A DNA stretch of 64,000 bases, from positions 859,612 through 923,611 of the forward strand of contig NZ_JARVCO010000002.1 in assembly GCF_034531395.1 (NCBI RefSeq), written 5' to 3'. Origin of the DNA: Pontiella agarivorans. Lineage in GTDB: Bacteria; Verrucomicrobiota; Kiritimatiellia; Kiritimatiellales; Pontiellaceae. Under the pieces are notes generated by a model, which had not been told where the DNA came from, did not search any database, and was given only the letters and a program-made list of their open reading frames with translations. Made by a program: the position numbers and the translations under genes. Below are positions 1-64,000 of the stretch, piece after piece; the stretch's first letter is position 1; the number at the start of each line of letters is the position of its first letter.

Positions 1-660
1 GGCTGCAACTTCGAGATCGTGCCGGGTTCGGATTTTCATATTTTCAAAACCGGCCTCGAACAGATGGGTTTCAGTTGAAGGCATAACCAGTGAAGACTCA
101 TCATCAATAAGCTTCATGCCCTTGTTTTTTGAGTCGATGACTTCTTTAATAACCGGCGTTTTGAACGCCTGCGGTGTTTGTGCTGCCCAAACGGTATTGC
201 GATCCAGTGTTTCAACCACACGGCTTCCTTTCGGCGCATACTTTGTTGCATCTTCAATTTTATGCGCAGCAATACAGCTCCCATACCGTTTTGCGCGTTT
301 CACCGTTTCTGATAAAACATTCTGCGTCAGAAACGGACGTGAAGCTTCATGAATCACAACCACTCCCGGATCGGTCTGGATTTTGCTGAATACAGTCCGC
401 AATGAGCTCAACCGGTTTACCCCCCCGATCACAACACCGTGCACCTTGGTGCACCCAAACCGTTTAATGGCATGAATAGTGGATTCAACCCGTTCTTTCC
501 TCACAACCACCACAATATGGTCGATACAGTCCGCATCTTCAAACGTCTTCAAGGAGTGCAATAAAATAGGTCCGCTGCCCAGCGGCAGAAATGCGGCTTC
601 TGTCCCAGACGCAATTTCTTCTTCTTTCCCGCAGGCGATAACGATGGCCATAACACTCAT
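1..660 (-). CDS. IspD-family cytidylyltransferase-like protein, catalytic loop degenerate (partial)
   Basis: The frame is open from the ATG at 658-660 to the window edge (220 residues seen), so the C-terminus is missing. I translated it by hand. The fold matches 2-C-methyl-D-erythritol 4-phosphate cytidylyltransferase (isoprenoid precursor pathway): the later motifs HEASRPF, LDRNTVWAAQTPQAF, DDESSLV and NMKIRTRHDLE are clear. The N-terminal nucleotide-binding loop, normally AAG-x-G-x-R-M followed by PKQYL, reads ACGKEEEIASGTEAAFLPL. The positions equivalent to the catalytic Arg and Lys of E. coli IspD are therefore Glu and Ala. A very good ribosome site (AGGAGGAAAT) sits directly upstream and supports the start. 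It is divergent from the DCC gene. It may be a paralogue with altered substrate or no catalysis; a canonical ispD may lie elsewhere in the genome. Family confident, activity uncertain. Confidence 0.8.
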   Translation of the reverse strand, partial: MSVMAIVIACGKEEEIASGTEAAFLPLGSGPILLHSLKTFEDADCIDHIVVVVRKERVESTIHAIKRFGCTKVHGVVIGGVNRLSSLRTVFSKIQTDPGVVVIHEASRPFLTQNVLSETVKRAKRYGSCIAAHKIEDATKYAPKGSRVVETLDRNTVWAAQTPQAFKTPVIKEVIDSKNKGMKLIDDESSLVMPSTETHLFEAGFENMKIRTRHDLEVAA

Positions 661-787
661 ATTTCCTCCTAGAACACCCATGCAAAGCACTTGAGTACAA
701 AAATTTACATCCTTGAAAAGAGTGCGTCAAGGTTTCAGGTCGACGGTTTTCCTTTCCTTCAGAAAGGCAACCCTCCATGATCACCAG

Positions 788-1162
788 ATGGATTTAGATA
801 GCCCGATGCTTATTCTTTATGATGGTGACTGTCCGATCTGTTGCGCTAAACGTGATTTTCTGATGAGAAGAGATCCTAGGGGCGCTCTTGAATTTTCAGA
901 TATTCGCGATCCGGACTTTCGCCCTCCTGCAGACCATCTTACCATCGATATGCTGGCGGCTGAAATTCATGCCGTTACTCCGGAGCATGAGGTGTTGCGC
1001 GGTATGGAAGTGATCCGTGCTGCCTATCGTGCCATAGGTATAGGCTGGCTGGCAGCTCCTACGGGCTGGCGGCTCCTACGACCGCTATTTGACCGGCTGT
1101 ATATTTTTGTTGCCAAAAACCGCCTTAAAATAAGCCGGTTGTTTTCTAAATCTATACGTTAA
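788..1162 (+). CDS. DCC-family (DUF393) thiol-disulfide oxidoreductase-like protein
   Basis: A protein of about 124 residues. The N-terminus has the family signature LILYDGDCPICCAKRDFLMRRD, with the aspartate-x-aspartate-cysteine-x-x-cysteine pair that names DCC proteins (predicted thioredoxin-like redox fold). The DIRDPDF segment and the C-terminal arginine-rich helix (RPLFDRLYIFVAKNR) also fit the family. The biochemical role of the family is poorly defined; a thiol redox function is prediction. I chose the ATG at 788 because the reading frame upstream to 713 has only a TTG start and the protein homologous region begins just after 788. The ribosome site is weak. It is monocistronic, facing away from the IspD-like gene and followed by the phoH promoter. 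Confidence 0.8.
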   Translation: MDLDSPMLILYDGDCPICCAKRDFLMRRDPRGALEFSDIRDPDFRPPADHLTIDMLAAEIHAVTPEHEVLRGMEVIRAAYRAIGIGWLAAPTGWRLLRPLFDRLYIFVAKNRLKISRLFSKSIR

Positions 1163-1216
1163 TCTTTTATCTACAATATCTTGTACAACCCGGTCTCTGA
1201 GACCACAACTTGTTCG

Positions 1217-1245
1217 TTGACATATTTTATCGGCTTCGACAGAAT
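1217..1245 (+). promoter_or_regulatory. Candidate sigma-70 promoter for phoH
   Basis: TTGACA at 1217-1222 is followed after 17 bases by CAGAAT (1240-1245). It sits about 110 bp upstream of the PhoH start. The leader between contains a perfect 7+3+7 inverted repeat (1275-1291), one of the dispersed palindromes. The -35 is consensus and the -10 weak. Confidence 0.4.
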
Positions 1246-1274
1246 TTATGTATGAAAGGCGAATATACGACAGC

Positions 1275-1291
1275 TTTCCAAGGGTTGGAAA
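1275..1291. repeat. Dispersed TTTCCA-N5-TGGAAA palindrome (intergenic copy)
   Basis: TTTCCAAGGGTTGGAAA, perfect seven-base arms around GGG, lies in the phoH leader. It is the most symmetrical copy of a motif found at least 14 times in this window (see findings for the other positions). It has no run of T after it, so it is not a simple terminator. Confidence 0.75.
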
Positions 1292-1357
1292 GGAGATGAA
1301 ACTGATGCCCTTGACCCCTAATCCTTCCAATTCCAACCCCGAAAGGCCTCAGGAAAT

Positions 1358-2686
1358 ATGATCACCCCTAAGGAGAAAATCTTCGTTCTTGATACTAATG
1401 TAATCCTTCATGACAGCAGCTGCATCCACCAGTTTGGCGAGCATGATATTGTCATCCCCATAACGGTGCTCGAAGAGCTCGACCACTTTAAAAAAGGGAA
1501 TGATTCACTGAACTTTCACGCCCGCGAGTTTACCCGTACCCTCGACTCATTGGCGGAAGATAAACTGTTCAACGGCGGCGTATCCATCGGCACGGGCCGT
1601 GGGAAAATCAGCATTAAACTCGATCGCGAGTTCGATCAGGATATTGCGGCCAACTTTTCCGATACCAAAAAACCGGATCACCGGATTCTGAACAGCGGCT
1701 ATGCGGTGGCTAAAGACCATCCGGATAAACTCGTTACACTGGTAACCAAAGACGTTAATTTGCGAATGAAGGCTAAAGCGGTCGGTCTTCTTGCCGCCGA
1801 CTATAAAAACGACCATGTTTCTGACATTCAGCGACTTTACACAGGGACCCGTATTGAAGAGCAGGTGGAACCGGAGCTGATCAACCTGATGTATACCCCT
1901 CCGTATGAATTTCCTTCCGATCGGCTGAACGTGGATCATCCGCTGACTCCAAATGAATACCTGATTTTACGCGGCGAACGGAAATCGGCCCTGGCGGTAT
2001 ATGACGACGAACTTCGCCTCATCAAACATGTGGATAAAGTTCCGGCCTTTGGAATTACACCGCGGAATTCCGAGCAGACCTATGCCCTCGACGCCATCCT
2101 GAACGATAACGTCCGCCTCGTTACGCTCACCGGAAAAGCCGGAACGGGAAAAACGCTGATTGCACTCGCAGGGGCACTGAAACGGAAAAAAAGTTACCGT
2201 CAGATTCTGATGGCCCGCCCTATTGTTGCACTCAGTAATAAAGACATTGGCTTTCTCCCGGGGGATATCCAATCCAAACTCGACCCCTACATGAAACCGC
2301 TGTTTGATAATCTTGCCGTCATTGAACATGCACAGGGCGATACTAAAAAAAGTCAGGTGAGTAAGCTGATGGATGATAAAAAACTGATCATTGAGCCGCT
2401 CTCCTATATTCGCGGTCGAAGTCTCGTCAATACGTTTTTTATTATCGATGAAGCCCAGAATTTAACACCGCATGAAATTAAAACCATTATCACCCGCGCG
2501 GGCGAGGGAACGAAAATTGTATTTACCGGTGATATTTTTCAGATTGATCACCCCTACCTCGACAGTCATTCAAACGGCCTGAGTTATTTGATCGAAAAAA
2601 TGACCGGTCAGCGATTGTATGCACACGTTAACCTGACCAAAGGAGAGCGCTCAGAGCTGGCGGATCTTGCCGGCTCGCTGCTTTGA
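1358..2686 (+). CDS. PhoH-family ATPase with N-terminal PIN domain
   Basis: This 442-residue protein has two domains. The N-terminal PIN-type ribonuclease domain (about residues 6-150) starts FVLDTNVILHD with acidic residues in the expected places. The C-terminal PhoH domain is a P-loop ATPase/helicase module with Walker A GKAGTGKT near residue 258 and Walker B FIIDEAQN near residue 361. The PhoH2/YlaK class couples RNA unwinding with RNase activity in the families studied. Length and order match that class. The start is supported by AGGAAAT just upstream. It is convergent with the DUF721 gene, the two stop codons lying side by side (TGA 2684-2686 and the complement at 2687-2689) without room for a terminator. 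Confidence 0.93.
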   Translation: MITPKEKIFVLDTNVILHDSSCIHQFGEHDIVIPITVLEELDHFKKGNDSLNFHAREFTRTLDSLAEDKLFNGGVSIGTGRGKISIKLDREFDQDIAANFSDTKKPDHRILNSGYAVAKDHPDKLVTLVTKDVNLRMKAKAVGLLAADYKNDHVSDIQRLYTGTRIEEQVEPELINLMYTPPYEFPSDRLNVDHPLTPNEYLILRGERKSALAVYDDELRLIKHVDKVPAFGITPRNSEQTYALDAILNDNVRLVTLTGKAGTGKTLIALAGALKRKKSYRQILMARPIVALSNKDIGFLPGDIQSKLDPYMKPLFDNLAVIEHAQGDTKKSQVSKLMDDKKLIIEPLSYIRGRSLVNTFFIIDEAQNLTPHEIKTIITRAGEGTKIVFTGDIFQIDHPYLDSHSNGLSYLIEKMTGQRLYAHVNLTKGERSELADLAGSLL

Positions 2687-3070
2687 TCAGTTGTGCTTCA
2701 ATTCAAAGCGAAGCTGACGGATCTGCATACTGGTGTAACTGGACTGGATTTTCAACAGAAGCGGTCGTTTCATCCGCTCCAGTTCAGGAATCCAGCCGGG
2801 ATGATCCACAATAACAACCAAAGCACGGTCCTTGATATATCCGGGTTCACTGTGTTTGGCGATCTGTGGTCCCGCCAACCGCTCCCATGCGTTCCGAAGC
2901 ACAACAACATATTCCTGCACCGGCTGTTCGAAATCTGAAACAACATCTTTCAGAATTTCGCCCACACTTTTCATATCTCGCTGTGGCGCCATCGGTTTGC
3001 TCAGATGATACCGAACACGGTCGATGGCCCATCGGCTCTGATTTTTGCGGCTGTACCGAGGCTGCTCCAT
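2687..3070 (-). CDS. DUF721/DciA-like protein
   Basis: A small basic protein of 127 residues. The central part (KSVGEILKDVVSDFEQPVQ ... WERLAGPQIAKHSEPGYIKD) followed by a beta hairpin (ALVVIVDHPGWIPELERMK) is the DUF721 pattern. DUF721 includes DciA, the ancestral loader of the replicative helicase DnaB in bacteria that lack DnaC. Whether this copy loads DnaB is inference. The ATG at 3068-3070 was chosen because the further upstream start is only TTG. It is tail to tail with phoH, with 118 bp to the end of purQ upstream. Confidence 0.75.
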   Translation of the reverse strand: MEQPRYSRKNQSRWAIDRVRYHLSKPMAPQRDMKSVGEILKDVVSDFEQPVQEYVVVLRNAWERLAGPQIAKHSEPGYIKDRALVVIVDHPGWIPELERMKRPLLLKIQSSYTSMQIRQLRFELKHN

Positions 3071-3188
3071 AGATTCATTGAGCCAGATCAGTGATCCGGA
3101 TGACAAGGCTGTTGACGGGGAAATATACTTTTCACCCCGGTGTTTGCGAAATCAAAAGACAAACCAGCGCGCTGAAACAGAAATTATT

Positions 3189-3989
3189 TCAGTTTCCGTT
3201 GATAAAATTTACCGCATTCTGGAACAGCTTCAGGCCAAGCCCCTGCTCCGGCAGGTCACCGTTCAGCTTCTGCTTGTCCCAGTTCGGGTGGTTTTCCGGG
3301 AAAAGATAGGCTTCCGGGTGCGGCATCATTCCGAAGATACGCCCGCTCGGATCGGTCAGCCCGGCAATCGCATGCAGCGATCCGTTCGGATTGGCGGGAA
3401 ACGCCTGCGTCGGCTTATTGTCGGCATCCACATAGCGTGCGGCCGCGCAGCCATTCGCTTCCAGTTTTTCGAGCAGCGCATCATCGAGCGTGAAAATCTT
3501 GCCTTCACCGTGCCGGATTGGCAGCGGCATGGTGCCCAGCCCCTTAGTGAACACACAGGGAGAATCCTCTTCAAATTTAATGTCGCACCAAAAGTTCTGA
3601 AAGGTGCCGCAGTCATTCTGCATCAACGAAACCGTCGGCTCAAAACAGTTTCCGTCCAGCCCCGGCAGCAGCCCCATTTTCGTCATCACCTGAAATCCGT
3701 TACAGATGCCCATGACCAGTTTGCCGTCATCGATAAACTGCTGAAGCTGCGCCTGCATATGGTGTTTGACGCGCAGAGCGAAAACATGGCCGCTGGTCAT
3801 GTGATCGCCGTAGGAAAATCCGCCGATAAACATCATGGCCTGAAAATCGTTCAGTTGATCCGGATGATCCAGCAGGTCATTTAAGTGCACCAGTTCCGGT
3901 TCGGCACCGGCCAGTCTCCATGCATGGGCGCTCTCCGCTTCGCAGTTCACCCCGTACCCGGTAATAATCAAAACTTTTGGTTTGTTCAT
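3189..3989 (-). CDS. purQ: Phosphoribosylformylglycinamidine synthase, glutaminase subunit (PurQ)
   Basis: A 266-residue class I glutamine amidotransferase. It begins with the PurQ-like KVLIITGYGVNCEAE and continues FIGGFSYGDH, the nucleophile elbow GICNGFQVM (catalytic Cys) and MMPHPEAY (catalytic His-x-Glu region). PurQ releases ammonia from glutamine for PurL in de novo purine synthesis. At 266 residues it resembles the longer PurQ form, with insertions between the catalytic Cys and His, rather than the roughly 225-residue Bacillus type. The ATG at 3987-3989 was chosen; the upstream candidate is GTG within a hairpin. It follows pyrF with a 45-bp gap holding a perfect 8-bp stem hairpin, and is probably co-transcribed with pyrF. 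Confidence 0.9.
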   Translation of the reverse strand: MNKPKVLIITGYGVNCEAESAHAWRLAGAEPELVHLNDLLDHPDQLNDFQAMMFIGGFSYGDHMTSGHVFALRVKHHMQAQLQQFIDDGKLVMGICNGFQVMTKMGLLPGLDGNCFEPTVSLMQNDCGTFQNFWCDIKFEEDSPCVFTKGLGTMPLPIRHGEGKIFTLDDALLEKLEANGCAAARYVDADNKPTQAFPANPNGSLHAIAGLTDPSGRIFGMMPHPEAYLFPENHPNWDKQKLNGDLPEQGLGLKLFQNAVNFINGN

Positions 3990-4005
3990 TTTTTTTATTC
4001 CCCAT

Positions 4006-4024
4006 GGGCACACGCCGTGTGCCC
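4006..4024. repeat. Intercistronic hairpin between pyrF and purQ
   Basis: GGGCACAC-GCC-GTGTGCCC is a perfect eight-base-pair inverted repeat. On the coding (minus) strand it is followed by ATGGGGAATAAAA rather than T residues, so it is not a standard terminator. It could be an mRNA-stabilising hairpin or a dispersed palindromic repeat. Confidence 0.6.
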
Positions 4025-4034
4025 CTCCATAAAC

Positions 4035-4727
4035 TTATTTATTCATATCTTCAAGCATGGCCGTGGCGGCGGCAACCGGATCTTCCGCATGCATAATCGG
4101 TCGGCCGATCACCAGATGCGTCGCTCCCTGATCGACCGCGAACGACGGTGAGGCCACACGTTTCTGATCGCCCACATCGCCATCCGGCATGCGGATCCCC
4201 GGCGTAACGAGCAGTGCATCCGGAAACGCATCGCGCAGCGCCTGGGCTTCGTGCGCACTCGTCACCATGCCGTCAATGCCGGAACTGATCGCCAGCTCAC
4301 CCAGTTTTACGGCCTGCTCAGAAACCGTGCGGTTGATTCCAAGGTCTGTAAAATCGTCGGCGCTCAGGCTGGTCAGCGTGGTTACCGCAACAATTTTCGG
4401 CGGATGTTCACATTCTGCCGCAGCTTTTGCCGCATGCTCAAGCATGGCCCGGCCGCCGATGGCGTGAACAGTCATCAGATTTACGCCATGGCTCGCCGCG
4501 GTTTTTACGGCATTGGCTACAGTCTGGGGAATATCGTGCAGTTTCAGATCGAGAAAGATTTTTTTACCGCGTTTTTTCAGCGGTTCCAACACGGCCGGCC
4601 CTTCCGCGCAAAACAATTCCAGGCCCACTTTATACCATTCTATAAAATCGGGTAGTTCCTGAAGTTTAGCCTCCATGGCTTCGGCATTCGGCACGTCGAG
4701 TGCCACGATCAAATCAGCTTTATTCAT
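4035..4727 (-). CDS. pyrF: Orotidine 5'-phosphate decarboxylase (PyrF)
   Basis: A 230-residue TIM-barrel enzyme making UMP from OMP in pyrimidine synthesis. The hallmark KIFLDLKLHDIPQTV with catalytic Asp-x-Lys-x-x-Asp is intact, with the N-terminal substrate strand LIVALDVPN and the phosphate loop LVTPGIR and GATHLVIGRPI near the end. The length is normal for the bacterial type. The start ATG at 4725-4727 has AAAGGA upstream. It forms a short nucleotide-synthesis pair with purQ. Confidence 0.95.
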   Translation of the reverse strand: MNKADLIVALDVPNAEAMEAKLQELPDFIEWYKVGLELFCAEGPAVLEPLKKRGKKIFLDLKLHDIPQTVANAVKTAASHGVNLMTVHAIGGRAMLEHAAKAAAECEHPPKIVAVTTLTSLSADDFTDLGINRTVSEQAVKLGELAISSGIDGMVTSAHEAQALRDAFPDALLVTPGIRMPDGDVGDQKRVASPSFAVDQGATHLVIGRPIMHAEDPVAAATAMLEDMNK

Positions 4728-4839
4728 CCGAAAATCCTTTCTGCGTTCCAAAGTGCGGAAATCTAGCAGAAAAGTTCCGGCGGCTGGAATCCTTTACCGC
4801 GCGTTTTTTCCTCCCGGCCGGCGGCGAACCCTGCAGTTC

Positions 4840-6573
4840 TTAAATTTTAAGCCAGACGGTCTGATAGGGTTCGAAGGGAATCACTTTTCCGTCGCCCATA
4901 TAGCGCCGGCCGGTAAGCAGGTCGGTGCAGGTGTCGGTGCGGTTCAGGCGGTACAGGCGATCGTCGACCGTCAGCTCCTGGTACCCGGCTGTAAAATTAC
5001 TGATGCACACCACGCGCTCTTCGTTCCACTCGCGCTCAATCGCAAACCACTCCGGACCCAGATTGACGACCTGCTGGGCGGCATCGGGATGAAACATTTT
5101 ATGCTGCGACCGGCAATTCAGGCGGCGCGTATATTCTTTGAGCACTTTTGCCGTCGGTGACTCCGGGTCGGCGATGCGTTTTTCCAGCTCCTCTTCATCC
5201 CATTTCAACCGGTTAATGGTCCGCGCCCGACCGGTTTCCTCGACCCCCGCATAGTTATTCCGTGTGGCAGTCAGACTGTGGAAATAGACGGCCGGCACAC
5301 CGCGAAGCGACATCGCAACGGTCTGCGAGCAAAGGAAACGCGCCAGATGCTGATCAGTGACCCGTTCCGGATCGTCCCCCATGGCATCAAAATAGGTAAT
5401 ATTCAATTCATAGGGACTTTCAGTTCCGTCGGAGTTCGCTTTCATGGAAACGTGACCGCCCAGCGATTTCACACGATCCGCCAGTTTCAGCAGTTCATCA
5501 TTCGGTATAATCCCCTGCAGCGGCCGTACCCCGATACCGTCGTGCGAAGCGGTAAAATTAAAATAGGTGCACTTTTGCGGAAGGTCATTCAACGATGCCG
5601 CCCAGTTGGTGAGATAGGTGGAATTCCCTTTTGTCAGCCCATGAAGCAACAACGGCGGCAGACTGAACTGATAAACCATATGGGCTTCATCGCCCTTGCC
5701 GAAATAGGAAATATTTTCCGCGTGCGGCACATTGGTTTCTGTCAGCAGTACGACCTCCGGCGCCACCATATCCAGCAGATCGCGCATCAGTTTCACCACT
5801 TCGTGCGTCTGTTTAAGGTGAATGCAACTTGTTCCCACTTGCTTCCAAAGGTAGGCGATGGCATCCAGTCGGATAATCGTTGCTCCGTTGGCAACATAGA
5901 AAAGCAGAATATCCAGAAACTCAAAAAGCACATCCGGATTGGAAAAATTGAGATCCATCTGGTCATCACTGAACGTGGTCCAGACGTGGGTATCACCATG
6001 CTGCGTGTGCACCGGTGTCAACAGCGGAAGCGCGCGCGGCCGCGTTACTGCACTCAGATCCGTTTCCGGATCTTCTTCGATAAAATAATTCCGGTACGGC
6101 GCAATGTTATTTACATAGTCGATAAACCATTTGCTGCTTCGTGAACAGTGATTCAGCACCAGATCAAACATCAGGCGGAATCCACGGCCGAGCTCTGCGA
6201 CGTCGTTCCATTTCCCCAGATTGCGGTCAACCGCACGATAGTCGACCACGGAAAATCCGTCGTCCGAGGTATAAGGATAAAACGGCAGAATATGCACAGT
6301 ATTAACGGCACCGCTCAGATGCCGGTCCGCAAATCGTTTTAGCACTTTCAGCGGGGCCTCATCTCCATTCTGCACCATGTCGCCATAGGTAATGAGCACC
6401 GAAGACGTTTCGTCCCACAGGTCTGACTCGCTGAATCCCTCCAGGCCAATGCCGTACCGTCCGATGAGTTGCACCATGCGTTCCAGCAGACGCTCTACCT
6501 CCTGCGGTCCATACAGCCGGTTAAACCGCATGCGCATCCGTTCCAAAGCATGAATATCGAGGTTTTTAATCAT
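4840..6573 (-). CDS. GH13_18 sugar phosphorylase, probable glucosylglycerate phosphorylase
   Basis: A 577-residue GH13 barrel of the sucrose-phosphorylase subfamily. Catalytic residues are visible: the nucleophile Asp237 in [12 protein letters not shown], the acid/base Glu279 in LLTETNVPH, and FTASHDGIG. Family members split phosphorolytically sucrose, sucrose phosphate or 2-O-glucosylglycerate. The residues around [14 protein letters not shown] resemble the glucosylglycerate type (YcjM-like) more than classical sucrose phosphorylases. The glucosyl-3-phosphoglycerate synthase-like gene 2.6 kb upstream supports glucosylglycerate as substrate (inference). The start overlaps the stop of the GT4 gene as ATGA, so the two are translationally coupled. 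No signal peptide, so cytoplasmic. Confidence 0.82.
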
Positions 6574-7832
6574 GGTTCTAAACCTTTGATGTTGGTGATG
6601 AGTGTACGCAGGCTTCTGCGCAGTACGGAATAACTGAAGAAACGGTTTGCGACAGCATAGTTGTGCTCAACCGTGGTCCGCCGGTATCCCTCATCCGCGA
6701 GCAGACGGCGGACATCATCCACCACTTCTTTCGTCAGATAGCCATCCATCAGAGGCACACGGAAACCTTTCGGTTCAATATCGCGCGCAAAAATGGAGTA
6801 GCGGTTGATCAGGATCGGCAGCTTGAAATAGACCGCTTCAAGAAAAGCGTTTCCGAAACCTTCATACAGACTCGGATAAGTCACAAAATCAACAAACGGA
6901 TAGATATCCCATAATGTATAGATCTTCTGTCCCTTTGAATTTTTCTGCCGGAACTCTCCGACGCGGTCATCGATAATCCGCAGATCCACCCCCGAATCAT
7001 GGGCCAGTTCTTCGAGCATGTGCTGATACTCATAGCCCTCGTCCCCGCCCGCATGAGAGATTACCAGTTTCATTTTCGGATCACCCAGTGTTTCCAGCAG
7101 TTTGATCGAATGTTCGATCCCTTTTCGCGGTACGATACGCGTCGGCTGGAGAATCAGGATATCATCTTCTGAAAAACCGAGATCAGCGCGCAATCCCTCG
7201 GTATAGGCATCCGGCGGCGGCGGCGGCGTTTCAAAATCGAACACATTCGGAATCAGCTCGGAAGAGAGGCCTTTCCGCCATGACAGTTCCTCGCGGGCTG
7301 CCTGATTAATCACCACATGCTGCAACTCGTCGTCACGCGGCGGAAACGCCATATCGAGAAAATCCGGAACCCCGTTCACGGAAAAGCGTACCCGTTCCCA
7401 ATAAAAATCATGATGATGCGCAATGGAGGGAATCCGTGTTTCGGCCAGAAATTCTGAGATCGCCACACCAAGCGGAACATGCATCGGAATCGTCAGTGCA
7501 TTCTGGAAAATAAGGATACGCAGATCATAGTGATTGACGAATTCATACAGCGTCGTTTTCAGATATTCCGCCATATCGCGAATCCGGCGGCTCACAATCG
7601 GATCCCGAAAACTCTTTCCCCAGATGCGCTCATTGATCCAGACATTTTCCGGATGTTCAAAGTGCGCCTCCGGAACGCAGTAGCTTACTTCGGGGGCTCG
7701 ATCGAGCCGGCCCGCATACCAGAAGCTCCTGAACTCATGATCCCATAAAACTTTCGCCCATTTTGCACTCTCCAGGGAAACCCCGTCAGTGCCGGCAAAG
7801 CGCGTTGAAACAAATCCGATATTTTCGCTCAT
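6570..7832 (-). CDS. GT4-family glycosyltransferase
   Basis: A 420-residue GT-B enzyme. The C-terminal half shows the GT4 donor-binding pattern: [18 protein letters not shown], then [22 protein letters not shown] (E-x7-E motif). The N-terminus [22 protein letters not shown] fits the GT4 acceptor domain. A five-proline run lies near residue 202. The ATG has a GAGG ribosome site. It overlaps the GH13_18 phosphorylase by 4 bp and is divergent from the M20 peptidase. The context suggests a role in making or remodelling a glucosyl-solute, but the substrate cannot be read from sequence. Confidence 0.85.
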
Positions 7833-7933
7833 ATTCGCCTCTGAATTGTTTCGGAAAGCATAGACGCACCGATGAGCATGAAAAGCATTTTTGTCGTTTT
7901 ATTAATTCCTGTCACAAAAAAGTGCATACTGGG

Positions 7934-7963
7934 TTGCCAAGGCTCTATGTCTTTCATTACAAT
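7934..7963 (+). promoter_or_regulatory. Candidate promoter for the M20 peptidase-GpgS unit
   Basis: TTGCCA (7934-7939) and TACAAT (7958-7963) are separated by 18 bases. They lie in the 159-bp divergent region between the GT4 gene and the peptidase gene, 29 bp before the ATG, which has AAGGA upstream. Confidence 0.5.
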
Positions 7964-7991
7964 TAATGGACATCATTAAACAAGGATCTCT

Positions 7992-9173
7992 ATGGAAACT
8001 AAAATTGGAAGCATTGACGAAATACTCGAACTGCTCCCCACTCTTCCTGACAAACTTACGGGCATACAGGAAACCCTCCTGGCCAACCTGATCATGCTCA
8101 GCGAAATTCCATCACCGACATTCGAGGAAGAAGCCCGTGTAAAACTGTTGCTCCAGCGCATGCTTGAAAGCGAACTGGATAAAATTTCAACTGACGAAGC
8201 CGGCAACGGAGTCGGCATTATTCCCGGGAAAGATCCATCCCGTAATATCCTGCTGGTTGCCCACGCGGATTCGGTTTACTCCGAAAAAGTCGACCATGCC
8301 ATCAGTGTACTGGCCGAAGAAATTGTCGGTCCCGGCGTTGCAGACAACAGCCTCGGCATGGCTGTGCTGGCCACCCTGCCCAATATTCTGAAGATGCTCG
8401 GCATCCAGCTGAATGCCAATCTGGTGCTGCTATCGAGTACCAAAGGACTCGGCCGCGGCAACCTCGACGGGCTTCGCTTTTTCATGGATAATAATAAAAT
8501 TCCTTTTGAAGCGGGCATCTGCATCGAAGGCGAAAAACTCGGGCGCCTCAGCTACACCGCCGAAGGCATGTTCCGCGGATACATCACCTGCCGCATTCCC
8601 GAAGAACTCGACTGGCAGCGTGCCGGGCAGAACAGCGCCATCATTGCACTGAACGAAGTCATCAACCGTATTCTTGAAATTCCGATTCCGAAACGCCCCC
8701 GGACCTCCATTGTGCTTGGCGCCATTCGCGGCGGAAAAAGCTACAATGTCATGGCCACTCACTCCAGCCTGCGTTTTGAAGTCCGCAGCCAAGATGCCGG
8801 AATGGTCCAGACCATACGGGAACGGATTGAAGACATTATCGCCGATGCCTCCTCCCCGAACAACGCGGAATTTGACTTTCAGATTGTCTCCTCCCGTGAA
8901 CCGGGCGGAATCGACATCAGCCACCCGCTGGTTAAAAACTGCAGACTCGTCATGGAAAAACTCGGCGTACAGCCAACCATCCGCCCGAGCATGTCCGAAG
9001 TTTCCGAACTGATTGCCCGCGGCCTCCCGGCTGTAACACTGGGTATTACGGAAGCCAGCAACCTGCACGATCTCAATGAAACCATTCGCATCAAACCCAT
9101 TTACACCGGTCTGGCACAGCTGCTGGCCATGCTGCTCGCCATCGACGGAGGATTCTGCAATGAGCCTGAATGA
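7992..9173 (+). CDS. M20-type metallopeptidase/deacylase
   Basis: A 393-residue protein of the M20/M28 zinc-dependent hydrolase clan. Motifs in order: SEIPSPTFEE near residue 40, the first zinc ligand region LLVAHADSV (His), GPGVADNSLGMAVL (bridging Asp), GICIEGE (Glu region), and LHDLNE near the C-terminus (last His). The lid dimerisation domain lies in the middle. The substrate is unknown; members cleave peptides or N-acyl amino acids. The next gene begins inside its last 14 bases, so it is coupled to the GpgS-like synthase. Such a peptidase inside a glucosylglycerate locus is unusual and its link to the pathway is unclear. Confidence 0.8.
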   Translation: METKIGSIDEILELLPTLPDKLTGIQETLLANLIMLSEIPSPTFEEEARVKLLLQRMLESELDKISTDEAGNGVGIIPGKDPSRNILLVAHADSVYSEKVDHAISVLAEEIVGPGVADNSLGMAVLATLPNILKMLGIQLNANLVLLSSTKGLGRGNLDGLRFFMDNNKIPFEAGICIEGEKLGRLSYTAEGMFRGYITCRIPEELDWQRAGQNSAIIALNEVINRILEIPIPKRPRTSIVLGAIRGGKSYNVMATHSSLRFEVRSQDAGMVQTIRERIEDIIADASSPNNAEFDFQIVSSREPGGIDISHPLVKNCRLVMEKLGVQPTIRPSMSEVSELIARGLPAVTLGITEASNLHDLNETIRIKPIYTGLAQLLAMLLAIDGGFCNEPE

Positions 9174-10134
9174 TTGGATTAAAAACAACACCATGCACCA
9201 CTCCCAATTCTGGGACCTCAAAAAACTGGTGGAGGAAAAAGAGAAACAGAATCTGAAAATCTCCCTTTGTCTGCCGACGCTCAACGAGGAAAAAACCATC
9301 GGAAAAGAGATTGTCATGTTCAAATCCGAACTGATGGATCGCTATCCTTTGCTCGACGAAATTGCCGTGATCGACTCCGGCTCCACTGATGCCACCCGCG
9401 AAATTTCCGCGAATTTCGGAGCCGATGTTCATCTCTCCTCCGACATTCTTCCGCAATACGGGGAAAAAAAGGGAAAAGGCGAAAACCTTTGGAAAGCGGT
9501 ATACGAACTGAACGGCGACGTCATTGTGTATGTCGACGCCGACATCAAAAACATCCACCCGCGTTTCGTCTACGGCCTGGTTGCTCCGTTGATTTACCGC
9601 CCGGAAGTACACTATGTGAAAGCGTTCTACGACCGTCCACTCGCCTTTTCACAAGGCGTACGGCCATCGGGCGGCGGACGCGTTACCGAGATTCTCACAC
9701 GTCCGCTCTTCTCACTTTTCTTCCCCGAGCTGACCGGTCTGGTGCAGCCGCTTTCCGGTGAATACGCTGTACGACGCGAAGTACTGGAATCCATCCCGTT
9801 CCCCATCGGCTACGGGGTGGAAACTTCACACCTGATCGACGTCTATGAAAAATGGGGCATGGAAGCCATCGCCCAGGTCGACCTCGATCAGCGCGTGCAC
9901 CGCAATCAGGAAACACGCGATCTTGGAAAAATGGCGTTCGGCATTCTGCGAGCTTTCCTTTTCCGCGCCGAAGAGCTCGGGGTCATCGGAGAACTTCCGG
10001 AGCTCAGCACCGTGCTCAAGCAGTTCCAGGCCCACGACGAAGAATTCGAGCAGGTTTCCCATACCATCGTCGAAGAAGAAAGACCGCCGATGATTGAACT
10101 GCCCGAATACCGCGAAAAATTCGGCATAAAATAA
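9160..10134 (+). CDS. Glucosyl-3-phosphoglycerate synthase-like GT81 glycosyltransferase
   Basis: A 324-residue GT-A protein. LKISLCLPTLNEEKTIGKEI, the AVIDSGSTDATREI nucleotide site, EKKGKGENLWKAV and the metal motif VYVDADIKNIHPRFVYGL match GpgS (UDP-glucose + 3-phosphoglycerate to glucosyl-3-phosphoglycerate). GpgS is the first step to glucosylglycerate, a compatible solute. No matching phosphatase (GpgP) is visible next to it. The true start is the ATG at 9160, with GGAGG at 9147-9151 inside the preceding gene; the longer frame upstream belongs to the other reading frame of that gene. It pairs logically with the GH13_18 phosphorylase that can recycle the product. Confidence 0.82.
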   Translation: MSLNDWIKNNTMHHSQFWDLKKLVEEKEKQNLKISLCLPTLNEEKTIGKEIVMFKSELMDRYPLLDEIAVIDSGSTDATREISANFGADVHLSSDILPQYGEKKGKGENLWKAVYELNGDVIVYVDADIKNIHPRFVYGLVAPLIYRPEVHYVKAFYDRPLAFSQGVRPSGGGRVTEILTRPLFSLFFPELTGLVQPLSGEYAVRREVLESIPFPIGYGVETSHLIDVYEKWGMEAIAQVDLDQRVHRNQETRDLGKMAFGILRAFLFRAEELGVIGELPELSTVLKQFQAHDEEFEQVSHTIVEEERPPMIELPEYREKFGIK

Positions 10135-10205
10135 AAAACACGAAAACACGGAATACGCAGACATTCCAGCGCTGCCGTTTCCGTGTATTCAGTGTAGTCC
10201 GTGGT
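10135..10205. repeat. Intergenic inverted repeat of a dispersed-repeat type
   Basis: The 76-bp gap between the GpgS-like gene and the next glycosyltransferase contains ACACGGAATAC near 10154 and, in inverted orientation, TTTCCGTGTATTC near 10189, ending GTGTAGTCCGTGGTTGG. This wording (TTCCGTGTATTC-GTG-AGTCCGTGG) is familiar from non-coding dispersed repeats of several Verrucomicrobiota-type genomes; that recognition is from memory. No ribosome site is evident for the gene that follows, so the repeat abuts its start. Confidence 0.5.
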
Positions 10206-10210
10206 TGGAT

Positions 10211-11629
10211 ATGAATAAATTAGCTGTAGCTGTCATTCATTATCACCTGCGTCCCGGCGGCGTGACGCGGGTGATTGAACGTGCCGTTGAATCACTGAAC
10301 GACCGAATCGACTTTTTTTGTATCAGCGGAGAGGCCACGTCCGAAGATGCGCAACTGTTTCCCATCTCCGGAACCTTCCAGCCATTGGAATATTCCAACG
10401 CCGCCGATTTTCCAACGCCGGAAAAATCAGTTAAGGAACTCCGGCAGCTGGCCCGGAATCATTTCGGGCGTGATCCGGACATCTGGCATATCCACAATCA
10501 CGCACTGGGAAAAAACGGTTTTATGCCGCAACTCGTCTGGACGCTGGCCGGCGCCGGATGCCGCCTGCTGCTGCAGCCGCACGACTTTGCCGAAGACGGC
10601 CGGGCCGCAAACTATAAACTGCTCACCGAAGCTCTCGGCGAAAACCTGAACCAGATACTCTATCCCGATGCCGAGCATATTGTCTATGCTCCGATTAATT
10701 TCCGGGATAAATCCTTCCTTGAAAACATCGGACTTTCCAACGTCCGGGAACTGCCGAATTCAGTCACCGCACACGAAGCGTCCCCCCTCGGAAAAACCAC
10801 CCGCACCATTGTCTATCCCGCCCGGGCCATCCGCCGGAAAAATCTCGGCGAATTCCTGCTGTGGAGCCTGCTCGCACCCGAAGGTTATCTGTTCCAGAGC
10901 ACCCTCGCCCCGCAGAATCCCAAGTGGCAGGTTTACTATGATGAATGGGTCAAGTTTGCCGAAGAGCTTAATCTTCCGGTTGAATTCGATGCGGGTCGCA
11001 AACACGATTTTTCAGAACTCGTCCATAATGCCGACGCATTAATGACGACCAGTATTCAGGAAGGCTTCGGCCTCGCCTTCCTCGAACCCTGGCTGGAAGG
11101 TAAAAATCTGATCGGCCGCAGGCTTCCGGAAATCACCACTGACTTTGAAACTGAAGGCCTCAATCTTTCCGGACTGTACGAGTCCCTGCCCGTACCGCTG
11201 GCATGGGCCGGCGAAACAACATTTTTCCAGACCCTGGAAAAAGCGATGCGCGAAATGTACACCGCCTATTCCAAACCCTGGAACCCGGCGATACTCGCCG
11301 AAGCCGAATCCGCGCTCGTCAAAAACGGAACCGTTGATTTTGGTATTCTCGATGAAGCGCTGCAGCGGAATGTTATCCGTCATCTGGCGGCGCATCCCGA
11401 AGACCGAAAACAACTCCCCCCGCTTCCCCTGACCCCTGCTGCCGGAGTGATTGAGATCAACCGCAGCATTGCCGAATCCCATTACAGCCAGGCCGCCTAT
11501 GCCAACCGGTTGCTCGAACTATATCAGGATCTCGCGGCGGCTGAACCCGGCGATATAACTTCCGGCCATGCCCCCGCCCTGCTCGACCAGTTCCTGAAAC
11601 CCGAACGCTTCAACCTGCTCAGAACGTAG
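10211..11629 (+). CDS. GT4-like glycosyltransferase
   Basis: A 472-residue protein. The N-terminus LAVAVIHYHLRPGGVTRVIERA and the segment DIWHIHNHALGKN are typical of GT-B enzymes. The donor half has IVYPARAIRRKNLGEFLLW and ALMTTSIQEGFGLAFLEPWLEGK, with the E-x7-E-like acidic pair. The C-terminal 100 residues are an extension rich in helices, without a domain I recognise. The start was placed at the ATG at 10211; the TTG six bases upstream is less likely. It is the last gene of the plus-strand unit after the peptidase and the GpgS-like gene. Acceptor unknown; the locus suggests solute or polysaccharide glycosylation. Confidence 0.75.
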   Translation: MNKLAVAVIHYHLRPGGVTRVIERAVESLNDRIDFFCISGEATSEDAQLFPISGTFQPLEYSNAADFPTPEKSVKELRQLARNHFGRDPDIWHIHNHALGKNGFMPQLVWTLAGAGCRLLLQPHDFAEDGRAANYKLLTEALGENLNQILYPDAEHIVYAPINFRDKSFLENIGLSNVRELPNSVTAHEASPLGKTTRTIVYPARAIRRKNLGEFLLWSLLAPEGYLFQSTLAPQNPKWQVYYDEWVKFAEELNLPVEFDAGRKHDFSELVHNADALMTTSIQEGFGLAFLEPWLEGKNLIGRRLPEITTDFETEGLNLSGLYESLPVPLAWAGETTFFQTLEKAMREMYTAYSKPWNPAILAEAESALVKNGTVDFGILDEALQRNVIRHLAAHPEDRKQLPPLPLTPAAGVIEINRSIAESHYSQAAYANRLLELYQDLAAAEPGDITSGHAPALLDQFLKPERFNLLRT

Positions 11630-11760
11630 ACCTGTCATCCGGCTTCATTATCCGCCCGACATTCATCACGAAGGAGCCAATCGGTAAACGCAGAACAAAC
11701 GTTCCGCTTTTTTTCTTCAGCACTATTGGGCGGAAAGCCGGCGAGACGCCTTGAGGACAC

Positions 11761-11792
11761 AAAAAAGCGCGCAACCGTTACCGGAAGCGCGC
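11761..11792 (-). terminator. Intrinsic terminator of nrdJ
   Basis: Read on the minus strand this is GCGCGC, a loop holding CCGGTAACGG, GCGCGC and then six T residues, about 30 bp past the nrdJ stop. It lies in the convergent gap between the glycosyltransferase and nrdJ. Confidence 0.8.
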
Positions 11793-11819
11793 GTTTGGCA
11801 GAAGAACCTGCGGGGACTC

Positions 11820-14078
11820 TTAAACGATTTCGCAGGCGCCGCCGGCACAGGCAATTTCGCCTTGCAGGTTGGTTTCGTCGGACTCCTCTTTCATCTGCGT
11901 GTAGTCGACGGAGCGGAACTTGGAGATCAGCTCGTTCCACAGGGTTTCATCCTGTGCGGTAACAACCTCTTCGTGCGGAGCCTGCTGGTAAATCTTATCC
12001 CCGGTGGCGGCCAGCATGCTGATGCCGGTGAAGTCGGCGCGATTTTCCCAGATATAGTCGGCCACATCGTCCCATTCGTCGTCGCGAACAGTCAGAGTAT
12101 TGGACACATTGTGATAGAGACCGGGGTTGAGTTCCGGACGGGCTGTTCCGGGCACGACCCAGTTCTGCTGGGTGGAGTGCACATGCTTCAGCAGATCCAT
12201 CGCCGACATTTCCGAGCGCAGGATTGCTTCATCCGGAGCTTCGACACAGAATGTAATAACATCGTCGGTTTTGTTGGCACTCCAAACGGATTCTTCGCAC
12301 ATGTGCGGATTCACTTCGTTGAAGAATTTGTACACCGGGTCGGTCTTATTGGCCTGGGCGCGACGGAAGTAACGGCGGGCGTGACGCGGATGAATGCCCG
12401 ATGCAGTTCCGAGCAGCAGCGACGTAGATCCGGCCGGTTTTACGCAGGTCAGACGCGCAGCCGGTTCTGTACCGATTTTCAGGGTGATTTCACGATTCAC
12501 TTCAATGGCATATTTCGCCATTTTCTGCTGGAGATTCGGATCCAGCGTAATCGCCGGCGAGTCCATCATGCCGGTAATCGATACACCGAGCAGCGCCTCG
12601 CGACGGCAGAGCTTTTCGGTGGTTTCACCGAGATACGGGAAACTGGTATATGCAGCCTGCAGCGAACCGATAATGGTTGCGGCACGAACTGCAATGCGGA
12701 AATCCTCTTCGGACTGCAGCTTGGCGCCGTTGATTTCGGTCAGATTGCAGAACTGCCAGCCGGATTCGATGGTCACATTGCCGTCGTCGTCTTTCACTTC
12801 CAGGTGCGGGTTCAATCCGATTTCACAGCAGGGATTGCAGCCATGGGACTGATCGTTTGCAAAATAGAAGCCGGGTTCGCCCCACTCTTTCTGTTTCTGG
12901 AAAATACGCAGGAACTGGGCTTTGGAGGTTTCGCCGCGAATCAATTTGACCGAGTTGTTGGAGCGGCCGCGCTGCGGATTGGTTTCGAACCAGTTTCCGC
13001 GCTTGGCATTCATCATTTCACCGTCATCCGGCGAAAAGAGACAGATCGTTGCCGATCGACGTACACCGCCGGCAATTACCGCATCGGCCGCATGCATCAT
13101 AATATCATAGGCTTCGATCGGTTTAAGTTTACGCCCGAGAGCACCGTCGAGCACGCTGCGGGCACGTTCCAGTGCACGACGCAGCGGAACATGGCCGGGA
13201 GCCCGTCCGCCGGAGGTACCCAGCTTGGCACCGCGCGGACGAATCAGGGAATAGTTGAACTCGACCAGATAGCCTTCCGTATAGCTGTCCATCAGCGCCT
13301 GCATGGCATCCGCCCAGCCTTCGATGGTATCTGGAATTGTAAAGTGAACCACGGAACCTTCATCAATACTTGCCGCCAGCGGAGGCAGTTTTTCAACATG
13401 TTCAAACTCAACGCTGAAGCCTACACCGGTGCCGCAAAGCAACAGGAACAGACCCTCTGCAAAAAATTCTATCCGGTCGCAGATACCGAAGGTGCAATTG
13501 TACATGCGGGCATGATTCGATTCGATGGCTTTGCCTCCGAACTGCATGGAGCGCATGGAGGGCAGGCAGCGTTTTTCGAGCACCTGTTCGAAAGCCCAGT
13601 TGATATCTTCTTCTGCGGCCGGGAATTGACGCAGGTGCATGTCCCGTACGCGGCTGACTGCTTCAGCAAATGTTTCGCGCCGGCCGAGCTCCGGCAGAAA
13701 ACGGGCATAGCGGCTGGCCAGCATGTAGTCCTGAATTGCGGAGGCATCGGGACGCAGGCGCTGATTACGGGCCTGCTTGTGCTCCTCGCGGTAAAGAATG
13801 TACGCTTTGGCCACATCGTACAGGCCGGCCCCCATCAGCTGCTGCTCCACCAGATCCTGAATGTGCTCGACATCGACTTCCTCATTGCCTCGGCTCTTAT
13901 ATCCGGTGATGATATTGTCGATTTTAGTGGTGATGTCCTTGACGATAGTCACAAGATGTTGTGGTACATCATCGGAATCTTTGATGGTCCCCCGGACCGC
14001 CTTTTCGATGGCGGCGTAGATTTTTTCCTGGTCGTAATCGACCGTCGCGTAATCGCGTTTTTTAACTTTTATAGCCAT
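11820..14078 (-). CDS. nrdJ: Adenosylcobalamin-dependent ribonucleoside-triphosphate reductase (class II)
   Basis: A 752-residue reductase close in length to the monomeric Lactobacillus RTPR. An ATP-cone occupies residues 4-95 (KVKKRDYATVDYDQEKI). Active-site landmarks: MYNCTFG (redox Cys), LLLCGTGVGFSVE, NPCCEIGLNP (thiyl Cys and catalytic Glu; the usual NPCGEI has Gly where this has Cys), WQFCNLTEI (second redox Cys), VKPAGSTSLLLGTASGIHPRHA, and the C-terminal thiol shuttle CAGGAC. It reduces ribonucleotides to deoxyribonucleotides without oxygen, using coenzyme B12, in keeping with anaerobic life. The ATG has AAGGGG upstream. Two NrdR-type boxes lie 76-123 bp upstream and a terminator follows. 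I saw no cobalamin riboswitch. Confidence 0.93.
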   Translation of the reverse strand: MAIKVKKRDYATVDYDQEKIYAAIEKAVRGTIKDSDDVPQHLVTIVKDITTKIDNIITGYKSRGNEEVDVEHIQDLVEQQLMGAGLYDVAKAYILYREEHKQARNQRLRPDASAIQDYMLASRYARFLPELGRRETFAEAVSRVRDMHLRQFPAAEEDINWAFEQVLEKRCLPSMRSMQFGGKAIESNHARMYNCTFGICDRIEFFAEGLFLLLCGTGVGFSVEFEHVEKLPPLAASIDEGSVVHFTIPDTIEGWADAMQALMDSYTEGYLVEFNYSLIRPRGAKLGTSGGRAPGHVPLRRALERARSVLDGALGRKLKPIEAYDIMMHAADAVIAGGVRRSATICLFSPDDGEMMNAKRGNWFETNPQRGRSNNSVKLIRGETSKAQFLRIFQKQKEWGEPGFYFANDQSHGCNPCCEIGLNPHLEVKDDDGNVTIESGWQFCNLTEINGAKLQSEEDFRIAVRAATIIGSLQAAYTSFPYLGETTEKLCRREALLGVSITGMMDSPAITLDPNLQQKMAKYAIEVNREITLKIGTEPAARLTCVKPAGSTSLLLGTASGIHPRHARRYFRRAQANKTDPVYKFFNEVNPHMCEESVWSANKTDDVITFCVEAPDEAILRSEMSAMDLLKHVHSTQQNWVVPGTARPELNPGLYHNVSNTLTVRDDEWDDVADYIWENRADFTGISMLAATGDKIYQQAPHEEVVTAQDETLWNELISKFRSVDYTQMKEESDETNLQGEIACAGGACEIV

Positions 14079-14153
14079 TTATGCCCCTTTTGCAAAACAA
14101 GCGCTGATGGTGATCCTGAACGTCTGAGGGATACTTCGTGAATGCATATCATC

Positions 14154-14201
14154 ATACTAGATATAGTATCCTCCCGAAAACAGACGCACAATATATATGC
14201 A
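14154..14201. promoter_or_regulatory. Tandem NrdR-box operator of nrdJ
   Basis: Box 1 is ATACTAGATATAGTAT (14154-14169), box 2 GCACAATATATATGCA (14186-14201). Each is 16 bp and they are separated by 16 bp, i.e. about three helical turns centre to centre. This is the known arrangement of NrdR repressor sites in front of ribonucleotide reductase genes. Both lie upstream of the nrdJ start on the minus strand. Box wording and spacing are seen; binding by NrdR is inferred. Confidence 0.72.
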
Positions 14202-14426
14202 GTTATTGATATTGAAGCAAAAAAAAACAAAAAACAAAACAGGGCGTTTTACACTCAGGATTTAACCTGTTTCGTTCAGCTGATTTACACCAAATCTAAA
14301 AAAACGGTTAAAAAAGTATAAGCGTTCTGGAGCCTGAAAAATAAACTCAGCGCCTTTTTTAATGCCCAACTGAAAAACCACAATATATATGCGCTCGTTT
14401 TCGCTATGGCCAATAGGCACACTCTA

Positions 14427-14455
14427 TTGACAACCCTCTGCAAAGATGCACTATA
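14427..14455 (+). promoter_or_regulatory. Promoter immediately upstream of the STAS-like gene
   Basis: TTGACA (14427-14432) is followed after 17 bases by ACTATA (14450-14455). The predicted transcription start falls at or a few bases before the ATG at 14465, and there is no ribosome site, so the mRNA may be leaderless. Confidence 0.5.
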
Positions 14456-14464
14456 CCGGGCTGA

Positions 14465-14827
14465 ATGAAAATGAAAGTCACATATAATGAGGAGCAGCGC
14501 TTCATCGTAGCCGAAATCGTCGGACTGCTGGATATGGAGGCTGTCGAACGAGGGCTGGTTGAAATGAACACCGTGATGGATCGATATAAATGCCATCATG
14601 TGCTCTACGACCTGTGCCAGGTTGAACTGGCTCTCGAAGTGCATGAAATATACTTCGTTCCGAAGCTTCTCAAAGAAGCCGGTAATATGAATGTGAAACG
14701 GGCTGTGCTTTTTTCTACGGAAAACGAACAGGATTTCGCCTTTTTTGAGACTGTTGCTGGAAATCAGGGTCTGAACGTTCAAATATTCGCCGAACGCAAA
14801 CCCGCGCTCGACTGGCTCCTTGCATGA
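14465..14827 (+). CDS. STAS/SpoIIAA-like small protein
   Basis: A 120-residue protein. The pattern of short strands and helices (MKVTYNEEQRFIVAEIVGLLDMEAVERGLVEM ... HHVLYDLCQVELAL ... VKRAVLFSTENEQDFAFFETVAGNQGLNVQIF) looks like the SpoIIAA/STAS-like fold found in small regulatory or membrane-associated proteins. The function is unknown. The start could be the ATG at 14465 or 14471; there is no clear ribosome site. Its stop overlaps the start of the GT2 gene as ATGA, so the two are coupled. Confidence 0.6.
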   Translation: MKMKVTYNEEQRFIVAEIVGLLDMEAVERGLVEMNTVMDRYKCHHVLYDLCQVELALEVHEIYFVPKLLKEAGNMNVKRAVLFSTENEQDFAFFETVAGNQGLNVQIFAERKPALDWLLA

Positions 14828-15810
14828 TCGTTTCGGTCATCATGCCTGTCTGGAATGCAGTGAACACTATTTCCAAAACGCTGGAATCCCTTCGTGCCCA
14901 GACCTTCGAATCCATGGAAATTGTGGTTGTGGATGACGGCTCAACCGACGGAACCACCGAGCTCCTGCGCGATCAAAACGGTATTATACTGCTCGAAAGG
15001 CCTCATCGCGGCATCGTGCCTGCACTCAACGACGGCCTGGCCGCGGCGACCGGAAGCTACATTGCCCGAATGGATGCCGATGATTTGTGCCGCCCGGAAC
15101 GCATCGAAAAGCAGGTGAACTATCTTGAAAAACATCCGGAGATCGGATTGGCGGGCTGCCGCGTCGAGTTCGGCGGAGACCGGAAACTGCAGGCCGGCTA
15201 TGCCGCCTACGTGGACTGGATTAATTCGCTGACTGAACCGGAGGATATTGCGCTCAACCGGTTTGTGGAATCTCCGTTCGCCCATCCTTCCGTTATGTTC
15301 CGCCGCGAACTGCTTTCGGCATTCGGAGCTTATCGCGACGGTCCGTTTCCGGAGGATTATGAACTCTGGCTCCGCTGGATGGACGCCGGGGTGAACATGG
15401 GCAAAGTGAATGAGGAGCTCATCACCTGGAACGATCCGCCATCGCGCCTGTCACGCACGGATCAACGTTACTCCGTGGACGCATTTTATAAAACCAAGGC
15501 CGAATACCTTTTCCAATGGCTGGAAAAAAATAATCCCCACCATCCCGATGTCATGATCTGGGGCGCCGGCCGGGTTACCCGCAAACGGGCTGCAATCCTT
15601 AAAGCATGCGGCCTTCGCATTACACATTACATTGATATTAAATCCAGACGCCTCAACTGCGACACCCCCGTCATACGTCCGGAAGAAATTCCTGATCCTG
15701 ATTCCTGTATGCTTCTTTCCATGGTTGGTAACCGCGGTGCCCGAAAGCAGATTTATGATTATCTGACAGAATGCGGATTTGTAGTCGGAGAAAGCATGCT
15801 CTTTTGTTGA
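14824..15810 (+). CDS. GT2 glycosyltransferase with C-terminal nucleotide-binding-like domain
   Basis: A 328-residue protein. Residues 1-230 are a GT-A family 2 transferase: VSVIMPVWNAVNTISKTLESL, VVDDGSTDGTTELL, and the metal motif YIARMDADDLCRPERIEKQV, then FPEDYELWLRWMDAG. Residues about 235-328 (DVMIWGAGRVTRKRAAILKACG then THYIDIKSRR) form a glycine-rich Rossmann-like unit with a GAG-type loop, as found fused to some GT2 proteins. It probably decorates a surface polysaccharide or glycan. Start is coupled to the STAS-like gene. A strong inverted repeat downstream may end transcription. Confidence 0.82.
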   Translation: MIVSVIMPVWNAVNTISKTLESLRAQTFESMEIVVVDDGSTDGTTELLRDQNGIILLERPHRGIVPALNDGLAAATGSYIARMDADDLCRPERIEKQVNYLEKHPEIGLAGCRVEFGGDRKLQAGYAAYVDWINSLTEPEDIALNRFVESPFAHPSVMFRRELLSAFGAYRDGPFPEDYELWLRWMDAGVNMGKVNEELITWNDPPSRLSRTDQRYSVDAFYKTKAEYLFQWLEKNNPHHPDVMIWGAGRVTRKRAAILKACGLRITHYIDIKSRRLNCDTPVIRPEEIPDPDSCMLLSMVGNRGARKQIYDYLTECGFVVGESMLFC

Positions 15811-15839
15811 CCACAATATTGATGCTTTAGTGCTATAAA

Positions 15840-15855
15840 CATACATATATGTATG
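15840..15855. promoter_or_regulatory. 16-bp perfect palindrome upstream of the ATP-grasp operon
   Basis: CATACATATATGTATG is fully self-complementary and lies 157 bp before the operon start and 30 bp after the GT2 stop. It looks like a dimeric repressor site. No regulator is known. Confidence 0.45.
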
Positions 15856-15860
15856 CTTTA

Positions 15861-15896
15861 TATAAAGGCATCTGCACCTCGCGCCATGCCTTTATA
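15861..15896. terminator. Inverted repeat after GT2 gene; terminator or operator
   Basis: TATAAAGGCAT (15861-15871) and ATGCCTTTATA (15886-15896) form an 11-bp stem around 14 bases. On the plus strand the stem is followed by AATTTTATAACC, a weak T tract, so termination of the GT2 transcript is plausible. An operator for the downstream operon is the alternative. Confidence 0.45.
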
Positions 15897-16011
15897 AATT
15901 TTATAACCAAGGTTTTTATAGAGTATTACATCATATTCTTTCCTTAGGCTCACGTTCTGTTGCCCGACGGTGGCACACCTGATGCATCTACGTTTTCAAG
16001 GATGCATAACC

Positions 16012-17469
16012 ATGAATTTTGAAACGTACGAAACGGATGATTTCTTCGATGAGCTGTTTGACAACCAGGGACATTCGCGCGATTCAGCGAAGTTGCTTGT
16101 AAACGCCATCGAATCGTTGGCAGACGGAGATCTGCTGAAACGTCAGGAAGCCAGCGAACGGGCAATGCACAGCATGGGGATAACGTTCAACGTTTATGGT
16201 TCCGACGAGGGTACCGAGCGGACGATTCCGTTCGATATCGTGCCGAGGATAATAGACGGCGCCGAATGGGATGTCGTCGAGGCCGGATTGAAACAGCGGA
16301 TCAAGGCCGTTAACCGGTTTATCGACGACATTTATCACGACCGGAACATCATTGCCGACGGCGTGATTCCTGAATGGATTTTCACTTCTTCGAAGGGGTA
16401 CCTTCCTCAGTGTCAGGGACTGAATCCGCCCAAAGGCGTTTGGGCCCATGTTACCGGAACAGATCTCGTGCGTGATGATAAAGGCACCTTTTTTGTTCTC
16501 GAGGATAATCTCAGGGTACCCTCCGGGGTTTCCTATGTGCTGCTGAACCGGACCCTGATGAAACGTAACTTTCCGGAAGTTTTCCACAAAAGCCATGTGC
16601 GGCGCGTGGTTGACTATCCGGATCAGTTTATGAAAATGCTCCATCATGTTGCTCCGGAAGGAATCGACCGCCCCACTGTTGCGGTCCTGACACCGGGGGT
16701 GTACAACTCGGCCTATTTTGAGCACGCCTTCCTGGCCCAGCAGATGGGCGCTCTGCTGGTGGAAGGCCATGATCTGGTTTATGACGGGAAATATGTATGC
16801 GCACGAACCGTCGAAGGGCTGGTTCGCATCGATGTCATCTATCGGCGGATCGACGATGAATTTCTGGATCCCGAAGTGTTCCGCGAAGATTCCTATCTCG
16901 GCTGTACCGGCATGATGAAGGCTTTCCGTGAAGGAACCCTGACGCTGGCCAACGCCCCGGGAACCGGCGTGGCCGATGATAAGGTGGTTTATGCCTTTGT
17001 CCCGGACATGATAAAATACTATCTGGGCGAGGACCCGCTGCTGCCCAGTGTTCCGACCCATCTGTGCTGCGATGATGAAGCACTGGAATACACGCTGGAT
17101 AATCTCGACAAACTGGTCGTCAAACCCGCCAGCGAGTCGGGCGGATACGGGATGCTGATCGGCCCGAAAGCTTCGCAGAAAGAACGCGACGCCTTTGCCC
17201 GTGCACTGCGTAAAGATCCGCGCAATTATATTTCCCAGCCGACGCTTTCTCTCTCCAGAGCCCCCGTTGTGGTCGATGACCACTTTGAAGGACGGCATGT
17301 GGATTTACGCCCGTTCATCCTGCACCGGGGCGATGACTCCTATGTCCTGCCCGGCGGACTGACACGGGTGGCCCTGAAAAAAGGTTCACTGGTTGTGAAT
17401 TCATCGCAGGGAGGCGGAACAAAAGATACCTGGGTCGTGGACCGGAAAACCGGATTGGAGGTGGCCTGA
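16012..17469 (+). CDS. Circularly permuted type 2 ATP-grasp protein
   Basis: A 485-residue protein of the CP-ATP-grasp (DUF404/DUF407) family. Features: GITFNVYG and RTIPFDIVPRII near the start, RVPSGVSYVLLNR, AVLTPGVYNSAYFEHAFLA, VEGHDLVYDG, VDVIYRRIDDEFLDPEVF, the lysine strand LDKLVVKPASESGGYGMLIG, YISQPTLSLSRAPVVV, VDLRPFILH and the end SSQGGGTKDTWV. ATP-grasp enzymes join a carboxylate to an amine with ATP. Iyer and Aravind predicted that this family makes peptides or peptide tags together with alpha-E and transglutaminase proteins; no reaction is proven to my knowledge. The ATG at 16012 has AAGGA about ten bases upstream. First gene of a tight five-gene operon; the next start overlaps its stop by one base. 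Confidence 0.9.
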   Translation: MNFETYETDDFFDELFDNQGHSRDSAKLLVNAIESLADGDLLKRQEASERAMHSMGITFNVYGSDEGTERTIPFDIVPRIIDGAEWDVVEAGLKQRIKAVNRFIDDIYHDRNIIADGVIPEWIFTSSKGYLPQCQGLNPPKGVWAHVTGTDLVRDDKGTFFVLEDNLRVPSGVSYVLLNRTLMKRNFPEVFHKSHVRRVVDYPDQFMKMLHHVAPEGIDRPTVAVLTPGVYNSAYFEHAFLAQQMGALLVEGHDLVYDGKYVCARTVEGLVRIDVIYRRIDDEFLDPEVFREDSYLGCTGMMKAFREGTLTLANAPGTGVADDKVVYAFVPDMIKYYLGEDPLLPSVPTHLCCDDEALEYTLDNLDKLVVKPASESGGYGMLIGPKASQKERDAFARALRKDPRNYISQPTLSLSRAPVVVDDHFEGRHVDLRPFILHRGDDSYVLPGGLTRVALKKGSLVVNSSQGGGTKDTWVVDRKTGLEVA

Positions 17470-18425
17470 TGCTTCTCAGCCGCGTAGCCGATAATATTTA
17501 CTGGATGAGCCGCTACATTGAACGCGCCTCGAATATCGCCCGCTTTCTTGAGGTAAGCTATCAGCTCAACCTTGATCATTCATCACTCGATGAAGAACAG
17601 TGGGGACCGCTTATTGAAATCACGGGCGACAGGACACTGTTTGAAGCCCGCTACGGTGCCCCCACCCGCGACAACGTCATGCACTTTTTAATGTTTAACC
17701 CGGAATATCCAAACTCCATTTCACGCTGCCTCAGCACAGCACGTTCCATTGCCAAAGGTATGCGGGAGACGGTTTCGGATGACATGTTCAGAGAAATCAA
17801 TGCGCTGGGGAAACGGGTGCCGGAAGCCACCCGGGAAAAAGCCCATTTTCACACCCGGGTCTTTCAGCTCTGCCGTGAGATTAAACGCGATGCCATGCTG
17901 ATTGAGGCCATGGCATCGGAGACCATTGAACGCGGTCAGGGCTATCACTTCTGGCGGGTCGGACGCTACCTCGAGCGTGCCGACAAAACCTCGCGGCTGC
18001 TGCACGTGAAATATTTTCATCTCCTGCCGCATCTCGATGCGGTCGGAACACCGATGGATGATCTGCAGTGGAGTGCTGTACTGGAATCGATGGATGCCAA
18101 AGAAACCTATATCCGGACCCGGGGCCTGATTACGCCGGATAAGGTGGTTGATCTGATGGTACTCGACCGGGGCCATCCCCGGGCCATCCTGTTCTGTCTT
18201 AACGCGGTTCTGGAAAGTCTATACAGAATCACGCGTGATAAATCGGAAAAACCGCATGAGATCCTTGAAGCACTGTGCAAAAAACTATCGGCCATGTCGG
18301 CAAAAGACATCGTTGAGGTCGGCATGAATGAGTTTATTGATGATCTGCAGTTGAGTTTCAACGAAGTAAACAATGCCATTCATACACATTTCATTTCGCC
18401 CAAAGCCGTAACGGCTGGAGCATAA
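17469..18425 (+). CDS. Alpha-E domain protein (DUF403)
   Basis: A 318-residue all-helical protein. The N-terminus LLSRVADNIYWMSRYIERASNIARFLEV is the alpha-E hallmark, and the second signature GYHFWRVGRYLERADKTSRLL recurs in the middle, reflecting the internal repeat of the family. Alpha-E proteins are always seen next to circularly permuted ATP-grasp genes; their role is unknown, perhaps a partner or scaffold for the ligase. Its ATG shares one base with the TGA of the ATP-grasp gene. Four bases separate it from the next start. Confidence 0.92.
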   Translation: MLLSRVADNIYWMSRYIERASNIARFLEVSYQLNLDHSSLDEEQWGPLIEITGDRTLFEARYGAPTRDNVMHFLMFNPEYPNSISRCLSTARSIAKGMRETVSDDMFREINALGKRVPEATREKAHFHTRVFQLCREIKRDAMLIEAMASETIERGQGYHFWRVGRYLERADKTSRLLHVKYFHLLPHLDAVGTPMDDLQWSAVLESMDAKETYIRTRGLITPDKVVDLMVLDRGHPRAILFCLNAVLESLYRITRDKSEKPHEILEALCKKLSAMSAKDIVEVGMNEFIDDLQLSFNEVNNAIHTHFISPKAVTAGA

Positions 18426-18429
18426 CCTT

Positions 18430-21400
18430 ATGGCCATACGCGTAGCACTGAACCACAAGACCCAATACTTTTACGATCGTCCGGCCACGTTGGGAGCCCA
18501 GATTATCCGGCTCCGACCGACTCCGCACTGCCGTACCCCGATCGTCAGCTACTCTTTGAACATTCAGCCGGAAGACCATTTCATCAACTGGCAGCAGGAT
18601 CCGCAGAATAACTATCTCGCCCGTCTGCTGATCAATGAAGCGACCGAACGTTTCGAAATCGAGGTCGATCTCGTCGCCGAGCTTAAGCCGATCAATCCGT
18701 TCGATTTTTTTCTGGAAAAAGATGCCGAGGAATATCCGTTTGAATATCCGGCCGCCCTGAAGCGCGAACTGCGCCCCTTTTTCCAGAAGCAGCGGATGCG
18801 CCCCCTTTTTCAGGAATTCGTCGAAGCGATCGACACCTCGGAAATCCGGACCATCGATTTTCTGGCCATGGTCAACCGGAAAGTCAACGAACGGCTCGAA
18901 TACACCCTTCGTATGGATCCCGGCATTTACACGCCGGAGCGGACCCTGAAAGAAGGTAAAGGCAGCTGTCGCGATTTTGCCTGGCTGCTGGTTCACATTT
19001 TCCGACGGCTCGGACTCGCCTCCCGGTTTGTATCCGGGTATTCGATTCAATTGGCAGCCGATGAAAAACCGGTTGATCCCAATGCGCCGGCAGGCGTCAA
19101 TCAGGACATCTGCGATCTGCATGCCTGGTGCGAGGTCTATCTGCCCGGCGCCGGCTGGGTCGGGCTCGACCCCACCAGCGGTCTGTTCTGCGGCGAAGGA
19201 CATATCCCGCTTACCGCCTCGGCCGATGCGCGCCACGCTTCCCCGGTTGAGGGAGCCATCAGCATGTGCGAAACCACCTTCAACGTAGAAATGTCGGTTA
19301 CGCGTATTCACGAAGACCCGCGCGTCACCAAGCCCTACACCGAAGGGCAATGGCAATCGATTCTGGATCTCGGCAACAAGGTGGATGAAAAGCTGAACGC
19401 CGGCGACGTCCGGTTGAGTATGGGCGGCGAACCCACCTTTATTTCCGCGACCGATCTAGAAGGTGAAGAATGGAATACCGAAGCGGTGGGCCCCACGAAA
19501 AAGCCGCTGTCGGAAGAACTGATCCGGCGGTTGCGCAAACGCTTCGGCCCCGGCGGCATGCTGCACTTCGGCCAGGGTAAATGGTATCCGGGAGAACCGC
19601 TGCCCCGCTGGGCCCTTGGTCTCTACTGGCGCAAAGACGGTGTTCCCATGTGGGAACACGAAGAACTGCTGGGAACCGAAGAAACCGATTACGGCTTCAC
19701 CCATAAAGATGCGCAGGAACTCGCCGAGGAACTGACCCGGCAGCTCGGCGTGGACCGGAAATATATCCACCCGGCTTATGAAGATCCGGTGAAATATGCA
19801 CTGCGCGAACGGGAACTGCCCGTCAATGTCGATCCGCTGGACAGCAAACTGGATGATCCGCAGGAACGCGAACAGCTGCTGCGCGTGTTTAACCGCGGCC
19901 TGAATAATCCGGTCGGATTTGTCCTGCCGCTGGAAAAACAACCCTGGGGCTGGCAGAGCGGTCTCTGGATGCTGCGCGGCAAACAGCTTTATCTCATTCC
20001 CGGCGATTCCCCGCTCGGACTGCGCCTTCCGCTCGAAAGCCTGCCGTGGGCCAAACAAGAGGATCTCGACCCGACGCTGCCGCCCGATCCCTCCTGGCGG
20101 CAGCCGCCGCTGCCCGGCCGCCGTTCCCTTGTGGTGCCTCAACATCCGGAGGATGAACGGGAACTTCCGGACCTTGGAAAAAATTCTGTGGAGGAAATGG
20201 CGGATGAACCGCCCCCGCGCCATGATGTGCTGCCCGAACCCGGCCAGTCGGCCGACTGGGTACTGCGCACCGCCATGTGTGTCGAGGCGCGTGACGGACG
20301 GCTCTATATCTTCATGCCGCCGACCTATACCATCGAGGATTATCTTGATCTGCTGAACGCCGTCGAACACGCGGCGGCCATCGTGGACAAACCGGTTCTG
20401 ATCGAGGGCTACACCCCGCCGCACGATCCGCGCATCGACTATATGAAGGTTACGCCCGACCCCGGCGTCATTGAAGTCAATATCCAGCCGGCCTACTCCT
20501 GGCGCGAAATGGTGCAGAACACCACCGTGCTCTATGAAGAGGCCCGCCAGACCCTGGTGCGGACGGATAAATTCCAGCTCGACGGAAAACATACCGGCAC
20601 CGGCGGCGGTAACCACGTCGTTGTAGGCGGCGCAACGCCGGCCGATTCCCCCTTTCTGCGCCGGCCGGATGTGCTGAAGTCGCTGATCGGCTTCTGGATG
20701 AACCATCCGTCGCTCAGTTATCTGTTCAGCGGACTTTTCATCGGCCCCACCTCGCAGGCACCGCGTGTCGACGAAGGCCGCCCCGATGCCGCCTATGAAA
20801 TGGAGCTGGCATTTAAACAGATTCCGAAAATGGGCGATCCCAACATTCCGCCATGGTTGATTGACCGCGTGCTGCGGCATCTGCTCACGGACTTGACCGG
20901 CAACACGCACCGTGCCGAATTCTGCATCGATAAACTTTACTCCCCCGACAGTCCGACCGGGCGGCTTGGGCTGGTGGAATTTCGCGGCTTCGAAATGCCG
21001 CCGCACGCCCGCATGAGTCTGACACAGCAGTTACTGATCCGTGCGTTGATTGCCCATTTCTGGGAATCGCCCTACGAGGCGCCGCTGACCCGATGGCTCA
21101 CCCATCTGCACGACCGTTTCCTGCTGCCGCACTTTGTCCGCGAGGATTTCGGAAAAGTCATCGACACCCTGAATCAGGCCGGTTTCCCCTTCCAGCAGGA
21201 CTGGTTTACCACTCATTTTGAATTCCGTTTTCCAGTCATTGGAACGGTTGATTATGACGGCGTGCATATCGAATTGCGGCAGGCTATCGAACCGTGGCTG
21301 GTGCTTGGAGAAGAAGCCGGCGGCGGCGGAACCGCCCGCTATGTCGACTCTTCGCTGGAACGAATGCAGATTAAGGTTTCCGGACTGATCGAACAGCGCC

Positions 21401-21771
21401 ACGCGATTTCAGTGAACGGACTGGAACTTCCGCTGAGCCCGGCCGGAACGCCGGGGGAATATGTAGCCGGCCTGCGCTACCGTGCCTGGCAGCCGCCCAG
21501 CTGCCTGCATCCGACGATTCCGGTGCATACGCCGCTTGTCTTCGATCTGGTGGACAGGCACAATGATCATGCCGTCGGAGGATGCACCTATTATGTCAGC
21601 CATCCCGGCGGAAGAAGCCATGAAAATTTCCCCATCAATGCCCTGGAAGCGGAAACGCGGCGCGGCGAACGGTTTAAACCGTTTGGTCACACGCCGGGGC
21701 CCCTGCATGTCCGCCGCATTGAACGGAGTCCTGAATCGCCTGTTACACTCGACCTGCGTCGGCAGTATTGA
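18430..21771 (+). CDS. Large transglutaminase-DUF2126 protein
   Basis: A 1113-residue cytoplasmic-type protein. Order: Bact_transglu_N beta domain (residues 1-90, VALNHKTQYFYDRPATLGAQ), transglutaminase core (about 150-270) with catalytic Cys180 in GKGSCRDFAWLLVHIF and the His-Asp part LHAWCEVYLPGAGWVGLDPT, then the long DUF2126 region (about 300-1110) with VRLSMGGEPTFIS, WYPGEPLPRWALGLYWRKDG, HTGTGGGNHVVVGGA and FRGFEMPPHARMS. The DUF2126 region contains residues that look enzymatic but its chemistry is not known. The core predicts protease or acyl-transfer chemistry on peptide bonds. It is third in the ATP-grasp/alpha-E operon. Confidence 0.92.
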   Translation: MAIRVALNHKTQYFYDRPATLGAQIIRLRPTPHCRTPIVSYSLNIQPEDHFINWQQDPQNNYLARLLINEATERFEIEVDLVAELKPINPFDFFLEKDAEEYPFEYPAALKRELRPFFQKQRMRPLFQEFVEAIDTSEIRTIDFLAMVNRKVNERLEYTLRMDPGIYTPERTLKEGKGSCRDFAWLLVHIFRRLGLASRFVSGYSIQLAADEKPVDPNAPAGVNQDICDLHAWCEVYLPGAGWVGLDPTSGLFCGEGHIPLTASADARHASPVEGAISMCETTFNVEMSVTRIHEDPRVTKPYTEGQWQSILDLGNKVDEKLNAGDVRLSMGGEPTFISATDLEGEEWNTEAVGPTKKPLSEELIRRLRKRFGPGGMLHFGQGKWYPGEPLPRWALGLYWRKDGVPMWEHEELLGTEETDYGFTHKDAQELAEELTRQLGVDRKYIHPAYEDPVKYALRERELPVNVDPLDSKLDDPQEREQLLRVFNRGLNNPVGFVLPLEKQPWGWQSGLWMLRGKQLYLIPGDSPLGLRLPLESLPWAKQEDLDPTLPPDPSWRQPPLPGRRSLVVPQHPEDERELPDLGKNSVEEMADEPPPRHDVLPEPGQSADWVLRTAMCVEARDGRLYIFMPPTYTIEDYLDLLNAVEHAAAIVDKPVLIEGYTPPHDPRIDYMKVTPDPGVIEVNIQPAYSWREMVQNTTVLYEEARQTLVRTDKFQLDGKHTGTGGGNHVVVGGATPADSPFLRRPDVLKSLIGFWMNHPSLSYLFSGLFIGPTSQAPRVDEGRPDAAYEMELAFKQIPKMGDPNIPPWLIDRVLRHLLTDLTGNTHRAEFCIDKLYSPDSPTGRLGLVEFRGFEMPPHARMSLTQQLLIRALIAHFWESPYEAPLTRWLTHLHDRFLLPHFVREDFGKVIDTLNQAGFPFQQDWFTTHFEFRFPVIGTVDYDGVHIELRQAIEPWLVLGEEAGGGGTARYVDSSLERMQIKVSGLIEQRHAISVNGLELPLSPAGTPGEYVAGLRYRAWQPPSCLHPTIPVHTPLVFDLVDRHNDHAVGGCTYYVSHPGGRSHENFPINALEAETRRGERFKPFGHTPGPLHVRRIERSPESPVTLDLRRQY

Positions 21772-21783
21772 GGCTAAGCGTTA

Positions 21784-24306
21784 ATGGACAATTTAATAAG
21801 TAATTACCATCCCCTCACCGAAACCTATTCGGAGATGGCCGATCCCGAAGGCGGTTTGCGCCCACACTGGTCCCCCATGATCAATCGCCTGAATGCGTAC
21901 GGCGCGGAAAATATTTCCAAACGCTGGAACCGGGCGCGACGGGTGATCCAGCAGAACGGGGTCACCTATAACGTAGCCGAAAGTGAAAACGGCATCAGCC
22001 GCCCCTGGGAACTCGACCCGGTTCCGCTGATGATTTCCCCGGATGAATGGGAAGTCATTTCCGCCGGCCTGGTACAGCGCATGCAACTGCTGAACCGGGT
22101 ACTTGCCGATCTTTATGGAGAACAGAAACTGCTGAAAAACGGAACCCTGCCCAGCGAACTGATTCTGGCAAACAGGGCCTTTCTCCGCTCCTGCTGCCCC
22201 ATTAAGCCGCCGCAGAATCAGTTCCTAACCATGCTGGCCGTTGATCTCGCCCGGGCACCAAACGGCGAATGGCGCGTGGTAAAGGACCTGACTCAGGCTC
22301 CGTCAGGTGCCGGTTATGCACTGGAAAACCGCATCATCATTTCACGCACCTTTCCAACCATGTACCGTGAATGCCGAATTGAGCGGCTGGCCGGATTTTT
22401 TTCCACGCTTCGGAACCGGCTGGCGGAACTCTCTCCGCGAAAAGTCGAAAACCCGCGCATCGTCATTCTTACACCGGGTATGATGAGCGAGTCCTATTTC
22501 GAACACGCCTACCTTTCCCGCTATCTCGGTTTTCCGCTGGTGCAGGGCAATGATCTGACCGTACGCGAAAACCAGGTCTTTTTAAAAACACTGGGCGGAT
22601 TGCGTCAGGTTGATGTGATTCTGCGGCGACAGAATGACTCCGACTGCGATCCCCTGGAACTGAACCAGGCATCCGGGCTCGGCATTCCGGGCCTCGTTCA
22701 GGCCGCCGTTTCGGGCGAAGTGGTCATTACCAATGCCCTGGGCAGCGGACTGGCCGAAACTCCGGCTCTGCTCCCCTTCTATCCCATGCTCTGCCGTCAT
22801 CTGCTCAACGAAGAACCCCGGCTCTGGACCGTACCGACATGGTGGTGCGGACAGAACCTGGAAATGAATCAGGTCATCGATAATCTGGATGATTTTGTCA
22901 TCAAACGCTCGTTCAGCGGCTCCCATGAACATCCGATTTTTCCGCGCCACCTGCTCCCCGAAGCGCGTGAAAAACTGATCGGCCGAATCAAGGATGATCC
23001 CAAACGGTTTATCGCTCAGGAAAACACCTCGCTTTCCGCCGCCCCCTGCTGGCGCGATGGACACCTGACTCCCCGCCACTCGATGCTTCGCGCCTTTATC
23101 GTTGCCACACGCACCGGCTGGAAAGTCATGCCCGGCGGACTTACACGCATTTCCTCAAAAAGCGATTCCACCGTTGTCAGTATGGAACGGGGCGGCGGAT
23201 CGAAAGACACCTGGATACCGGCGCGCGGTCAGGTTGAAAAAATAACCCTGCTTCCGAAGTCCGGAAACGAGATGGAACTTTCACGCGGCGAGGACAACCT
23301 TTCAAGCCGGGTGGCTGACAACCTGTTCTGGCTGGGCCGTTATATCCAGCGCGCAGAACTGCAGACCCGTACGCTGCGTACCGTACTGCGCCGCATGACG
23401 GAGGAAACGCTGCCGGACGGAACCCCCGAACTCCCGGAGCTGATCCGGACGCTTGGCGTACTCACTGATCTTTCACGGAAAAACACCCCGATCAAAAATC
23501 CGATTGTTGAAATGGACCGGACCCGCGCGTTTCTCGACTCGGTCATTTTCGCCCGCAATCAACCGAATAATCTATATGCCGCACTCAACAACGCCGGAAA
23601 AATCGGGGCCATGGTACGCGACCGGATGAGTATGGATGCCTGGCGAATTCTCGACCGGCTTGCCCGGGAACTGCAGGCCGCAACCGGCGAAGACGAATTA
23701 ACCGACATTGCCGATATGCTGGACAATCTCCTCGTCCCGCTTTCCGCATTCTCCGGAATGGGATTTGAAAGCATGACCCATGGATATGCCTGGCGTTTCA
23801 TGGACATGGGCTTCCGGCTCGAACGGGCTGTAATGAGCGCCATGCTGCTTAAAGAGCTGCTTACTTCGCCCGACCCCTATGAAGCACCGATGCTCGATGC
23901 CATTCTTGAAATCGGCAGCAGCTCTATCACTTATCGCACGCGTTATCAAAGTAATGCAGCGGTTCTTCCGCTTCTTGATCTGCTCGTTTCCGATCCATCC
24001 AATCCGCGCAGTATTGCGTTCCAGCTGGAATTGTTAAACGAACACATCCGCGAACTCTCCAATCTTCCGAGGCTTGGACAACTGACGGAACAGATTCAGA
24101 GTGAAGAGCTGGTTCGCTTTGTGGAGGATTTCGATCTTTCCATGATCACGGCGTTTGATGCTGAAGGCAACCGCCCGAGATTGGCGGAATATCTGGAGCG
24201 TATCATCGATAAAGTACAGGAACTCAGCATTCTGATTAATGAGCGTTATCTATCCCATGTGCAGTCCACCAGCAAACTCTCCACGCTGGTAGGAGGTGGA
24301 TCATGA
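21784..24306 (+). CDS. ATP-grasp/alpha-E fusion protein
   Basis: An 840-residue fusion. Residues about 1-490 are a second circularly permuted ATP-grasp unit (VTYNVAESENGISRPWELDPVPLMIS, KDLTQAPSGAGYALENRII, ILTPGMMSESYFEHAYLSRYLG, LDDFVIKRSFSG, GGGSKDTW). Residues about 500-835 are an alpha-E unit (SRVADNLFWLGRYIQRAELQTRTLRTVLRRM, then MTHGYAWRFMDMGFRLERAVMSAM). It duplicates in one chain what the first two genes encode separately, which argues that the ligase and the helical protein work as a complex. It is 12 bp after the transglutaminase gene; its TGA overlaps the next ATG (ATGA). Confidence 0.92.
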   Translation: MDNLISNYHPLTETYSEMADPEGGLRPHWSPMINRLNAYGAENISKRWNRARRVIQQNGVTYNVAESENGISRPWELDPVPLMISPDEWEVISAGLVQRMQLLNRVLADLYGEQKLLKNGTLPSELILANRAFLRSCCPIKPPQNQFLTMLAVDLARAPNGEWRVVKDLTQAPSGAGYALENRIIISRTFPTMYRECRIERLAGFFSTLRNRLAELSPRKVENPRIVILTPGMMSESYFEHAYLSRYLGFPLVQGNDLTVRENQVFLKTLGGLRQVDVILRRQNDSDCDPLELNQASGLGIPGLVQAAVSGEVVITNALGSGLAETPALLPFYPMLCRHLLNEEPRLWTVPTWWCGQNLEMNQVIDNLDDFVIKRSFSGSHEHPIFPRHLLPEAREKLIGRIKDDPKRFIAQENTSLSAAPCWRDGHLTPRHSMLRAFIVATRTGWKVMPGGLTRISSKSDSTVVSMERGGGSKDTWIPARGQVEKITLLPKSGNEMELSRGEDNLSSRVADNLFWLGRYIQRAELQTRTLRTVLRRMTEETLPDGTPELPELIRTLGVLTDLSRKNTPIKNPIVEMDRTRAFLDSVIFARNQPNNLYAALNNAGKIGAMVRDRMSMDAWRILDRLARELQAATGEDELTDIADMLDNLLVPLSAFSGMGFESMTHGYAWRFMDMGFRLERAVMSAMLLKELLTSPDPYEAPMLDAILEIGSSSITYRTRYQSNAAVLPLLDLLVSDPSNPRSIAFQLELLNEHIRELSNLPRLGQLTEQIQSEELVRFVEDFDLSMITAFDAEGNRPRLAEYLERIIDKVQELSILINERYLSHVQSTSKLSTLVGGGS

Positions 24307-25205
24307 TGTATCACCTGCGGCACCGCACTACATTTGAATATTCCAACCCCGTTACCTTTGTCTACAATGTACTGCGGCTCAAGCCGCGCACACTTCCCTG
24401 GCAACAGATTCGCTCTTCCAAACTGACTATTTTTCCCGAACCGGCGGTATTGGCAGAACGAACCGATTACTTCGGAAATACGGTGACGTTCTGTAATATT
24501 GAGATGAAACACGACAGTATGCAGATCCTCATGGAAAGCACGGTCGAAGTTCAGCCCCGCCCGACCAGCACCCTCAAGGGCGTTGCCTGGGACACGGTGC
24601 GTGAACGGCTCCGCGGAGCAACTTCTCCCGAAGGACTGGATGCCTTCCAGTTCTGCTTTGACTCGGAAGCCGTTTCACGGTTAGCGGAGAGCGAGGACTA
24701 CTGCAGACCCTCCTGTAAACCGGGCGCATCAGCCCATGCTGTTGCGATAGACCTGATGGCGCGCATCCATACGGATTTTATTTTCGACCCCACGGCCACA
24801 ACGGTGTCAACCCCCGTTGAGGACGTCCTCAAAAACCGCAGGGGCGTCTGCCAGGATTTTGCGCATTTAATGATCAGCTGCCTGCGCAGCGTCGGCATAC
24901 CCACGCGCTATAACAGCGGCTACATCCAGACCGCCCCGCCGCCCGGACAGCCCCGGCTCGAAGGAGCCGATGCCTCGCACGCCTGGGTGGGGGTCTACTG
25001 CCCCGTAAACGGCTGGCTGGATCTCGACCCCACGAATAATCAAATAGCCGACGATCAATTCATCACCATCGGCTGGGGAAGAGACTACCAGGATATCAGC
25101 CCCGTATCCGGTGTTATGCTCGGCGGAGGCCGGCATCAGGTCCGGGCGGAGGTCGATATGATTCCCGAATCAGAACTTCAGCAGTTCCAGCAGCAGCAAC
25201 AGTAA
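24303..25205 (+). CDS. Transglutaminase-like protein
   Basis: A 300-residue protein with Bact_transglu_N (MMYHLRHRTTFEYSNPVTFVYNVLRLKPR) and a transglutaminase-like core: catalytic Cys183 in RRGVCQDFAHLMISCLRSVGIPTRY, His in ASHAWVGVYCPVNGWLDLDPTNN with the Asp following. The C-terminus ends in a glutamine run. No signal peptide. It is the last gene of the five-gene operon, and translation is coupled to the fusion gene. With the large transglutaminase it could cleave or transfer the product of the ATP-grasp ligases (inference). Confidence 0.92.
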   Translation: MMYHLRHRTTFEYSNPVTFVYNVLRLKPRTLPWQQIRSSKLTIFPEPAVLAERTDYFGNTVTFCNIEMKHDSMQILMESTVEVQPRPTSTLKGVAWDTVRERLRGATSPEGLDAFQFCFDSEAVSRLAESEDYCRPSCKPGASAHAVAIDLMARIHTDFIFDPTATTVSTPVEDVLKNRRGVCQDFAHLMISCLRSVGIPTRYNSGYIQTAPPPGQPRLEGADASHAWVGVYCPVNGWLDLDPTNNQIADDQFITIGWGRDYQDISPVSGVMLGGGRHQVRAEVDMIPESELQQFQQQQQ

Positions 25206-25232
25206 ATATCAAAACGAAACCCAACCAGAGCT

Positions 25233-25730
25233 CTACAAAACTCCCCTGATTTCCCGCAGCAACTCATCCTGCGCCTTACCGGAACAGGCAATCACATGAT
25301 CAGCATGCCTGAGATAGAGCGGCCGACGCTCTTCATAAAGATCCGCCAGCGTCATACCGGGCCGGATCACCACGCCGCGCTCCGAAAAATCGCCGATCCG
25401 CCGCAGAATTTCATCCAGCGGAACATCGAGAAAAACCACGCTTGCGATCGATTTCAGGTGGGCCATCGCCCCGTCGCAATAAACTGCGCTGCCGCCGGTG
25501 GCAATAACGCAGTTTTCGCAGACGACCGACTGCACCGTGGCGCATTCCAGTTTCTGATATTCAGTCAGACCGTCGCGGTCCTGAAACGCCTGCATGCTTT
25601 CACCCGCCCGCGCCTGCACCAGCAAATCGGTATCGATAAAACCTTTCGACAGCCATTTCGCCAGTTGCACGCCCAGCGTACTCTTGCCGCTCGCCGGCAT
25701 GCCGATCAGTACAATGTTGGTCTCAGCCAT
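25233..25730 (-). CDS. aroK: Shikimate kinase
   Basis: A 165-residue P-loop kinase. NIVLIGMPASGKSTLGVQLAKWL is the Walker A, FIDTDLLVQ holds the shikimate-binding Asp-Thr-Asp, VIATGGSAVY is the GGG-type substrate loop, and RPLYLRHADHVI is the lid/C-terminal region. It phosphorylates shikimate in aromatic amino acid synthesis. The glycine loop has GGS instead of GGG, a small deviation. It is slightly shorter than the usual 170-180 residues. Its start overlaps the stop of the Dabb gene. Convergent with the ATP-grasp operon, with 27 bp between stops. Confidence 0.85.
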   Translation of the reverse strand: MAETNIVLIGMPASGKSTLGVQLAKWLSKGFIDTDLLVQARAGESMQAFQDRDGLTEYQKLECATVQSVVCENCVIATGGSAVYCDGAMAHLKSIASVVFLDVPLDEILRRIGDFSERGVVIRPGMTLADLYEERRPLYLRHADHVIACSGKAQDELLREIRGVL

Positions 25731-26020
25731 CAGACTTCGTAATCAACCGCATGGCGTTCACAAACCCGCGGCTTGATAAATTCGCCCACCTTCACATGCT
25801 CCGGATGTTCGGCATACGCCTTGAGGTCTTCAAGCGATGCAAATTCGGAATACAGCACAATATCCTTAGACTGATCCGTTCCAAGCACATCCAGCCCGAC
25901 CTCAATATCCAGCAGGGTCGGCGCAACTCCCTTCAGTGCTTCCAGTCTGTTTTTCATTTCAACACGCTCTTCTGCCGGAACGTCATCTTTAAATTTCCAC
26001 ATCACAATATGTTTGATCAT
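25730..26020 (-). CDS. Dabb-family alpha/beta-barrel protein
   Basis: A 96-residue protein with the stress-response A/B barrel (Dabb) pattern: IKHIVMWKFKDDVPAEER, LKGVAPTLLDIEVGLDV, DIVLYSEFASLEDLKAYAEHPEHVKVGEFIKP. These are dimeric ferredoxin-like barrels of mostly unknown ligand; some are polyketide cyclases. It is translationally coupled to aroK by a one-base overlap, though no functional connection is obvious. Confidence 0.85.
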   Translation of the reverse strand: MIKHIVMWKFKDDVPAEERVEMKNRLEALKGVAPTLLDIEVGLDVLGTDQSKDIVLYSEFASLEDLKAYAEHPEHVKVGEFIKPRVCERHAVDYEV

Positions 26021-26183
26021 ATTCTTGCCTCAACTTGGGTTTAAAGGAGGTGTAATCATCAAAGGGGAATCAATCAAATCTATTCAGTCCAAAACTGTAG
26101 AACGTGATAGAACAGGATTTCAACCAAACGCTGAACATGATATATGCAGTCCCTATTAACCAAAAAAGCTTCAGGACGTATTT

Positions 26184-28919
26184 ATGCGCTTAACCCAAAC
26201 CCTTTTATTTTTTCTGCTGTTATATGCGCCGCTGGTCGGCTCTGCGGGGCAACCTTCTGTTTTGGCTGATGAACTGACCGGGATTTTAAACACAATTCCA
26301 TCGGACTCGATCCGGGTGGACTATCCGGGAAACCATTCTGTTTTTCCGCCGGATATCGTAGCCCCGACATTTATATGGCATGATCAAACACCGACAACAA
26401 ACTGGATGATATTTGTCAAAGGGACAGACGGTAATGTTTACCGTTTTCGATCTGACGGAGCGCAGCAACCGCCGAAAATTGATCCCGATGCGATAAGCGA
26501 AGCCAATGCGCATTACCGTCCCTCCGCTTATGCTCAATCAGCCCGACATTGGACACCGGATGAAGCCGCATGGGAAAATATAAAGAAAACCTCCCTCGGA
26601 AAAGAAGTGGACATCTATATTTCAGGGATACCGGATGCACCGAATGCTGATCCCACATCGTTGGGTCATGTCAGGATTTCCATTTCAACCGTTCCGGTCG
26701 GTGCACCGATTTTCTACCGGGATGTTCCCTTAATGCCTTCAAAGAACAATTCGGGAAAAATAAGCCCCTTATCCAAAGACCTGATGCATGTTATGAAATG
26801 GCGGCTTCGGGATATATCAAAACCGGAAGCACCGGTTGTTCTTCAGGATATGCCCACCTGCGCAAACTGCCACTCATTTTCAACCGACGGTAAAACACTG
26901 GGTATGGATATGGATGGACCCAATGGAGACAAAGGAGCTTACGGTATTGTTCCGGTTGAAAAAAATGTCGTCATTGAAAACCAGGACATTATTTCATGGA
27001 ATACCTATGAAGATACGCCGGATGGTCATATGAATTTCGGTCTCTTCTCACAGATCTCTCCAGACGGACGGTATGTGGTCAGCACACTCAACGAAGATAC
27101 GTTTGTCGTTAATTATCCAAATTTTGGATTCCTGCAGTCCTTTTATCCCACACGCGGAATCCTCGTGGTCTATGATCGCGAAACCGGACGTATGTTTCCT
27201 TTGCCCGGAGCCGATGATCCCCGTTTTGTTCAAACCAATGCCGTATGGAGTCTCGATGGAACAGAACTGGTTTTTTCCAGAGCACCCGCACAGGACGCTT
27301 TTGCCAGCCTGAAAATTCCCGCGTTTGCCGGTGATGACGGCGAACCCGATATTCAGTATGACCTGTACCGCATTCCCTTCAACAAGGGAAAAGGAGGAAA
27401 AGCCCTTCCCGTTGAAGGCGCTTCGAACAACGGAAAAAGCAACTCGTTCGCAAAATTTTCCCCTAATGGAAAATGGATTGTCTACGTGCAGGCTGCCCGA
27501 GGCCAATTGATGCGTCCGGACAGTAAACTCTACATCATTCCGGCCAACGGTGGAATTGCGCGCGAAATGAATTGCAACCTTACCCCGATGAACTCATGGC
27601 ACAGTTGGTCCCCCAACAGTCGCTGGTTGGTCTTTTCCTCCAAAGGGATGGGACCTTTCACCAAAATGTTTCTTACTCATATCGATGAAAACGGTGTAGA
27701 CACCCCTGCCATCCTGATCCCGGATTCCACAGCGGCAAACCGCGCGGTGAACATTCCTGAATTTGTAAATGGAGAAGTTGACGCCATCGAAAAAATAAGT
27801 GCACCATCGCAAGAATCATACAAACTGTATAAACAAAGCAAACTCTTTGCAGATCAAGACCAACTCGATAGAGCACTTGAAACAATTAATCAATCACTCG
27901 CTCTGAACCCGTATTATGCAAAGGGTCATTATCGAAAAGGCACCATTCTTTTACAGATGAATCAAACCGACGAAGCATTGTCCTGTTTCATCGCCGCGAA
28001 TAAATATGATCCGGAAATGGCTGAAGCGTATGATTTTGTCATTTATTATTACATGCAGAATGAAGGCATTGACAAAGCCATTGACTATATGACCGACCTC
28101 CTGAACAGAATCCCTGTAAATCCGTTAGCCGAAAAAACGCTTGCCGATCTTTACCTCCGGAGAGGTGATCATTCTCTTGCAATACAACATTATATAAACG
28201 CCGCTCAAAGCAAACGGTATCCCGCTGACTTCTACGGCCATATTGGCAGTTCTTTACTTAAATTGGGGGCTTATGAAGAAGCGCGAATTCGCTTTGAAAG
28301 AGCTCTTGAAATTGACCCCGACAACGCAGATGTAATTTACAATCTGGGGATCTACTATCAAAAAACCGGATACTTTGAAAAAGCCACAGCGCTCTTCAGG
28401 CAGGCTGTGGAGTTGGACAGCAATTCAGGTGCTCATTATGACCTCGGTGTTCTGGCCATGAATGAAAATCACCTGGACGCAGCCGCCTTTCATTTCAAAA
28501 AGTTCCTGCAGAAAAGACCAAAAGTTACAGTCGCAAGAACTAAGCTGGCATCCATCTACTATATGCAGGGAAAGCAACATGAAAGTGCCGTCCAATATGA
28601 AATGATTCTGGATGAGGATCCCGAAAACATCAGCGCCCTGCTATTGCTGTCTAAAATATATGCAACCAGCGCGAATCCTCAGATTGCTCACCCGGAGCGG
28701 GCGATTACCCTATCCAAACGCGGCTGTGAATTGACCGTCTACAAACAGCCTGTTTATCTCGACAGTCTGGCGGTGGCTTATGCTTCAGCCGGCCGTTATT
28801 CCGACGCGGTCACCATGTCGGAAAAAGCCCTTCAGCATATTTCGGGAACCAATAATCCGTCCTTGTTACATCACGTCCAAAACAATATTTCGTTATTTAA
28901 AAGCAGACTGGAGCAATGA
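26184..28919 (+). CDS. Exported haem-motif, PD40/TolB-like propeller and TPR protein
   Basis: A 911-residue protein with a signal peptide (RLTQTLLFFLLLYAPLVGSAG). Residues about 40-200 are an Ig-like or propeller-leading region. A c-type haem motif CANCH lies at Cys226-His230 (PTCANCHSFSTDGKTLG). Residues about 280-530 carry PD40-like blades (FSQISPDGRYVVSTL, VWSLDGTELVFSRAP, KFSPNGKWIVYVQ, SWSPNSRWLVFSSKG). Residues about 550-900 are at least eight tetratricopeptide repeats (e.g. GAYEEARIRFERALEIDPDNADVIYNLGIYYQKTG). The single haem site within a propeller and TPR scaffold suggests a periplasmic or surface redox/assembly protein; substrate unknown. It is monocistronic with an AGGA ribosome site. 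I know similar architectures from Planctomycetes and Verrucomicrobiota but no function. Confidence 0.85.
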   Translation: MRLTQTLLFFLLLYAPLVGSAGQPSVLADELTGILNTIPSDSIRVDYPGNHSVFPPDIVAPTFIWHDQTPTTNWMIFVKGTDGNVYRFRSDGAQQPPKIDPDAISEANAHYRPSAYAQSARHWTPDEAAWENIKKTSLGKEVDIYISGIPDAPNADPTSLGHVRISISTVPVGAPIFYRDVPLMPSKNNSGKISPLSKDLMHVMKWRLRDISKPEAPVVLQDMPTCANCHSFSTDGKTLGMDMDGPNGDKGAYGIVPVEKNVVIENQDIISWNTYEDTPDGHMNFGLFSQISPDGRYVVSTLNEDTFVVNYPNFGFLQSFYPTRGILVVYDRETGRMFPLPGADDPRFVQTNAVWSLDGTELVFSRAPAQDAFASLKIPAFAGDDGEPDIQYDLYRIPFNKGKGGKALPVEGASNNGKSNSFAKFSPNGKWIVYVQAARGQLMRPDSKLYIIPANGGIAREMNCNLTPMNSWHSWSPNSRWLVFSSKGMGPFTKMFLTHIDENGVDTPAILIPDSTAANRAVNIPEFVNGEVDAIEKISAPSQESYKLYKQSKLFADQDQLDRALETINQSLALNPYYAKGHYRKGTILLQMNQTDEALSCFIAANKYDPEMAEAYDFVIYYYMQNEGIDKAIDYMTDLLNRIPVNPLAEKTLADLYLRRGDHSLAIQHYINAAQSKRYPADFYGHIGSSLLKLGAYEEARIRFERALEIDPDNADVIYNLGIYYQKTGYFEKATALFRQAVELDSNSGAHYDLGVLAMNENHLDAAAFHFKKFLQKRPKVTVARTKLASIYYMQGKQHESAVQYEMILDEDPENISALLLLSKIYATSANPQIAHPERAITLSKRGCELTVYKQPVYLDSLAVAYASAGRYSDAVTMSEKALQHISGTNNPSLLHHVQNNISLFKSRLEQ

Positions 28920-29062
28920 TCAACGCGACCGGTTATCTTCATACCGTTTGTTAATCGTATCCCACGGCTCGACCTGATCAAGCTGTAAGCGGGAAAGAAG
29001 GACATAATAACGCAACAGCTCGGCGATTGGGATTTCATTTCGTCGGAATCAACCGCATCGCC

Positions 29063-31018
29063 TCAATGCTGCGGCGGATACAGACGGTCCCGTTCCTCCT
29101 GCGGCAGGACGGTATAATAGTAGAGCTGGCGCATCTGATACAACTGCAGCTGCTCCTTCAGCCGGGAAAAAATATCCGCGTGTCCGGCGGAAAAATCGGT
29201 CCCCTCCGTCGGATCCTTCTCCAGATTCAGCAACCACTCCCCATCGCGCGCGCTATAAATATATTTCCACGGATAATCAACGATGCCGTGCGCTTTAATC
29301 ACACCGTGCGAAAGCAGATAGATCGGGGCGCCGCGTTCCCGCTCCAGCACCGGCCGGCCCTGAAAATTCGGATGATTCGGCATACCCAGCGTCTCCAGCA
29401 CCGTCGGGTTGATGTCGATCAGTGATACCGGATCCTCGCGAACGCCGTTTTTTCCAGCGCCGGGAAGTTTAAACAGCACCGCCGTGCGCATCTGGTCCTC
29501 AAACAGTGCCGTCCCATGAGTGGGATAGCCGCGCTCATAAAAGGCTTCACCGTGATCAGATGCCACGACAATCAGGCTGTTTTCGTACAGCCCCTGTTCT
29601 TTCAGATATTCCACGAACGCACCGACCTGTGCATCAACATAGTGCAGCGCATTGTCAAACCGGTTGATCACCGTATCGGTGTGATCCCGGTCATAATGGA
29701 AGAAGGTAAATTCAAAATCATCCGTTTTCCACGGCGTATAGGGCCGTGCGGCGCCTTCAGGAATGTCGTAGGGAAAATGCGTGGCCTGAAAATTCAGATA
29801 CATGAAAAGCGGCTGCGTATGATCCGCCGCATCAAGGAACTCGGTCGCTCGCCGGCGGACCGTCTCATCCTTTACCTTTGCTTCAATCCCGATATTTTCT
29901 CCAAGCTCATCCTTCGAATGATAAAAATGCTGCAAATGGGTATGAGCCTGGATAAAGGTTTTCATGCCCTGCCAGTCTTCATTCTGCGCCGAGAAAAAGG
30001 CCGTCCGGTACCCCGCATACGAAAGAATATCCATCAGCAGCGTTTTCGGATAGTTCACCTCTTCAAACTGATCCAGTTTTTTGCGGCGCAACGGATATTG
30101 CGAGGCATGGGTGCTCGTCTGTGAATAATTCGAATGGCATGCCGCCGCATAGGCACGGTTGAACACCAGCGAATCTGCGGCCAGCCGGTCCAGGTTTGGC
30201 GTAATATCCTGACGTGAATAACCGGTGAATCCGTAATGATCCCACGAAACCGATTCGAGCATGATGAAAAAGACGTGCGGCTTTTCCTCAGGCGGTTTTT
30301 CCAGGGATTGGAAATAATCCGCCATCGAAACCTGCTCCTCCAGCACCAGCCCGCTCAGAAAATCGACCGAAGGCGAGGCGCTCGGCATCAGATTATCGAG
30401 AATCGAAAAGGTCAGATAGGTTGTCGGCAGCAGCCCCTGACGAATGCGCTCGGCCCGGGCATCATCCATGGTATACACCGCCACAAAGCCTCCCGCCCCG
30501 GACGTGATAAAAAGCAGACACAGCAACGCAAACATCCGCGGGGAATGGCTGAACGCATGATGGTGATAACGCCGCGTGTAAAACAGACTGATGATCACCG
30601 ACAACGCCGCCGCGCCGAGCAGCTCGCCCCCCATCCCGCTGATAATTTCCGGTAGAATCTGCGGGGTGTTTGAGAGCGCCGTCCAGTAGGCATCCCACGA
30701 AATAAACGACTCCAGCTGCAGATACATCAGCTGTGATGCCGTGTACATGCCCATCACATAAAACGTGGCGAGCGCACACAGCATAAAGCGCACCGGTTGT
30801 TTCCAGCGATCAGGCAGAAATGAGAACAGGTGGTTCATGCCCTGATGCACCAGAGCGAGCAATGCCACCAGCGGAAGCTGAAGCGCCCACGCCAGCGGCA
30901 CCTGAAACGCCCCGCCTTCCGGCCACAGCCCCTTCGCCTGCAGTGCAAAAAGTGAAACCGCATTGCAGAACGTGAACAGCCCCAGCCAGAGATAAAATGT
31001 TTTAATGAATTTGTGCAT
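29063..31018 (-). CDS. LTA-synthase/phosphoethanolamine-transferase-like membrane sulfatase-fold protein
   Basis: A 651-residue protein. The first 210 residues carry about five membrane segments (e.g. LFTFCNAVSLFAL, VPLAWALQLPLVALLALV, FMLCALATFYVMGMYTA, LGAAALSVIISLFY, LLCLLFITSGAGGFVAV). The rest is an alkaline-phosphatase/sulfatase fold: FFIMLESVSWDHYGFTGY, TPNLDRLA, YLNFQATHFPYD, VVASDHGEAFYERGYPTHGT. The motif around the nucleophile is AACHSNYSQTSTHASQYPLR and there is no C/S-x-P-x-R, so it is not a formylglycine sulfatase. The architecture fits enzymes that transfer phospho-groups to lipids or glycans in the periplasm. Divergent from hrpA. The coding sequence contains a dispersed palindrome copy at 30298-30314. 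Confidence 0.85.
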   Translation of the reverse strand: MHKFIKTFYLWLGLFTFCNAVSLFALQAKGLWPEGGAFQVPLAWALQLPLVALLALVHQGMNHLFSFLPDRWKQPVRFMLCALATFYVMGMYTASQLMYLQLESFISWDAYWTALSNTPQILPEIISGMGGELLGAAALSVIISLFYTRRYHHHAFSHSPRMFALLCLLFITSGAGGFVAVYTMDDARAERIRQGLLPTTYLTFSILDNLMPSASPSVDFLSGLVLEEQVSMADYFQSLEKPPEEKPHVFFIMLESVSWDHYGFTGYSRQDITPNLDRLAADSLVFNRAYAAACHSNYSQTSTHASQYPLRRKKLDQFEEVNYPKTLLMDILSYAGYRTAFFSAQNEDWQGMKTFIQAHTHLQHFYHSKDELGENIGIEAKVKDETVRRRATEFLDAADHTQPLFMYLNFQATHFPYDIPEGAARPYTPWKTDDFEFTFFHYDRDHTDTVINRFDNALHYVDAQVGAFVEYLKEQGLYENSLIVVASDHGEAFYERGYPTHGTALFEDQMRTAVLFKLPGAGKNGVREDPVSLIDINPTVLETLGMPNHPNFQGRPVLERERGAPIYLLSHGVIKAHGIVDYPWKYIYSARDGEWLLNLEKDPTEGTDFSAGHADIFSRLKEQLQLYQMRQLYYYTVLPQEERDRLYPPQH

Positions 31019-31131
31019 GGTGATGTTGGAAATTCGTTAGCCGCAGAACCTAGGCAAACCGTCCCCGACGTTCAACGGCAAAGTACATCGGTGTGGAAGC
31101 GACTCTTCTTCCTTGATCTCCCCTGCCTGCT

Positions 31132-34100
31132 ATGCCCTTATTTCCGGCTCGTATGAATATGCCCGAAACAAAGGAAATGCTGCAAACGGTGAAGCGGTCG
31201 CTCGATGATGTGCTGCTGCGCGACCGCTCGAACCTCAACGCACTGATGCGGCGCATCCGCCAGCGGATTCATGACCATAAACCGGCCGATAACCTGATCG
31301 GGAAATTAAAAGACGCGCACGTCCAGGCCTTGGAACGCGCGCAGAAGCGTGCACGCGTACAGCTGAAGCTGGACTATCCCGAAATTCTTCCGGTCTCTGG
31401 AAAAAAGGAGGCGATCCGCCAGCTGATCGAAGAAAATCAGATCGTCATTGTCTGCGGAACGACGGGCTCCGGTAAAACCACCCAGCTGCCGAAAATCGTT
31501 TATGAAGCCGGTTGCGGCAGAACCGGGCGCATCGGCGTCACCCAGCCCCGCCGCCTCGCGGCCACCGGCATGGCGCGGCGCGTGGCGGAGGAAATGGGCG
31601 CGGACTACGGCAGGGGCGTCGGCTGTCAGGTCCGGTTTGATGATCAGACCTGCGATGAAACAATTATTAAATTTATGACCGATGGCATCCTGCTGGCCGA
31701 AACCCAGCACGACCGCCATTTGCTGCAGTATGACTGCCTGATCATTGACGAAGCTCACGAGCGCAGCCTGAATATCGATTTCATTCTCGGCTATCTGAAA
31801 AACCTGCTGAAGGTGCGCCCCGATCTTAAAATTGTCATCAGTTCGGCGACGTTGGATGCCGATAGCTTTTCTTCCTTTTTTGATCAGGCCCCTGTAATTG
31901 AAGTCGAAGGCCGCACCTATCCGGTGGAGGATTTTTTTCTTCCGCCGGGCAAGGACGAGGAACTCTCGAATCATATCCTGCGCGCCATGCGCTGGATTTC
32001 GGACGTCGATGACCGGGGCGATGTACTGATCTTTCTGCCGGGCGAACGCGAGATCCGCGATGCCACGAAAAAACTGGAAGGACAGCATTTTAAAAACACG
32101 GAAGTACTTCCGCTCTTCGGCCGGCTCAGCATGGGCGAGCAGCAGCGCGTTTTTAAAGTAGGTGGGCGACGCCGTATTATTCTGGCAACCAATGTGGCCG
32201 AAACCTCGATCACCATTCCAGGCATCCATTATGTCATCGACTCCGGACTGGTGCGGCTGAGCCGCTACAACCCGCGCACGCAGGTGCAGGGCCTGCAGAT
32301 TGAACAGGTTTCGCAGGCCAGTGCCCGCCAGCGGCGCGGACGCTGCGGCCGTGTAACCGACGGCATCTGCGTCTATCTCTACGATGAAGAGGTGCTCGAA
32401 AATTCGGCGGCCTATACCGACCCCGAAATTCGGCGCACCTCGCTGGCAGGTGTCATTCTGCAGATGGATATGCTGAATCTGCCGCCGATTGATCAGTTTC
32501 CGCTGATCGATCCCCCGCAGACTGCCCTCGTGAACGAGGGCTATAAAACACTCTACGATATCGGGGCGATTGATCAGGATCGCAAACTGACTCCCGTTGG
32601 AAAACAGATTGCCCGCTTCCCGCTGGACCCGCATCTGGCGCGCATGATCCTGCAGGCCAAAGAAGAAGGGGCGCTTCCGGAAGTCCTGATTCTGGTCGCT
32701 TTTCTCTCCATCCAGGATGTCCGGGAACGCCCCACCGAAAAAGCGGATGCGGCGGACCAGGCCCACGCCAAATGGAAAGATCCGAAATCGGATTTCATTA
32801 CCATCCTCAATCTCTGGAACGACGTCGAATACGCACGCCGGGAATCGCATGGAAAACTCCGGAAATTCTGTAAAACCAACTTTGTGAATTACCGTCGCGT
32901 CATGGAGTGGCGCAACCTTTGGCACGACCTGCGCGACAGTGCTAAAGATCTTTTTCCGCCACAGCGACACAGAAGCAAAGAGAGCAATAAAAAGCCTAAA
33001 GCGCCGAACCGCCGAAGCGCCGAGATAAACAATCCGGATTATGACCTGATTCACCGCAGCCTGCTGGCGGGACTCCCCGCAAATATCGGACTGAAGGGCG
33101 AAGACCGCGAATTCACCGCGGCACGAAACCGTAAATTTTTTATTTTCCCGGGCTCCGGCCTGTTTAAAAAACCGCCGGATTGGGTGATGACGTTTTCGCT
33201 GGTGGAAACGACCAAACTCTATGCCCGCATGGTGTCGGAAATTGAACCGAAATGGGTCGCCGAGATTGCACCGCACCTTTGTAAAGAAATCTATAAACAA
33301 CCCGAATGGAATCCCGACAAAGGCTTTGTCTATGCGAAGGAGTCGATTCTTTCCGGCGGGCTGACGCTGACCCACGGCAAACCGGTCCACTTCGGGCCCA
33401 TTCATCCGGAAAAAGCGCGCGAAATTTTCATTAAGGAAGGTATGGTCCCGGGCAACCTGAAAACCCGGGGCGGCTGGCTGAAACTCCATCAGCGTATGCT
33501 GGACGATATCCAGGCCTTGGAAGAAAAAATCCGTCGTCCCGGCGCTCTGCTGGATACCGACGCCATTTTCAACCATTTTGACCGGCTGCTGCCGGCGGAC
33601 GTCTATTCCGTCCAGACCCTGGAACAATGGATTCGTAAAACCAAAGCCCGGATTGCAATGAACGCGGAGGACGCCATGTTTCCGCAGACCGCGCCCATCC
33701 GAATGGAGGATTTCCCCGAATTCCTCACCTTCCACCACGAAGATTTTCACCTCATCTACACGTTCGAGCCCGGTGACGAGCTCGACGGTATTTCTCTCGT
33801 CTGCCCCACCGATAAACTGGCCTTTCTGCCCGATTGGGGCCCCGATTGGCTCGTCCCCGGCTGGCTCGAGGAAAAGGTTAACCGTCTCCTGCGCAACCTC
33901 CCGAAAAACCTGCGCACCACCCTCGCTCCGATCGACCGGACCGCCCATACCTTTGTGCACACTTGCGCAAGTGTGAGAAACCAGCCCCTTCTGAGCGCCC
34001 TGTCTCAGTGGCTGCAGCACGAATTTAAACTGCCGGTGGATGCGTCTGATTTTGATGAGGAGTCCCTACCGGGATTTCTGCGGATGAAGGTCATTGAAAC

Positions 34101-35040
34101 AAACGGGGACAACATTGTTAAAGTTCATACCTCGATTTCGGAAGAGCATCGCAGCAACGTCTATTTAAGCGGCGCGGAAACGGCTTTTGCCAAATGGAGC
34201 CTCCCGCCGGGGAAAAAATGGCCCGGTGCCGAACTGCCGGAATTTATCACCACGGATGACAGCGGAAAAACACGGGGTTATCCCGCCCTGACAGCCGAAG
34301 CCGGGGGCGTCGGCCGCGCCGTATTCATGAATCCCGCCCTGGCAAGACATGCCCATTTGGCCGGACTTGCGCAGTTGTTTCGGATCAACCATAAAGATCA
34401 GGTCAAATATGTTGAGAAACGGCCGCCGCTCACCACCAATCTGCAGCTGACTCTCTCCGCGATCGACAGCGACTTTCTCACCGATTTGATGAATGCCTCA
34501 ATTGTCGATGCGCTGACCGATGATCTGCGCCACGAAATACGGGATCCGGCCGCCTTTGAAAAACGGGCGGCGATTGCCCGCAGCGACGTATTTGAAAAAT
34601 TTGAAGAAAACGCCCGAATTCTGGAAAACCTGCTCAATCAGCGGGAAACGGTACTGAAAGCCATTGCTGAGCTTCGGGCTGATTTTGATATTCTGCACGA
34701 TCTCGAGATGCAGCTTGAATTCCTGTTTCGTCCCGGATTTATCCAAACCCTGGAACTGTTCAGCCGCTACCCGCGCTATCTCAAAGCAATGCAGATACGG
34801 ATTCAGCGGGCACGGAATAATTCCGATGCGGATGCCCGGAAGCTGCTTGAAATTGAGCCTTTCCAGAATCGGCTGAATGACAAACTGCTCGCCTGCGAAA
34901 ATATTGGGGGGGCGATCGACCTGATCGAGTTTGCCATGCTGCTCGAAGAATTCCGGGTGAACCGGTTTGCCCCGGAAATTAAAACCCCTGTAAAGGTTTC
35001 TGCACAACGGCTTGAGGAGGCGTGGGCGAACCTGCTATAA
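31132..35040 (+). CDS. hrpA: ATP-dependent RNA helicase HrpA
   Basis: A 1302-residue DEAH/RHA helicase, about the length of E. coli HrpA. Walker A CGTTGSGKTTQLPKIV near residue 110, DEAH box CLIIDEAHERSLNIDFILGYL near 205, motif III SSATLDADSF, motif VI QRRGRCGRV, then the HA2/OB-fold region and the HrpA-specific C-terminal DUF3418 region (RLEEAWANLL at the very end). HrpA acts on stalled or colliding ribosomes and mRNA in other bacteria. An in-frame repeat-like insert sits at about residues 607-632 (see repeat entry). The first in-frame ATG (31132) has no clear ribosome site; the ATGs at 31153 or 31159 are alternatives. Confidence 0.93.
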   Translation: MPLFPARMNMPETKEMLQTVKRSLDDVLLRDRSNLNALMRRIRQRIHDHKPADNLIGKLKDAHVQALERAQKRARVQLKLDYPEILPVSGKKEAIRQLIEENQIVIVCGTTGSGKTTQLPKIVYEAGCGRTGRIGVTQPRRLAATGMARRVAEEMGADYGRGVGCQVRFDDQTCDETIIKFMTDGILLAETQHDRHLLQYDCLIIDEAHERSLNIDFILGYLKNLLKVRPDLKIVISSATLDADSFSSFFDQAPVIEVEGRTYPVEDFFLPPGKDEELSNHILRAMRWISDVDDRGDVLIFLPGEREIRDATKKLEGQHFKNTEVLPLFGRLSMGEQQRVFKVGGRRRIILATNVAETSITIPGIHYVIDSGLVRLSRYNPRTQVQGLQIEQVSQASARQRRGRCGRVTDGICVYLYDEEVLENSAAYTDPEIRRTSLAGVILQMDMLNLPPIDQFPLIDPPQTALVNEGYKTLYDIGAIDQDRKLTPVGKQIARFPLDPHLARMILQAKEEGALPEVLILVAFLSIQDVRERPTEKADAADQAHAKWKDPKSDFITILNLWNDVEYARRESHGKLRKFCKTNFVNYRRVMEWRNLWHDLRDSAKDLFPPQRHRSKESNKKPKAPNRRSAEINNPDYDLIHRSLLAGLPANIGLKGEDREFTAARNRKFFIFPGSGLFKKPPDWVMTFSLVETTKLYARMVSEIEPKWVAEIAPHLCKEIYKQPEWNPDKGFVYAKESILSGGLTLTHGKPVHFGPIHPEKAREIFIKEGMVPGNLKTRGGWLKLHQRMLDDIQALEEKIRRPGALLDTDAIFNHFDRLLPADVYSVQTLEQWIRKTKARIAMNAEDAMFPQTAPIRMEDFPEFLTFHHEDFHLIYTFEPGDELDGISLVCPTDKLAFLPDWGPDWLVPGWLEEKVNRLLRNLPKNLRTTLAPIDRTAHTFVHTCASVRNQPLLSALSQWLQHEFKLPVDASDFDEESLPGFLRMKVIETNGDNIVKVHTSISEEHRSNVYLSGAETAFAKWSLPPGKKWPGAELPEFITTDDSGKTRGYPALTAEAGGVGRAVFMNPALARHAHLAGLAQLFRINHKDQVKYVEKRPPLTTNLQLTLSAIDSDFLTDLMNASIVDALTDDLRHEIRDPAAFEKRAAIARSDVFEKFEENARILENLLNQRETVLKAIAELRADFDILHDLEMQLEFLFRPGFIQTLELFSRYPRYLKAMQIRIQRARNNSDADARKLLEIEPFQNRLNDKLLACENIGGAIDLIEFAMLLEEFRVNRFAPEIKTPVKVSAQRLEEAWANLL
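32950..33027 (+). repeat. In-frame dispersed-repeat-like insertion inside hrpA
   Basis: This stretch reads CGCCACAGCGACACAGAAGC, then an A-rich linker, then AAAGCGCCGAACCGCCGAAG CGCCGAGA. Both halves have the wording of short intergenic repeats (CGCCACAG-GACACAG and GCGCCGAA-CGCCGAA). It encodes a basic, low-complexity segment (PPQRHRSKESNKKPKAPNRR) placed between the ratchet region and the KLDYDLIHRSLL-like restart NPDYDLIHRSLLAGLP, where other HrpA proteins have a variable loop. The frame stays open. Confidence 0.5.
33958..33975. repeat. 18-bp perfect palindrome within hrpA
   Basis: CACACTTGCGCAAGTGTG is fully self-complementary and encodes HTCASV. No second copy was noticed in the window. 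Confidence 0.5.
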
Positions 35041-35079
35041 AATGGCACCGTGTTTAGGTGTGAATTAACGTTGGTCGAG

Positions 35080-35121
35080 GTTAGTGGCTGTGACGCTGTC
35101 AGGTCATGAACATCCACTAAC
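35080..35121. repeat. Stem-loop upstream of the HAD gene
   Basis: GTTAGTGG (35080-35087) pairs with CCACTAAC (35114-35121) around 26 bases that contain a second small stem, TGAC-GCT-GTCA. It lies in the 110-bp gap after hrpA. It may be a dispersed repeat or a leader structure. Confidence 0.4.
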
Positions 35122-35150
35122 GGGTTAAATAAAACATAAGAGGATGAAAC

Positions 35151-35816
35151 ATGCTTTCCGCAGTAATTTTTGATTTTGACGGTATCATTGTTGACAGTGA
35201 ACCGATGCATTTCCGGGCGTTTAACGAAGTGCTGAATCCCATCGATATGAAAATTTCGTGGGAGGATTACTGCGAAACCTATATTGGATTCGATGACCGC
35301 GACGCCTTCCGCGAAGCGTTTGCTCAAAATAAACGTAAATTTACCGAAAAAGAGATGAAGCGCCTGATTGCGGCCAAAGCCGAAGTGTTCCAAAGTTATA
35401 TCCGCAACGGGGATGTGACTCCGCTCCCCGGCGCGGTTCAGCTGATCAAGAGTATTCCGGTCCGCCTCCCGGTGGCACTTTGCAGCGGAGCCCTGCGCGA
35501 AGATATCGATCCGATTATTGAAAGTCTGAAAATCGACGGTTGCTTTGACCAGATCGTCACAGCGGAAGATACGCCGAAAAGTAAACCCGATCCGGCCCCG
35601 TATATTCTGACCTGCGAAAAACTGGGGATTGATGATCCGGCCACAGCTGTCGCGATTGAAGATACCCCCGCCGGAATCATGTCAGCTAAAGGGGCGGGGC
35701 TTAAAGTGCTGGCCGTTACGAACAGCTATGATCGAGGTTACCTGATGGAAGCCGATGCGGTGACCGACTCGCTGGAGCATGTTTCGCGGCCCCAGCTTGA
35801 AAACCTGATCGTCTAA
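35151..35816 (+). CDS. HAD hydrolase, beta-phosphoglucomutase-like
   Basis: A 221-residue HAD protein of the CbbY/beta-phosphoglucomutase group. Motif I FDFDGIIVDSEPMH, a helical cap (residues 15-85), motif II ALCSGALREDI, motif III TPKSKPDPAPYIL with the Lys, motif IV VAIEDTPAGIMSAKGAGL. It removes phosphate from, or isomerises, a sugar phosphate; the substrate cannot be told. A good AGAGGATG ribosome site precedes the ATG. Its stop overlaps the stop of the convergent CBS gene by 4 bp. Confidence 0.88.
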   Translation: MLSAVIFDFDGIIVDSEPMHFRAFNEVLNPIDMKISWEDYCETYIGFDDRDAFREAFAQNKRKFTEKEMKRLIAAKAEVFQSYIRNGDVTPLPGAVQLIKSIPVRLPVALCSGALREDIDPIIESLKIDGCFDQIVTAEDTPKSKPDPAPYILTCEKLGIDDPATAVAIEDTPAGIMSAKGAGLKVLAVTNSYDRGYLMEADAVTDSLEHVSRPQLENLIV

Positions 35817-36262
35817 TTCGATGCGGATTCCTTTGAGCCGGAAATATAGGTTTCCAGATTTCGGATTTTGAAATCTTTTTCCAGCAACAGGTATTTGACC
35901 ACATCGCCGATCGATACAATACCGCGCAACTGTTTGTCACGAAGTACCGGAAGATGTCGAACCCGTTTATCGGTCATGATTTGCATGCATTCATCCAGCG
36001 GAGTATCCGGCGACACTGTCGTGAGTGTTTTTGACATAATATCGCCCACCGTTACCTCATCCACACCAATGCGCGGCAATACCACTTTCCGAATAACATC
36101 CCGCTCCGACAGAATTCCTTTCACTTCTCCCCCGTCCATCACCAGCGCCGTACCCGCCAAACGGGTACACATCAGGTCAATCACATCATGCAACGGCTGA
36201 TCCGGCTTAACCGTCAAAACATCGTGCCCTTTGGAATCCAGCAGATTGGAAACATTACTCAT
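35813..36262 (-). CDS. Two-CBS-domain protein
   Basis: A 149-residue protein made of two CBS domains in tandem: about 12-65 (VLTVKPDQPLHDVIDLMCTRLAGTALVMDG, GILSERDVIRKV) and about 78-135 (TLTTVSPDTPLDECMQIMTDKRVRHLPVL, GIVSIGDVVKYLL). Such stand-alone pairs bind adenosine nucleotides and act as energy sensors on partner enzymes; the partner is unknown. Very strong AAAGGAGG ribosome site. Convergent with the HAD gene, overlapping 4 bp. Confidence 0.9.
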   Translation of the reverse strand: MSNVSNLLDSKGHDVLTVKPDQPLHDVIDLMCTRLAGTALVMDGGEVKGILSERDVIRKVVLPRIGVDEVTVGDIMSKTLTTVSPDTPLDECMQIMTDKRVRHLPVLRDKQLRGIVSIGDVVKYLLLEKDFKIRNLETYISGSKESASN

Positions 36263-36339
36263 AACGACCTCCTTTATTCTTCGCTATTAATCATAGCCCA
36301 GTATAGTCCGCGAAAAAAAAACGACAAGCGATAGTTCAG

Positions 36340-36723
36340 TCAGATCAAATGCAGTGTTTTGTCCGCCACCTTTTCGCCGTCCAGCCAGGTGATCAGCCGC
36401 CAAGCCCCTGTTTTATCCTCTATCGGTGCCCAGACCGTATCACCGAGAAAAAACCGGAAGTCGTTCGTTTTCACATACAGCTCGCCTTCAAACGGTGCGG
36501 CCTCTCTCCCTGATGAGTCTTTAAACGGAGGGTGTTCAATGCGGAAGGTAATCTTACCGTTGCGGGCATTCTGAATCCGAAGAATATAGCCGAACTCAAT
36601 ATCCAGCTCGGTTTTAATTTCACGGCTGATTTTAACCAGGTTCGGCAGGTCCTTGCTGTCTCGCTCCCAGCCGTCATACAGCCCGTAGCTGTGCATCGTC
36701 ACTTCTGGTTTTTTCTTCGCCAT
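36340..36723 (-). CDS. DUF3859-like protein
   Basis: A 127-residue protein beginning after a lysine-rich tail with VTMHSYGLYDGWERDSKDLPNLVKISREIKTELDIEFGYILRIQNARNGKITFRIEHPPF, followed by strands and SGRE, ELYVKTNDFRFFLGDTVWAP. The pattern resembles DUF3859 (beta-sandwich, function unknown); I am only moderately sure. It lies 46 bp downstream of trmB on the same strand and may be its operon partner. Confidence 0.6.
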   Translation of the reverse strand: MAKKKPEVTMHSYGLYDGWERDSKDLPNLVKISREIKTELDIEFGYILRIQNARNGKITFRIEHPPFKDSSGREAAPFEGELYVKTNDFRFFLGDTVWAPIEDKTGAWRLITWLDGEKVADKTLHLI

Positions 36724-36769
36724 AGCTCAATCGCCACCTGTTCCGCTGGAATTCGCAGAGCCTACGGGG

Positions 36770-37375
36770 TTAAACCCTGTTTTTCTTACGGAAGGAACAC
36801 CGTCCGATTTTTTTATAAGAAAAAATCAGCTCAAAATCGGTCGTCTCATCCGCATCCGGCACAAACGCTTCAATTTCTTCAAAACGCTCATCGGCTTTCA
36901 GCAACGCATAAATCTCATCAAAATACGGCAAATGATCCGAGGAAACATGCAGCCCCCCTCCGCTTTCCAATGTCCGGAATAATGCATTCATAAAGGCCGG
37001 ATTAAACAGCCGGTTATCATGATGACGATCCTTCGGCCACGGGTCCGGAAAGAAAAAATAATAATTTGCAACATAGTCGGAAGGCATCAGGTAGTTGATC
37101 GCATAATAGCCCTCCATGCGGAACACGCGGCAGTTCTCCCGCCCCGCCCGTTCGCAACGCCGGCCACTGCTGTTGATCCGCCCAAGCTGGCGCTCAATAC
37201 CCAGGAAATTGATATCCGGGTATTTGCCCGACCGCGCCGCCAGAAAACGGCCCTTTCCGGAGCCGATATCCACTTCCAACGGATTTCCAGGGGTTGGAAA
37301 TTCCGCTTTAAAATCGATCGGGTCCAGCCAGTTATCGCACATCACCCGCAATACAGTCTTCTTTTTCTTGCTCAT
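36770..37375 (-). CDS. trmB: tRNA (guanine-N7-)-methyltransferase (TrmB)
   Basis: A 201-residue SAM-dependent methyltransferase making m7G46 in tRNA. LEVDIGSGKGRFLAARSGKYPDINFLGIERQ is the SAM loop, NYYFFFPDPWPKDRHHDNRLFNPAFM is the TrmB signature (PDPWPK-x-H), and ETTDFEL closes the family region. The ATG at 37373-37375 was chosen over upstream non-ATG starts because the basic SKKKK tail is typical. A copy of the dispersed palindrome sits inside (37284-37300). Confidence 0.92.
   Translation of the reverse strand: MSKKKKTVLRVMCDNWLDPIDFKAEFPTPGNPLEVDIGSGKGRFLAARSGKYPDINFLGIERQLGRINSSGRRCERAGRENCRVFRMEGYYAINYLMPSDYVANYYFFFPDPWPKDRHHDNRLFNPAFMNALFRTLESGGGLHVSSDHLPYFDEIYALLKADERFEEIEAFVPDADETTDFELIFSYKKIGRCSFRKKNRV
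37284..37300. repeat. Dispersed palindrome, trmB copy
   Basis: TTTCCAGGGGTTGGAAA inside trmB; one of the perfect-arm copies of the TTTCCA-N5-TGGAAA family, here in coding DNA. Confidence 0.7.
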
Positions 37376-37580
37376 GGGGCGCGTACTGTTTACGAATTGG
37401 GACTGAAAGGGCAAGGAAATCTAAATGGGAATCTCCGACAGAGACTATATGCGCCAGCCGCAGAAGGAGCCGAAGTTCAGAAAACCGAAGGCCTGCATAA
37501 AAAAAGCCGATAACAAACCGCCCCTCTTCAGCCGAATCAAATTTTGGATATGGAGCCTGACCCACAGGAAATAGCCGGAC

Positions 37581-37883
37581 CTATTTCTTAAAGCCCAGCC
37601 AAACCCATCGGCAACCCCATCCGAATGCAACCGGAAGAATGCCCGCCACCGCGAACACGGACAGGCCGTCAGTAAAGGGATTCCACAAAAGAAAGGCGAC
37701 CGTAACCCAAAGCGCCGAAATCAAAACGGCCAAGCGCGTCAATCCGTCGTTTTTCCTCGAAGCGCCCTCTTTTTCAGCACTCCCCGTATCGGTATTTTTC
37801 TTCGGCCGAATCATTCGCGGCACTAAAAACAGTGCAAGCAACACGATGACGATAACCGCAATTTCCTTGATCCCTGACAACAT
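37581..37883 (-). CDS. Small three-helix membrane protein
   Basis: A 100-residue protein with a first hydrophobic helix (IAVIVIVLLALFLVPRMI), a charged loop (PKKNTDTGSAEKEGASRK) and two further helices (LAVLISALWVTVAFLLW and GLSVFAVAGILPVAFGWGC). I do not recognise a family. The ATG start has no strong ribosome site. It lies 205 bp upstream of trmB on the same strand and ends facing it. Confidence 0.6.
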   Translation of the reverse strand: MLSGIKEIAVIVIVLLALFLVPRMIRPKKNTDTGSAEKEGASRKNDGLTRLAVLISALWVTVAFLLWNPFTDGLSVFAVAGILPVAFGWGCRWVWLGFKK

Positions 37884-38021
37884 AAAACGGCCTTTCTATT
37901 TCCGTTAAAGGTTGGAGAATATAGAGATGGAAAAGGCATCGAGGCAACACTATTGAGACAAACGTCATCTCCCGAATCGCACATGCGATCACCGCACAAA
38001 AAAAGTTAAACATCTCCACTT

Positions 38022-38050
38022 GACGGAGCCCGTTTTCGCGTATACCTTAT
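38022..38050 (+). promoter_or_regulatory. Promoter of tRNA-Gly
   Basis: TTGACG (38022-38027) and TACCTT (38045-38050) with 17-base spacing sit about 32 bp upstream of the mature tRNA. The word TTATGCGCTCGTTT right after it also occurs (as TATGCGCTCGTTTT) upstream of the STAS-like gene. Confidence 0.5.
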
Positions 38051-38081
38051 GCGCTCGTTTGTACGGGAAACCAAACAAACA

Positions 38082-38155
38082 GCGGGCGTAGTTCAATGGT
38101 AGAACCCCAGCCTTCCAAGCTGGTTACGACAGTTCGAATCTGTTCGCCCGCTCCA
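38082..38155 (+). tRNA. tRNA-Gly (anticodon TCC), CCA encoded
   Basis: Acceptor stem GCGGGCG / CGCCCGC, D-arm GTTCAATGGTAGAAC, anticodon arm CCAGC-CTTCCAA-GCTGG with TCC in the loop, T-arm GACAGTTCGAATCTGTT, then T and an encoded CCA at 38153-38155. Short variable loop. It reads GGA and, with wobble, GGG codons. Confidence 0.95.
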
Positions 38156-38160
38156 TTTTA

Positions 38161-38195
38161 AAGGGCCTTATCTTAACCGATAAGGCCCTTTTTAT
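38161..38195 (+). terminator. Intrinsic terminator of tRNA-Gly
   Basis: AAGGGCCTTATC, loop TTAACC, GATAAGGCCCTT, then TTTATT, starting five bases after the CCA. The 12-bp stem is perfect. Confidence 0.9.
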
Positions 38196-38726
38196 TGCCC
38201 ATAAAATATATTCCGTGATTTCCGCCTAATTTGATAGAGATTGATAATCCCTTGATCACAACGGACAGGAAGTGGAAACAACACGGAAGAGTTTCCTCAG
38301 CACTCCCTTTTCGGCAGACAATCAGGCTGGGCACTCTTTGAAAATTCATTAAAACCGCATCTGATTGCCACATATTCTAACCATAACTGAATCTTGAGGT
38401 AGGAAGGGGCCTGAATCTGGTTTCCAATGAGGGCAGTCATGGAGGTATTGATGATGCACACCCATTCAGAAAAAAATATAAAAGGAAGCTGAAACAGAAC
38501 ATTCAGTTGGATTGCATTTTATGCGGGCTGATAAAAATTTCTAATGCCTTCGTGGATTTTGTCTGCCCATTGACGGGATTAAAACATCCAGTAAAGTTCA
38601 GTCTCTTGCCAATTGGCCTTAAGCTGGAGAACGTTTGTTTTCCAGACTGCAGATCTATCTCTTAAGAATACAACGGCCCGCATTCTGAGTATACAGCACA
38701 CGCTGCGTGTCCTTTTAAAAAGCCGG
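38196..38726. other. 531-bp gap between tRNA-Gly and the polysaccharide region
   Basis: I see no gene with family similarity here, no RNA gene and no transposon ends. Short open frames lack ribosome sites and conserved patterns. It is A+T-richer than the genes around it and marks the boundary to the catabolic region. Confidence 0.5.
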
Positions 38727-40334
38727 TTAGTGAAAAATGGTGTAGAGAATAATCATCACCACAAACAACACGGCGGAAAGCATCTTGTAGTTTCCAAACC
38801 CTGGAAGACCGGGCGCACGGAGCGCATCGAGTGGATGATTCCAAACGAGCGCAGCTTTTTCCTCAGTCAGTTCTTCCGGTTTCATAAGGGATGCCGTAAC
38901 CATGATGACCGCACAGATACAGAACAGATAGAATCCCGACATCATGAACGGAATATTCCATCCGGTCTGTTCTTTGTAAAAATCGAGGCCGAATACCACA
39001 AACCCAAGAGCGGACCCGATGACGAGTGTGGTGAAGGATCCGAATGAGGAGGCTTTTTTCCAGAATACTCCAAATACAAATACGGCCGTAATCGGTGGAG
39101 AAATATAGCAGATTGCCGCATTAATGCCTTGGAATATGGTGGGATAGCGGCCGAGGAACGGGGCCACGCAGATGGCCAGCACCATACCGACAATCGTCAC
39201 TATACGACCGATTGAAATCAGTTTTTTCTCCGTTGTTTCCGGTTTCCATTGTTTATACAAATCATACGAAAACAGCGTGGCGGCCGAGTTGAGCGCGCCG
39301 GAAACCGTACTCATCAGCGCAGCCATCAGCGCGGCGGCAATTAATCCTTTCAACCCTACGGGAAGCAGGTGCGTAATCATGACGGAATAGACGTCGGCCG
39401 ATTTTTCAATGGCCGGGAGCTTCCCCTGCATGATCAGTGCCTGAGCAATGAGCCCGGGTAAGACAAAAATGAAAACCGGCAGAATTTTGAGAAAGCCGGC
39501 AAACAGCGGGCCGAGACGCGCCTGCTGTTCATCTTTTGCACCAAGCACGCGCTGCACAATTGTTTGATCCGTGCACCAATACCAGATTCCCGTAATGGGA
39601 TATCCGAGCAGAATGGAATACCACGGCAGACCGGAGGGATCGCCCTTTGGCCGAAGCACACTGAACATATGCGGATCAACGGTTTCGGTTAACCCCGACC
39701 AGCCGCCGACTTTAACCAGTGCAATTCCGGTCAGTACGATGGCTCCGATCAACAGGACGACCGTTTGGACGGATTCGGTTAAGACCACCGCCATCAGGCC
39801 GCCGATCATTGTGTAAACCCCGGTCAGTACGGCAATCCCTATAATACTGTACATCAGCGGAATGCCAAAGAGTCCCTCGAGAACAATGGCTCCGGCATAA
39901 AGACTGAATCCGATATGAATAAAAATGGCTGAGATAATGGAGAGACCGGATAACCAGTTGCGACTGCCCTTACTATAACGCCGCTCCAGAAAATCCGGAA
40001 GTGTCGCCACTTTTGAACGGATGTAAAACGGAGCAAAAAAGAGTGCAAGGATGATCAAGGTAAACGGGGCCATCCATTCAAAATTTCCGTAGGCCAACCC
40101 ATTCTTGTAGCCCTCTTCCGCAAGACTGACCAGGTGCACGGTAGATATATTTGTGGAAAAAAGCGCCAGACCGATCATCGGCCACTTTAGCGAGCCCCCC
40201 GCGAGGAAATAACTTTCACCGTCGCCCGAACTGTTCTTTTTTCGCCAGACTCCGGCTAAACAACCCAGGGCAACAATACCGATTAGGTATACGGCTAAAA
40301 TGACTAAATCCAATCCCGCAATCTGTATTCGCAT
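38727..40334 (-). CDS. Sodium/solute symporter (SSS family)
   Basis: A 535-residue membrane protein with about 13-14 hydrophobic helices. LDLVILAVYLIGIVALG begins the first, followed by SSGDGESYFLAGGSLKWPMIGLALFSTNIST, a typical SSS sodium-site region (GSLKWPMIGLALFSTNIS), then FAPFYIRSKVATLPDFLERRY (SGLT/PutP-type loop) and later TVSGALNSAATLFSYDLYK. It takes up small sugars or related solutes with Na+. As last gene of the agar/porphyran region it is the likely importer of released galactose-type sugars (inference). It is separated by 303 bp from the SHD1 gene. Confidence 0.9.
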   Translation of the reverse strand: MRIQIAGLDLVILAVYLIGIVALGCLAGVWRKKNSSGDGESYFLAGGSLKWPMIGLALFSTNISTVHLVSLAEEGYKNGLAYGNFEWMAPFTLIILALFFAPFYIRSKVATLPDFLERRYSKGSRNWLSGLSIISAIFIHIGFSLYAGAIVLEGLFGIPLMYSIIGIAVLTGVYTMIGGLMAVVLTESVQTVVLLIGAIVLTGIALVKVGGWSGLTETVDPHMFSVLRPKGDPSGLPWYSILLGYPITGIWYWCTDQTIVQRVLGAKDEQQARLGPLFAGFLKILPVFIFVLPGLIAQALIMQGKLPAIEKSADVYSVMITHLLPVGLKGLIAAALMAALMSTVSGALNSAATLFSYDLYKQWKPETTEKKLISIGRIVTIVGMVLAICVAPFLGRYPTIFQGINAAICYISPPITAVFVFGVFWKKASSFGSFTTLVIGSALGFVVFGLDFYKEQTGWNIPFMMSGFYLFCICAVIMVTASLMKPEELTEEKAALVWNHPLDALRAPGLPGFGNYKMLSAVLFVVMIILYTIFH

Positions 40335-40637
40335 ACTGCTGTATCCCCTTCAACATCAGGCTCACCTATTAAACAGATTGTAAAAAATACCAGAGTTGAG
40401 GGTTGCTTACTTTCAGATTTATACAGTGGTAAATATCCGACATCAGCATTGTATTTAAAAAGACCCGATTTGCTGCTCAAGCCAAACGCCCGGTTGCTCA
40501 ACCACGTCTATCCTGATCCATTAGAAACAAAGATCGTCTAATTGAATGGCAGGCATACGGCCGGCATATGGAAACATTCTTCAACCGAATACGATTATCC
40601 CCAGTGGGATGTGCTTCCCGGCGGGTATATGAGGAAA
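40335..40637. other. 303-bp gap upstream of the symporter
   Basis: No gene seen. It probably holds the symporter promoter; a TACAAT (minus strand) lies at 40378-40383, without a clear -35. Confidence 0.4.
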
Positions 40638-41381
40638 TTAATAGTCAGACTCTTTCGGGCGCGAAGGCCAGCAGCGTTTTCCTTCTTCGTCAAATGTTTT
40701 TCCCACCGGTACCCTTCGGAGGTTTTCGAGCTTCTCAAACCACCAGTCGCGAGTTGTGGCGTGGGCTATAATTTCTCCCCGCGGATCGGTAATCACGACC
40801 ATATACCCTTCATATTTTTCTCCCCGCCACCTGCCGCTGGGGGCCAGATAGGTGGTCATCATACGATCCTGCGCCCCGGCAATACTGACGGCCCGCCCAT
40901 TTTCTCCGCTCAGATGAAAGGGTTCTTTCCGATAGTCGATCAGGATATTCTTGTCTCCGCCCACTTCCACCGCGATAACAAAAATTTCAGCGATTAATTC
41001 ATGGTGATATGGATTAGGAGAGAGCTGTTTGATCTGCGTCGAAAAGTTAAAATACAAAGATCGTGGCGGAACATTATTAGCCTCAAACCATTGCGTAAGC
41101 GGCGGATAAACATGCTGACGGGTCATTTTAGAAAATGAAATATCAAGCCGGGGGGGATTCAGCAGTTCAACATAGCTGAGATCTTCGGGGGCAATCCCGT
41201 TCTGCGGAATTTTAAGCAGTTTTCCTCTTAGGGTTTTCAGGGCGACTTTCCCGCCGATTAACGAAACGAATTCCGCTTCAATAGTTTGGCCATTATTCAG
41301 AGTCCATTGACGGATTTCTCCTGCGGATACCGTCACCATGAAAAAAGCCAGAGCCAACATCATAAAAACATGTTTCATCAT
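40638..41381 (-). CDS. Secreted SHD1-domain protein
   Basis: A 247-residue protein with a signal peptide (MKHVFMMLALAFFMVTVSAG). Residues about 21-70 are an SLA1-homology-1 type domain (RQWTLNNGQTIEAEFVSLIGGKVALKTLRGKLLKIPQNGIAPEDLSYV), common in planctomycete and verrucomicrobial secreted proteins. The remainder (about 75-247) is a mixed alpha/beta region ending with a charged tail that I do not recognise. GAGGAGATC ribosome site. It starts 8 bp after the TonB-like gene and shares its transcript. Confidence 0.75.
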   Translation of the reverse strand: MMKHVFMMLALAFFMVTVSAGEIRQWTLNNGQTIEAEFVSLIGGKVALKTLRGKLLKIPQNGIAPEDLSYVELLNPPRLDISFSKMTRQHVYPPLTQWFEANNVPPRSLYFNFSTQIKQLSPNPYHHELIAEIFVIAVEVGGDKNILIDYRKEPFHLSGENGRAVSIAGAQDRMMTTYLAPSGRWRGEKYEGYMVVITDPRGEIIAHATTRDWWFEKLENLRRVPVGKTFDEEGKRCWPSRPKESDY

Positions 41382-41388
41382 GATCTCC

Positions 41389-42498
41389 TCAATAATCGCG
41401 GAATACAGGGCCGTTTGTAAGACAGAGCTCGCCGGGCGGAAGAAATTTATAAATTTCCTCCAGCTGATCCCGGGTGAATTCTTCGGTTTTGAACGCCGGC
41501 AGCAGCGGGCCGCCCCATTTGGTCTGCGGATACTCTACCCCCTCCACTTCCACCAGCAATGCTGCAGACATGATGCCGCCGCCCCACTCTCCGAAAAAGA
41601 TTTCCATATCTTTCGGCTCACCGGCTTTCAGCTCAATCCAGTCACCGACGGCCAGGCCCATTCCGACACAGCCGTATTTTCCCGACTGCGAATCGGAAGA
41701 TTGCCAGTAATCCAGCACGGCAAGGCGATTCTCCCAGCCGTTCAGCAGCACATGCTCGCCGTCAACCAGTACATCTATATAAGCATCACCAGACCCCCAG
41801 AAACGGAACTTGATATCTTCATGATAAACCAGCTTACCCTTGTAATTTACAAAGAAGCAGTCCCCTTCCTTATCCGGTTCGCCGAAAAGGCCGGGGGCCA
41901 TACGCGACGGAACCTGAGGAACCACGAAATGGGTGGTATACAGCTTTTTCGCTGAACGGTAATAGGGGGCCAAAACCGATTTTTTAAATCCTTTCCGTGC
42001 ATATTCCCGGACAATATCCAGAAACGGATCCGGATCCATCGAGGAAACTTTTCCCCCACGGCGATCGTATCTTAGATGAAAAATCTCACCCTCAAAGTCA
42101 TTCCCAATAGCCTGCCCCGCTCCGAAGACACTGATCTCTTCCAGATTGGGGATAATTTCAAAACCACCGATCCCTTCGCCGATTCCGGCTCCGATCCCTG
42201 ACATTTCCGGAAGCTGAATATCCGGCATGCTCGCTTTCTGGACCTTGGTTACGATTCGGGTAGTCGACCGCGGCTTAGACGATTTTTTCACCTTAACCTT
42301 TGGCTTTTTCAGCTTCATTTTCGGTCGATCAACCGGTTTCGGAGGAACAAATTTTTTCTCCTCCTTTTTCACGACATTAAAGACAACCAGCATGCCGGCC
42401 AAAGCAAAAGCCGCTGCATGAATAGCCATACTGATGACAAACCCGCTGGGGGCGCCTTTGACGACCTTCGGCCCTTTTGTTTTTTTTGATTTCCCCAT
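41389..42498 (-). CDS. TonB-like anchored protein with C-terminal PA14-like domain
   Basis: A 369-residue protein. One membrane helix (FVISMAIHAAAFALAGMLVVFNVV) is followed by a Lys/Pro-rich spacer (KKFVPPKPVDRPKMKLKKPKVKVKKSSKPR), exactly the layout of TonB or TolA. The C-terminal 230 residues are different: GKLVYHEDIKFRFWGSGDAYIDVLVDGEHVLLNGW and WIELKAGEPKDMEIFFGEWGGG resemble a PA14/carbohydrate-binding beta-sandwich and not TonB. The function is unknown. It may span the periplasm and present a glycan-binding domain. Strong GAGGAGGGG ribosome site. Operon with the SHD1 gene. Confidence 0.72.
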   Translation of the reverse strand: MGKSKKTKGPKVVKGAPSGFVISMAIHAAAFALAGMLVVFNVVKKEEKKFVPPKPVDRPKMKLKKPKVKVKKSSKPRSTTRIVTKVQKASMPDIQLPEMSGIGAGIGEGIGGFEIIPNLEEISVFGAGQAIGNDFEGEIFHLRYDRRGGKVSSMDPDPFLDIVREYARKGFKKSVLAPYYRSAKKLYTTHFVVPQVPSRMAPGLFGEPDKEGDCFFVNYKGKLVYHEDIKFRFWGSGDAYIDVLVDGEHVLLNGWENRLAVLDYWQSSDSQSGKYGCVGMGLAVGDWIELKAGEPKDMEIFFGEWGGGIMSAALLVEVEGVEYPQTKWGGPLLPAFKTEEFTRDQLEEIYKFLPPGELCLTNGPVFRDY

Positions 42499-43044
42499 CT
42501 TATTCCCCTCCTCTTACTCAGCCCGCTCCGAACACAGTCGGATGTAACTTTCCGAAGCGGTTAAATGATCGCCCCATGTTACAGCTCTCATAAAACACGA
42601 ATACTGTACAAAAGCACGATTAAAAAATCACATTCGGCATTTTTTCAAAAGGGGCGGGCTTTCTTTTCTTTGTAAGACATAAAGGGCACTCATCGGGATT
42701 CTATTCATATTGAGCCTGAGCTCCCAACACACTGACTTTTACTCTGGATAGATGCATCTCTTTATTTTTCAGTGACAATTTCACTGAAAACCGGTTCCTT
42801 GCCCTGCTATATCCCCGCGGTTTCCATTAACCGCTCCCTCTTTCACTCCACTCCGTACGGCAGGATTTGTTGCGGTCATTTCCATAGGTTGGAAATTCAG
42901 AACGAACCGATGAGCATCGTGTTCTTCATCATTTTATCCTTAAGCTGTTCCAAACTGCCTGAATTCAGGCCGGCTCACCGGAGGTATCAGAAGGTTTTAG
43001 GTCAATGAATTGATGCCGCGTGTGCAGGTGCGTCAATTTATACG
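42499..43044. other. 546-bp gap between agarase and TonB-like gene
   Basis: No convincing gene. It holds the palindrome TTTCCATAGGTTGGAAA (42879-42895) and, on the minus strand, TTGAAA (42647 region) with TTTAAT 18 bases further as a weak promoter candidate for the TonB-like gene. A frame of 78 codons (42772-43008, plus) is without family features. Confidence 0.45.
42879..42895. repeat. Dispersed palindrome, intergenic copy upstream of TonB-like gene
   Basis: TTTCCATAGGTTGGAAA, six-base arms, 384 bp before the TonB-like start. No T tract follows. Confidence 0.7.
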
Positions 43045-45279
43045 TTATTTGCTGAAACGCAGCGTGTAGATATTCCGGTTCAGTTCCCGTACTGAATCAA
43101 TCAGATCGATATAGGGAGAGTCCGTCACGCTCACAAAACCACTGTTGTAGTTTTCGCCGTCAATGGCCCGTCCGGTGGTCGGAGAATCCACATACTGGAA
43201 CCAGTGCGCCCCAACCAGACAGGGATCATGAATGACCGACATCATATAGTTTCGGTATTTCAATCCGCGGTCCTTTTGATTGGCTGCCGTACGGATACCG
43301 CCATGAAACATGCCCCGATCCGTCGCTCCGAAATGATATTCCCCGATCACACTCGGCCGGTCCATTTTTGCCAGCACCTTACGGAGCGAATCCGTCAGGC
43401 CTTCTTTATAAAGATTATAGCTGACCACATCGGTGTGCTTCACGGCGGCCTGCACGGCCTCCGGCGTCATCCCCCAATCCGCAAAGCGCGATCCGCAAAA
43501 CAGATGATGCGGCATCAGCTGTTTCAGTTCGCGGTTTACAATACGGAAATATTCCTCGGCCAACGCTTCGGACAGCATGGAAAAATCGGAACGGCGTCCG
43601 CCTTCAAGTGTTCCGGCGTGTTCAAAGCCGGCCGCGAAGGAATCCCAGGATTCGGATTTCGCATCCCAGGCATGATTCAGCTCATCGATGGAGGTATATT
43701 TTGTTTTCAGCAGATCAACAAACGCGGCTTTCGCCGGACAGGATGCCGCATCACGGCCCAGCGTATGAATCACAATGCCGAAGCGGCTGGCGTCATTGTT
43801 TTCATTGCCCCAGCTCAGTTCATTTTCCACAAAAATTCCAATACACCACGGATCATCCTGAATCTGTCCGTCCAGCCTGGTCAGGCTGTTGCGCACACTT
43901 TGGGTAAATTCCGGATCAAATGGATCGTGCATCGGCGCCCAGTAATCATTTCCGGTCGAAACCCGTTTGTGGCCTCCTCCGATCCACGCATGCGCAAAAT
44001 AAGGAACCCGTCGGTTGCCGAAAAACAGCGGATCGGTCCAGTTCCCGAAACAGGTAAATCCCCAATTCAGCATGCGGTCCAAAGTGACCGTTTTCCATTG
44101 CTCACGGTAATCGGAACCATATTTGCGCTGCAGGTTGGCGCCGTAGAACGAGAAGGTCTGACCGTGCTTCATCGGCCCGGTGTGCATCTGGCCGGCATAA
44201 CCGTAATGATCAGAAAGCGGATCGTTCCGTTCCGGCAGCCAGGCAAACATATTCCGACGCAACGCCGAAGCCACAAACGCTCCTGCGCGGTCGGATGTAT
44301 TCTCATAATCAACGCCTGTTACGGTATAGGTGTTGGACATCCGGCAATTAGCGATGCCGGCGGCAAAAAACAGATACCCATCCGGGTCAACCAGAGCCCA
44401 TTTCCCACTCACTTTTTCGGTGCGGAAAAATCCGGTGGCCTCCAGCTTCGGCCCCTCCGCCCAGCCGCCAAACCGCGACCGACCCGTCATCCCTTTTTCG
44501 TTGGCCAGTGTGTTTATCTCTTTTTTGGAATTCTCCAGCAGTTCTTTTTCGGTGTGAATTTTGCCCGGCCAGTCCTCTCCGGTATACTGACCGAATTCAT
44601 CCACCAGCGGATGAAGCACCGCTGCATTTCCATGCGGATTGGAAACGATACGCAGGTTATCGAAAACCAGAGTGCGCGGGTTCAAAATCCCCGTCTGGTA
44701 AAAGCCAACCTGCTTCAACGCCGCCGGATCCAGTATGCGCGCTCCCCAGGCATAGCGAAAGGGTTCGGGGTTTTCTGAACGGAGTTCTCCGGCCGCACGT
44801 GCAGGCCACCCGGTCATCCCCAGATCAAGCTCCGTATTCGGGCCCGCAATATCATAATAAAACGTACCCGATTCCCCAGCCGCAATATTGGCATGCGCCG
44901 TGACACTTTGATTCGTATCCGCGAGTGTCATAAAAAGCTGAACCGATTCACCGGAACGATTTTCGATATCTACCGCTAAAGCACAATCGCCCAAATCGCT
45001 TACATCCCAGGGTTCTTGCGGCTCAAAGACCACTTTTTTATACGTTGATTCAACCGGATAAACCACCTCCAGCGCCTGACGGCCCGTACCGGCACCTCTG
45101 CCCGACGTCAGTTCAAACGTGACCGCTTCGCCCTTTACCGATTCCGGCAACGTTTCATTTTCGAAATCCAGCAATACCCGCGTTTCTGTCATTTCCGCTG
45201 GAACGGCCTCGTGGTTTGCGCAACCGGTAACCAGAATGAACCCGGCGGCCACGGCTCCCTGAAAAAATAGTGCATTCAT
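43045..45279 (-). CDS. GH50 beta-agarase-type lipoprotein
   Basis: A 744-residue protein. The N-terminus ends in a lipobox (AAGFILVTGC, Cys at 20), so it is anchored in a membrane. Residues about 30-225 form a beta-sandwich (CBM-like) module. The GH50 barrel has GFFRTEKVSGKWALVDPDGYLFFAAGIANCRM, FVENELSWG with candidate acid/base Glu487, and IGEYHFGA with candidate nucleophile Glu647. GH50 enzymes cut beta-1,4 bonds of agarose, often to neoagarobiose. The specificity cannot be fixed from sequence. It lies 9 bp downstream of the GH86 gene. Confidence 0.9.
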   Translation of the reverse strand: MNALFFQGAVAAGFILVTGCANHEAVPAEMTETRVLLDFENETLPESVKGEAVTFELTSGRGAGTGRQALEVVYPVESTYKKVVFEPQEPWDVSDLGDCALAVDIENRSGESVQLFMTLADTNQSVTAHANIAAGESGTFYYDIAGPNTELDLGMTGWPARAAGELRSENPEPFRYAWGARILDPAALKQVGFYQTGILNPRTLVFDNLRIVSNPHGNAAVLHPLVDEFGQYTGEDWPGKIHTEKELLENSKKEINTLANEKGMTGRSRFGGWAEGPKLEATGFFRTEKVSGKWALVDPDGYLFFAAGIANCRMSNTYTVTGVDYENTSDRAGAFVASALRRNMFAWLPERNDPLSDHYGYAGQMHTGPMKHGQTFSFYGANLQRKYGSDYREQWKTVTLDRMLNWGFTCFGNWTDPLFFGNRRVPYFAHAWIGGGHKRVSTGNDYWAPMHDPFDPEFTQSVRNSLTRLDGQIQDDPWCIGIFVENELSWGNENNDASRFGIVIHTLGRDAASCPAKAAFVDLLKTKYTSIDELNHAWDAKSESWDSFAAGFEHAGTLEGGRRSDFSMLSEALAEEYFRIVNRELKQLMPHHLFCGSRFADWGMTPEAVQAAVKHTDVVSYNLYKEGLTDSLRKVLAKMDRPSVIGEYHFGATDRGMFHGGIRTAANQKDRGLKYRNYMMSVIHDPCLVGAHWFQYVDSPTTGRAIDGENYNSGFVSVTDSPYIDLIDSVRELNRNIYTLRFSK

Positions 45280-45288
45280 ATTGGACCT

Positions 45289-47142
45289 TTATTTTTCGCT
45301 GAACCGATTCACCTGCAGAACCGCACAGGCCGCTCGTCCCCCGTCATCGGGATATACCAGATCGATCTCATTCACGGATTTAACAAAATCCATCGGAATC
45401 TGGAATTCCGTAACCCCGAAGAAATTACCGCGCTTCCCCTGATCCCCGGCCCAGTTATCCGGAATTTCAAGAGAATGCCCGTTAAATCTGACAGACTCCG
45501 GCATTACGCTTTTTTCACGCTTGCGGCCGACCGAAACCCGGAGAACAGCCGAACCCCTACCGGTCGGCACCCCTTCGATGACATAGCGGACCGGCTGGCC
45601 CGCATGAATCGGTTTCAGGTATTCTGTTGCATAGTGCCGAGTCTCTTTCACTTCTTCCGACGGAGCAATCGGCTCTTTCAGAAAAATACGCAACATCACG
45701 GTTTCCCCAAGCGCGAGCGAAAGTTCATCGGGAATTCTATCCACAAATTTATTAGCCAATACCGGCCCTTCCCCATCGGTGCGCAACGTACGCATCACCA
45801 CGGTCCTCGGTTCCATTTCAGCCAGCCCGTCCAGCTTTACTATCTGCGCTTTCGTGTCGATATTCATCAGCACCACATTCAGTACGTTGCCATCGGCCAG
45901 CAACTGCACCCGGATATCCGGATTCGAACTGACGGCCCGGCGCCATTCGCCATTAAGGCCTTTCCAGAATTCATAATATTTCACCAGGTCGGTTTTCACA
46001 AAAAAACCGTCAGCCTGCCGGCGCCAGAGCAGAAACGGATTGGCATTGCCGGGTTCATAGTCGTCAACGAGATCATACGTCCACGTGGCTTTTCCCAGAA
46101 AATACGGCACCACTTTCAAGAGACGGTCCGGATGATCCATAAAGGTGATCAACTGCCCCATGGTCGAACGGATCATATGTGCGGAACGTGCTGAATCATA
46201 GGGCACCACATTCATGTTCCCGCGGGGAATTCCGCCGAACTCAGAAATCAGGATCGGCTTGGCCTTGCCGAATTTAATGAAGCTGTAGGAATCCACAATA
46301 TCCATCACCGCTTCCGAATTACTGCCAACACGGCTCGACGGCGTGCCCTTCACATTCACCCCGTCATAAATGTGATACGACCAGAAATCCATATTATGCC
46401 CGGCAATATCCATAAACCGTTTCTGCTGAGAGTTCCAATGGTTGAAATCCCCGCCTTCCACATCGACCCAGGCGGCGCAGTACCCTCCGACCATCAGATC
46501 CGGAACGGTTTGATGCAGATGCTCCGCCACCACATTGTGCTGCTCTGAAAGGTCATCGATATGGTGGCCATTTCGTTTGCGATGAATAAACGGCTCATTC
46601 AGCACTTCCAGATATTTCGGCATGCCTTCGCCGTCAGGCCACATCGCCTTCAGCGTTGTTTCAATAAATTCAGCGGTTGTCTGATACGAGCGCGGTCCCC
46701 ACGGCCGGAAATCATTCGTCGGCGTTCCGTGCATCCATTCCGGATGCATACAGAGCACGGTTTCCGCGGTATTCTCCGGCACCAACCGGAAATCCGACGT
46801 ATTCGCCCGAAGCTCCGCCGCAAACGCCACCACATCAGCTTCATTGAATGTATCCGGATTATCCGGATCCGCCTCTGCATTTTGGGCAAACCAGGGAATC
46901 AGACCGCCGTCGCGCCCGTATTCCACCTCCAGGTCCTCTTCCAGATAGCGGACATCCTCGTCCGCAAAATCAATCGACCCGAACGTTTCATGAATCGTGA
47001 TAAACTGTTTGCGGCTGAACTGCGTCACGCCACCGATATTGCGGATACAATCCGGATCAAGCGTGACCGTTACCGCAGCATCTTTTGCGAACGCCGAACC
47101 GGCGACCATCAAACCAATTAATACTGAATACAGGTTTTGCAT
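45289..47142 (-). CDS. GH86 beta-agarase/porphyranase
   Basis: A 617-residue exported protein (signal MQNLYSVLIGLMVAGSAFA). The clan-A barrel carries PKYLEVLNEPFIHRKRNGHH with acid/base Glu183 and PILISEFGGIPRGN with nucleophile Glu301, followed by a beta-rich C-terminal half. Sequence and length match GH86, which contains beta-agarases and beta-porphyranases; the subtype is open. Neighbouring sulfatases favour a sulfated agar such as porphyran (inference). Upstream of GH50 in one operon. Confidence 0.88.
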   Translation of the reverse strand: MQNLYSVLIGLMVAGSAFAKDAAVTVTLDPDCIRNIGGVTQFSRKQFITIHETFGSIDFADEDVRYLEEDLEVEYGRDGGLIPWFAQNAEADPDNPDTFNEADVVAFAAELRANTSDFRLVPENTAETVLCMHPEWMHGTPTNDFRPWGPRSYQTTAEFIETTLKAMWPDGEGMPKYLEVLNEPFIHRKRNGHHIDDLSEQHNVVAEHLHQTVPDLMVGGYCAAWVDVEGGDFNHWNSQQKRFMDIAGHNMDFWSYHIYDGVNVKGTPSSRVGSNSEAVMDIVDSYSFIKFGKAKPILISEFGGIPRGNMNVVPYDSARSAHMIRSTMGQLITFMDHPDRLLKVVPYFLGKATWTYDLVDDYEPGNANPFLLWRRQADGFFVKTDLVKYYEFWKGLNGEWRRAVSSNPDIRVQLLADGNVLNVVLMNIDTKAQIVKLDGLAEMEPRTVVMRTLRTDGEGPVLANKFVDRIPDELSLALGETVMLRIFLKEPIAPSEEVKETRHYATEYLKPIHAGQPVRYVIEGVPTGRGSAVLRVSVGRKREKSVMPESVRFNGHSLEIPDNWAGDQGKRGNFFGVTEFQIPMDFVKSVNEIDLVYPDDGGRAACAVLQVNRFSEK

Positions 47143-47209
47143 ATCTGTTCCCTTTCCAAAGAAGGAACAGAATGCATCGCCTTAAAAAATATTGATACTG
47201 TACTTATGT

Positions 47210-48748
47210 TCAATACGCCCGGCGTTCCGCCGGCACACTGCGGGATTCCGCTTTATACAGTTCCAACAGCGCCTTCATCTGCTGTACCCGCTCCGGATGT
47301 TCGGCATAAACATTTTTCCGCTGCCAAGGATCAACAGAGAGGTCATACAGCTCGCCCGGCTGGTTATGCGGAAGGTATCCGCGCTCTTTCTTATACCAAT
47401 CCGGCTCATTGTCCCGGTCATTGCCATCCGGCGCATCAATGAAAACCCAATTTCCCACACGGATCGCAAATTCACCTTTCAGGCTGTGATGCACGGTTCC
47501 TGCACGCAGCGGTTTCCTGCGTTCCAATCCCTGGAAAATCGGCAGCAGACTGACGCCGTCTTCCGCCGCATTCTCCGGCAGCCTGAAATCAGCGATCTCC
47601 GCAAACGTCGGCATAAAGTCGGTCAGACAGACGGTTTCATTTGAAACCCGCCCCGGCGCAATGACGGCCGGCCACTGCACCAGTGTGGGCACATGATGTC
47701 CGCCTTCCCAGAGGTCACGTTTGACTCCCCGGAACGCCGCACTTGAATTATGTCCCGTTTTTCTGAACTGCTCATACGCATGATTCTCGACCCCGTTATC
47801 AGAAGAAAAAACAACGATCGTATTTTCATAGAAACCTTTATCCTTCAGCGCCTGCATGATTTGTCCGACATGATGATCAATCTGCATGCAGAAATCGCCG
47901 TAAGCACCGATTCCGCTCTTCCCCTGCCACGCTTTTGCCGGAACCACCGGATTGTGCGGTCCGGTTATCGGGAAATAGACAAAAAAGGGCGTAGTCCCAT
48001 CCTGCTGCCGAATATAATTAAGCAGCCTGTCTGTCAGTTCCGGAATAACCTGTTCGGCTTCAAAATCCACGGTCGCCGGGCCCGGACGATGGAAGGCTTT
48101 GATGGCGGTGGGGGTTCCCGTAAAACGATCATTTTCTATGTAGACATAGGGCGGCATATCCAGCGATCCATTGATTCCGAAGAAATAATCAAACCCATTA
48201 CTCGTCGGTGACCGCTCGATTTTTCCGGACCAATCCACATTGGTTTTCATTTCGCCGTCATCAGTAAATCGCTTCCCGTTACGATACGTCATCGTGCCGC
48301 CGCCTTTTTGCCCCGCCTTCTTGCCATCCGTTGTCGGGAAGTTCATACCCAGATGCCATTTCCCGATGCATGCGGTATTGTATCCCCGCGCCTTCAGAAC
48401 CGACGCCATCGTTTCCCGCCCATCTTCAATCAGAGCCGGGCTGTAGCCGCCGAGCACCCCCCGTTTCATTTTAGAACGCCAGCAATACCGACCGGTCAGC
48501 ACCGAATACCGACTGGGCGTACAGACTCCGGATGACGTATGTGCATCCGTTAACATCAGCCCGTGATCCGCCATGGCATCCAGATTCGGCGTTTTAAACT
48601 TGGCCTCCGGATTCATGCACGACACATCGCCGTATCCCATATCATCCGCCAGAATAAAAATAATATTCGGCCGCGCTCCGGCTGCCGCCACATGACACAA
48701 GCCTGCGATCACAATACCGAGGCCATACTTTTTCAGATAGTTACTCAT
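47210..48748 (-). CDS. Formylglycine-dependent sulfatase 1 (exported)
   Basis: A 512-residue sulfatase with an N-terminal signal (GLGIVIAGLCHVAAAGA). PNIIFILADDMGYGDVSC gives the metal ligands, GVCTPSRYSVLTGRY is the intact C-x-P-x-R modification motif (Cys76), GKWHLGM and FVYFPITGPHNPV follow, with SSDNGVE. It hydrolyses sulfate esters, probably on algal galactan oligosaccharides. The first ATG compatible with a signal peptide is 48746-48748. It is 67 bp upstream of the GH86 gene. Confidence 0.9.
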   Translation of the reverse strand: MSNYLKKYGLGIVIAGLCHVAAAGARPNIIFILADDMGYGDVSCMNPEAKFKTPNLDAMADHGLMLTDAHTSSGVCTPSRYSVLTGRYCWRSKMKRGVLGGYSPALIEDGRETMASVLKARGYNTACIGKWHLGMNFPTTDGKKAGQKGGGTMTYRNGKRFTDDGEMKTNVDWSGKIERSPTSNGFDYFFGINGSLDMPPYVYIENDRFTGTPTAIKAFHRPGPATVDFEAEQVIPELTDRLLNYIRQQDGTTPFFVYFPITGPHNPVVPAKAWQGKSGIGAYGDFCMQIDHHVGQIMQALKDKGFYENTIVVFSSDNGVENHAYEQFRKTGHNSSAAFRGVKRDLWEGGHHVPTLVQWPAVIAPGRVSNETVCLTDFMPTFAEIADFRLPENAAEDGVSLLPIFQGLERRKPLRAGTVHHSLKGEFAIRVGNWVFIDAPDGNDRDNEPDWYKKERGYLPHNQPGELYDLSVDPWQRKNVYAEHPERVQQMKALLELYKAESRSVPAERRAY

Positions 48749-48854
48749 CACCCATTTCCCTGTGTTATCGTTGGATAAAAATTGTTTATGGTCTGAACTC
48801 ACGGAATGCCCCAAAACGCTTCAAGAAGTCCTCTCCAGGGATTCCGCGATTCTC

Positions 48855-50339
48855 TCACATCTTTTTCGGCATCGTGTTCGGCTTCGGTTTTTTGCGGTAA
48901 TGACGCTGTTCGGTCAGTTGTTCATCCGCATAGCGTTCCATCTCACGAAGCAACACCTTTCGCAGCTCTTCCACCTTGCCGGCATATTCCGGATGATTCG
49001 CAAGGTCATTCATTTCATACGGATCGTTTTTCAGATTAAACAGCCGGTACAAAGGAATATCGGCGTAATAGATCAACTTAAAATCCCCCGCAATAACCGA
49101 CCGCTGCACATCCTTATACGCAGTATAAATCGCTTCCCGCTCATGATATTCCTCTCCCTTCAGCAAAGGCAGAAAACTTTGGAATTCCACCTGTTCAGGT
49201 ATTGGAATATCTGCAATATCCAGCGTGGTCGGCACAATATCCTGAATATAGATCCGCTCATCAAAACGTTTTCCTTTCGGAATCCCCGGACCCGACACAA
49301 TCAATGGAGCACACAAACTGTGCTCATACATATTCTGTTTGGCCATCATTCCGTGATGTCCGCAGGCCAGCCCGTGATCCGCCGTAAAAATGATATAGGT
49401 ATTATCCCGCATGCCGGTTTTATCCAGCTCTTCGAGAATCACACCTATCTGATCATCCATATGCGTAATCAAGGCATAATATTCCTGACGGTTTACTTTG
49501 ATCGAATATTCCGTTCTCGGAAAAGGAGCCAATCGTTCACCTCGAATATCCCGGCTTTGAATCTCACGTGCATAGGGATATTCCGGAAGAAAGTTTTCCG
49601 GAACCCGGATCGATTCCAGCGGATAGCGGTCGATATATTCCTTCGGGGCCTGCTTGGGATCATGCGGGGCATTAAACGCGATATACGCAAAGAACGGTTT
49701 AGAGCGCTGCGGAGCTTTACGCAAATATGCCGTTGCCTCATCCCGCAGCACCTCGCTCCAGTGCTGACCGCCCTGCCAGAATCCGCCCTTGGATTTATCC
49801 CACGGATTCCAGTCCGAACAGCCCGGCTCCCAGTTGCGTTCATACCGTTCTTTGGTCTGATTCGGCATGCCGGGGCGCAGCGTTCCCGTTTCATCGAATA
49901 CGTCTTCCGCTTCATGCAGAATCGTGTGCCATTTTCCGGCAAAGTACGTATGATATCCCGCAGCGGACAACCACTGACTCCACGTGCTTCCCGTATCCAC
50001 TTCCGGCGGGGGATTCAGCCACGCTTTACTGCGTACTGCACGATCCAGTTTAAAGTTATGCCACATTGACCGGCCTGTATTAAACATAGCCCGGCTGGCC
50101 GCACACAGCGCACCGTCCCATCCGCCCATGTTATAGGCATGGTTAAACATAGCCCCTCCTTCAGCCAATCGGTCCAGATTGGGCGTCTGTACTTCCCCGT
50201 TCACACAGCCGAGCGCTTCATAACACTGGTCATCTGCGAGAATAAACAAAATATTCGGCTTGGTTGATCCCGTTGCCCAACCGGATAAACCGGCCACACT
50301 GAACACAACTCCCAGATAAATTTTTTCTTTCCAGCTCAT
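48855..50339 (-). CDS. Sulfatase 2 with C-x-A-x-R modification motif (exported)
   Basis: A 494-residue protein with signal peptide (YLGVVFSVAGLSGWATG). It has PNILFILADDQCYEALGC, and WDGALCAASRAMFNTGR with Cys79 in C-A-A-S-R: Ala replaces the usual Pro of C-x-P-x-R. Such a motif is known to be accepted by anaerobic maturases in some sulfatases. AGKWHTILH, FNAPHDPKQAPKEY, TADHGLACGHHG complete the active site. The substrate is unknown. It overlaps the upstream sulfatase gene by 4 bp (ATGA). Confidence 0.88.
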   Translation of the reverse strand: MSWKEKIYLGVVFSVAGLSGWATGSTKPNILFILADDQCYEALGCVNGEVQTPNLDRLAEGGAMFNHAYNMGGWDGALCAASRAMFNTGRSMWHNFKLDRAVRSKAWLNPPPEVDTGSTWSQWLSAAGYHTYFAGKWHTILHEAEDVFDETGTLRPGMPNQTKERYERNWEPGCSDWNPWDKSKGGFWQGGQHWSEVLRDEATAYLRKAPQRSKPFFAYIAFNAPHDPKQAPKEYIDRYPLESIRVPENFLPEYPYAREIQSRDIRGERLAPFPRTEYSIKVNRQEYYALITHMDDQIGVILEELDKTGMRDNTYIIFTADHGLACGHHGMMAKQNMYEHSLCAPLIVSGPGIPKGKRFDERIYIQDIVPTTLDIADIPIPEQVEFQSFLPLLKGEEYHEREAIYTAYKDVQRSVIAGDFKLIYYADIPLYRLFNLKNDPYEMNDLANHPEYAGKVEELRKVLLREMERYADEQLTEQRHYRKKPKPNTMPKKM

Positions 50340-51655
50340 AGAATCTTTTTCACTCCGTCAGTGACCTCATAATGCCAGCTTTTCAACTGCTTAAGCAGCT
50401 CCTCGACCTTTTCCGGATGCTCCGATGCAATGTTTAATTTTTCTGCGGGGTCGCTTTCCAAATCATACAATTCAGGATCTTCAAAACGTTTAGGTTTGGT
50501 GACCAGTTTATATCGGCCCTGACGCACCGCCATTCCCCGCCAGTTTGCCCAGAACATGGGACGCGATTCGAGCGAGGTTCCTTCCGTAATATGCGGCAGC
50601 AGATTGACTCCATCCCGTGTAACGCCCTCCGGCAATGGTGCATTTGCAAGATCAGCAATCGTTGGGAACAGATCAGCACCCATCACGATTTCATCCGAAA
50701 TACGGCCCGCTTCAATCGTGCCCGGCCAGTAGGCAATGCCCGGAACACGATGTCCCCCTTCCCACACATGACTTTTCTTACCACGCAGTCCGCCGGCCGA
50801 CCCCAGTCCCGCCGGTCCGTTGTCCGAACAGAAAAAGATAAGTGTTTTTTCGCTGAGCCCGCAATCTTCCAGAGTCTGGACAATGCGCCCGATGTCATCA
50901 TCCATCACTTCAATCATTTCTTTATACGTTTCCGGCGTTCCCTTTGGCGAACCCACGAGCCCTTTACCCGGCACATATTGAACAGGATCATTTCGCCCCT
51001 GATACGGGTAGTGCGGGGCCTCATGCGTTAAAAAAAGTAAAAAGGGCTGGTTTTGGTTCCGCTCAATAAATTCAATGCCGTGCTTCGTTATGAGATCGGT
51101 TGTGTACCCCTCTTCCGGACAGAGCTGATCCTGTTTCCACCAGTCCTCCTCACCCACCTGATCCAGGTGGGCATGAAAATCCACATTGCCAGCAACAAAC
51201 CCGATATATTCATCAAATCCCTGATGCACCGGATTATACTTCGGCTGATAGCCCAGATGCCACTTTCCAAACAGGGCGGTTCTGTAACCTGCAGACTTCA
51301 CCACTTCTGCAATCGTTGTTTCCTCCAGTGCCAAACCTGCATGGCGGTGTTTATGTGCCGTAATCACACTGGTCACGCCTGTACGATGTGGATAACGTCC
51401 CGTCATTAACGATGCGCGCGTGGGACTGCAGACCGCCCCGTTGGAATGAAAATCCGTAAACCGCAACCCGTTTGCCGCAAGCGCATCGATATGCGGTGTT
51501 TTGATCGTCTCACTGCCATAACAGCCAATATCCCCATAACCCAGATCATCCGCCACGATCACAACAATATTCGGTTGCTCGACGGCATGGCTTTGCATGC
51601 AAAGTGCACCCCACACCACAAGTCCGTAATACACGATCGATTTATTTATGGTCAT
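50336..51655 (-). CDS. Formylglycine-dependent sulfatase 3 (exported)
   Basis: A 439-residue sulfatase with a signal peptide (YYGLVVWGALCMQSHA). PNIVVIVADDLGYGDIGCYG, GAVCSPTRASLMTGRYPHRTG (Cys76 in C-S-P-T-R), LFGKWHLGYQ, LTHEAPHYPYQGR and CSDNGPAGLG are intact. Shorter than sulfatase 1. Its start is preceded by GAGGATAG and, about 105 bp upstream, by a CTATC operator shared with GH29 and the giant protein. First of three sulfatase genes in one transcription unit that likely continues into GH86 and GH50. Confidence 0.92.
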   Translation of the reverse strand: MTINKSIVYYGLVVWGALCMQSHAVEQPNIVVIVADDLGYGDIGCYGSETIKTPHIDALAANGLRFTDFHSNGAVCSPTRASLMTGRYPHRTGVTSVITAHKHRHAGLALEETTIAEVVKSAGYRTALFGKWHLGYQPKYNPVHQGFDEYIGFVAGNVDFHAHLDQVGEEDWWKQDQLCPEEGYTTDLITKHGIEFIERNQNQPFLLFLTHEAPHYPYQGRNDPVQYVPGKGLVGSPKGTPETYKEMIEVMDDDIGRIVQTLEDCGLSEKTLIFFCSDNGPAGLGSAGGLRGKKSHVWEGGHRVPGIAYWPGTIEAGRISDEIVMGADLFPTIADLANAPLPEGVTRDGVNLLPHITEGTSLESRPMFWANWRGMAVRQGRYKLVTKPKRFEDPELYDLESDPAEKLNIASEHPEKVEELLKQLKSWHYEVTDGVKKIL

Positions 51656-51759
51656 ATCTATCCTCTAACTCATTGTCATGCATATGATCACCGCAACACC
51701 CCAGCAGGAACGACGGCATCAATGGTGAACAAACTATCAACAATAATCCACAGGACAAC

Positions 51760-51773
51760 CTATCATATGATAG
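51760..51773 (-). promoter_or_regulatory. Shared operator, sulfatase-operon copy
   Basis: CTATCATATGATAG, a perfect 14-bp palindrome, is followed on the minus strand by GTTGTCC. It lies 105-118 bp upstream of the sulfatase 3 ATG. Same wording as the copies at 56572-56585 and 60868-60881. Confidence 0.65.
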
Positions 51774-51849
51774 CCGAAAGCAACGTGCGATGTGACATCG
51801 GTTTCAGAAGAGAAAAACAGCTTTCGGCGAATAACCGACCGGCATATGG

Positions 51850-54800
51850 TTATTCAACCACTGACTCTTTCTCTCTTAACCTAATCCGATAGAACCGGGT
51901 TTCATAGGCGGGAACATTGGTATCCACAAACGTGAAAAAATCCGTATTCATCACGGTTTCCACGGTGTTCCAACCATTGGAAGCCAGATCCTCCGACGCC
52001 TGAATATCATTTTCAAAATCGGCAGAAGTTAAGACATCAAAGGCATAAAATCCTTCGGCAGTCAGGCCCATGTTGGTAATCGCAACCGGCAGCGGCAGAT
52101 CCACCCGAATGTTCACGGCATAATTTATGTGCGATAGCGTAAAGGTCAGCTCGGTCCCGTTCCACACCTTGGAAAGCAGGGCCGAAGCGGGCTCAACAGT
52201 CAGCATTGGCTCAGATGCTGAATCACAGAGCAAAGTAAGTGTTGTGGGTTCATTCGTAACAGACGTGTTTGCATGAAGAATCAGGGAGTGCCCTAAATTG
52301 GCCCGGCGTCCCAGAATATGCTTAAAGGGCCGAATGGTTCCTGAAAGGCGGGTTATCGTCCCGCCCTCCATGTTAATAGAAAAATCCTGCGTAACATCCT
52401 GATTCTCCTTGCTGTTCATGATGGAAAATTTATCGCCCACCAAATTTACCCACGCATCGCCCGTGTAACGCAGCGGGTAATACGCATTGAACAATGCCGT
52501 CACCTCCACTGCATTCGTAAGTGAGGCCACATCAACCACCACAAGGTCAGTCGTGTTTGAAAGAGTCTGCACCGGATCCGGCAGAATCGGAATAAACGGA
52601 TACCGTCCGGTCTGCGGAATGATGTCCCACATCTCTCCGCCCATATGATCATCGGGAGCAGAATCTTCAACCCCGAACGTTCCTTTATACAGCGCATCAT
52701 ACTTCCGATACGTAACAGGGCTGGGTACCCCGTTCATGGGTTCATCATTCGGTCCGGGACGTACTGCAATTTTCAACTCGCCAAGAACCTCTTCCTTCGT
52801 CGGAATAAGCGCGCCCGAACTTAGCGCCCGAATGAACGGGATAATGATGTTATCCAAAACCGGCGTCTTTTGTCCTTTCCGATCCCACAGGGCCGTGAAG
52901 GGCTCCGAAGAATCCGGATCGTATTCATTCATCGTCGTATTTCCCTGCCCGCTGATAAAGTAAACAGAAGCCCCCTGCGCCGTCCCTAACATCAGCATAT
53001 TATTCCAGAAACTCGGCGGCATGTATTTGAAATCGCCTTCATCATATCCAAGCGGCGGATCAAACGGCTGATTGAATCCCACATCGCGCCAGAACCACGA
53101 TTCCGCCCAATAGCCCAGATGATCAAACAAACCGGCCAACCAGGCCCCCTGTGTGGCGCCGGACATCTGATAAGCATCCCACGTAATATTACTTTTAGGT
53201 GCAAAGACCAGCCACGCCTTATGTTCCCGCAGAAAATCAGGATCCATCCAGGTTTGGTCATGAGTCCCCCGTCCAAACCGTTCATCCTTCGCAAAATAAC
53301 GATCCCAACGCCAGGATGCCATCCAGTTGCCATCGGCCATCATGTAATATTTTCCATATTTGGCGCAGAGCTGAATAACCCGGTTCATATACCGGATGAT
53401 TTCTGCAGCATTCTCCTTCCATTGAACCTTGCTGTAGACCCAGAAACTTTCTCCGATAATTATCCCCTGAACATTCGGCACATGCTGAAACACCCATTCC
53501 AGTTCTGTCAGCGGTTCCCAGCTTTGGAACGGATTCGGACCGGCTGCCATGATCATGAAATTCATCCCCGATTCTTTTACGCGGCCATAGGCCTCCAGCC
53601 AGGTTTCATGATCGAACGCTTTCCCCCGATTAAATGAAATACAGGTATACGGTTTGATGTCCGCCGGTATATGTCCCCAGTAATCAGCCCAGTAATTTTC
53701 AGTCAGCTCCGCATCCGTTGCCCAAACCTCCAGAGAAAAAAGTGGATTCTCCGGCGAAATCGCCCGCTCGGGCAGGCGTTTACTGTGATCTTCATTCAGC
53801 ACGACACTCCGCACTGCGGACCATGGACCGTGCGCAACGTTATTGGTGTCAAAAGGGCGGACCCGCCAATAATATTCATCCGCCGGCAGCACTGTTTCCG
53901 GCAGATATCCCACCTGCTGATAGTCATTCCAGAAAGCCTTCCCATCTGCCTGCGGATCATCACCGGGAAGGGCAAAAACAAGCTCATCAATCAGTAGCGT
54001 TGAAAAGCCGGCATCGGAACTGACCTGCAGATGATAAGCATCCTCTCCTGACAACCGCCACCAACGGAATGATAAAGCAATATCGGTCACCTCCATGGCA
54101 TCAAGCGGTGAAATTAATTCGATCTGATCACTCTCCCAGGTTATTTCATTTAAAATAAAATTTTCCACCTCTGCTGAATTTTCGTCCCCTGATTCAACAT
54201 AAAATCCGCCGCCGGTAACGGCCGATAAATCAGGTGAAATGCTTACAAGCGATGCCGGATCGGCAATGGCGGTTTTTACGCGGGAGACTCCGTTCGAAGA
54301 CGTATTCATATAGGCTTCAGCCGAAGCATCCACCCGCAACCAGCTTAGGTCTGCAACGTTAATCGAATGTATTCCCGAAGAAACCGACGTTGTGGTCGCT
54401 GAAAGAAACCACTGGCCGGCATCATCCCGAACCAGCCAGCGTAAGGATTGCCCGGACGCGGCGCGCTGCACATTCACACGAATACGCGATAAGCTGATCG
54501 CTGCATCCGGAACCGTTCCCCCTGACGCATCAAAAAGCGTATACGCATAAGTTCCCCGATAATTGGCTGAACTCGTTGCGTCGTCCCCGCCACTGCCGAC
54601 GGCATAAAGTTCCATTCGGTGATTATTACCCGAAATTAAAATACTGCCCTGCCACGCACTGACCGATGCATGCGTATAGCCCCCCCAAATAAACCCCGAT
54701 CCCTCGGATGGCGCGGCCATGCGTGAAGCCGTTTCAATTTGATCATCGCAAACCGTAACCTTGGTCGATTCCGGTGTAACGAAGGCTTCATTCAATGAGA

Positions 54801-54855
54801 CCGCATCAGCGACAAAAACCCATGCACTCGCAAAAACTATAATCCATTTTCCCAT
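51850..54855 (-). CDS. GH98-family multidomain glycoside hydrolase (exported)
   Basis: A 1001-residue protein with a signal peptide (MGKWIIVFASAWVFVADA). Residues about 25-245 form a beta-sandwich. About 250-355 are an FN3-like unit (ALSFRWWRLSGEDAYHLQVSS, YYWRVRPFDTNN). About 370-700 match the GH98 catalytic barrel: ELTENYWADYWGHIPADIKPYTCISF, NVQGIIIGESFWVYSKVQW, LDNIIIPFIRALSSGALIPTKEEVL and TGRYPFIPILPD. GH98 contains endo-beta-galactosidases and xylanases; in this locus a galactan target is likely (inference). The C-terminus ends in a sandwich with FYRIRLRE. One dispersed palindrome copy lies at 51968-51982. It is 86 bp downstream of the fucosidase gene. Confidence 0.75.
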   Translation of the reverse strand: MGKWIIVFASAWVFVADAVSLNEAFVTPESTKVTVCDDQIETASRMAAPSEGSGFIWGGYTHASVSAWQGSILISGNNHRMELYAVGSGGDDATSSANYRGTYAYTLFDASGGTVPDAAISLSRIRVNVQRAASGQSLRWLVRDDAGQWFLSATTTSVSSGIHSINVADLSWLRVDASAEAYMNTSSNGVSRVKTAIADPASLVSISPDLSAVTGGGFYVESGDENSAEVENFILNEITWESDQIELISPLDAMEVTDIALSFRWWRLSGEDAYHLQVSSDAGFSTLLIDELVFALPGDDPQADGKAFWNDYQQVGYLPETVLPADEYYWRVRPFDTNNVAHGPWSAVRSVVLNEDHSKRLPERAISPENPLFSLEVWATDAELTENYWADYWGHIPADIKPYTCISFNRGKAFDHETWLEAYGRVKESGMNFMIMAAGPNPFQSWEPLTELEWVFQHVPNVQGIIIGESFWVYSKVQWKENAAEIIRYMNRVIQLCAKYGKYYMMADGNWMASWRWDRYFAKDERFGRGTHDQTWMDPDFLREHKAWLVFAPKSNITWDAYQMSGATQGAWLAGLFDHLGYWAESWFWRDVGFNQPFDPPLGYDEGDFKYMPPSFWNNMLMLGTAQGASVYFISGQGNTTMNEYDPDSSEPFTALWDRKGQKTPVLDNIIIPFIRALSSGALIPTKEEVLGELKIAVRPGPNDEPMNGVPSPVTYRKYDALYKGTFGVEDSAPDDHMGGEMWDIIPQTGRYPFIPILPDPVQTLSNTTDLVVVDVASLTNAVEVTALFNAYYPLRYTGDAWVNLVGDKFSIMNSKENQDVTQDFSINMEGGTITRLSGTIRPFKHILGRRANLGHSLILHANTSVTNEPTTLTLLCDSASEPMLTVEPASALLSKVWNGTELTFTLSHINYAVNIRVDLPLPVAITNMGLTAEGFYAFDVLTSADFENDIQASEDLASNGWNTVETVMNTDFFTFVDTNVPAYETRFYRIRLREKESVVE

Positions 54856-54941
54856 TGCATCCTCTTTTTAACGGCTGGATTTACGGTATCAACGGTTCCG
54901 CCTTACGAGCAGTGTGCTCCATAGGCGGAACACGGATTCTT

Positions 54942-56465
54942 CTAGTTCCAGTGTGTGAAAAGATACGGTTTCAGATCAAAGTCCTTTCCAAACTCAACAA
55001 TGATCACATCCGTGACCTTCCCCGCTTTTAATTTTTCAGGAACCGTTAATTTTAAAACACCGTTTTTATATTCAAACGGCAGTTTGTCGCCGGTTCGCAT
55101 CAGCGTAACAGCAACCGGTTTGCCCGCCCCGTTGAAAACGATGGGGTTGCTTTTCGTGGCTTCATGTTTAAAGGCATGAAAAAACCATACATTGTCGCGG
55201 CAGGTGATCGGCACGTTGCACTGTTCCGGCCAGGGGCCGCCCCCGTTGATGCCGAAAACAGAATTGCTGTTCGTTTCCATCCATTCCGCCATGTCATCAA
55301 ATAAACGATAGGCCTGCTCCTGAAATTGACCATCCGGACGCGGGCCGATATTGGCCAGAAAGTTTCCGCCCATGCAACGCGCCTTCGCGAGCTCCATCAG
55401 CACTTTATCGGACGGGTACACCTCTTCACTTTTATATTTATCGTAATGCCACGAGCCTTTCGTGATGATGCTGTTAACTTCCCACCACCAACCATTGGCC
55501 AGCACCGGCTTGATGTATTCCGGCTTGGCCATACCAAACCCTTCCGCCGTGGCATGGTCGCCACCGCCCGAATCGCGATTATTACAGACAATTCCGGGAC
55601 GCAGTTTGCGAATTTCCTCCATAGGCAATCCATGTCCGCCGTCGCCCCACCAAATATCCGGATCAAATTTGGCAATCAGTTCTTTCACCTGTGCCGCATT
55701 ATATTCCTGGTATGCAGGCCACATGCTTTTCGGCTGTTTCGGAAGCGTAGAAACAAATTCGCCCTTGTAGTTCATTTTTTTATTCGGATCAAAACTGAAA
55801 TTCATGTAGTCGCGAATGAAATACCAGTCCATACCGGAATAGTAGAACCCGACCTTTAAATTATTATTTCGGCAGGCTTCCACAAACGGAGCCACCAGAT
55901 CGCGCCCGTTCAGATACTGCCGCACGCCCATCAAAGCCCAATCAGAATCCCACAGCGCATAACCGTCATGATGCTTTGTGGTCAAAACGGCATATTTAAA
56001 TCCGGCCTTTGCCGCTGCGGACATCCATTTTTCAGGATCATACTTTGTGGGATTAAAGGTTTTGGCGGCATCCCAGATTTTCTGTTCAGGATAAAACTGG
56101 CCCTTCCTCGCTCGCTCCGGCGTCCACCGTCCAGCCCAGGCTTCACCGCTCGGCTCAAATTCACTGACAATGCCCCAGTGCATAAAAATACCGAGTCCGG
56201 CTTGCGGCCACCACTGCGCATCCGGATGAGTCGTATGCGGCTTCTTTACCTGTAATTTCCCATTCTTACTCTTGTTCCACATCGGCCAGTAATAAAACTT
56301 TTTACCGTCCCGCTCTTCGATCCGAGGAACGATTTTTTCCGTGCTGTCCGAGTCGCTGTATGCAGCGGCACTGCCATCCACATCCTGTTGCCCTGAAGGG
56401 TTCCCGAAGGAAGTCAGGCTCATCAACGTACAGACTGAAATAGATATAATCTGTTTGGTTTTCAT
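54942..56465 (-). CDS. GH29 alpha-L-fucosidase-family protein (exported)
   Basis: A 507-residue protein with a signal peptide (IISISVCTLMSLTSFG). GH29 features: GLGIFMHWGIVSEF, YAVLTTKHHDGYALWDS (substrate His pair), GFYYSGMDW and DPDIWWGDGG with candidate nucleophile Asp275, then NNRDSGGGDH. It removes alpha-linked fucose or galactose-type residues; GH29 members in galactan loci can act on other sugars. The ATG at 56463-56465 is preceded by AAGGGA, better than the start six codons upstream. A shared operator lies 107 bp upstream. Confidence 0.9.
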   Translation of the reverse strand: MKTKQIISISVCTLMSLTSFGNPSGQQDVDGSAAAYSDSDSTEKIVPRIEERDGKKFYYWPMWNKSKNGKLQVKKPHTTHPDAQWWPQAGLGIFMHWGIVSEFEPSGEAWAGRWTPERARKGQFYPEQKIWDAAKTFNPTKYDPEKWMSAAAKAGFKYAVLTTKHHDGYALWDSDWALMGVRQYLNGRDLVAPFVEACRNNNLKVGFYYSGMDWYFIRDYMNFSFDPNKKMNYKGEFVSTLPKQPKSMWPAYQEYNAAQVKELIAKFDPDIWWGDGGHGLPMEEIRKLRPGIVCNNRDSGGGDHATAEGFGMAKPEYIKPVLANGWWWEVNSIITKGSWHYDKYKSEEVYPSDKVLMELAKARCMGGNFLANIGPRPDGQFQEQAYRLFDDMAEWMETNSNSVFGINGGGPWPEQCNVPITCRDNVWFFHAFKHEATKSNPIVFNGAGKPVAVTLMRTGDKLPFEYKNGVLKLTVPEKLKAGKVTDVIIVEFGKDFDLKPYLFTHWN

Positions 56466-56731
56466 AATTCCCTTATTGATCATCGTTTCATTCTAAAACC
56501 GGCACGATCTCATACCTCTGCCAAATGCCAGCTAAAGAATAGAAATATAGCGAAAGAGCACGCTCGACAACCTATCAAATGATAGACGGCACACTGTCGG
56601 GTTTAACGGAAGCCATATAGTGCAAGACGTCGACTTTTCCTGCGGGGAGGCTATAAAAAAGCTCCTCCGGAATACCGGAGAAGCTTACCAACAACACATG
56701 GGTTTCGCGCCAGATTATCTGGCTCAATACC
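56466..56731. promoter_or_regulatory. Intergenic region with fucosidase promoter and operator
   Basis: On the minus strand it reads operator CTATCATTTGATAG (56585-56572), GTTGTCG, then CTATATT about 16 bases on as a -10 candidate. Right of the operator, the gap up to the end of the giant gene has no other clear signal. Confidence 0.5.
56572..56585 (-). promoter_or_regulatory. Shared operator, fucosidase copy
   Basis: CTATCAAATGATAG on plus; CTATCATTTGATAG on minus. It is preceded on plus by GACAAC, as in the sulfatase copy (GACAACCTATCA). It lies 107-120 bp upstream of the GH29 ATG. Confidence 0.65.
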
Positions 56732-59700
56732 TCATTCCGCCTCCAGCTGCTCAACCAACAGTCGGATGAATTTATTGCTTCCAACCATTGGAAACGTATT
56801 CGTGACCGATTCAAACCCGTTTATTTCTTCTCCAACGGAAACCGAATAACCGGTGTTGACCCAATTCGTAGACAGCATGCTGTCGCTCACCTCAAGATGG
56901 TAAAGGATTCCGCTGTCCGGATCAGCGAGGCGAACATATACATACTTAAACGCATTGCTGCCCCCCTGATTGTCCACCAGGTGCACCGGAGCAGTTCCTG
57001 CATCCCCGGCGTCCGCCGGATTTCCTCCGAAGGCATATTCATGAAGATTTACAATGCCGTCCGAATCATCATCATCCAGCACCCCGCCGGAAAGGCCATG
57101 CTCTTCCGCGAATTTTTCAAATCCGGTTTTTTCAACAATGCTTCCGCCAACCGGGCCGATTTCAAATTTCAGATTATCAAAGTAAACATATTCCGATACC
57201 GCCGTACCGTTCTGATCGAACCCAATGAACGGCCTGCAGCTGGTTGGAATTCCAACTGAAACAGGAAATGTTCCACTGTATTCAATATGGTGAACTCCGG
57301 CAGACAACACCGCAAATGCCGCATCCGCGGTATCATTGATATTGTTCCAGCGGAACTGAACATCCCCGACAGCTTTTGCTAAATCCGCAGGAATATAAAT
57401 ATCGAAGGACAGTGTATACTCATCGCCGGCCTGAATATTGTAGGATGACAGATCAACCGGATTAGCGGATGGCCGTATGGCGGAATAAGCATTATCCGCA
57501 GTGCTTATCACGAATACATTCCCGGAGGCCGTGCTGAATCCGGCAGGAGCAGCCACCACCTCACCACTTAAGGTATTCGCGGTCTGCACCGCTGTGCCGG
57601 CCAGCGTCTGATTATTGCCGGAAGTGGTTCCTGCCGCAATGGTATCGAAATCCTCTTCCCACAACACAGTCTGTTCCAGCGGCGGAGGGCCATCCAGCAC
57701 GACAACCGTTAATTCAGCAGCATCCGTTTCTCCTGCGGGATCTTCAACATGAACACTGAAAGTATTGGTCCCGATATCGGATTCTCCCGGAGTTCCGGAA
57801 AGCGTTCCATCGGCTGCAACTCCCAACCATGCTGGCCCGCTGGTTTTTGAAAAAACCAGAGCATCACCATTCGGATCGGATGCATGATCCGCAAGTGTTC
57901 CAACGTAGGAATATCCCTGCTGCACCGAACCGCCATTGATCGGATCGGATGCAAATTCAGGTGCCACATTCGGTGCCCAGATTTTAAAATCAAGATTATC
58001 CATATAGACATAGTCAGCAAGCTCGGCTCCATCCTGATGAAACCAGATGAAAGGTTGAACACTGGTGGGATTGAAGTCGCTTCCGCCGGTATTTACCGGA
58101 AAGGTTCCGGTGTATTCGATATGATGAACCCCGGCACTTAACGTGGCAAAATCAGAAACCGTCGGCCCGTTGCCTGTATTCGAATCATCTTTCCAGCGAA
58201 AGTTTACCCCGCCGACAGATACTGCCAGATTGGTTGGGATATAAATATCAAACGAAATTGAATAGTGATCGCCATCCCGGAAATAATACGAACTCAGATC
58301 AATTGCAATGGGTGCTCGAATAGCGGAATATTTATTAGCACCCGTTGAAAGAAGAACCACATTCCCCGATGCACTGGTAAAGGCGGCCGGCGCTTCCACC
58401 ACTTTGGCAGAAAGAGTGTTCGCGGCTTCAACCACCGTTCCCGCCAGACTTGAACTGCCAGTGGTGGCGCCCTCGAAATCTTCTTTCAAAAGCGAGGTCG
58501 TCGGAATAATCGGCGGCTCGTTCTCTACAATAACCGAAACCTCATCAATTACGATATTCGCTTCATCGTCCATGGCGGTAAGACGGAAAACATAGGTTCC
58601 TTCAATAAGATTTGAAGCGCTCAGCGTTACCGTGTTTGTGCCCGATAATATGGCCGTATTTGGTCCCGAAACCTGCACCCATTCTGTGGATACCACAGCG
58701 CTGTCATCCGAAGCAGCACCTTGAATCACAGCAGATACCGGAGGAAAATATAGTGCCAGATCTGGACCTGCAGAAACGGAAAGGCCTGTACCCGTTCCAT
58801 TGGCAGCCAAACTGAGCGTGCGCCAGCGCCCCCGTGCCCAGGCAAACCCATCGCCCTCAGCAACAAGACCATTGGAATCCGTTTTGGACTGCACCGCAAT
58901 CGTATCTCCCTCCGAAACAAGAATGTTCCGGAAACTGTGATTCTGTTCCTCATAATCGACCGTAGCGGGGCTGTTGGTGGCCGTCCCTTTTACCACACCA
59001 TTCACGAGAAACTGATAGACACATTCGCCATCAAGTTCCTGCAACGCGGTAATGGTGACATCATAAACACCTGTAGAACCACTGAAGGTGGTCTCTGCGC
59101 GGGCAAACTTATCGCGGTTGCTTACCGTTGCGGCATTAATGGCCAGCGCATTATTTCCATTATCTTTATAGTAATTCACTTCTCCGGCAGTAATTACCGG
59201 AAAATCGTTTACTGCCTCATAAACGTAAGATTCCGTCGAAATACGCTCCGATTCCGGTGCATTCTGAGCCGTCGTACCGTTTGCGGAGCTGTGATACAGA
59301 ATAAACCGGTCGATGGCATGCCCCTTGGATCGGCCCGCAATTTTGATCTCATGGATTCCGGGTTCATAGTGAACTTTCGGATTCGTTACAAATACGCCAT
59401 GAACCGGTTCAAAATTAGTCCCCCACGACCACGCGGTCTGACTTTGCACCCAGACCTTGGTGAATTTGGTCATCGTCTGAGTACTGCCATCGTTCGCCGT
59501 CATCTGCAACGGAGTCCCCGTCTCAAACTTTACGTACGTATCATTCCCCTGATCGCCTGCACTGACTGCGTCGTATTGTTTGGAGCGCCAGCGGAAGGTG
59601 TAGTCCCCGGCCGTCTTAATTTCGAATTGGAAGGTTGAAATACCGTTCGCCAGCGCATCGTCTAATGTCGTACTGAATTTTTGAGCGCCGTTCCATTCGA

Positions 59701-60769
59701 TCCATCCATCGCCCATACTCCCGGCCATCGTAGGATCATCGAGGTAGGTGCTAGGCTGAACAACCCAGTCTTCATGCAGTTCGCCGTGTTCCGGTTCAAT
59801 GACCACCATACCGCCATTTTCAATCCAGACTCCATCGGTCGCTGTTTCCTCTCCCCCCGCACCATAATCGCGCGCCGGGTAATCGGGTTCGGGATTCGGG
59901 TTCGGAAGGTTGGTCACAAATTTCGCCCAAAATTCAGCAATGGTATCGCAATCTGTCGGAGACCCGAAAATCCAATGTACTTCGACCGCATCAGAAAAAT
60001 CGACGCCACCGGTGGAGATGGAAGAGTGCGAAGGATAATAGTTTTCATCTGCAATCACCCAATCCGCCTCAAGCCAATACGCCTTTGCTTTTTTATTCTG
60101 AGAAGTCATTGCATCCTGCTGGAAACTGGTATTCGTGGATCGATAGCTCGGCGTGGCCGGAGCACTGGGATCGCGGGCCGTAGAAGTTCCGTTTCCATCG
60201 TTAATCGTCTTATAATCACACTTCGACTTCACATAAGCCAAATCAGCCGGCGTGGTCTGCTCTTCATTCCAATCGCTATGCTGAACTACAATCACATTGG
60301 ATTTGATCGTCGCTTCTGGAATTCCATCCGCGATTAATGCAGCAACCCAGTCTGCGGTAATATCAGACTGTCCGGCCTCGGCCACCCAGGCTTTCCCCCC
60401 GGCTTCAAGAACCGGCTTCACTTTCGCCGCAATTTTAGCAACAGCCCCGTTCCAGTCCGGATCCTGCGGAGAGGCATTCACCCACTTCTGATCCTCCAGT
60501 CCAAAGACCAATTTGAAAAACTGAGGTGAATCGATAAAGTTATTATCATTTTGAATACCGTAAGCACCATGGACCGCAAAATAGTTCACATTGCTATAAT
60601 CCTCATGGGCCAGCATACACCCCAGCGCCGCAATCGAATGAATGTCATCGGGATCGTGATTGCTGTCGTACTGCGGAATTAAAATATCTGTCGCCGCATT
60701 AAAAAAGCCCAGACTGTTGAGTGCAGACATGATGATGGCACACATGATTGGCACAACGATCTTCCTCAT
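56732..60769 (-). CDS. Giant secreted nucleoside-hydrolase-like multidomain protein
   Basis: A 1345-residue protein with a signal peptide (IVVPIMCAIIMSALNSLGFFNA). About residues 27-290 resemble DUF1593/nucleoside-hydrolase-like proteins (DILIPQYDSNHDPDDIHSIAALGCML, an acidic cluster like the NH calcium site). About 300-500 are beta-rich, then Ig/PKD-like units (SAGPDLALYFPPVSAVIQGAASDDS). Two copies of a roughly 165-residue jelly-roll module (about 785-950 and 1075-1240) share LSAGVHHIEY-GTFPV and the QPFIWF/RPFIGF blocks. A He_PIG-type unit (DPNGDALVFSKTSGPAWLGVAADGTLSGTPG) lies between. The end has DDDDSDGIVNLHEYAFGGNP, a calcium-binding hinge common in verrucomicrobial exoproteins. Its substrate is unknown; an enzyme on algal polysaccharide is an inference from place. 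Confidence 0.7.
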   Translation of the reverse strand: MRKIVVPIMCAIIMSALNSLGFFNAATDILIPQYDSNHDPDDIHSIAALGCMLAHEDYSNVNYFAVHGAYGIQNDNNFIDSPQFFKLVFGLEDQKWVNASPQDPDWNGAVAKIAAKVKPVLEAGGKAWVAEAGQSDITADWVAALIADGIPEATIKSNVIVVQHSDWNEEQTTPADLAYVKSKCDYKTINDGNGTSTARDPSAPATPSYRSTNTSFQQDAMTSQNKKAKAYWLEADWVIADENYYPSHSSISTGGVDFSDAVEVHWIFGSPTDCDTIAEFWAKFVTNLPNPNPEPDYPARDYGAGGEETATDGVWIENGGMVVIEPEHGELHEDWVVQPSTYLDDPTMAGSMGDGWIEWNGAQKFSTTLDDALANGISTFQFEIKTAGDYTFRWRSKQYDAVSAGDQGNDTYVKFETGTPLQMTANDGSTQTMTKFTKVWVQSQTAWSWGTNFEPVHGVFVTNPKVHYEPGIHEIKIAGRSKGHAIDRFILYHSSANGTTAQNAPESERISTESYVYEAVNDFPVITAGEVNYYKDNGNNALAINAATVSNRDKFARAETTFSGSTGVYDVTITALQELDGECVYQFLVNGVVKGTATNSPATVDYEEQNHSFRNILVSEGDTIAVQSKTDSNGLVAEGDGFAWARGRWRTLSLAANGTGTGLSVSAGPDLALYFPPVSAVIQGAASDDSAVVSTEWVQVSGPNTAILSGTNTVTLSASNLIEGTYVFRLTAMDDEANIVIDEVSVIVENEPPIIPTTSLLKEDFEGATTGSSSLAGTVVEAANTLSAKVVEAPAAFTSASGNVVLLSTGANKYSAIRAPIAIDLSSYYFRDGDHYSISFDIYIPTNLAVSVGGVNFRWKDDSNTGNGPTVSDFATLSAGVHHIEYTGTFPVNTGGSDFNPTSVQPFIWFHQDGAELADYVYMDNLDFKIWAPNVAPEFASDPINGGSVQQGYSYVGTLADHASDPNGDALVFSKTSGPAWLGVAADGTLSGTPGESDIGTNTFSVHVEDPAGETDAAELTVVVLDGPPPLEQTVLWEEDFDTIAAGTTSGNNQTLAGTAVQTANTLSGEVVAAPAGFSTASGNVFVISTADNAYSAIRPSANPVDLSSYNIQAGDEYTLSFDIYIPADLAKAVGDVQFRWNNINDTADAAFAVLSAGVHHIEYSGTFPVSVGIPTSCRPFIGFDQNGTAVSEYVYFDNLKFEIGPVGGSIVEKTGFEKFAEEHGLSGGVLDDDDSDGIVNLHEYAFGGNPADAGDAGTAPVHLVDNQGGSNAFKYVYVRLADPDSGILYHLEVSDSMLSTNWVNTGYSVSVGEEINGFESVTNTFPMVGSNKFIRLLVEQLEAE

Positions 60770-60867
60770 AGGGGTTCCCTCCTGTTATTACTTACTTATC
60801 AGCAAAAGCGCTCAGTTTTATGAGCGTTAACAGTTAGAAAGATATCAGAAAGAAAAATCACATCTAC

Positions 60868-60881
60868 CAATCAAAAGATAG
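60868..60881 (-). promoter_or_regulatory. Shared operator, copy upstream of giant gene
   Basis: Minus strand CTATCTTTTGATTG; plus CAATCAAAAGATAG. It agrees with the fucosidase copy at 12 of 14 positions, plus GGT beyond (CTATC-TTTGAT-GGT). It lies 99-112 bp upstream of the ATG. A hairpin CGCTCA-GTTTTA-TGAGCG (60809-60826) lies between it and the start. Confidence 0.5.
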
Positions 60882-60922
60882 TGACTAATCGGTTTAAAAA
60901 AGGTGAAGCAGAAAAATGCACC

Positions 60923-61555
60923 TTATTCTTCCAGCCGGATTAAACCGCGCTGACAGGCAATAATAACGGCTTGCGTTCGATCTGCCGCACCCAGTTTTTC
61001 ACGAAGATTTACGATATGAAATTTGACCATCGCCGCAGAAATTCCGAGCTCATCCACAATCTCTTTATTGCACAATCCCCGGCCCAACAACCGAAGCACC
61101 GCCATTTCCGCGCCGGACAATTCCGGCTGATTCCGTCGCGTTTCTATCTTGCGTGCAATTGCGGCCGGGAAAAAAGTCCCCCCCGCCGCCACCTCATGAA
61201 TGGCCTCAAGCACATCTTCAATTTCGCCGGCTTTTTTAGTGAGATATCCTTTCACGCCAGCCTGTACAGCGCTCCATACATCTTCCTCCGACTCAAAAAC
61301 GGAGAGCAGAATAATGCGCGCATCCGGGAATTCCCTGATAATTTTCGCCGTGGTTTCCACTCCGCTCCAACCCGGCATATCATAATCCATGGTTACGACA
61401 TCCGGCTGCAGGGTGCGATACCGCTCCAATGCTTCTTCCCCGTTTTCCGCCGATCCCACCGGCTCCAGTTCCGGATCCACAGAAATCACCTGCTGAAGTC
61501 CCATTAACATCACGGCATTGTCATCGGTCATCAAGACCCGGACTTTATGATCCAT
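60923..61555 (-). CDS. NarL/LuxR-type response regulator
   Basis: A 210-residue regulator. Receiver domain (1-120) with Asp11-Asp12 (RVLMTDDN), phospho-acceptor Asp57 in VVTMDYDMPGWSG, Ser/Lys switch residues in IILLSVFES and GYLTKKAG. LuxR-type HTH (about 145-205): LSGAEMAVLRLLGRGLCNKEIVDELGISAAMVKFHIVNLREKLGA. The frame can also start 15 bases earlier (61570). It overlaps the end of the sensor gene by 11 bp. It probably controls the polysaccharide genes downstream, perhaps through the CTATC operators (inference). Confidence 0.92.
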   Translation of the reverse strand: MDHKVRVLMTDDNAVMLMGLQQVISVDPELEPVGSAENGEEALERYRTLQPDVVTMDYDMPGWSGVETTAKIIREFPDARIILLSVFESEEDVWSAVQAGVKGYLTKKAGEIEDVLEAIHEVAAGGTFFPAAIARKIETRRNQPELSGAEMAVLRLLGRGLCNKEIVDELGISAAMVKFHIVNLREKLGAADRTQAVIIACQRGLIRLEE

Positions 61556-63761
61556 CCCTGTCTGCTCCATCTGAAATCAATAATCTCACACAAACTTCTG
61601 TTCCGCGGCCGGGCTCACTGATCAATTCAAATGACCCCCCGATTTTTTTGCAACGCTCCTTCATTCCGCGAACACCGAAATGCCCCGCCGGCGGCAATAC
61701 GTTTGCATCAAATCCACAACCATCATCCCGCAAAAAAAACGTCACCGCATCCTCTTCATAGGACAGTTTCGCATGAATGAATTCCGGTGAAGCATGACGG
61801 ACCGCATTTGTCGCCGCCTCTTTTGCAATCAACAGAAGGTTTCGTTCAACCCGTTGCTCTAACGGCCTGACTTTCCCCGTAACAGTAAGATTCAACAAAG
61901 CTCCGCACTCTTCGGCCAAAGGCTGCAGAACTTCCCTGAATGCCTCAGGCAAATTCATTCGTTCCAGCAGACCGCCACGCAGATCCATAATGGAATTTCG
62001 CGCCTCCGCACTACAATAGCTAAGCGTCTGCTGCATCACCGAAAGAGATTGATCAAACCGCTTTTCATCACTCGCCGCCGCAACGCGTTCCGTTTCAAGT
62101 TCTCCCGAAAACGGCAAGGACTCTTCCCTCACTGAAGCCATCATTTTATCCAGCCATTTCATTCTCCGATTTGCGGAAAATTCAACCAGTTTCCGGCATC
62201 CTTTAATCTGCAAAGCAATGCCGGCCAGTCCCTGTGCCAGATTATCATGCAACTCGCGAGCAATGCGCTGTCGCTCATCATGAACTACTTCCTGAGCTAT
62301 TTTTTGCTGAATGATGCCCGTCTGCTTTGCAACAGTCTTTCTCAAGAGAAGTCCCCAAAGCACCGCCAACAACAAACCGCCCATCAACATACTTAACACC
62401 CAGCGCAAACGCGTTGTTGTCCACCAGGGGGCCGGCTGAAGCAATTCCACATCATTCCCGCTGCGCAATAACATCCAGAAGCTTTGGAAATCAATCACTT
62501 CTCGACGCTCCGGATTCAGCTTCAGCTGACAAATTCCCGTCAAACGCAATCGGGAGCCTGGTTCCATATCCACTAAATCAGTTCCGGCCGGGAGGCGCGC
62601 TTCAAACAGATAATCTTCATTCCGGCAAAGCAGGTTTATCCGATCTACAGCAGAGGCATCCTCCGAGGCCAGGCCGAATGACTTTCCGAGGTCGACCAGG
62701 GTAACATCCAGCGTCACTAATTCATTGTTTAACGGCGCGCTTAACGGCCCCTGCGGATTGATCGCTATGGCCCCCGGGGCTCCCTTGTGCTCAATTACCT
62801 TAACAGCTGTTCCTCTAAGTCCCGGACTGATCCGCTGCGGCCAGACAAATCCTTCAATCTCAACGTAATCCCCCACATGAATGCTCCGGCTGTCCAACAC
62901 CTGCACCTTTAGCGCCGTTTTTTCGCCACGCAGATAAAGCTCGCCGTTTTCCGCATAGGTCACCCAGCCAACAGTTTTAACTTTTTTAGAATAATCTGAG
63001 CCTGCCCGTTGAAGTTCATGAATGGCCAGAGGAATAGCCGGTTGCTCAAATGCATCCGGATCTGTTGGAACAATCGAAGAAAAATCGCTGGTGAAAAACT
63101 TACGTTTGACCATCTGTCGTTCTGAATTAAACAACATGCCGGCGACCGCATTCAACTGTACCTTGTTGTACATCAATCCGGAAAGATACTCGACCGCTCC
63201 GGCATGATTAACGACCTCCACTTCCGCTTCATACCCCGCAATCTCCATACCCAGAAAAATGGCATTATACTGAGCATCAACCTCCATAGAGACCAGCCGC
63301 CCCTGAATCATTACCCAGTCACAGTCAACCGTTGCCAACTCCATCTCATTCAGCTGAAATGCACTGGCCGCAGGAAGAGGACGGTTTCCGATGCGCTCAA
63401 GGGATTTTATGACAACATGATGACTGAATCCCCCCGTTTCGGCCGTGCCCCGAACACGTACCCAGTCACCGATACGGATATCCTGGAGAAACGACTCCAT
63501 ATTCCGTGTTTCCAGATAGATCCCCTGCGTTCCATCGAAGATATATGCACCATACATTTTCGGATGCAACGACAGAACCTGCCCGTCAAAATCAACAGGA
63601 CATTCGTCTTCCATTTCCTCCAAAGGAAGCTTTCGAATCGATGATATTGAGTTTAAAACCGGAGGGATTGCTGCCGGGTTAACGCTTCCCCAAACCGACA
63701 ACGCCATGACCAAAACAGAACACGCCGTAATATTTTTCAGCAATAACATGATTAGGAGCAT
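61545..63761 (-). CDS. Sensor histidine kinase with periplasmic OB-fold-like repeats
   Basis: A roughly 738-residue kinase. After an N-terminal signal or TM helix (ITACSVLVMALSVWGSVNPA) come three or four repeated OB-fold-like beta units facing the periplasm (e.g. DFDGQVLSLHPKMYGAYIFDG, GDWVRVRGTAETGG, VGDYVEIEGFVWPQ). A TM helix lies at about 455-477 (LSMLMGGLLLAVLWGLLL). The NarX-type DHp contains RIARELHDNLAQGLAGI with His505, and the ATPase has NLLLIAKEAATNAVRHA (N-box) and DDGCGFDANVLPPAGHFGVRGMKERC. The start is uncertain (ATG at 63759-63761 or 63747-63749). Pairs with the regulator. Confidence 0.88.
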   Translation of the reverse strand: MLLIMLLLKNITACSVLVMALSVWGSVNPAAIPPVLNSISSIRKLPLEEMEDECPVDFDGQVLSLHPKMYGAYIFDGTQGIYLETRNMESFLQDIRIGDWVRVRGTAETGGFSHHVVIKSLERIGNRPLPAASAFQLNEMELATVDCDWVMIQGRLVSMEVDAQYNAIFLGMEIAGYEAEVEVVNHAGAVEYLSGLMYNKVQLNAVAGMLFNSERQMVKRKFFTSDFSSIVPTDPDAFEQPAIPLAIHELQRAGSDYSKKVKTVGWVTYAENGELYLRGEKTALKVQVLDSRSIHVGDYVEIEGFVWPQRISPGLRGTAVKVIEHKGAPGAIAINPQGPLSAPLNNELVTLDVTLVDLGKSFGLASEDASAVDRINLLCRNEDYLFEARLPAGTDLVDMEPGSRLRLTGICQLKLNPERREVIDFQSFWMLLRSGNDVELLQPAPWWTTTRLRWVLSMLMGGLLLAVLWGLLLRKTVAKQTGIIQQKIAQEVVHDERQRIARELHDNLAQGLAGIALQIKGCRKLVEFSANRRMKWLDKMMASVREESLPFSGELETERVAAASDEKRFDQSLSVMQQTLSYCSAEARNSIMDLRGGLLERMNLPEAFREVLQPLAEECGALLNLTVTGKVRPLEQRVERNLLLIAKEAATNAVRHASPEFIHAKLSYEEDAVTFFLRDDGCGFDANVLPPAGHFGVRGMKERCKKIGGSFELISEPGRGTEVCVRLLISDGADRDGS

Positions 63762-63848
63762 ACAACAAAACCGCGCCCTGCAGTCAAAAAAAGAACTCCT
63801 GGAACACAACCAATTCCGTCAACCGGTTTCCTGAGAAACCGATACGCC

Positions 63849-64000
63849 TTATTTCTTTATGAATCCGGCGTTTACCCAATTTGCAAAATCACCTGTATTG
63901 CCATCTCCGGCGGTGGTGACGACCAGGCGGACCTCACGTTGGCGTTCGGACAGTTCCACATCAAAACACCAGGTGCGGAGGGTATCCCTGCAGAGTTTGG
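63849..64000 (-). CDS. Partial NPCBM-like domain protein (C-terminus)
   Basis: Only the last 49 codons before the stop are in the window. FDVELSERQREVRLVVTTAGDGNTGDFANWVNAGF matches the end of NPCBM/NEW2-type carbohydrate-binding domains (AGDGN-x3-ADWVNAGF pattern). These are often at the C-terminus of sulfatases or glycoside hydrolases, so the gene probably belongs to the same catabolic region. Continues past the window. Confidence 0.7.
   Translation of the reverse strand, partial: KLCRDTLRTWCFDVELSERQREVRLVVTTAGDGNTGDFANWVNAGFIKK

Follow-up and report, generated by a model that had tools for sequence, protein, structure and literature searches.

A 15-base palindrome with the consensus TTCCA-RNSNY-TGGAA occurs in large excess in the genome of Pontiella agarivorans, and it is probably the site of a putative dimeric, cooperative DNA-binding protein that is predicted to organise the nucleoid. 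The genome contains 1,146 copies of TTCCA-N5-TGGAA (reversed control, 5), and 15 of them are in the window (the whole 64-kb stretch of DNA that was analysed), against 0.16 expected (dinucleotide shuffles: mean 0.16, maximum 2). The 14 copies listed in an earlier note on this DNA were all verified, and a further exact copy, overlooked there, was located at 52160–52174. By our own ORF caller, 13 of the 15 copies were inside predicted genes and 2 (1276 and 42880) in gaps, in agreement with the earlier statement that both are occupied. One-mismatch copies numbered 21 in the window, compared with 1–7 at each of seven control gaps. A cluster of them had been reported in hrpA; all four named copies were present (31321, 33508, 33610, and 34741), with a fifth at 31388. 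The sites are as follows (no strand assigned):

1276..1290, exact palindrome TTCCA-AGGGT-TGGAA, intergenic
10376..10390, exact palindrome, glycosyltransferase-like gene; the sister genome G025 shares 8 of 10 arm bases
11225..11239, exact palindrome, same glycosyltransferase-like gene as the 10376 copy; site in G025 too
11269..11283, exact palindrome, same glycosyltransferase-like gene, 44 bp from the 11225 copy
15511..15525, exact palindrome, family 2 glycosyltransferase gene
21230..21244, exact palindrome, DUF2126/transglutaminase gene; site in G025 and G009, not in G020
21915..21929, exact palindrome, CP_ATPgrasp gene; site in G025, in G020 with altered centre, not in G009
30299..30313, exact palindrome, sulfatase gene
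31321..31335, one-mismatch copy, hrpA; exact site at the aligned position in Pontiellaceae B12219 (L031)
31388..31402, one-mismatch copy, hrpA
33508..33522, one-mismatch copy, hrpA
33610..33624, one-mismatch copy, hrpA
34741..34755, one-mismatch copy, hrpA
37285..37299, exact palindrome, PF02390 methyltransferase gene; no site in G025, L031, or L032
38792..38806, exact palindrome, sodium:solute symporter gene
42880..42894, exact palindrome, intergenic
47522..47536, exact palindrome, sulfatase gene
51968..51982, exact palindrome, GH98-like gene
52160..52174, exact palindrome (the 15th), same GH98-like gene as the 51968 copy
56779..56793, exact palindrome, gene of 1345 codons

The gap and the outer arm bases were both needed. 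In the first sample of the P. agarivorans genome (the home genome), 89 copies had a gap of exactly 5, against 0–3 at every other gap from 0 to 11, and the CCA-N5-TGG core, which we take to be PflMI-like, was far less enriched without its TT/AA flanks. CCA-N5-TGG as a methylase target was rejected, since these flanks are needed. The purine/pyrimidine bias described for the spacer held with the 15th copy included (first base a purine in 13/15, last base a pyrimidine in 15/15), and R..Y was found in 75 of the 89 sites of the first home-genome sample. The middle spacer base, overlooked earlier, was G or C in 82 of these 89 sites, and the site centre was strand-symmetric. The outer spacer pair was Watson–Crick in just 32/89; therefore, protein–DNA symmetry is kept rather than hairpin pairing.

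The excess was not a product of codon usage: 370 kb of coding DNA held 63 sites, and 40 codon-preserving shuffles gave a mean of 7.3 and a maximum of 12. A frequency at shuffle level or a spacer without R/Y bias had been named beforehand as grounds for discarding the idea, and neither was observed. Coding sites fell in all three frames (27, 18, and 18), the density in gaps was 3.6 times the coding density, and the spacing of sites along one home contig fitted a random process.

Sites appear to turn over by point mutation. All nine window sites that could be aligned to the sister genome G025 were ungapped and differed by substitutions only, the other 6 of 15 falling in unaligned DNA, and no insertion of copies as units at empty sites was seen among the nine. 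Because the differences are substitutions alone, the mobile repeat offered as an alternative in the earlier note is an ill fit for the home genome. Conservation of the window sites in the sister was near neutral (3/9, 0.22 expected), and apparent site gain was far above neutral simulation (14–25 per genome). The 37285 site was probably gained in this genome by substitution, because the three genomes compared (G025, L031, and L032) are without it. Minus-strand matches (G005, G017, G014, G001, and G004) are left out of the multi-genome locus comparison.

Within the phylum sample, the excess is limited to one class. At least 40 copies were found in 87 of 345 class genomes (maximum 3,209), with the excess spread across 13 families, and each of the 238 phylum genomes outside the class held at most 30. 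Copy number within one genus ranged from 5 to 2,297. Sites were found in convergent, divergent, and tandem gaps. Pontiella carries mostly single sites inside genes, and most of the other sampled families carry mainly intergenic arrays.

In the relatives, these arrays consist of sites spaced two, three, or four helical turns, with a phase of about zero. Adjacent spacings of up to 160 bp were pooled from nine sampled relatives; of these, 61/70 were at 30–33 bp, 6 at 21–22 bp, and 3 at 62–64 bp, giving a resultant of 0.93 and a phase of −0.02 bp at period 10.5. G079, one of the nine, yielded no spacings, G289 (19 kb stretches, no site) was left out, and the early stretches of G001, G017, and G037 were tiny and held no site. 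In G032, 28 distances of 15–110 bp were counted, against 4.8 expected at random, and were strongly phased (R 0.898, Rayleigh p about 1.5e-10, distances treated as independent). The array pattern was present in 22/26 genomes and the reversed control gave 0 in 26/26. Linkers between sites in G032 and G048 were no more alike than shuffled ones. In G104, G082, G087, and G057, linker similarity slightly exceeded that of shuffled sequences, and some of the phasing in these genomes may therefore stem from copying. The home genus shows weak phasing or none: 12 home-genome distances of 15–110 bp gave p about 0.04 in a partly biased sample, 7 of 110–210 bp were out of phase (phase 3.74 bp), and 7 distances in G001 gave p about 0.45. 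Some phage contigs with terminase genes also bear phased arrays.

The earlier note had suggested a nucleoid-organising or segregation site comparable to matS. A symmetric, nucleoid-type protein site acting at the DNA level is favoured, because of the whole-turn spacings, the strand-symmetric centre, and the presence of sites within genes as well as in gaps of every kind; the segregation part was not borne out. Like the site of MatP in the E. coli Ter macrodomain, the palindrome has an odd length and an R-N-Y centre and is repeated in chromosomal DNA. However, excerpts of PMC3116907 describe matS as a 13 bp site with 23 repeats within Ter, whereas 1,146 copies are present here. MatP (PF06303) was rejected as the binder, with matches in 0/48 genomes and a positive score for the E. 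coli control. In the single-contig genome G032, no significant ori/ter gradient was detected (Spearman p 0.21 and 0.23 for two skew switches), and sites were found in 18/21 stretches of 20 kb on both arms, not confined to the terminus. The nucleoid-occlusion sites of SlmA and Noc are likewise specific sites scattered on the chromosome; for SlmA, the same excerpts give about 50, mainly in coding DNA and none in Ter (PMC3116907). Here, in contrast, there are about twenty times more, on both G032 arms, with phased arrays in relatives. A Noc-like ParB was rejected, the home genome (G000) having a single PF02195 match. A single match was found in 29/36 genomes, home included, and more than one in 7/36 (motif-rich G082, G087, and G289; motif-poor G051, G278, G307, and G055).

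If the palindrome is such a nucleoid site, each copy would bind one dimer, and dimers placed whole turns apart would share a helix face and touch. Contacts between dimers would then bend, loop, or wrap the DNA, and sites would arise by point mutation, either through selection on a large number of sites that each bring little benefit or through a drive. Such a mechanism exists, as sections of a review on Lrp describe inverted repeats of 13–17 bp that lie on the same face of the helix at intervals of two or three turns (PMC2995911). Tentatively, and as a possibility that we regard with some doubt, much of a bacterial class may write a packaging code, in which a putative dedicated protein on hundreds to thousands of palindromes, placed at intervals of whole helical turns, would wrap or loop DNA in three-turn steps. 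Point mutation would add sites even in genes, some small genomes would have lost them, and phages of these bacteria would have copied or borrowed them.

The same spacing would suit an operator of a global regulator resembling Lrp, CRP, or Fis, most copies of which would control genes close by and not chromosome shape, and so would the higher density in gaps; we consider this unlikely, as sites are also found between convergent genes and far inside coding regions, and copies run to thousands. Lrp/AsnC sites share further features: cooperative binding is described in the cited sections of PMC2995911, and 67/70 relative spacings (up to 160 bp) were at 21–22 or 30–33 bp. Lrp sites are, however, degenerate with an AT-rich centre according to that source, whereas the arms here are exact and the centre is G/C. 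Lrp (PF01037) was present in one or two copies in 46/52 genomes, including 24/24 panel genomes with at least 40 sites, and the 6 panel genomes without it were motif-poor, but it was also present in 22/28 motif-poor ones. It was rejected as the binder: compared by eye, its recognition helix varies between motif-rich lineages and is similar to the helix found in motif-poor ones, the resident Lrp has no matching helix, and exact sites were found at just 9 of the 50 lrp loci fetched, with close pairs or arrays at 3. Fis-like HTH_8 proteins were also rejected; among 20 genomes, G048 and G104 had long frames only and no short, stand-alone Fis-like frame, and the home genome had one of 135 aa. An array in G054 adjoins a HARE-HTH gene, which prompted the testing of this domain, and it too was rejected (in 15/62 genomes; present in 6 and missing from 23 of the 29 genomes that have 40 or more sites; absent from the home genome). 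The genes flanking the rare arrays in G054 and G050 had none in common.

Site gain by substitution in genes above the neutral simulation, together with fast turnover and the widely differing counts within one genus, would also be expected of a DNA-uptake or recombination-bias sequence spread by molecular drive in natural transformation. This is rather improbable, since such a sequence predicts neither helical phasing nor intergenic arrays, nor a symmetric dyad centred on G/C. A word like HIP1, associated with mismatch repair and an orphan DNA methyltransferase, is even less probable. Cyanobacterial HIP1 (GCGATCGC) is, in the parts of PMC4390886 consulted, a very high-copy palindrome, scarce in some related genomes and linked to GATC/CGATCG methyltransferases, and repair may generate the overabundance of such words as a by-product; as with HIP1, the excess here is large over composition and extends over genes and gaps, and some related genomes have few copies. 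Yet the present word is gapped and 15 bp long, relatives hold it in helically phased arrays for which a methylation target gives no reason, and its core is much less enriched without the flanks. We give equally little weight to a mobile palindromic repeat or an RNA hairpin/terminator. The arms could pair in RNA, and linkers recur between arrays in G057 (6/78 pairs above 0.8 identity, against 0.2 in shuffles), G082, and G087 (2/21 pairs each), which shows that copying happens in these genomes. Against this stand the ungapped sister alignments, the unrelated linkers of G032 and G048, spacer ends not kept complementary in the home genome, and the occurrence of sites in every gap orientation and reading frame.

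A literature search returned no report of TTCCA-N5-TGGAA, nor of palindromic repeats in Kiritimatiellota, and a search for intergenic repeats with Kiritimatiell- gave unrelated matches only, as judged by the listing. No palindrome term occurs in the portions consulted of two Pontiella papers.

Most knowledge of nucleoid proteins comes from a small number of model bacteria, and many of these proteins show loose binding. In the present genomes, hundreds to thousands of exact sites for the predicted nucleoid-organising protein are marked in the sequence itself, and the array geometry in the relatives dictates the orientation of adjacent proteins relative to one another. The large variation in copy number within a genus is a natural experiment on the gain and loss of a binding-site network. 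The class has cultured members, and the window belongs to a cultured type strain; therefore, a single pull-down could be enough to identify the protein and to open chromosome folding in the group to direct tests.

The exact palindrome TTCCA-N5-TGGAA occurred 15 times in the window. The 14 dispersed copies reported in an earlier note were all recovered and one more was located at 52160; shuffled sequence contained 0.16 copies on average and 2 at most (100 shuffles). The home genome, Pontiella agarivorans NLcol2 (4,436,865 bases in 12 contigs), carried 1,146 copies vs 5 of the backward-read word, AAGGT-N5-ACCTT, which served as the reversed control. The taxonomic placement of this genome is consistent with its HrpA relatives, found in Pontiellaceae B12219 and Kiritimatiellales OB10. 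Spacer statistics were taken from 370 kb of the genome's own sequence with 89 sites, and gave the consensus R-N-S-N-Y. The purine/pyrimidine bias described earlier was borne out (purine first and pyrimidine last in 75/89), and the centre was G or C in 82/89. The outer spacer bases were complementary in just 32/89 sites, so the conserved pattern is strand-symmetric purine/pyrimidine plus G/C and not hairpin pairing; the inner spacer was mostly complementary as well in some relatives (25 of 28 sites in genome G104). The gap of 5 was an exact requirement of the word, and the TT/AA ends were also required: CCA-N5-TGG with foreign flanks was enriched far less.

With our own ORF caller, 63 of the 89 home sites were placed in predicted genes (reading frames 27, 18, and 18) and 26 in gaps, corresponding to densities of 0.19 (genes) and 0.69 (gaps) per kb. 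When these genes were shuffled with codons preserved, a background proposed in the earlier note, a mean of 7.3 and a maximum of 12 sites were obtained (40 shuffles) vs the 63 real ones; the word excess exceeds codon or protein effects. Sites occurred in tandem, divergent, and convergent gaps with no preference common to lineages. Single lineages leaned: convergent gaps in the home genome (2.9 per kb of gap vs 0.7-0.8 for other types) and divergent gaps in G048 (7.8 vs 2.8-3.5). In G032, a same-order relative assembled as one contig, counts per 20 kb ranged from 0 to 10 along the chromosome and did not change significantly with distance from either of the two skew switches (Spearman p 0.21 and 0.23). 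Inter-site distances among 100 sites in the initial 428 kb of home contig C2 fitted an exponential (KS p 0.54).

Across 345 genomes of the class, main-word counts spanned 0 to 3,209 and the reversed control did not exceed 12; at least 40 copies were present in 87 genomes of 13 families (tallied by eye from the table). In each of 238 phylum genomes outside the class, the main word occurred at most 30 times. One of another class (G386, 2.4 Mb) contained the reversed control 55 times and the main word 0 times, and may have a separate iterated gapped palindrome. Within the home genus, counts ranged from 5 to 2,297, and genomes of 1.1-1.3 Mb had the four smallest counts (G011, G016, G020, and G023; 5-7 copies); the palindrome system seems to have been lost in these.

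Other window genes were also recorded. At 18430-24306 lie a DUF2126/transglutaminase gene and, after it, a gene for a circularly permuted ATP-grasp protein that has an alpha-E domain. The DUF2126 protein was full or nearly full length in 10/28 genus genomes, home included, and its G020 counterpart had 90% protein identity despite few palindromes. Two sulfatases and a GH98-like protein (29063-31018, 47210-48814, and 51850-54855) are in keeping with a polysaccharide degrader.

In relatives, the word was arranged in arrays, chiefly intergenic; sites inside genes numbered 0/34 in G048, 5/28 in G104, and 57/97 in G032. Adjacent spacings of up to 160 bp were pooled from nine sampled relatives (n = 70): 34 were 31 bp, 24 were 32 bp, three were 30 or 33 bp, six were 21 or 22 bp, and three were 62 or 64 bp. 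Evaluated against a 10.5 bp period, these spacings had a resultant of 0.93 and a phase of -0.02 bp. G032 had single and paired sites, both in genes and gaps, with adjacent spacings (up to 110 bp) of 22, 30-32, 42, 43, 53, 63, 73, 74, 83, 84, and 86 bp; its 28 distances of 15-110 bp gave R 0.898 (Rayleigh p ~1.5e-10, distances taken as independent). The array pattern was present in 22/26 genomes and 18/19 genera, and with the reversed control in 0/26; the array-less genomes (G004, G019, G015, and G097) had 20-41 sites each.

Tandem copying does not explain the spacing in G032 and G048, since their linkers were no more similar than shuffled ones. Linkers of G104, G082, G087, and G057 were somewhat more similar than shuffled, with identity above 0.8 in 0/55, 2/21, 2/21, and 6/78 pairs, respectively. 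In G057, the same linkers reappeared between arrays at separate loci, so arrays there seem to have spread by copying as well. The home genome had just 10 array-type pairs and weak phasing (12 distances of 15-110 bp, p ~0.04, partly biased sample); seven distances of 110-210 bp were out of phase, and G001 of the same genus showed no phasing (7 distances, p ~0.45). The geometry is thus above all a trait of relatives, and Pontiella sites are mostly single.

The 31/32 bp array was also found in nine stretches on eight IMG/VR contigs, and a 21/22 bp pattern on one further contig. Terminase genes were present on 4/8 array-bearing contigs. Packaging genes and arrays were as follows:

L228, array 3034-3164: terminase large subunit and portal protein
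L229, array 2786-2946: terminase large subunit
L231/L233 (single contig), L233 array 650-767: terminase large subunit, with a portal protein on L233
L236, array 10589-10634: small-subunit-like terminase immediately before the array
L234: portal protein

On terminase-bearing contigs, the phased arrays lay on the packaging-gene side. In L228 and L229, which align poorly across the array stretch, the array preceded the terminase gene, in a long region where no genes were predicted; in L232 and L235, it was within a very long gene. The arrays suggest that phages may exploit or imitate the host palindrome system, the hosts of these contigs being predicted from the motif alone. On the terminase-bearing contigs, the arrays may function as operators, mark the packaging region, or mimic the host chromosome.

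Site turnover was followed in the sister genome G025 (84.6% DNA identity across the aligned part). Nine of the 15 window sites were alignable, all gap-free, and the other six lay in unaligned DNA. All ten arm bases were kept in 3/9, against an expectation of 0.22 for any ten positions; the remainder had 1-3 arm substitutions; four G025 sites aligned to the window, three of them common to both. The site at 37285 was absent from G025, L031 (Pontiellaceae B12219), and L032, and was therefore probably gained in the home lineage. Extrapolating the 6/9 fraction to the whole genome would make several hundred sites specific to the home lineage, a rough figure in which gains here and losses in G025 are mixed; neutral simulations produced 14-25 new sites. 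The low per-site conservation points to weak selection acting on many sites, or to a drive, and not to strong selection at individual sites.

No report of the word, or of palindromes or repeats in the class, was returned by a literature search whose coverage excluded most subscription papers and all preprints, and a term search of the two Pontiella description papers returned no palindrome.

The data establish the palindromic site, its excess and range, and its phasing in relatives, and we infer a binder protein, same-face contacts, and an architectural use. Dimers binding cooperatively along one DNA face would select such sites: the odd palindrome with its symmetric centre, whole-turn spacing, and linkers unrelated in two lineages are as expected under such binding. 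The array spacing resembles the two- or three-helical-turn geometry described for the Lrp family in a review (PMC2995911). Among candidate binders, the resident Lrp was not supported, nor were HARE-HTH, an additional ParB, or a small Fis. The nucleoid-organising reading of the earlier note stands as the likeliest use; its comparison with matS is not supported, and neither is MatP as binder. An ordinary regulon would not be expected to have sites so numerous, so dispersed, and so indifferent to gene orientation, and for this reason a nucleoid-architectural role is predicted as the likeliest for these palindromes.
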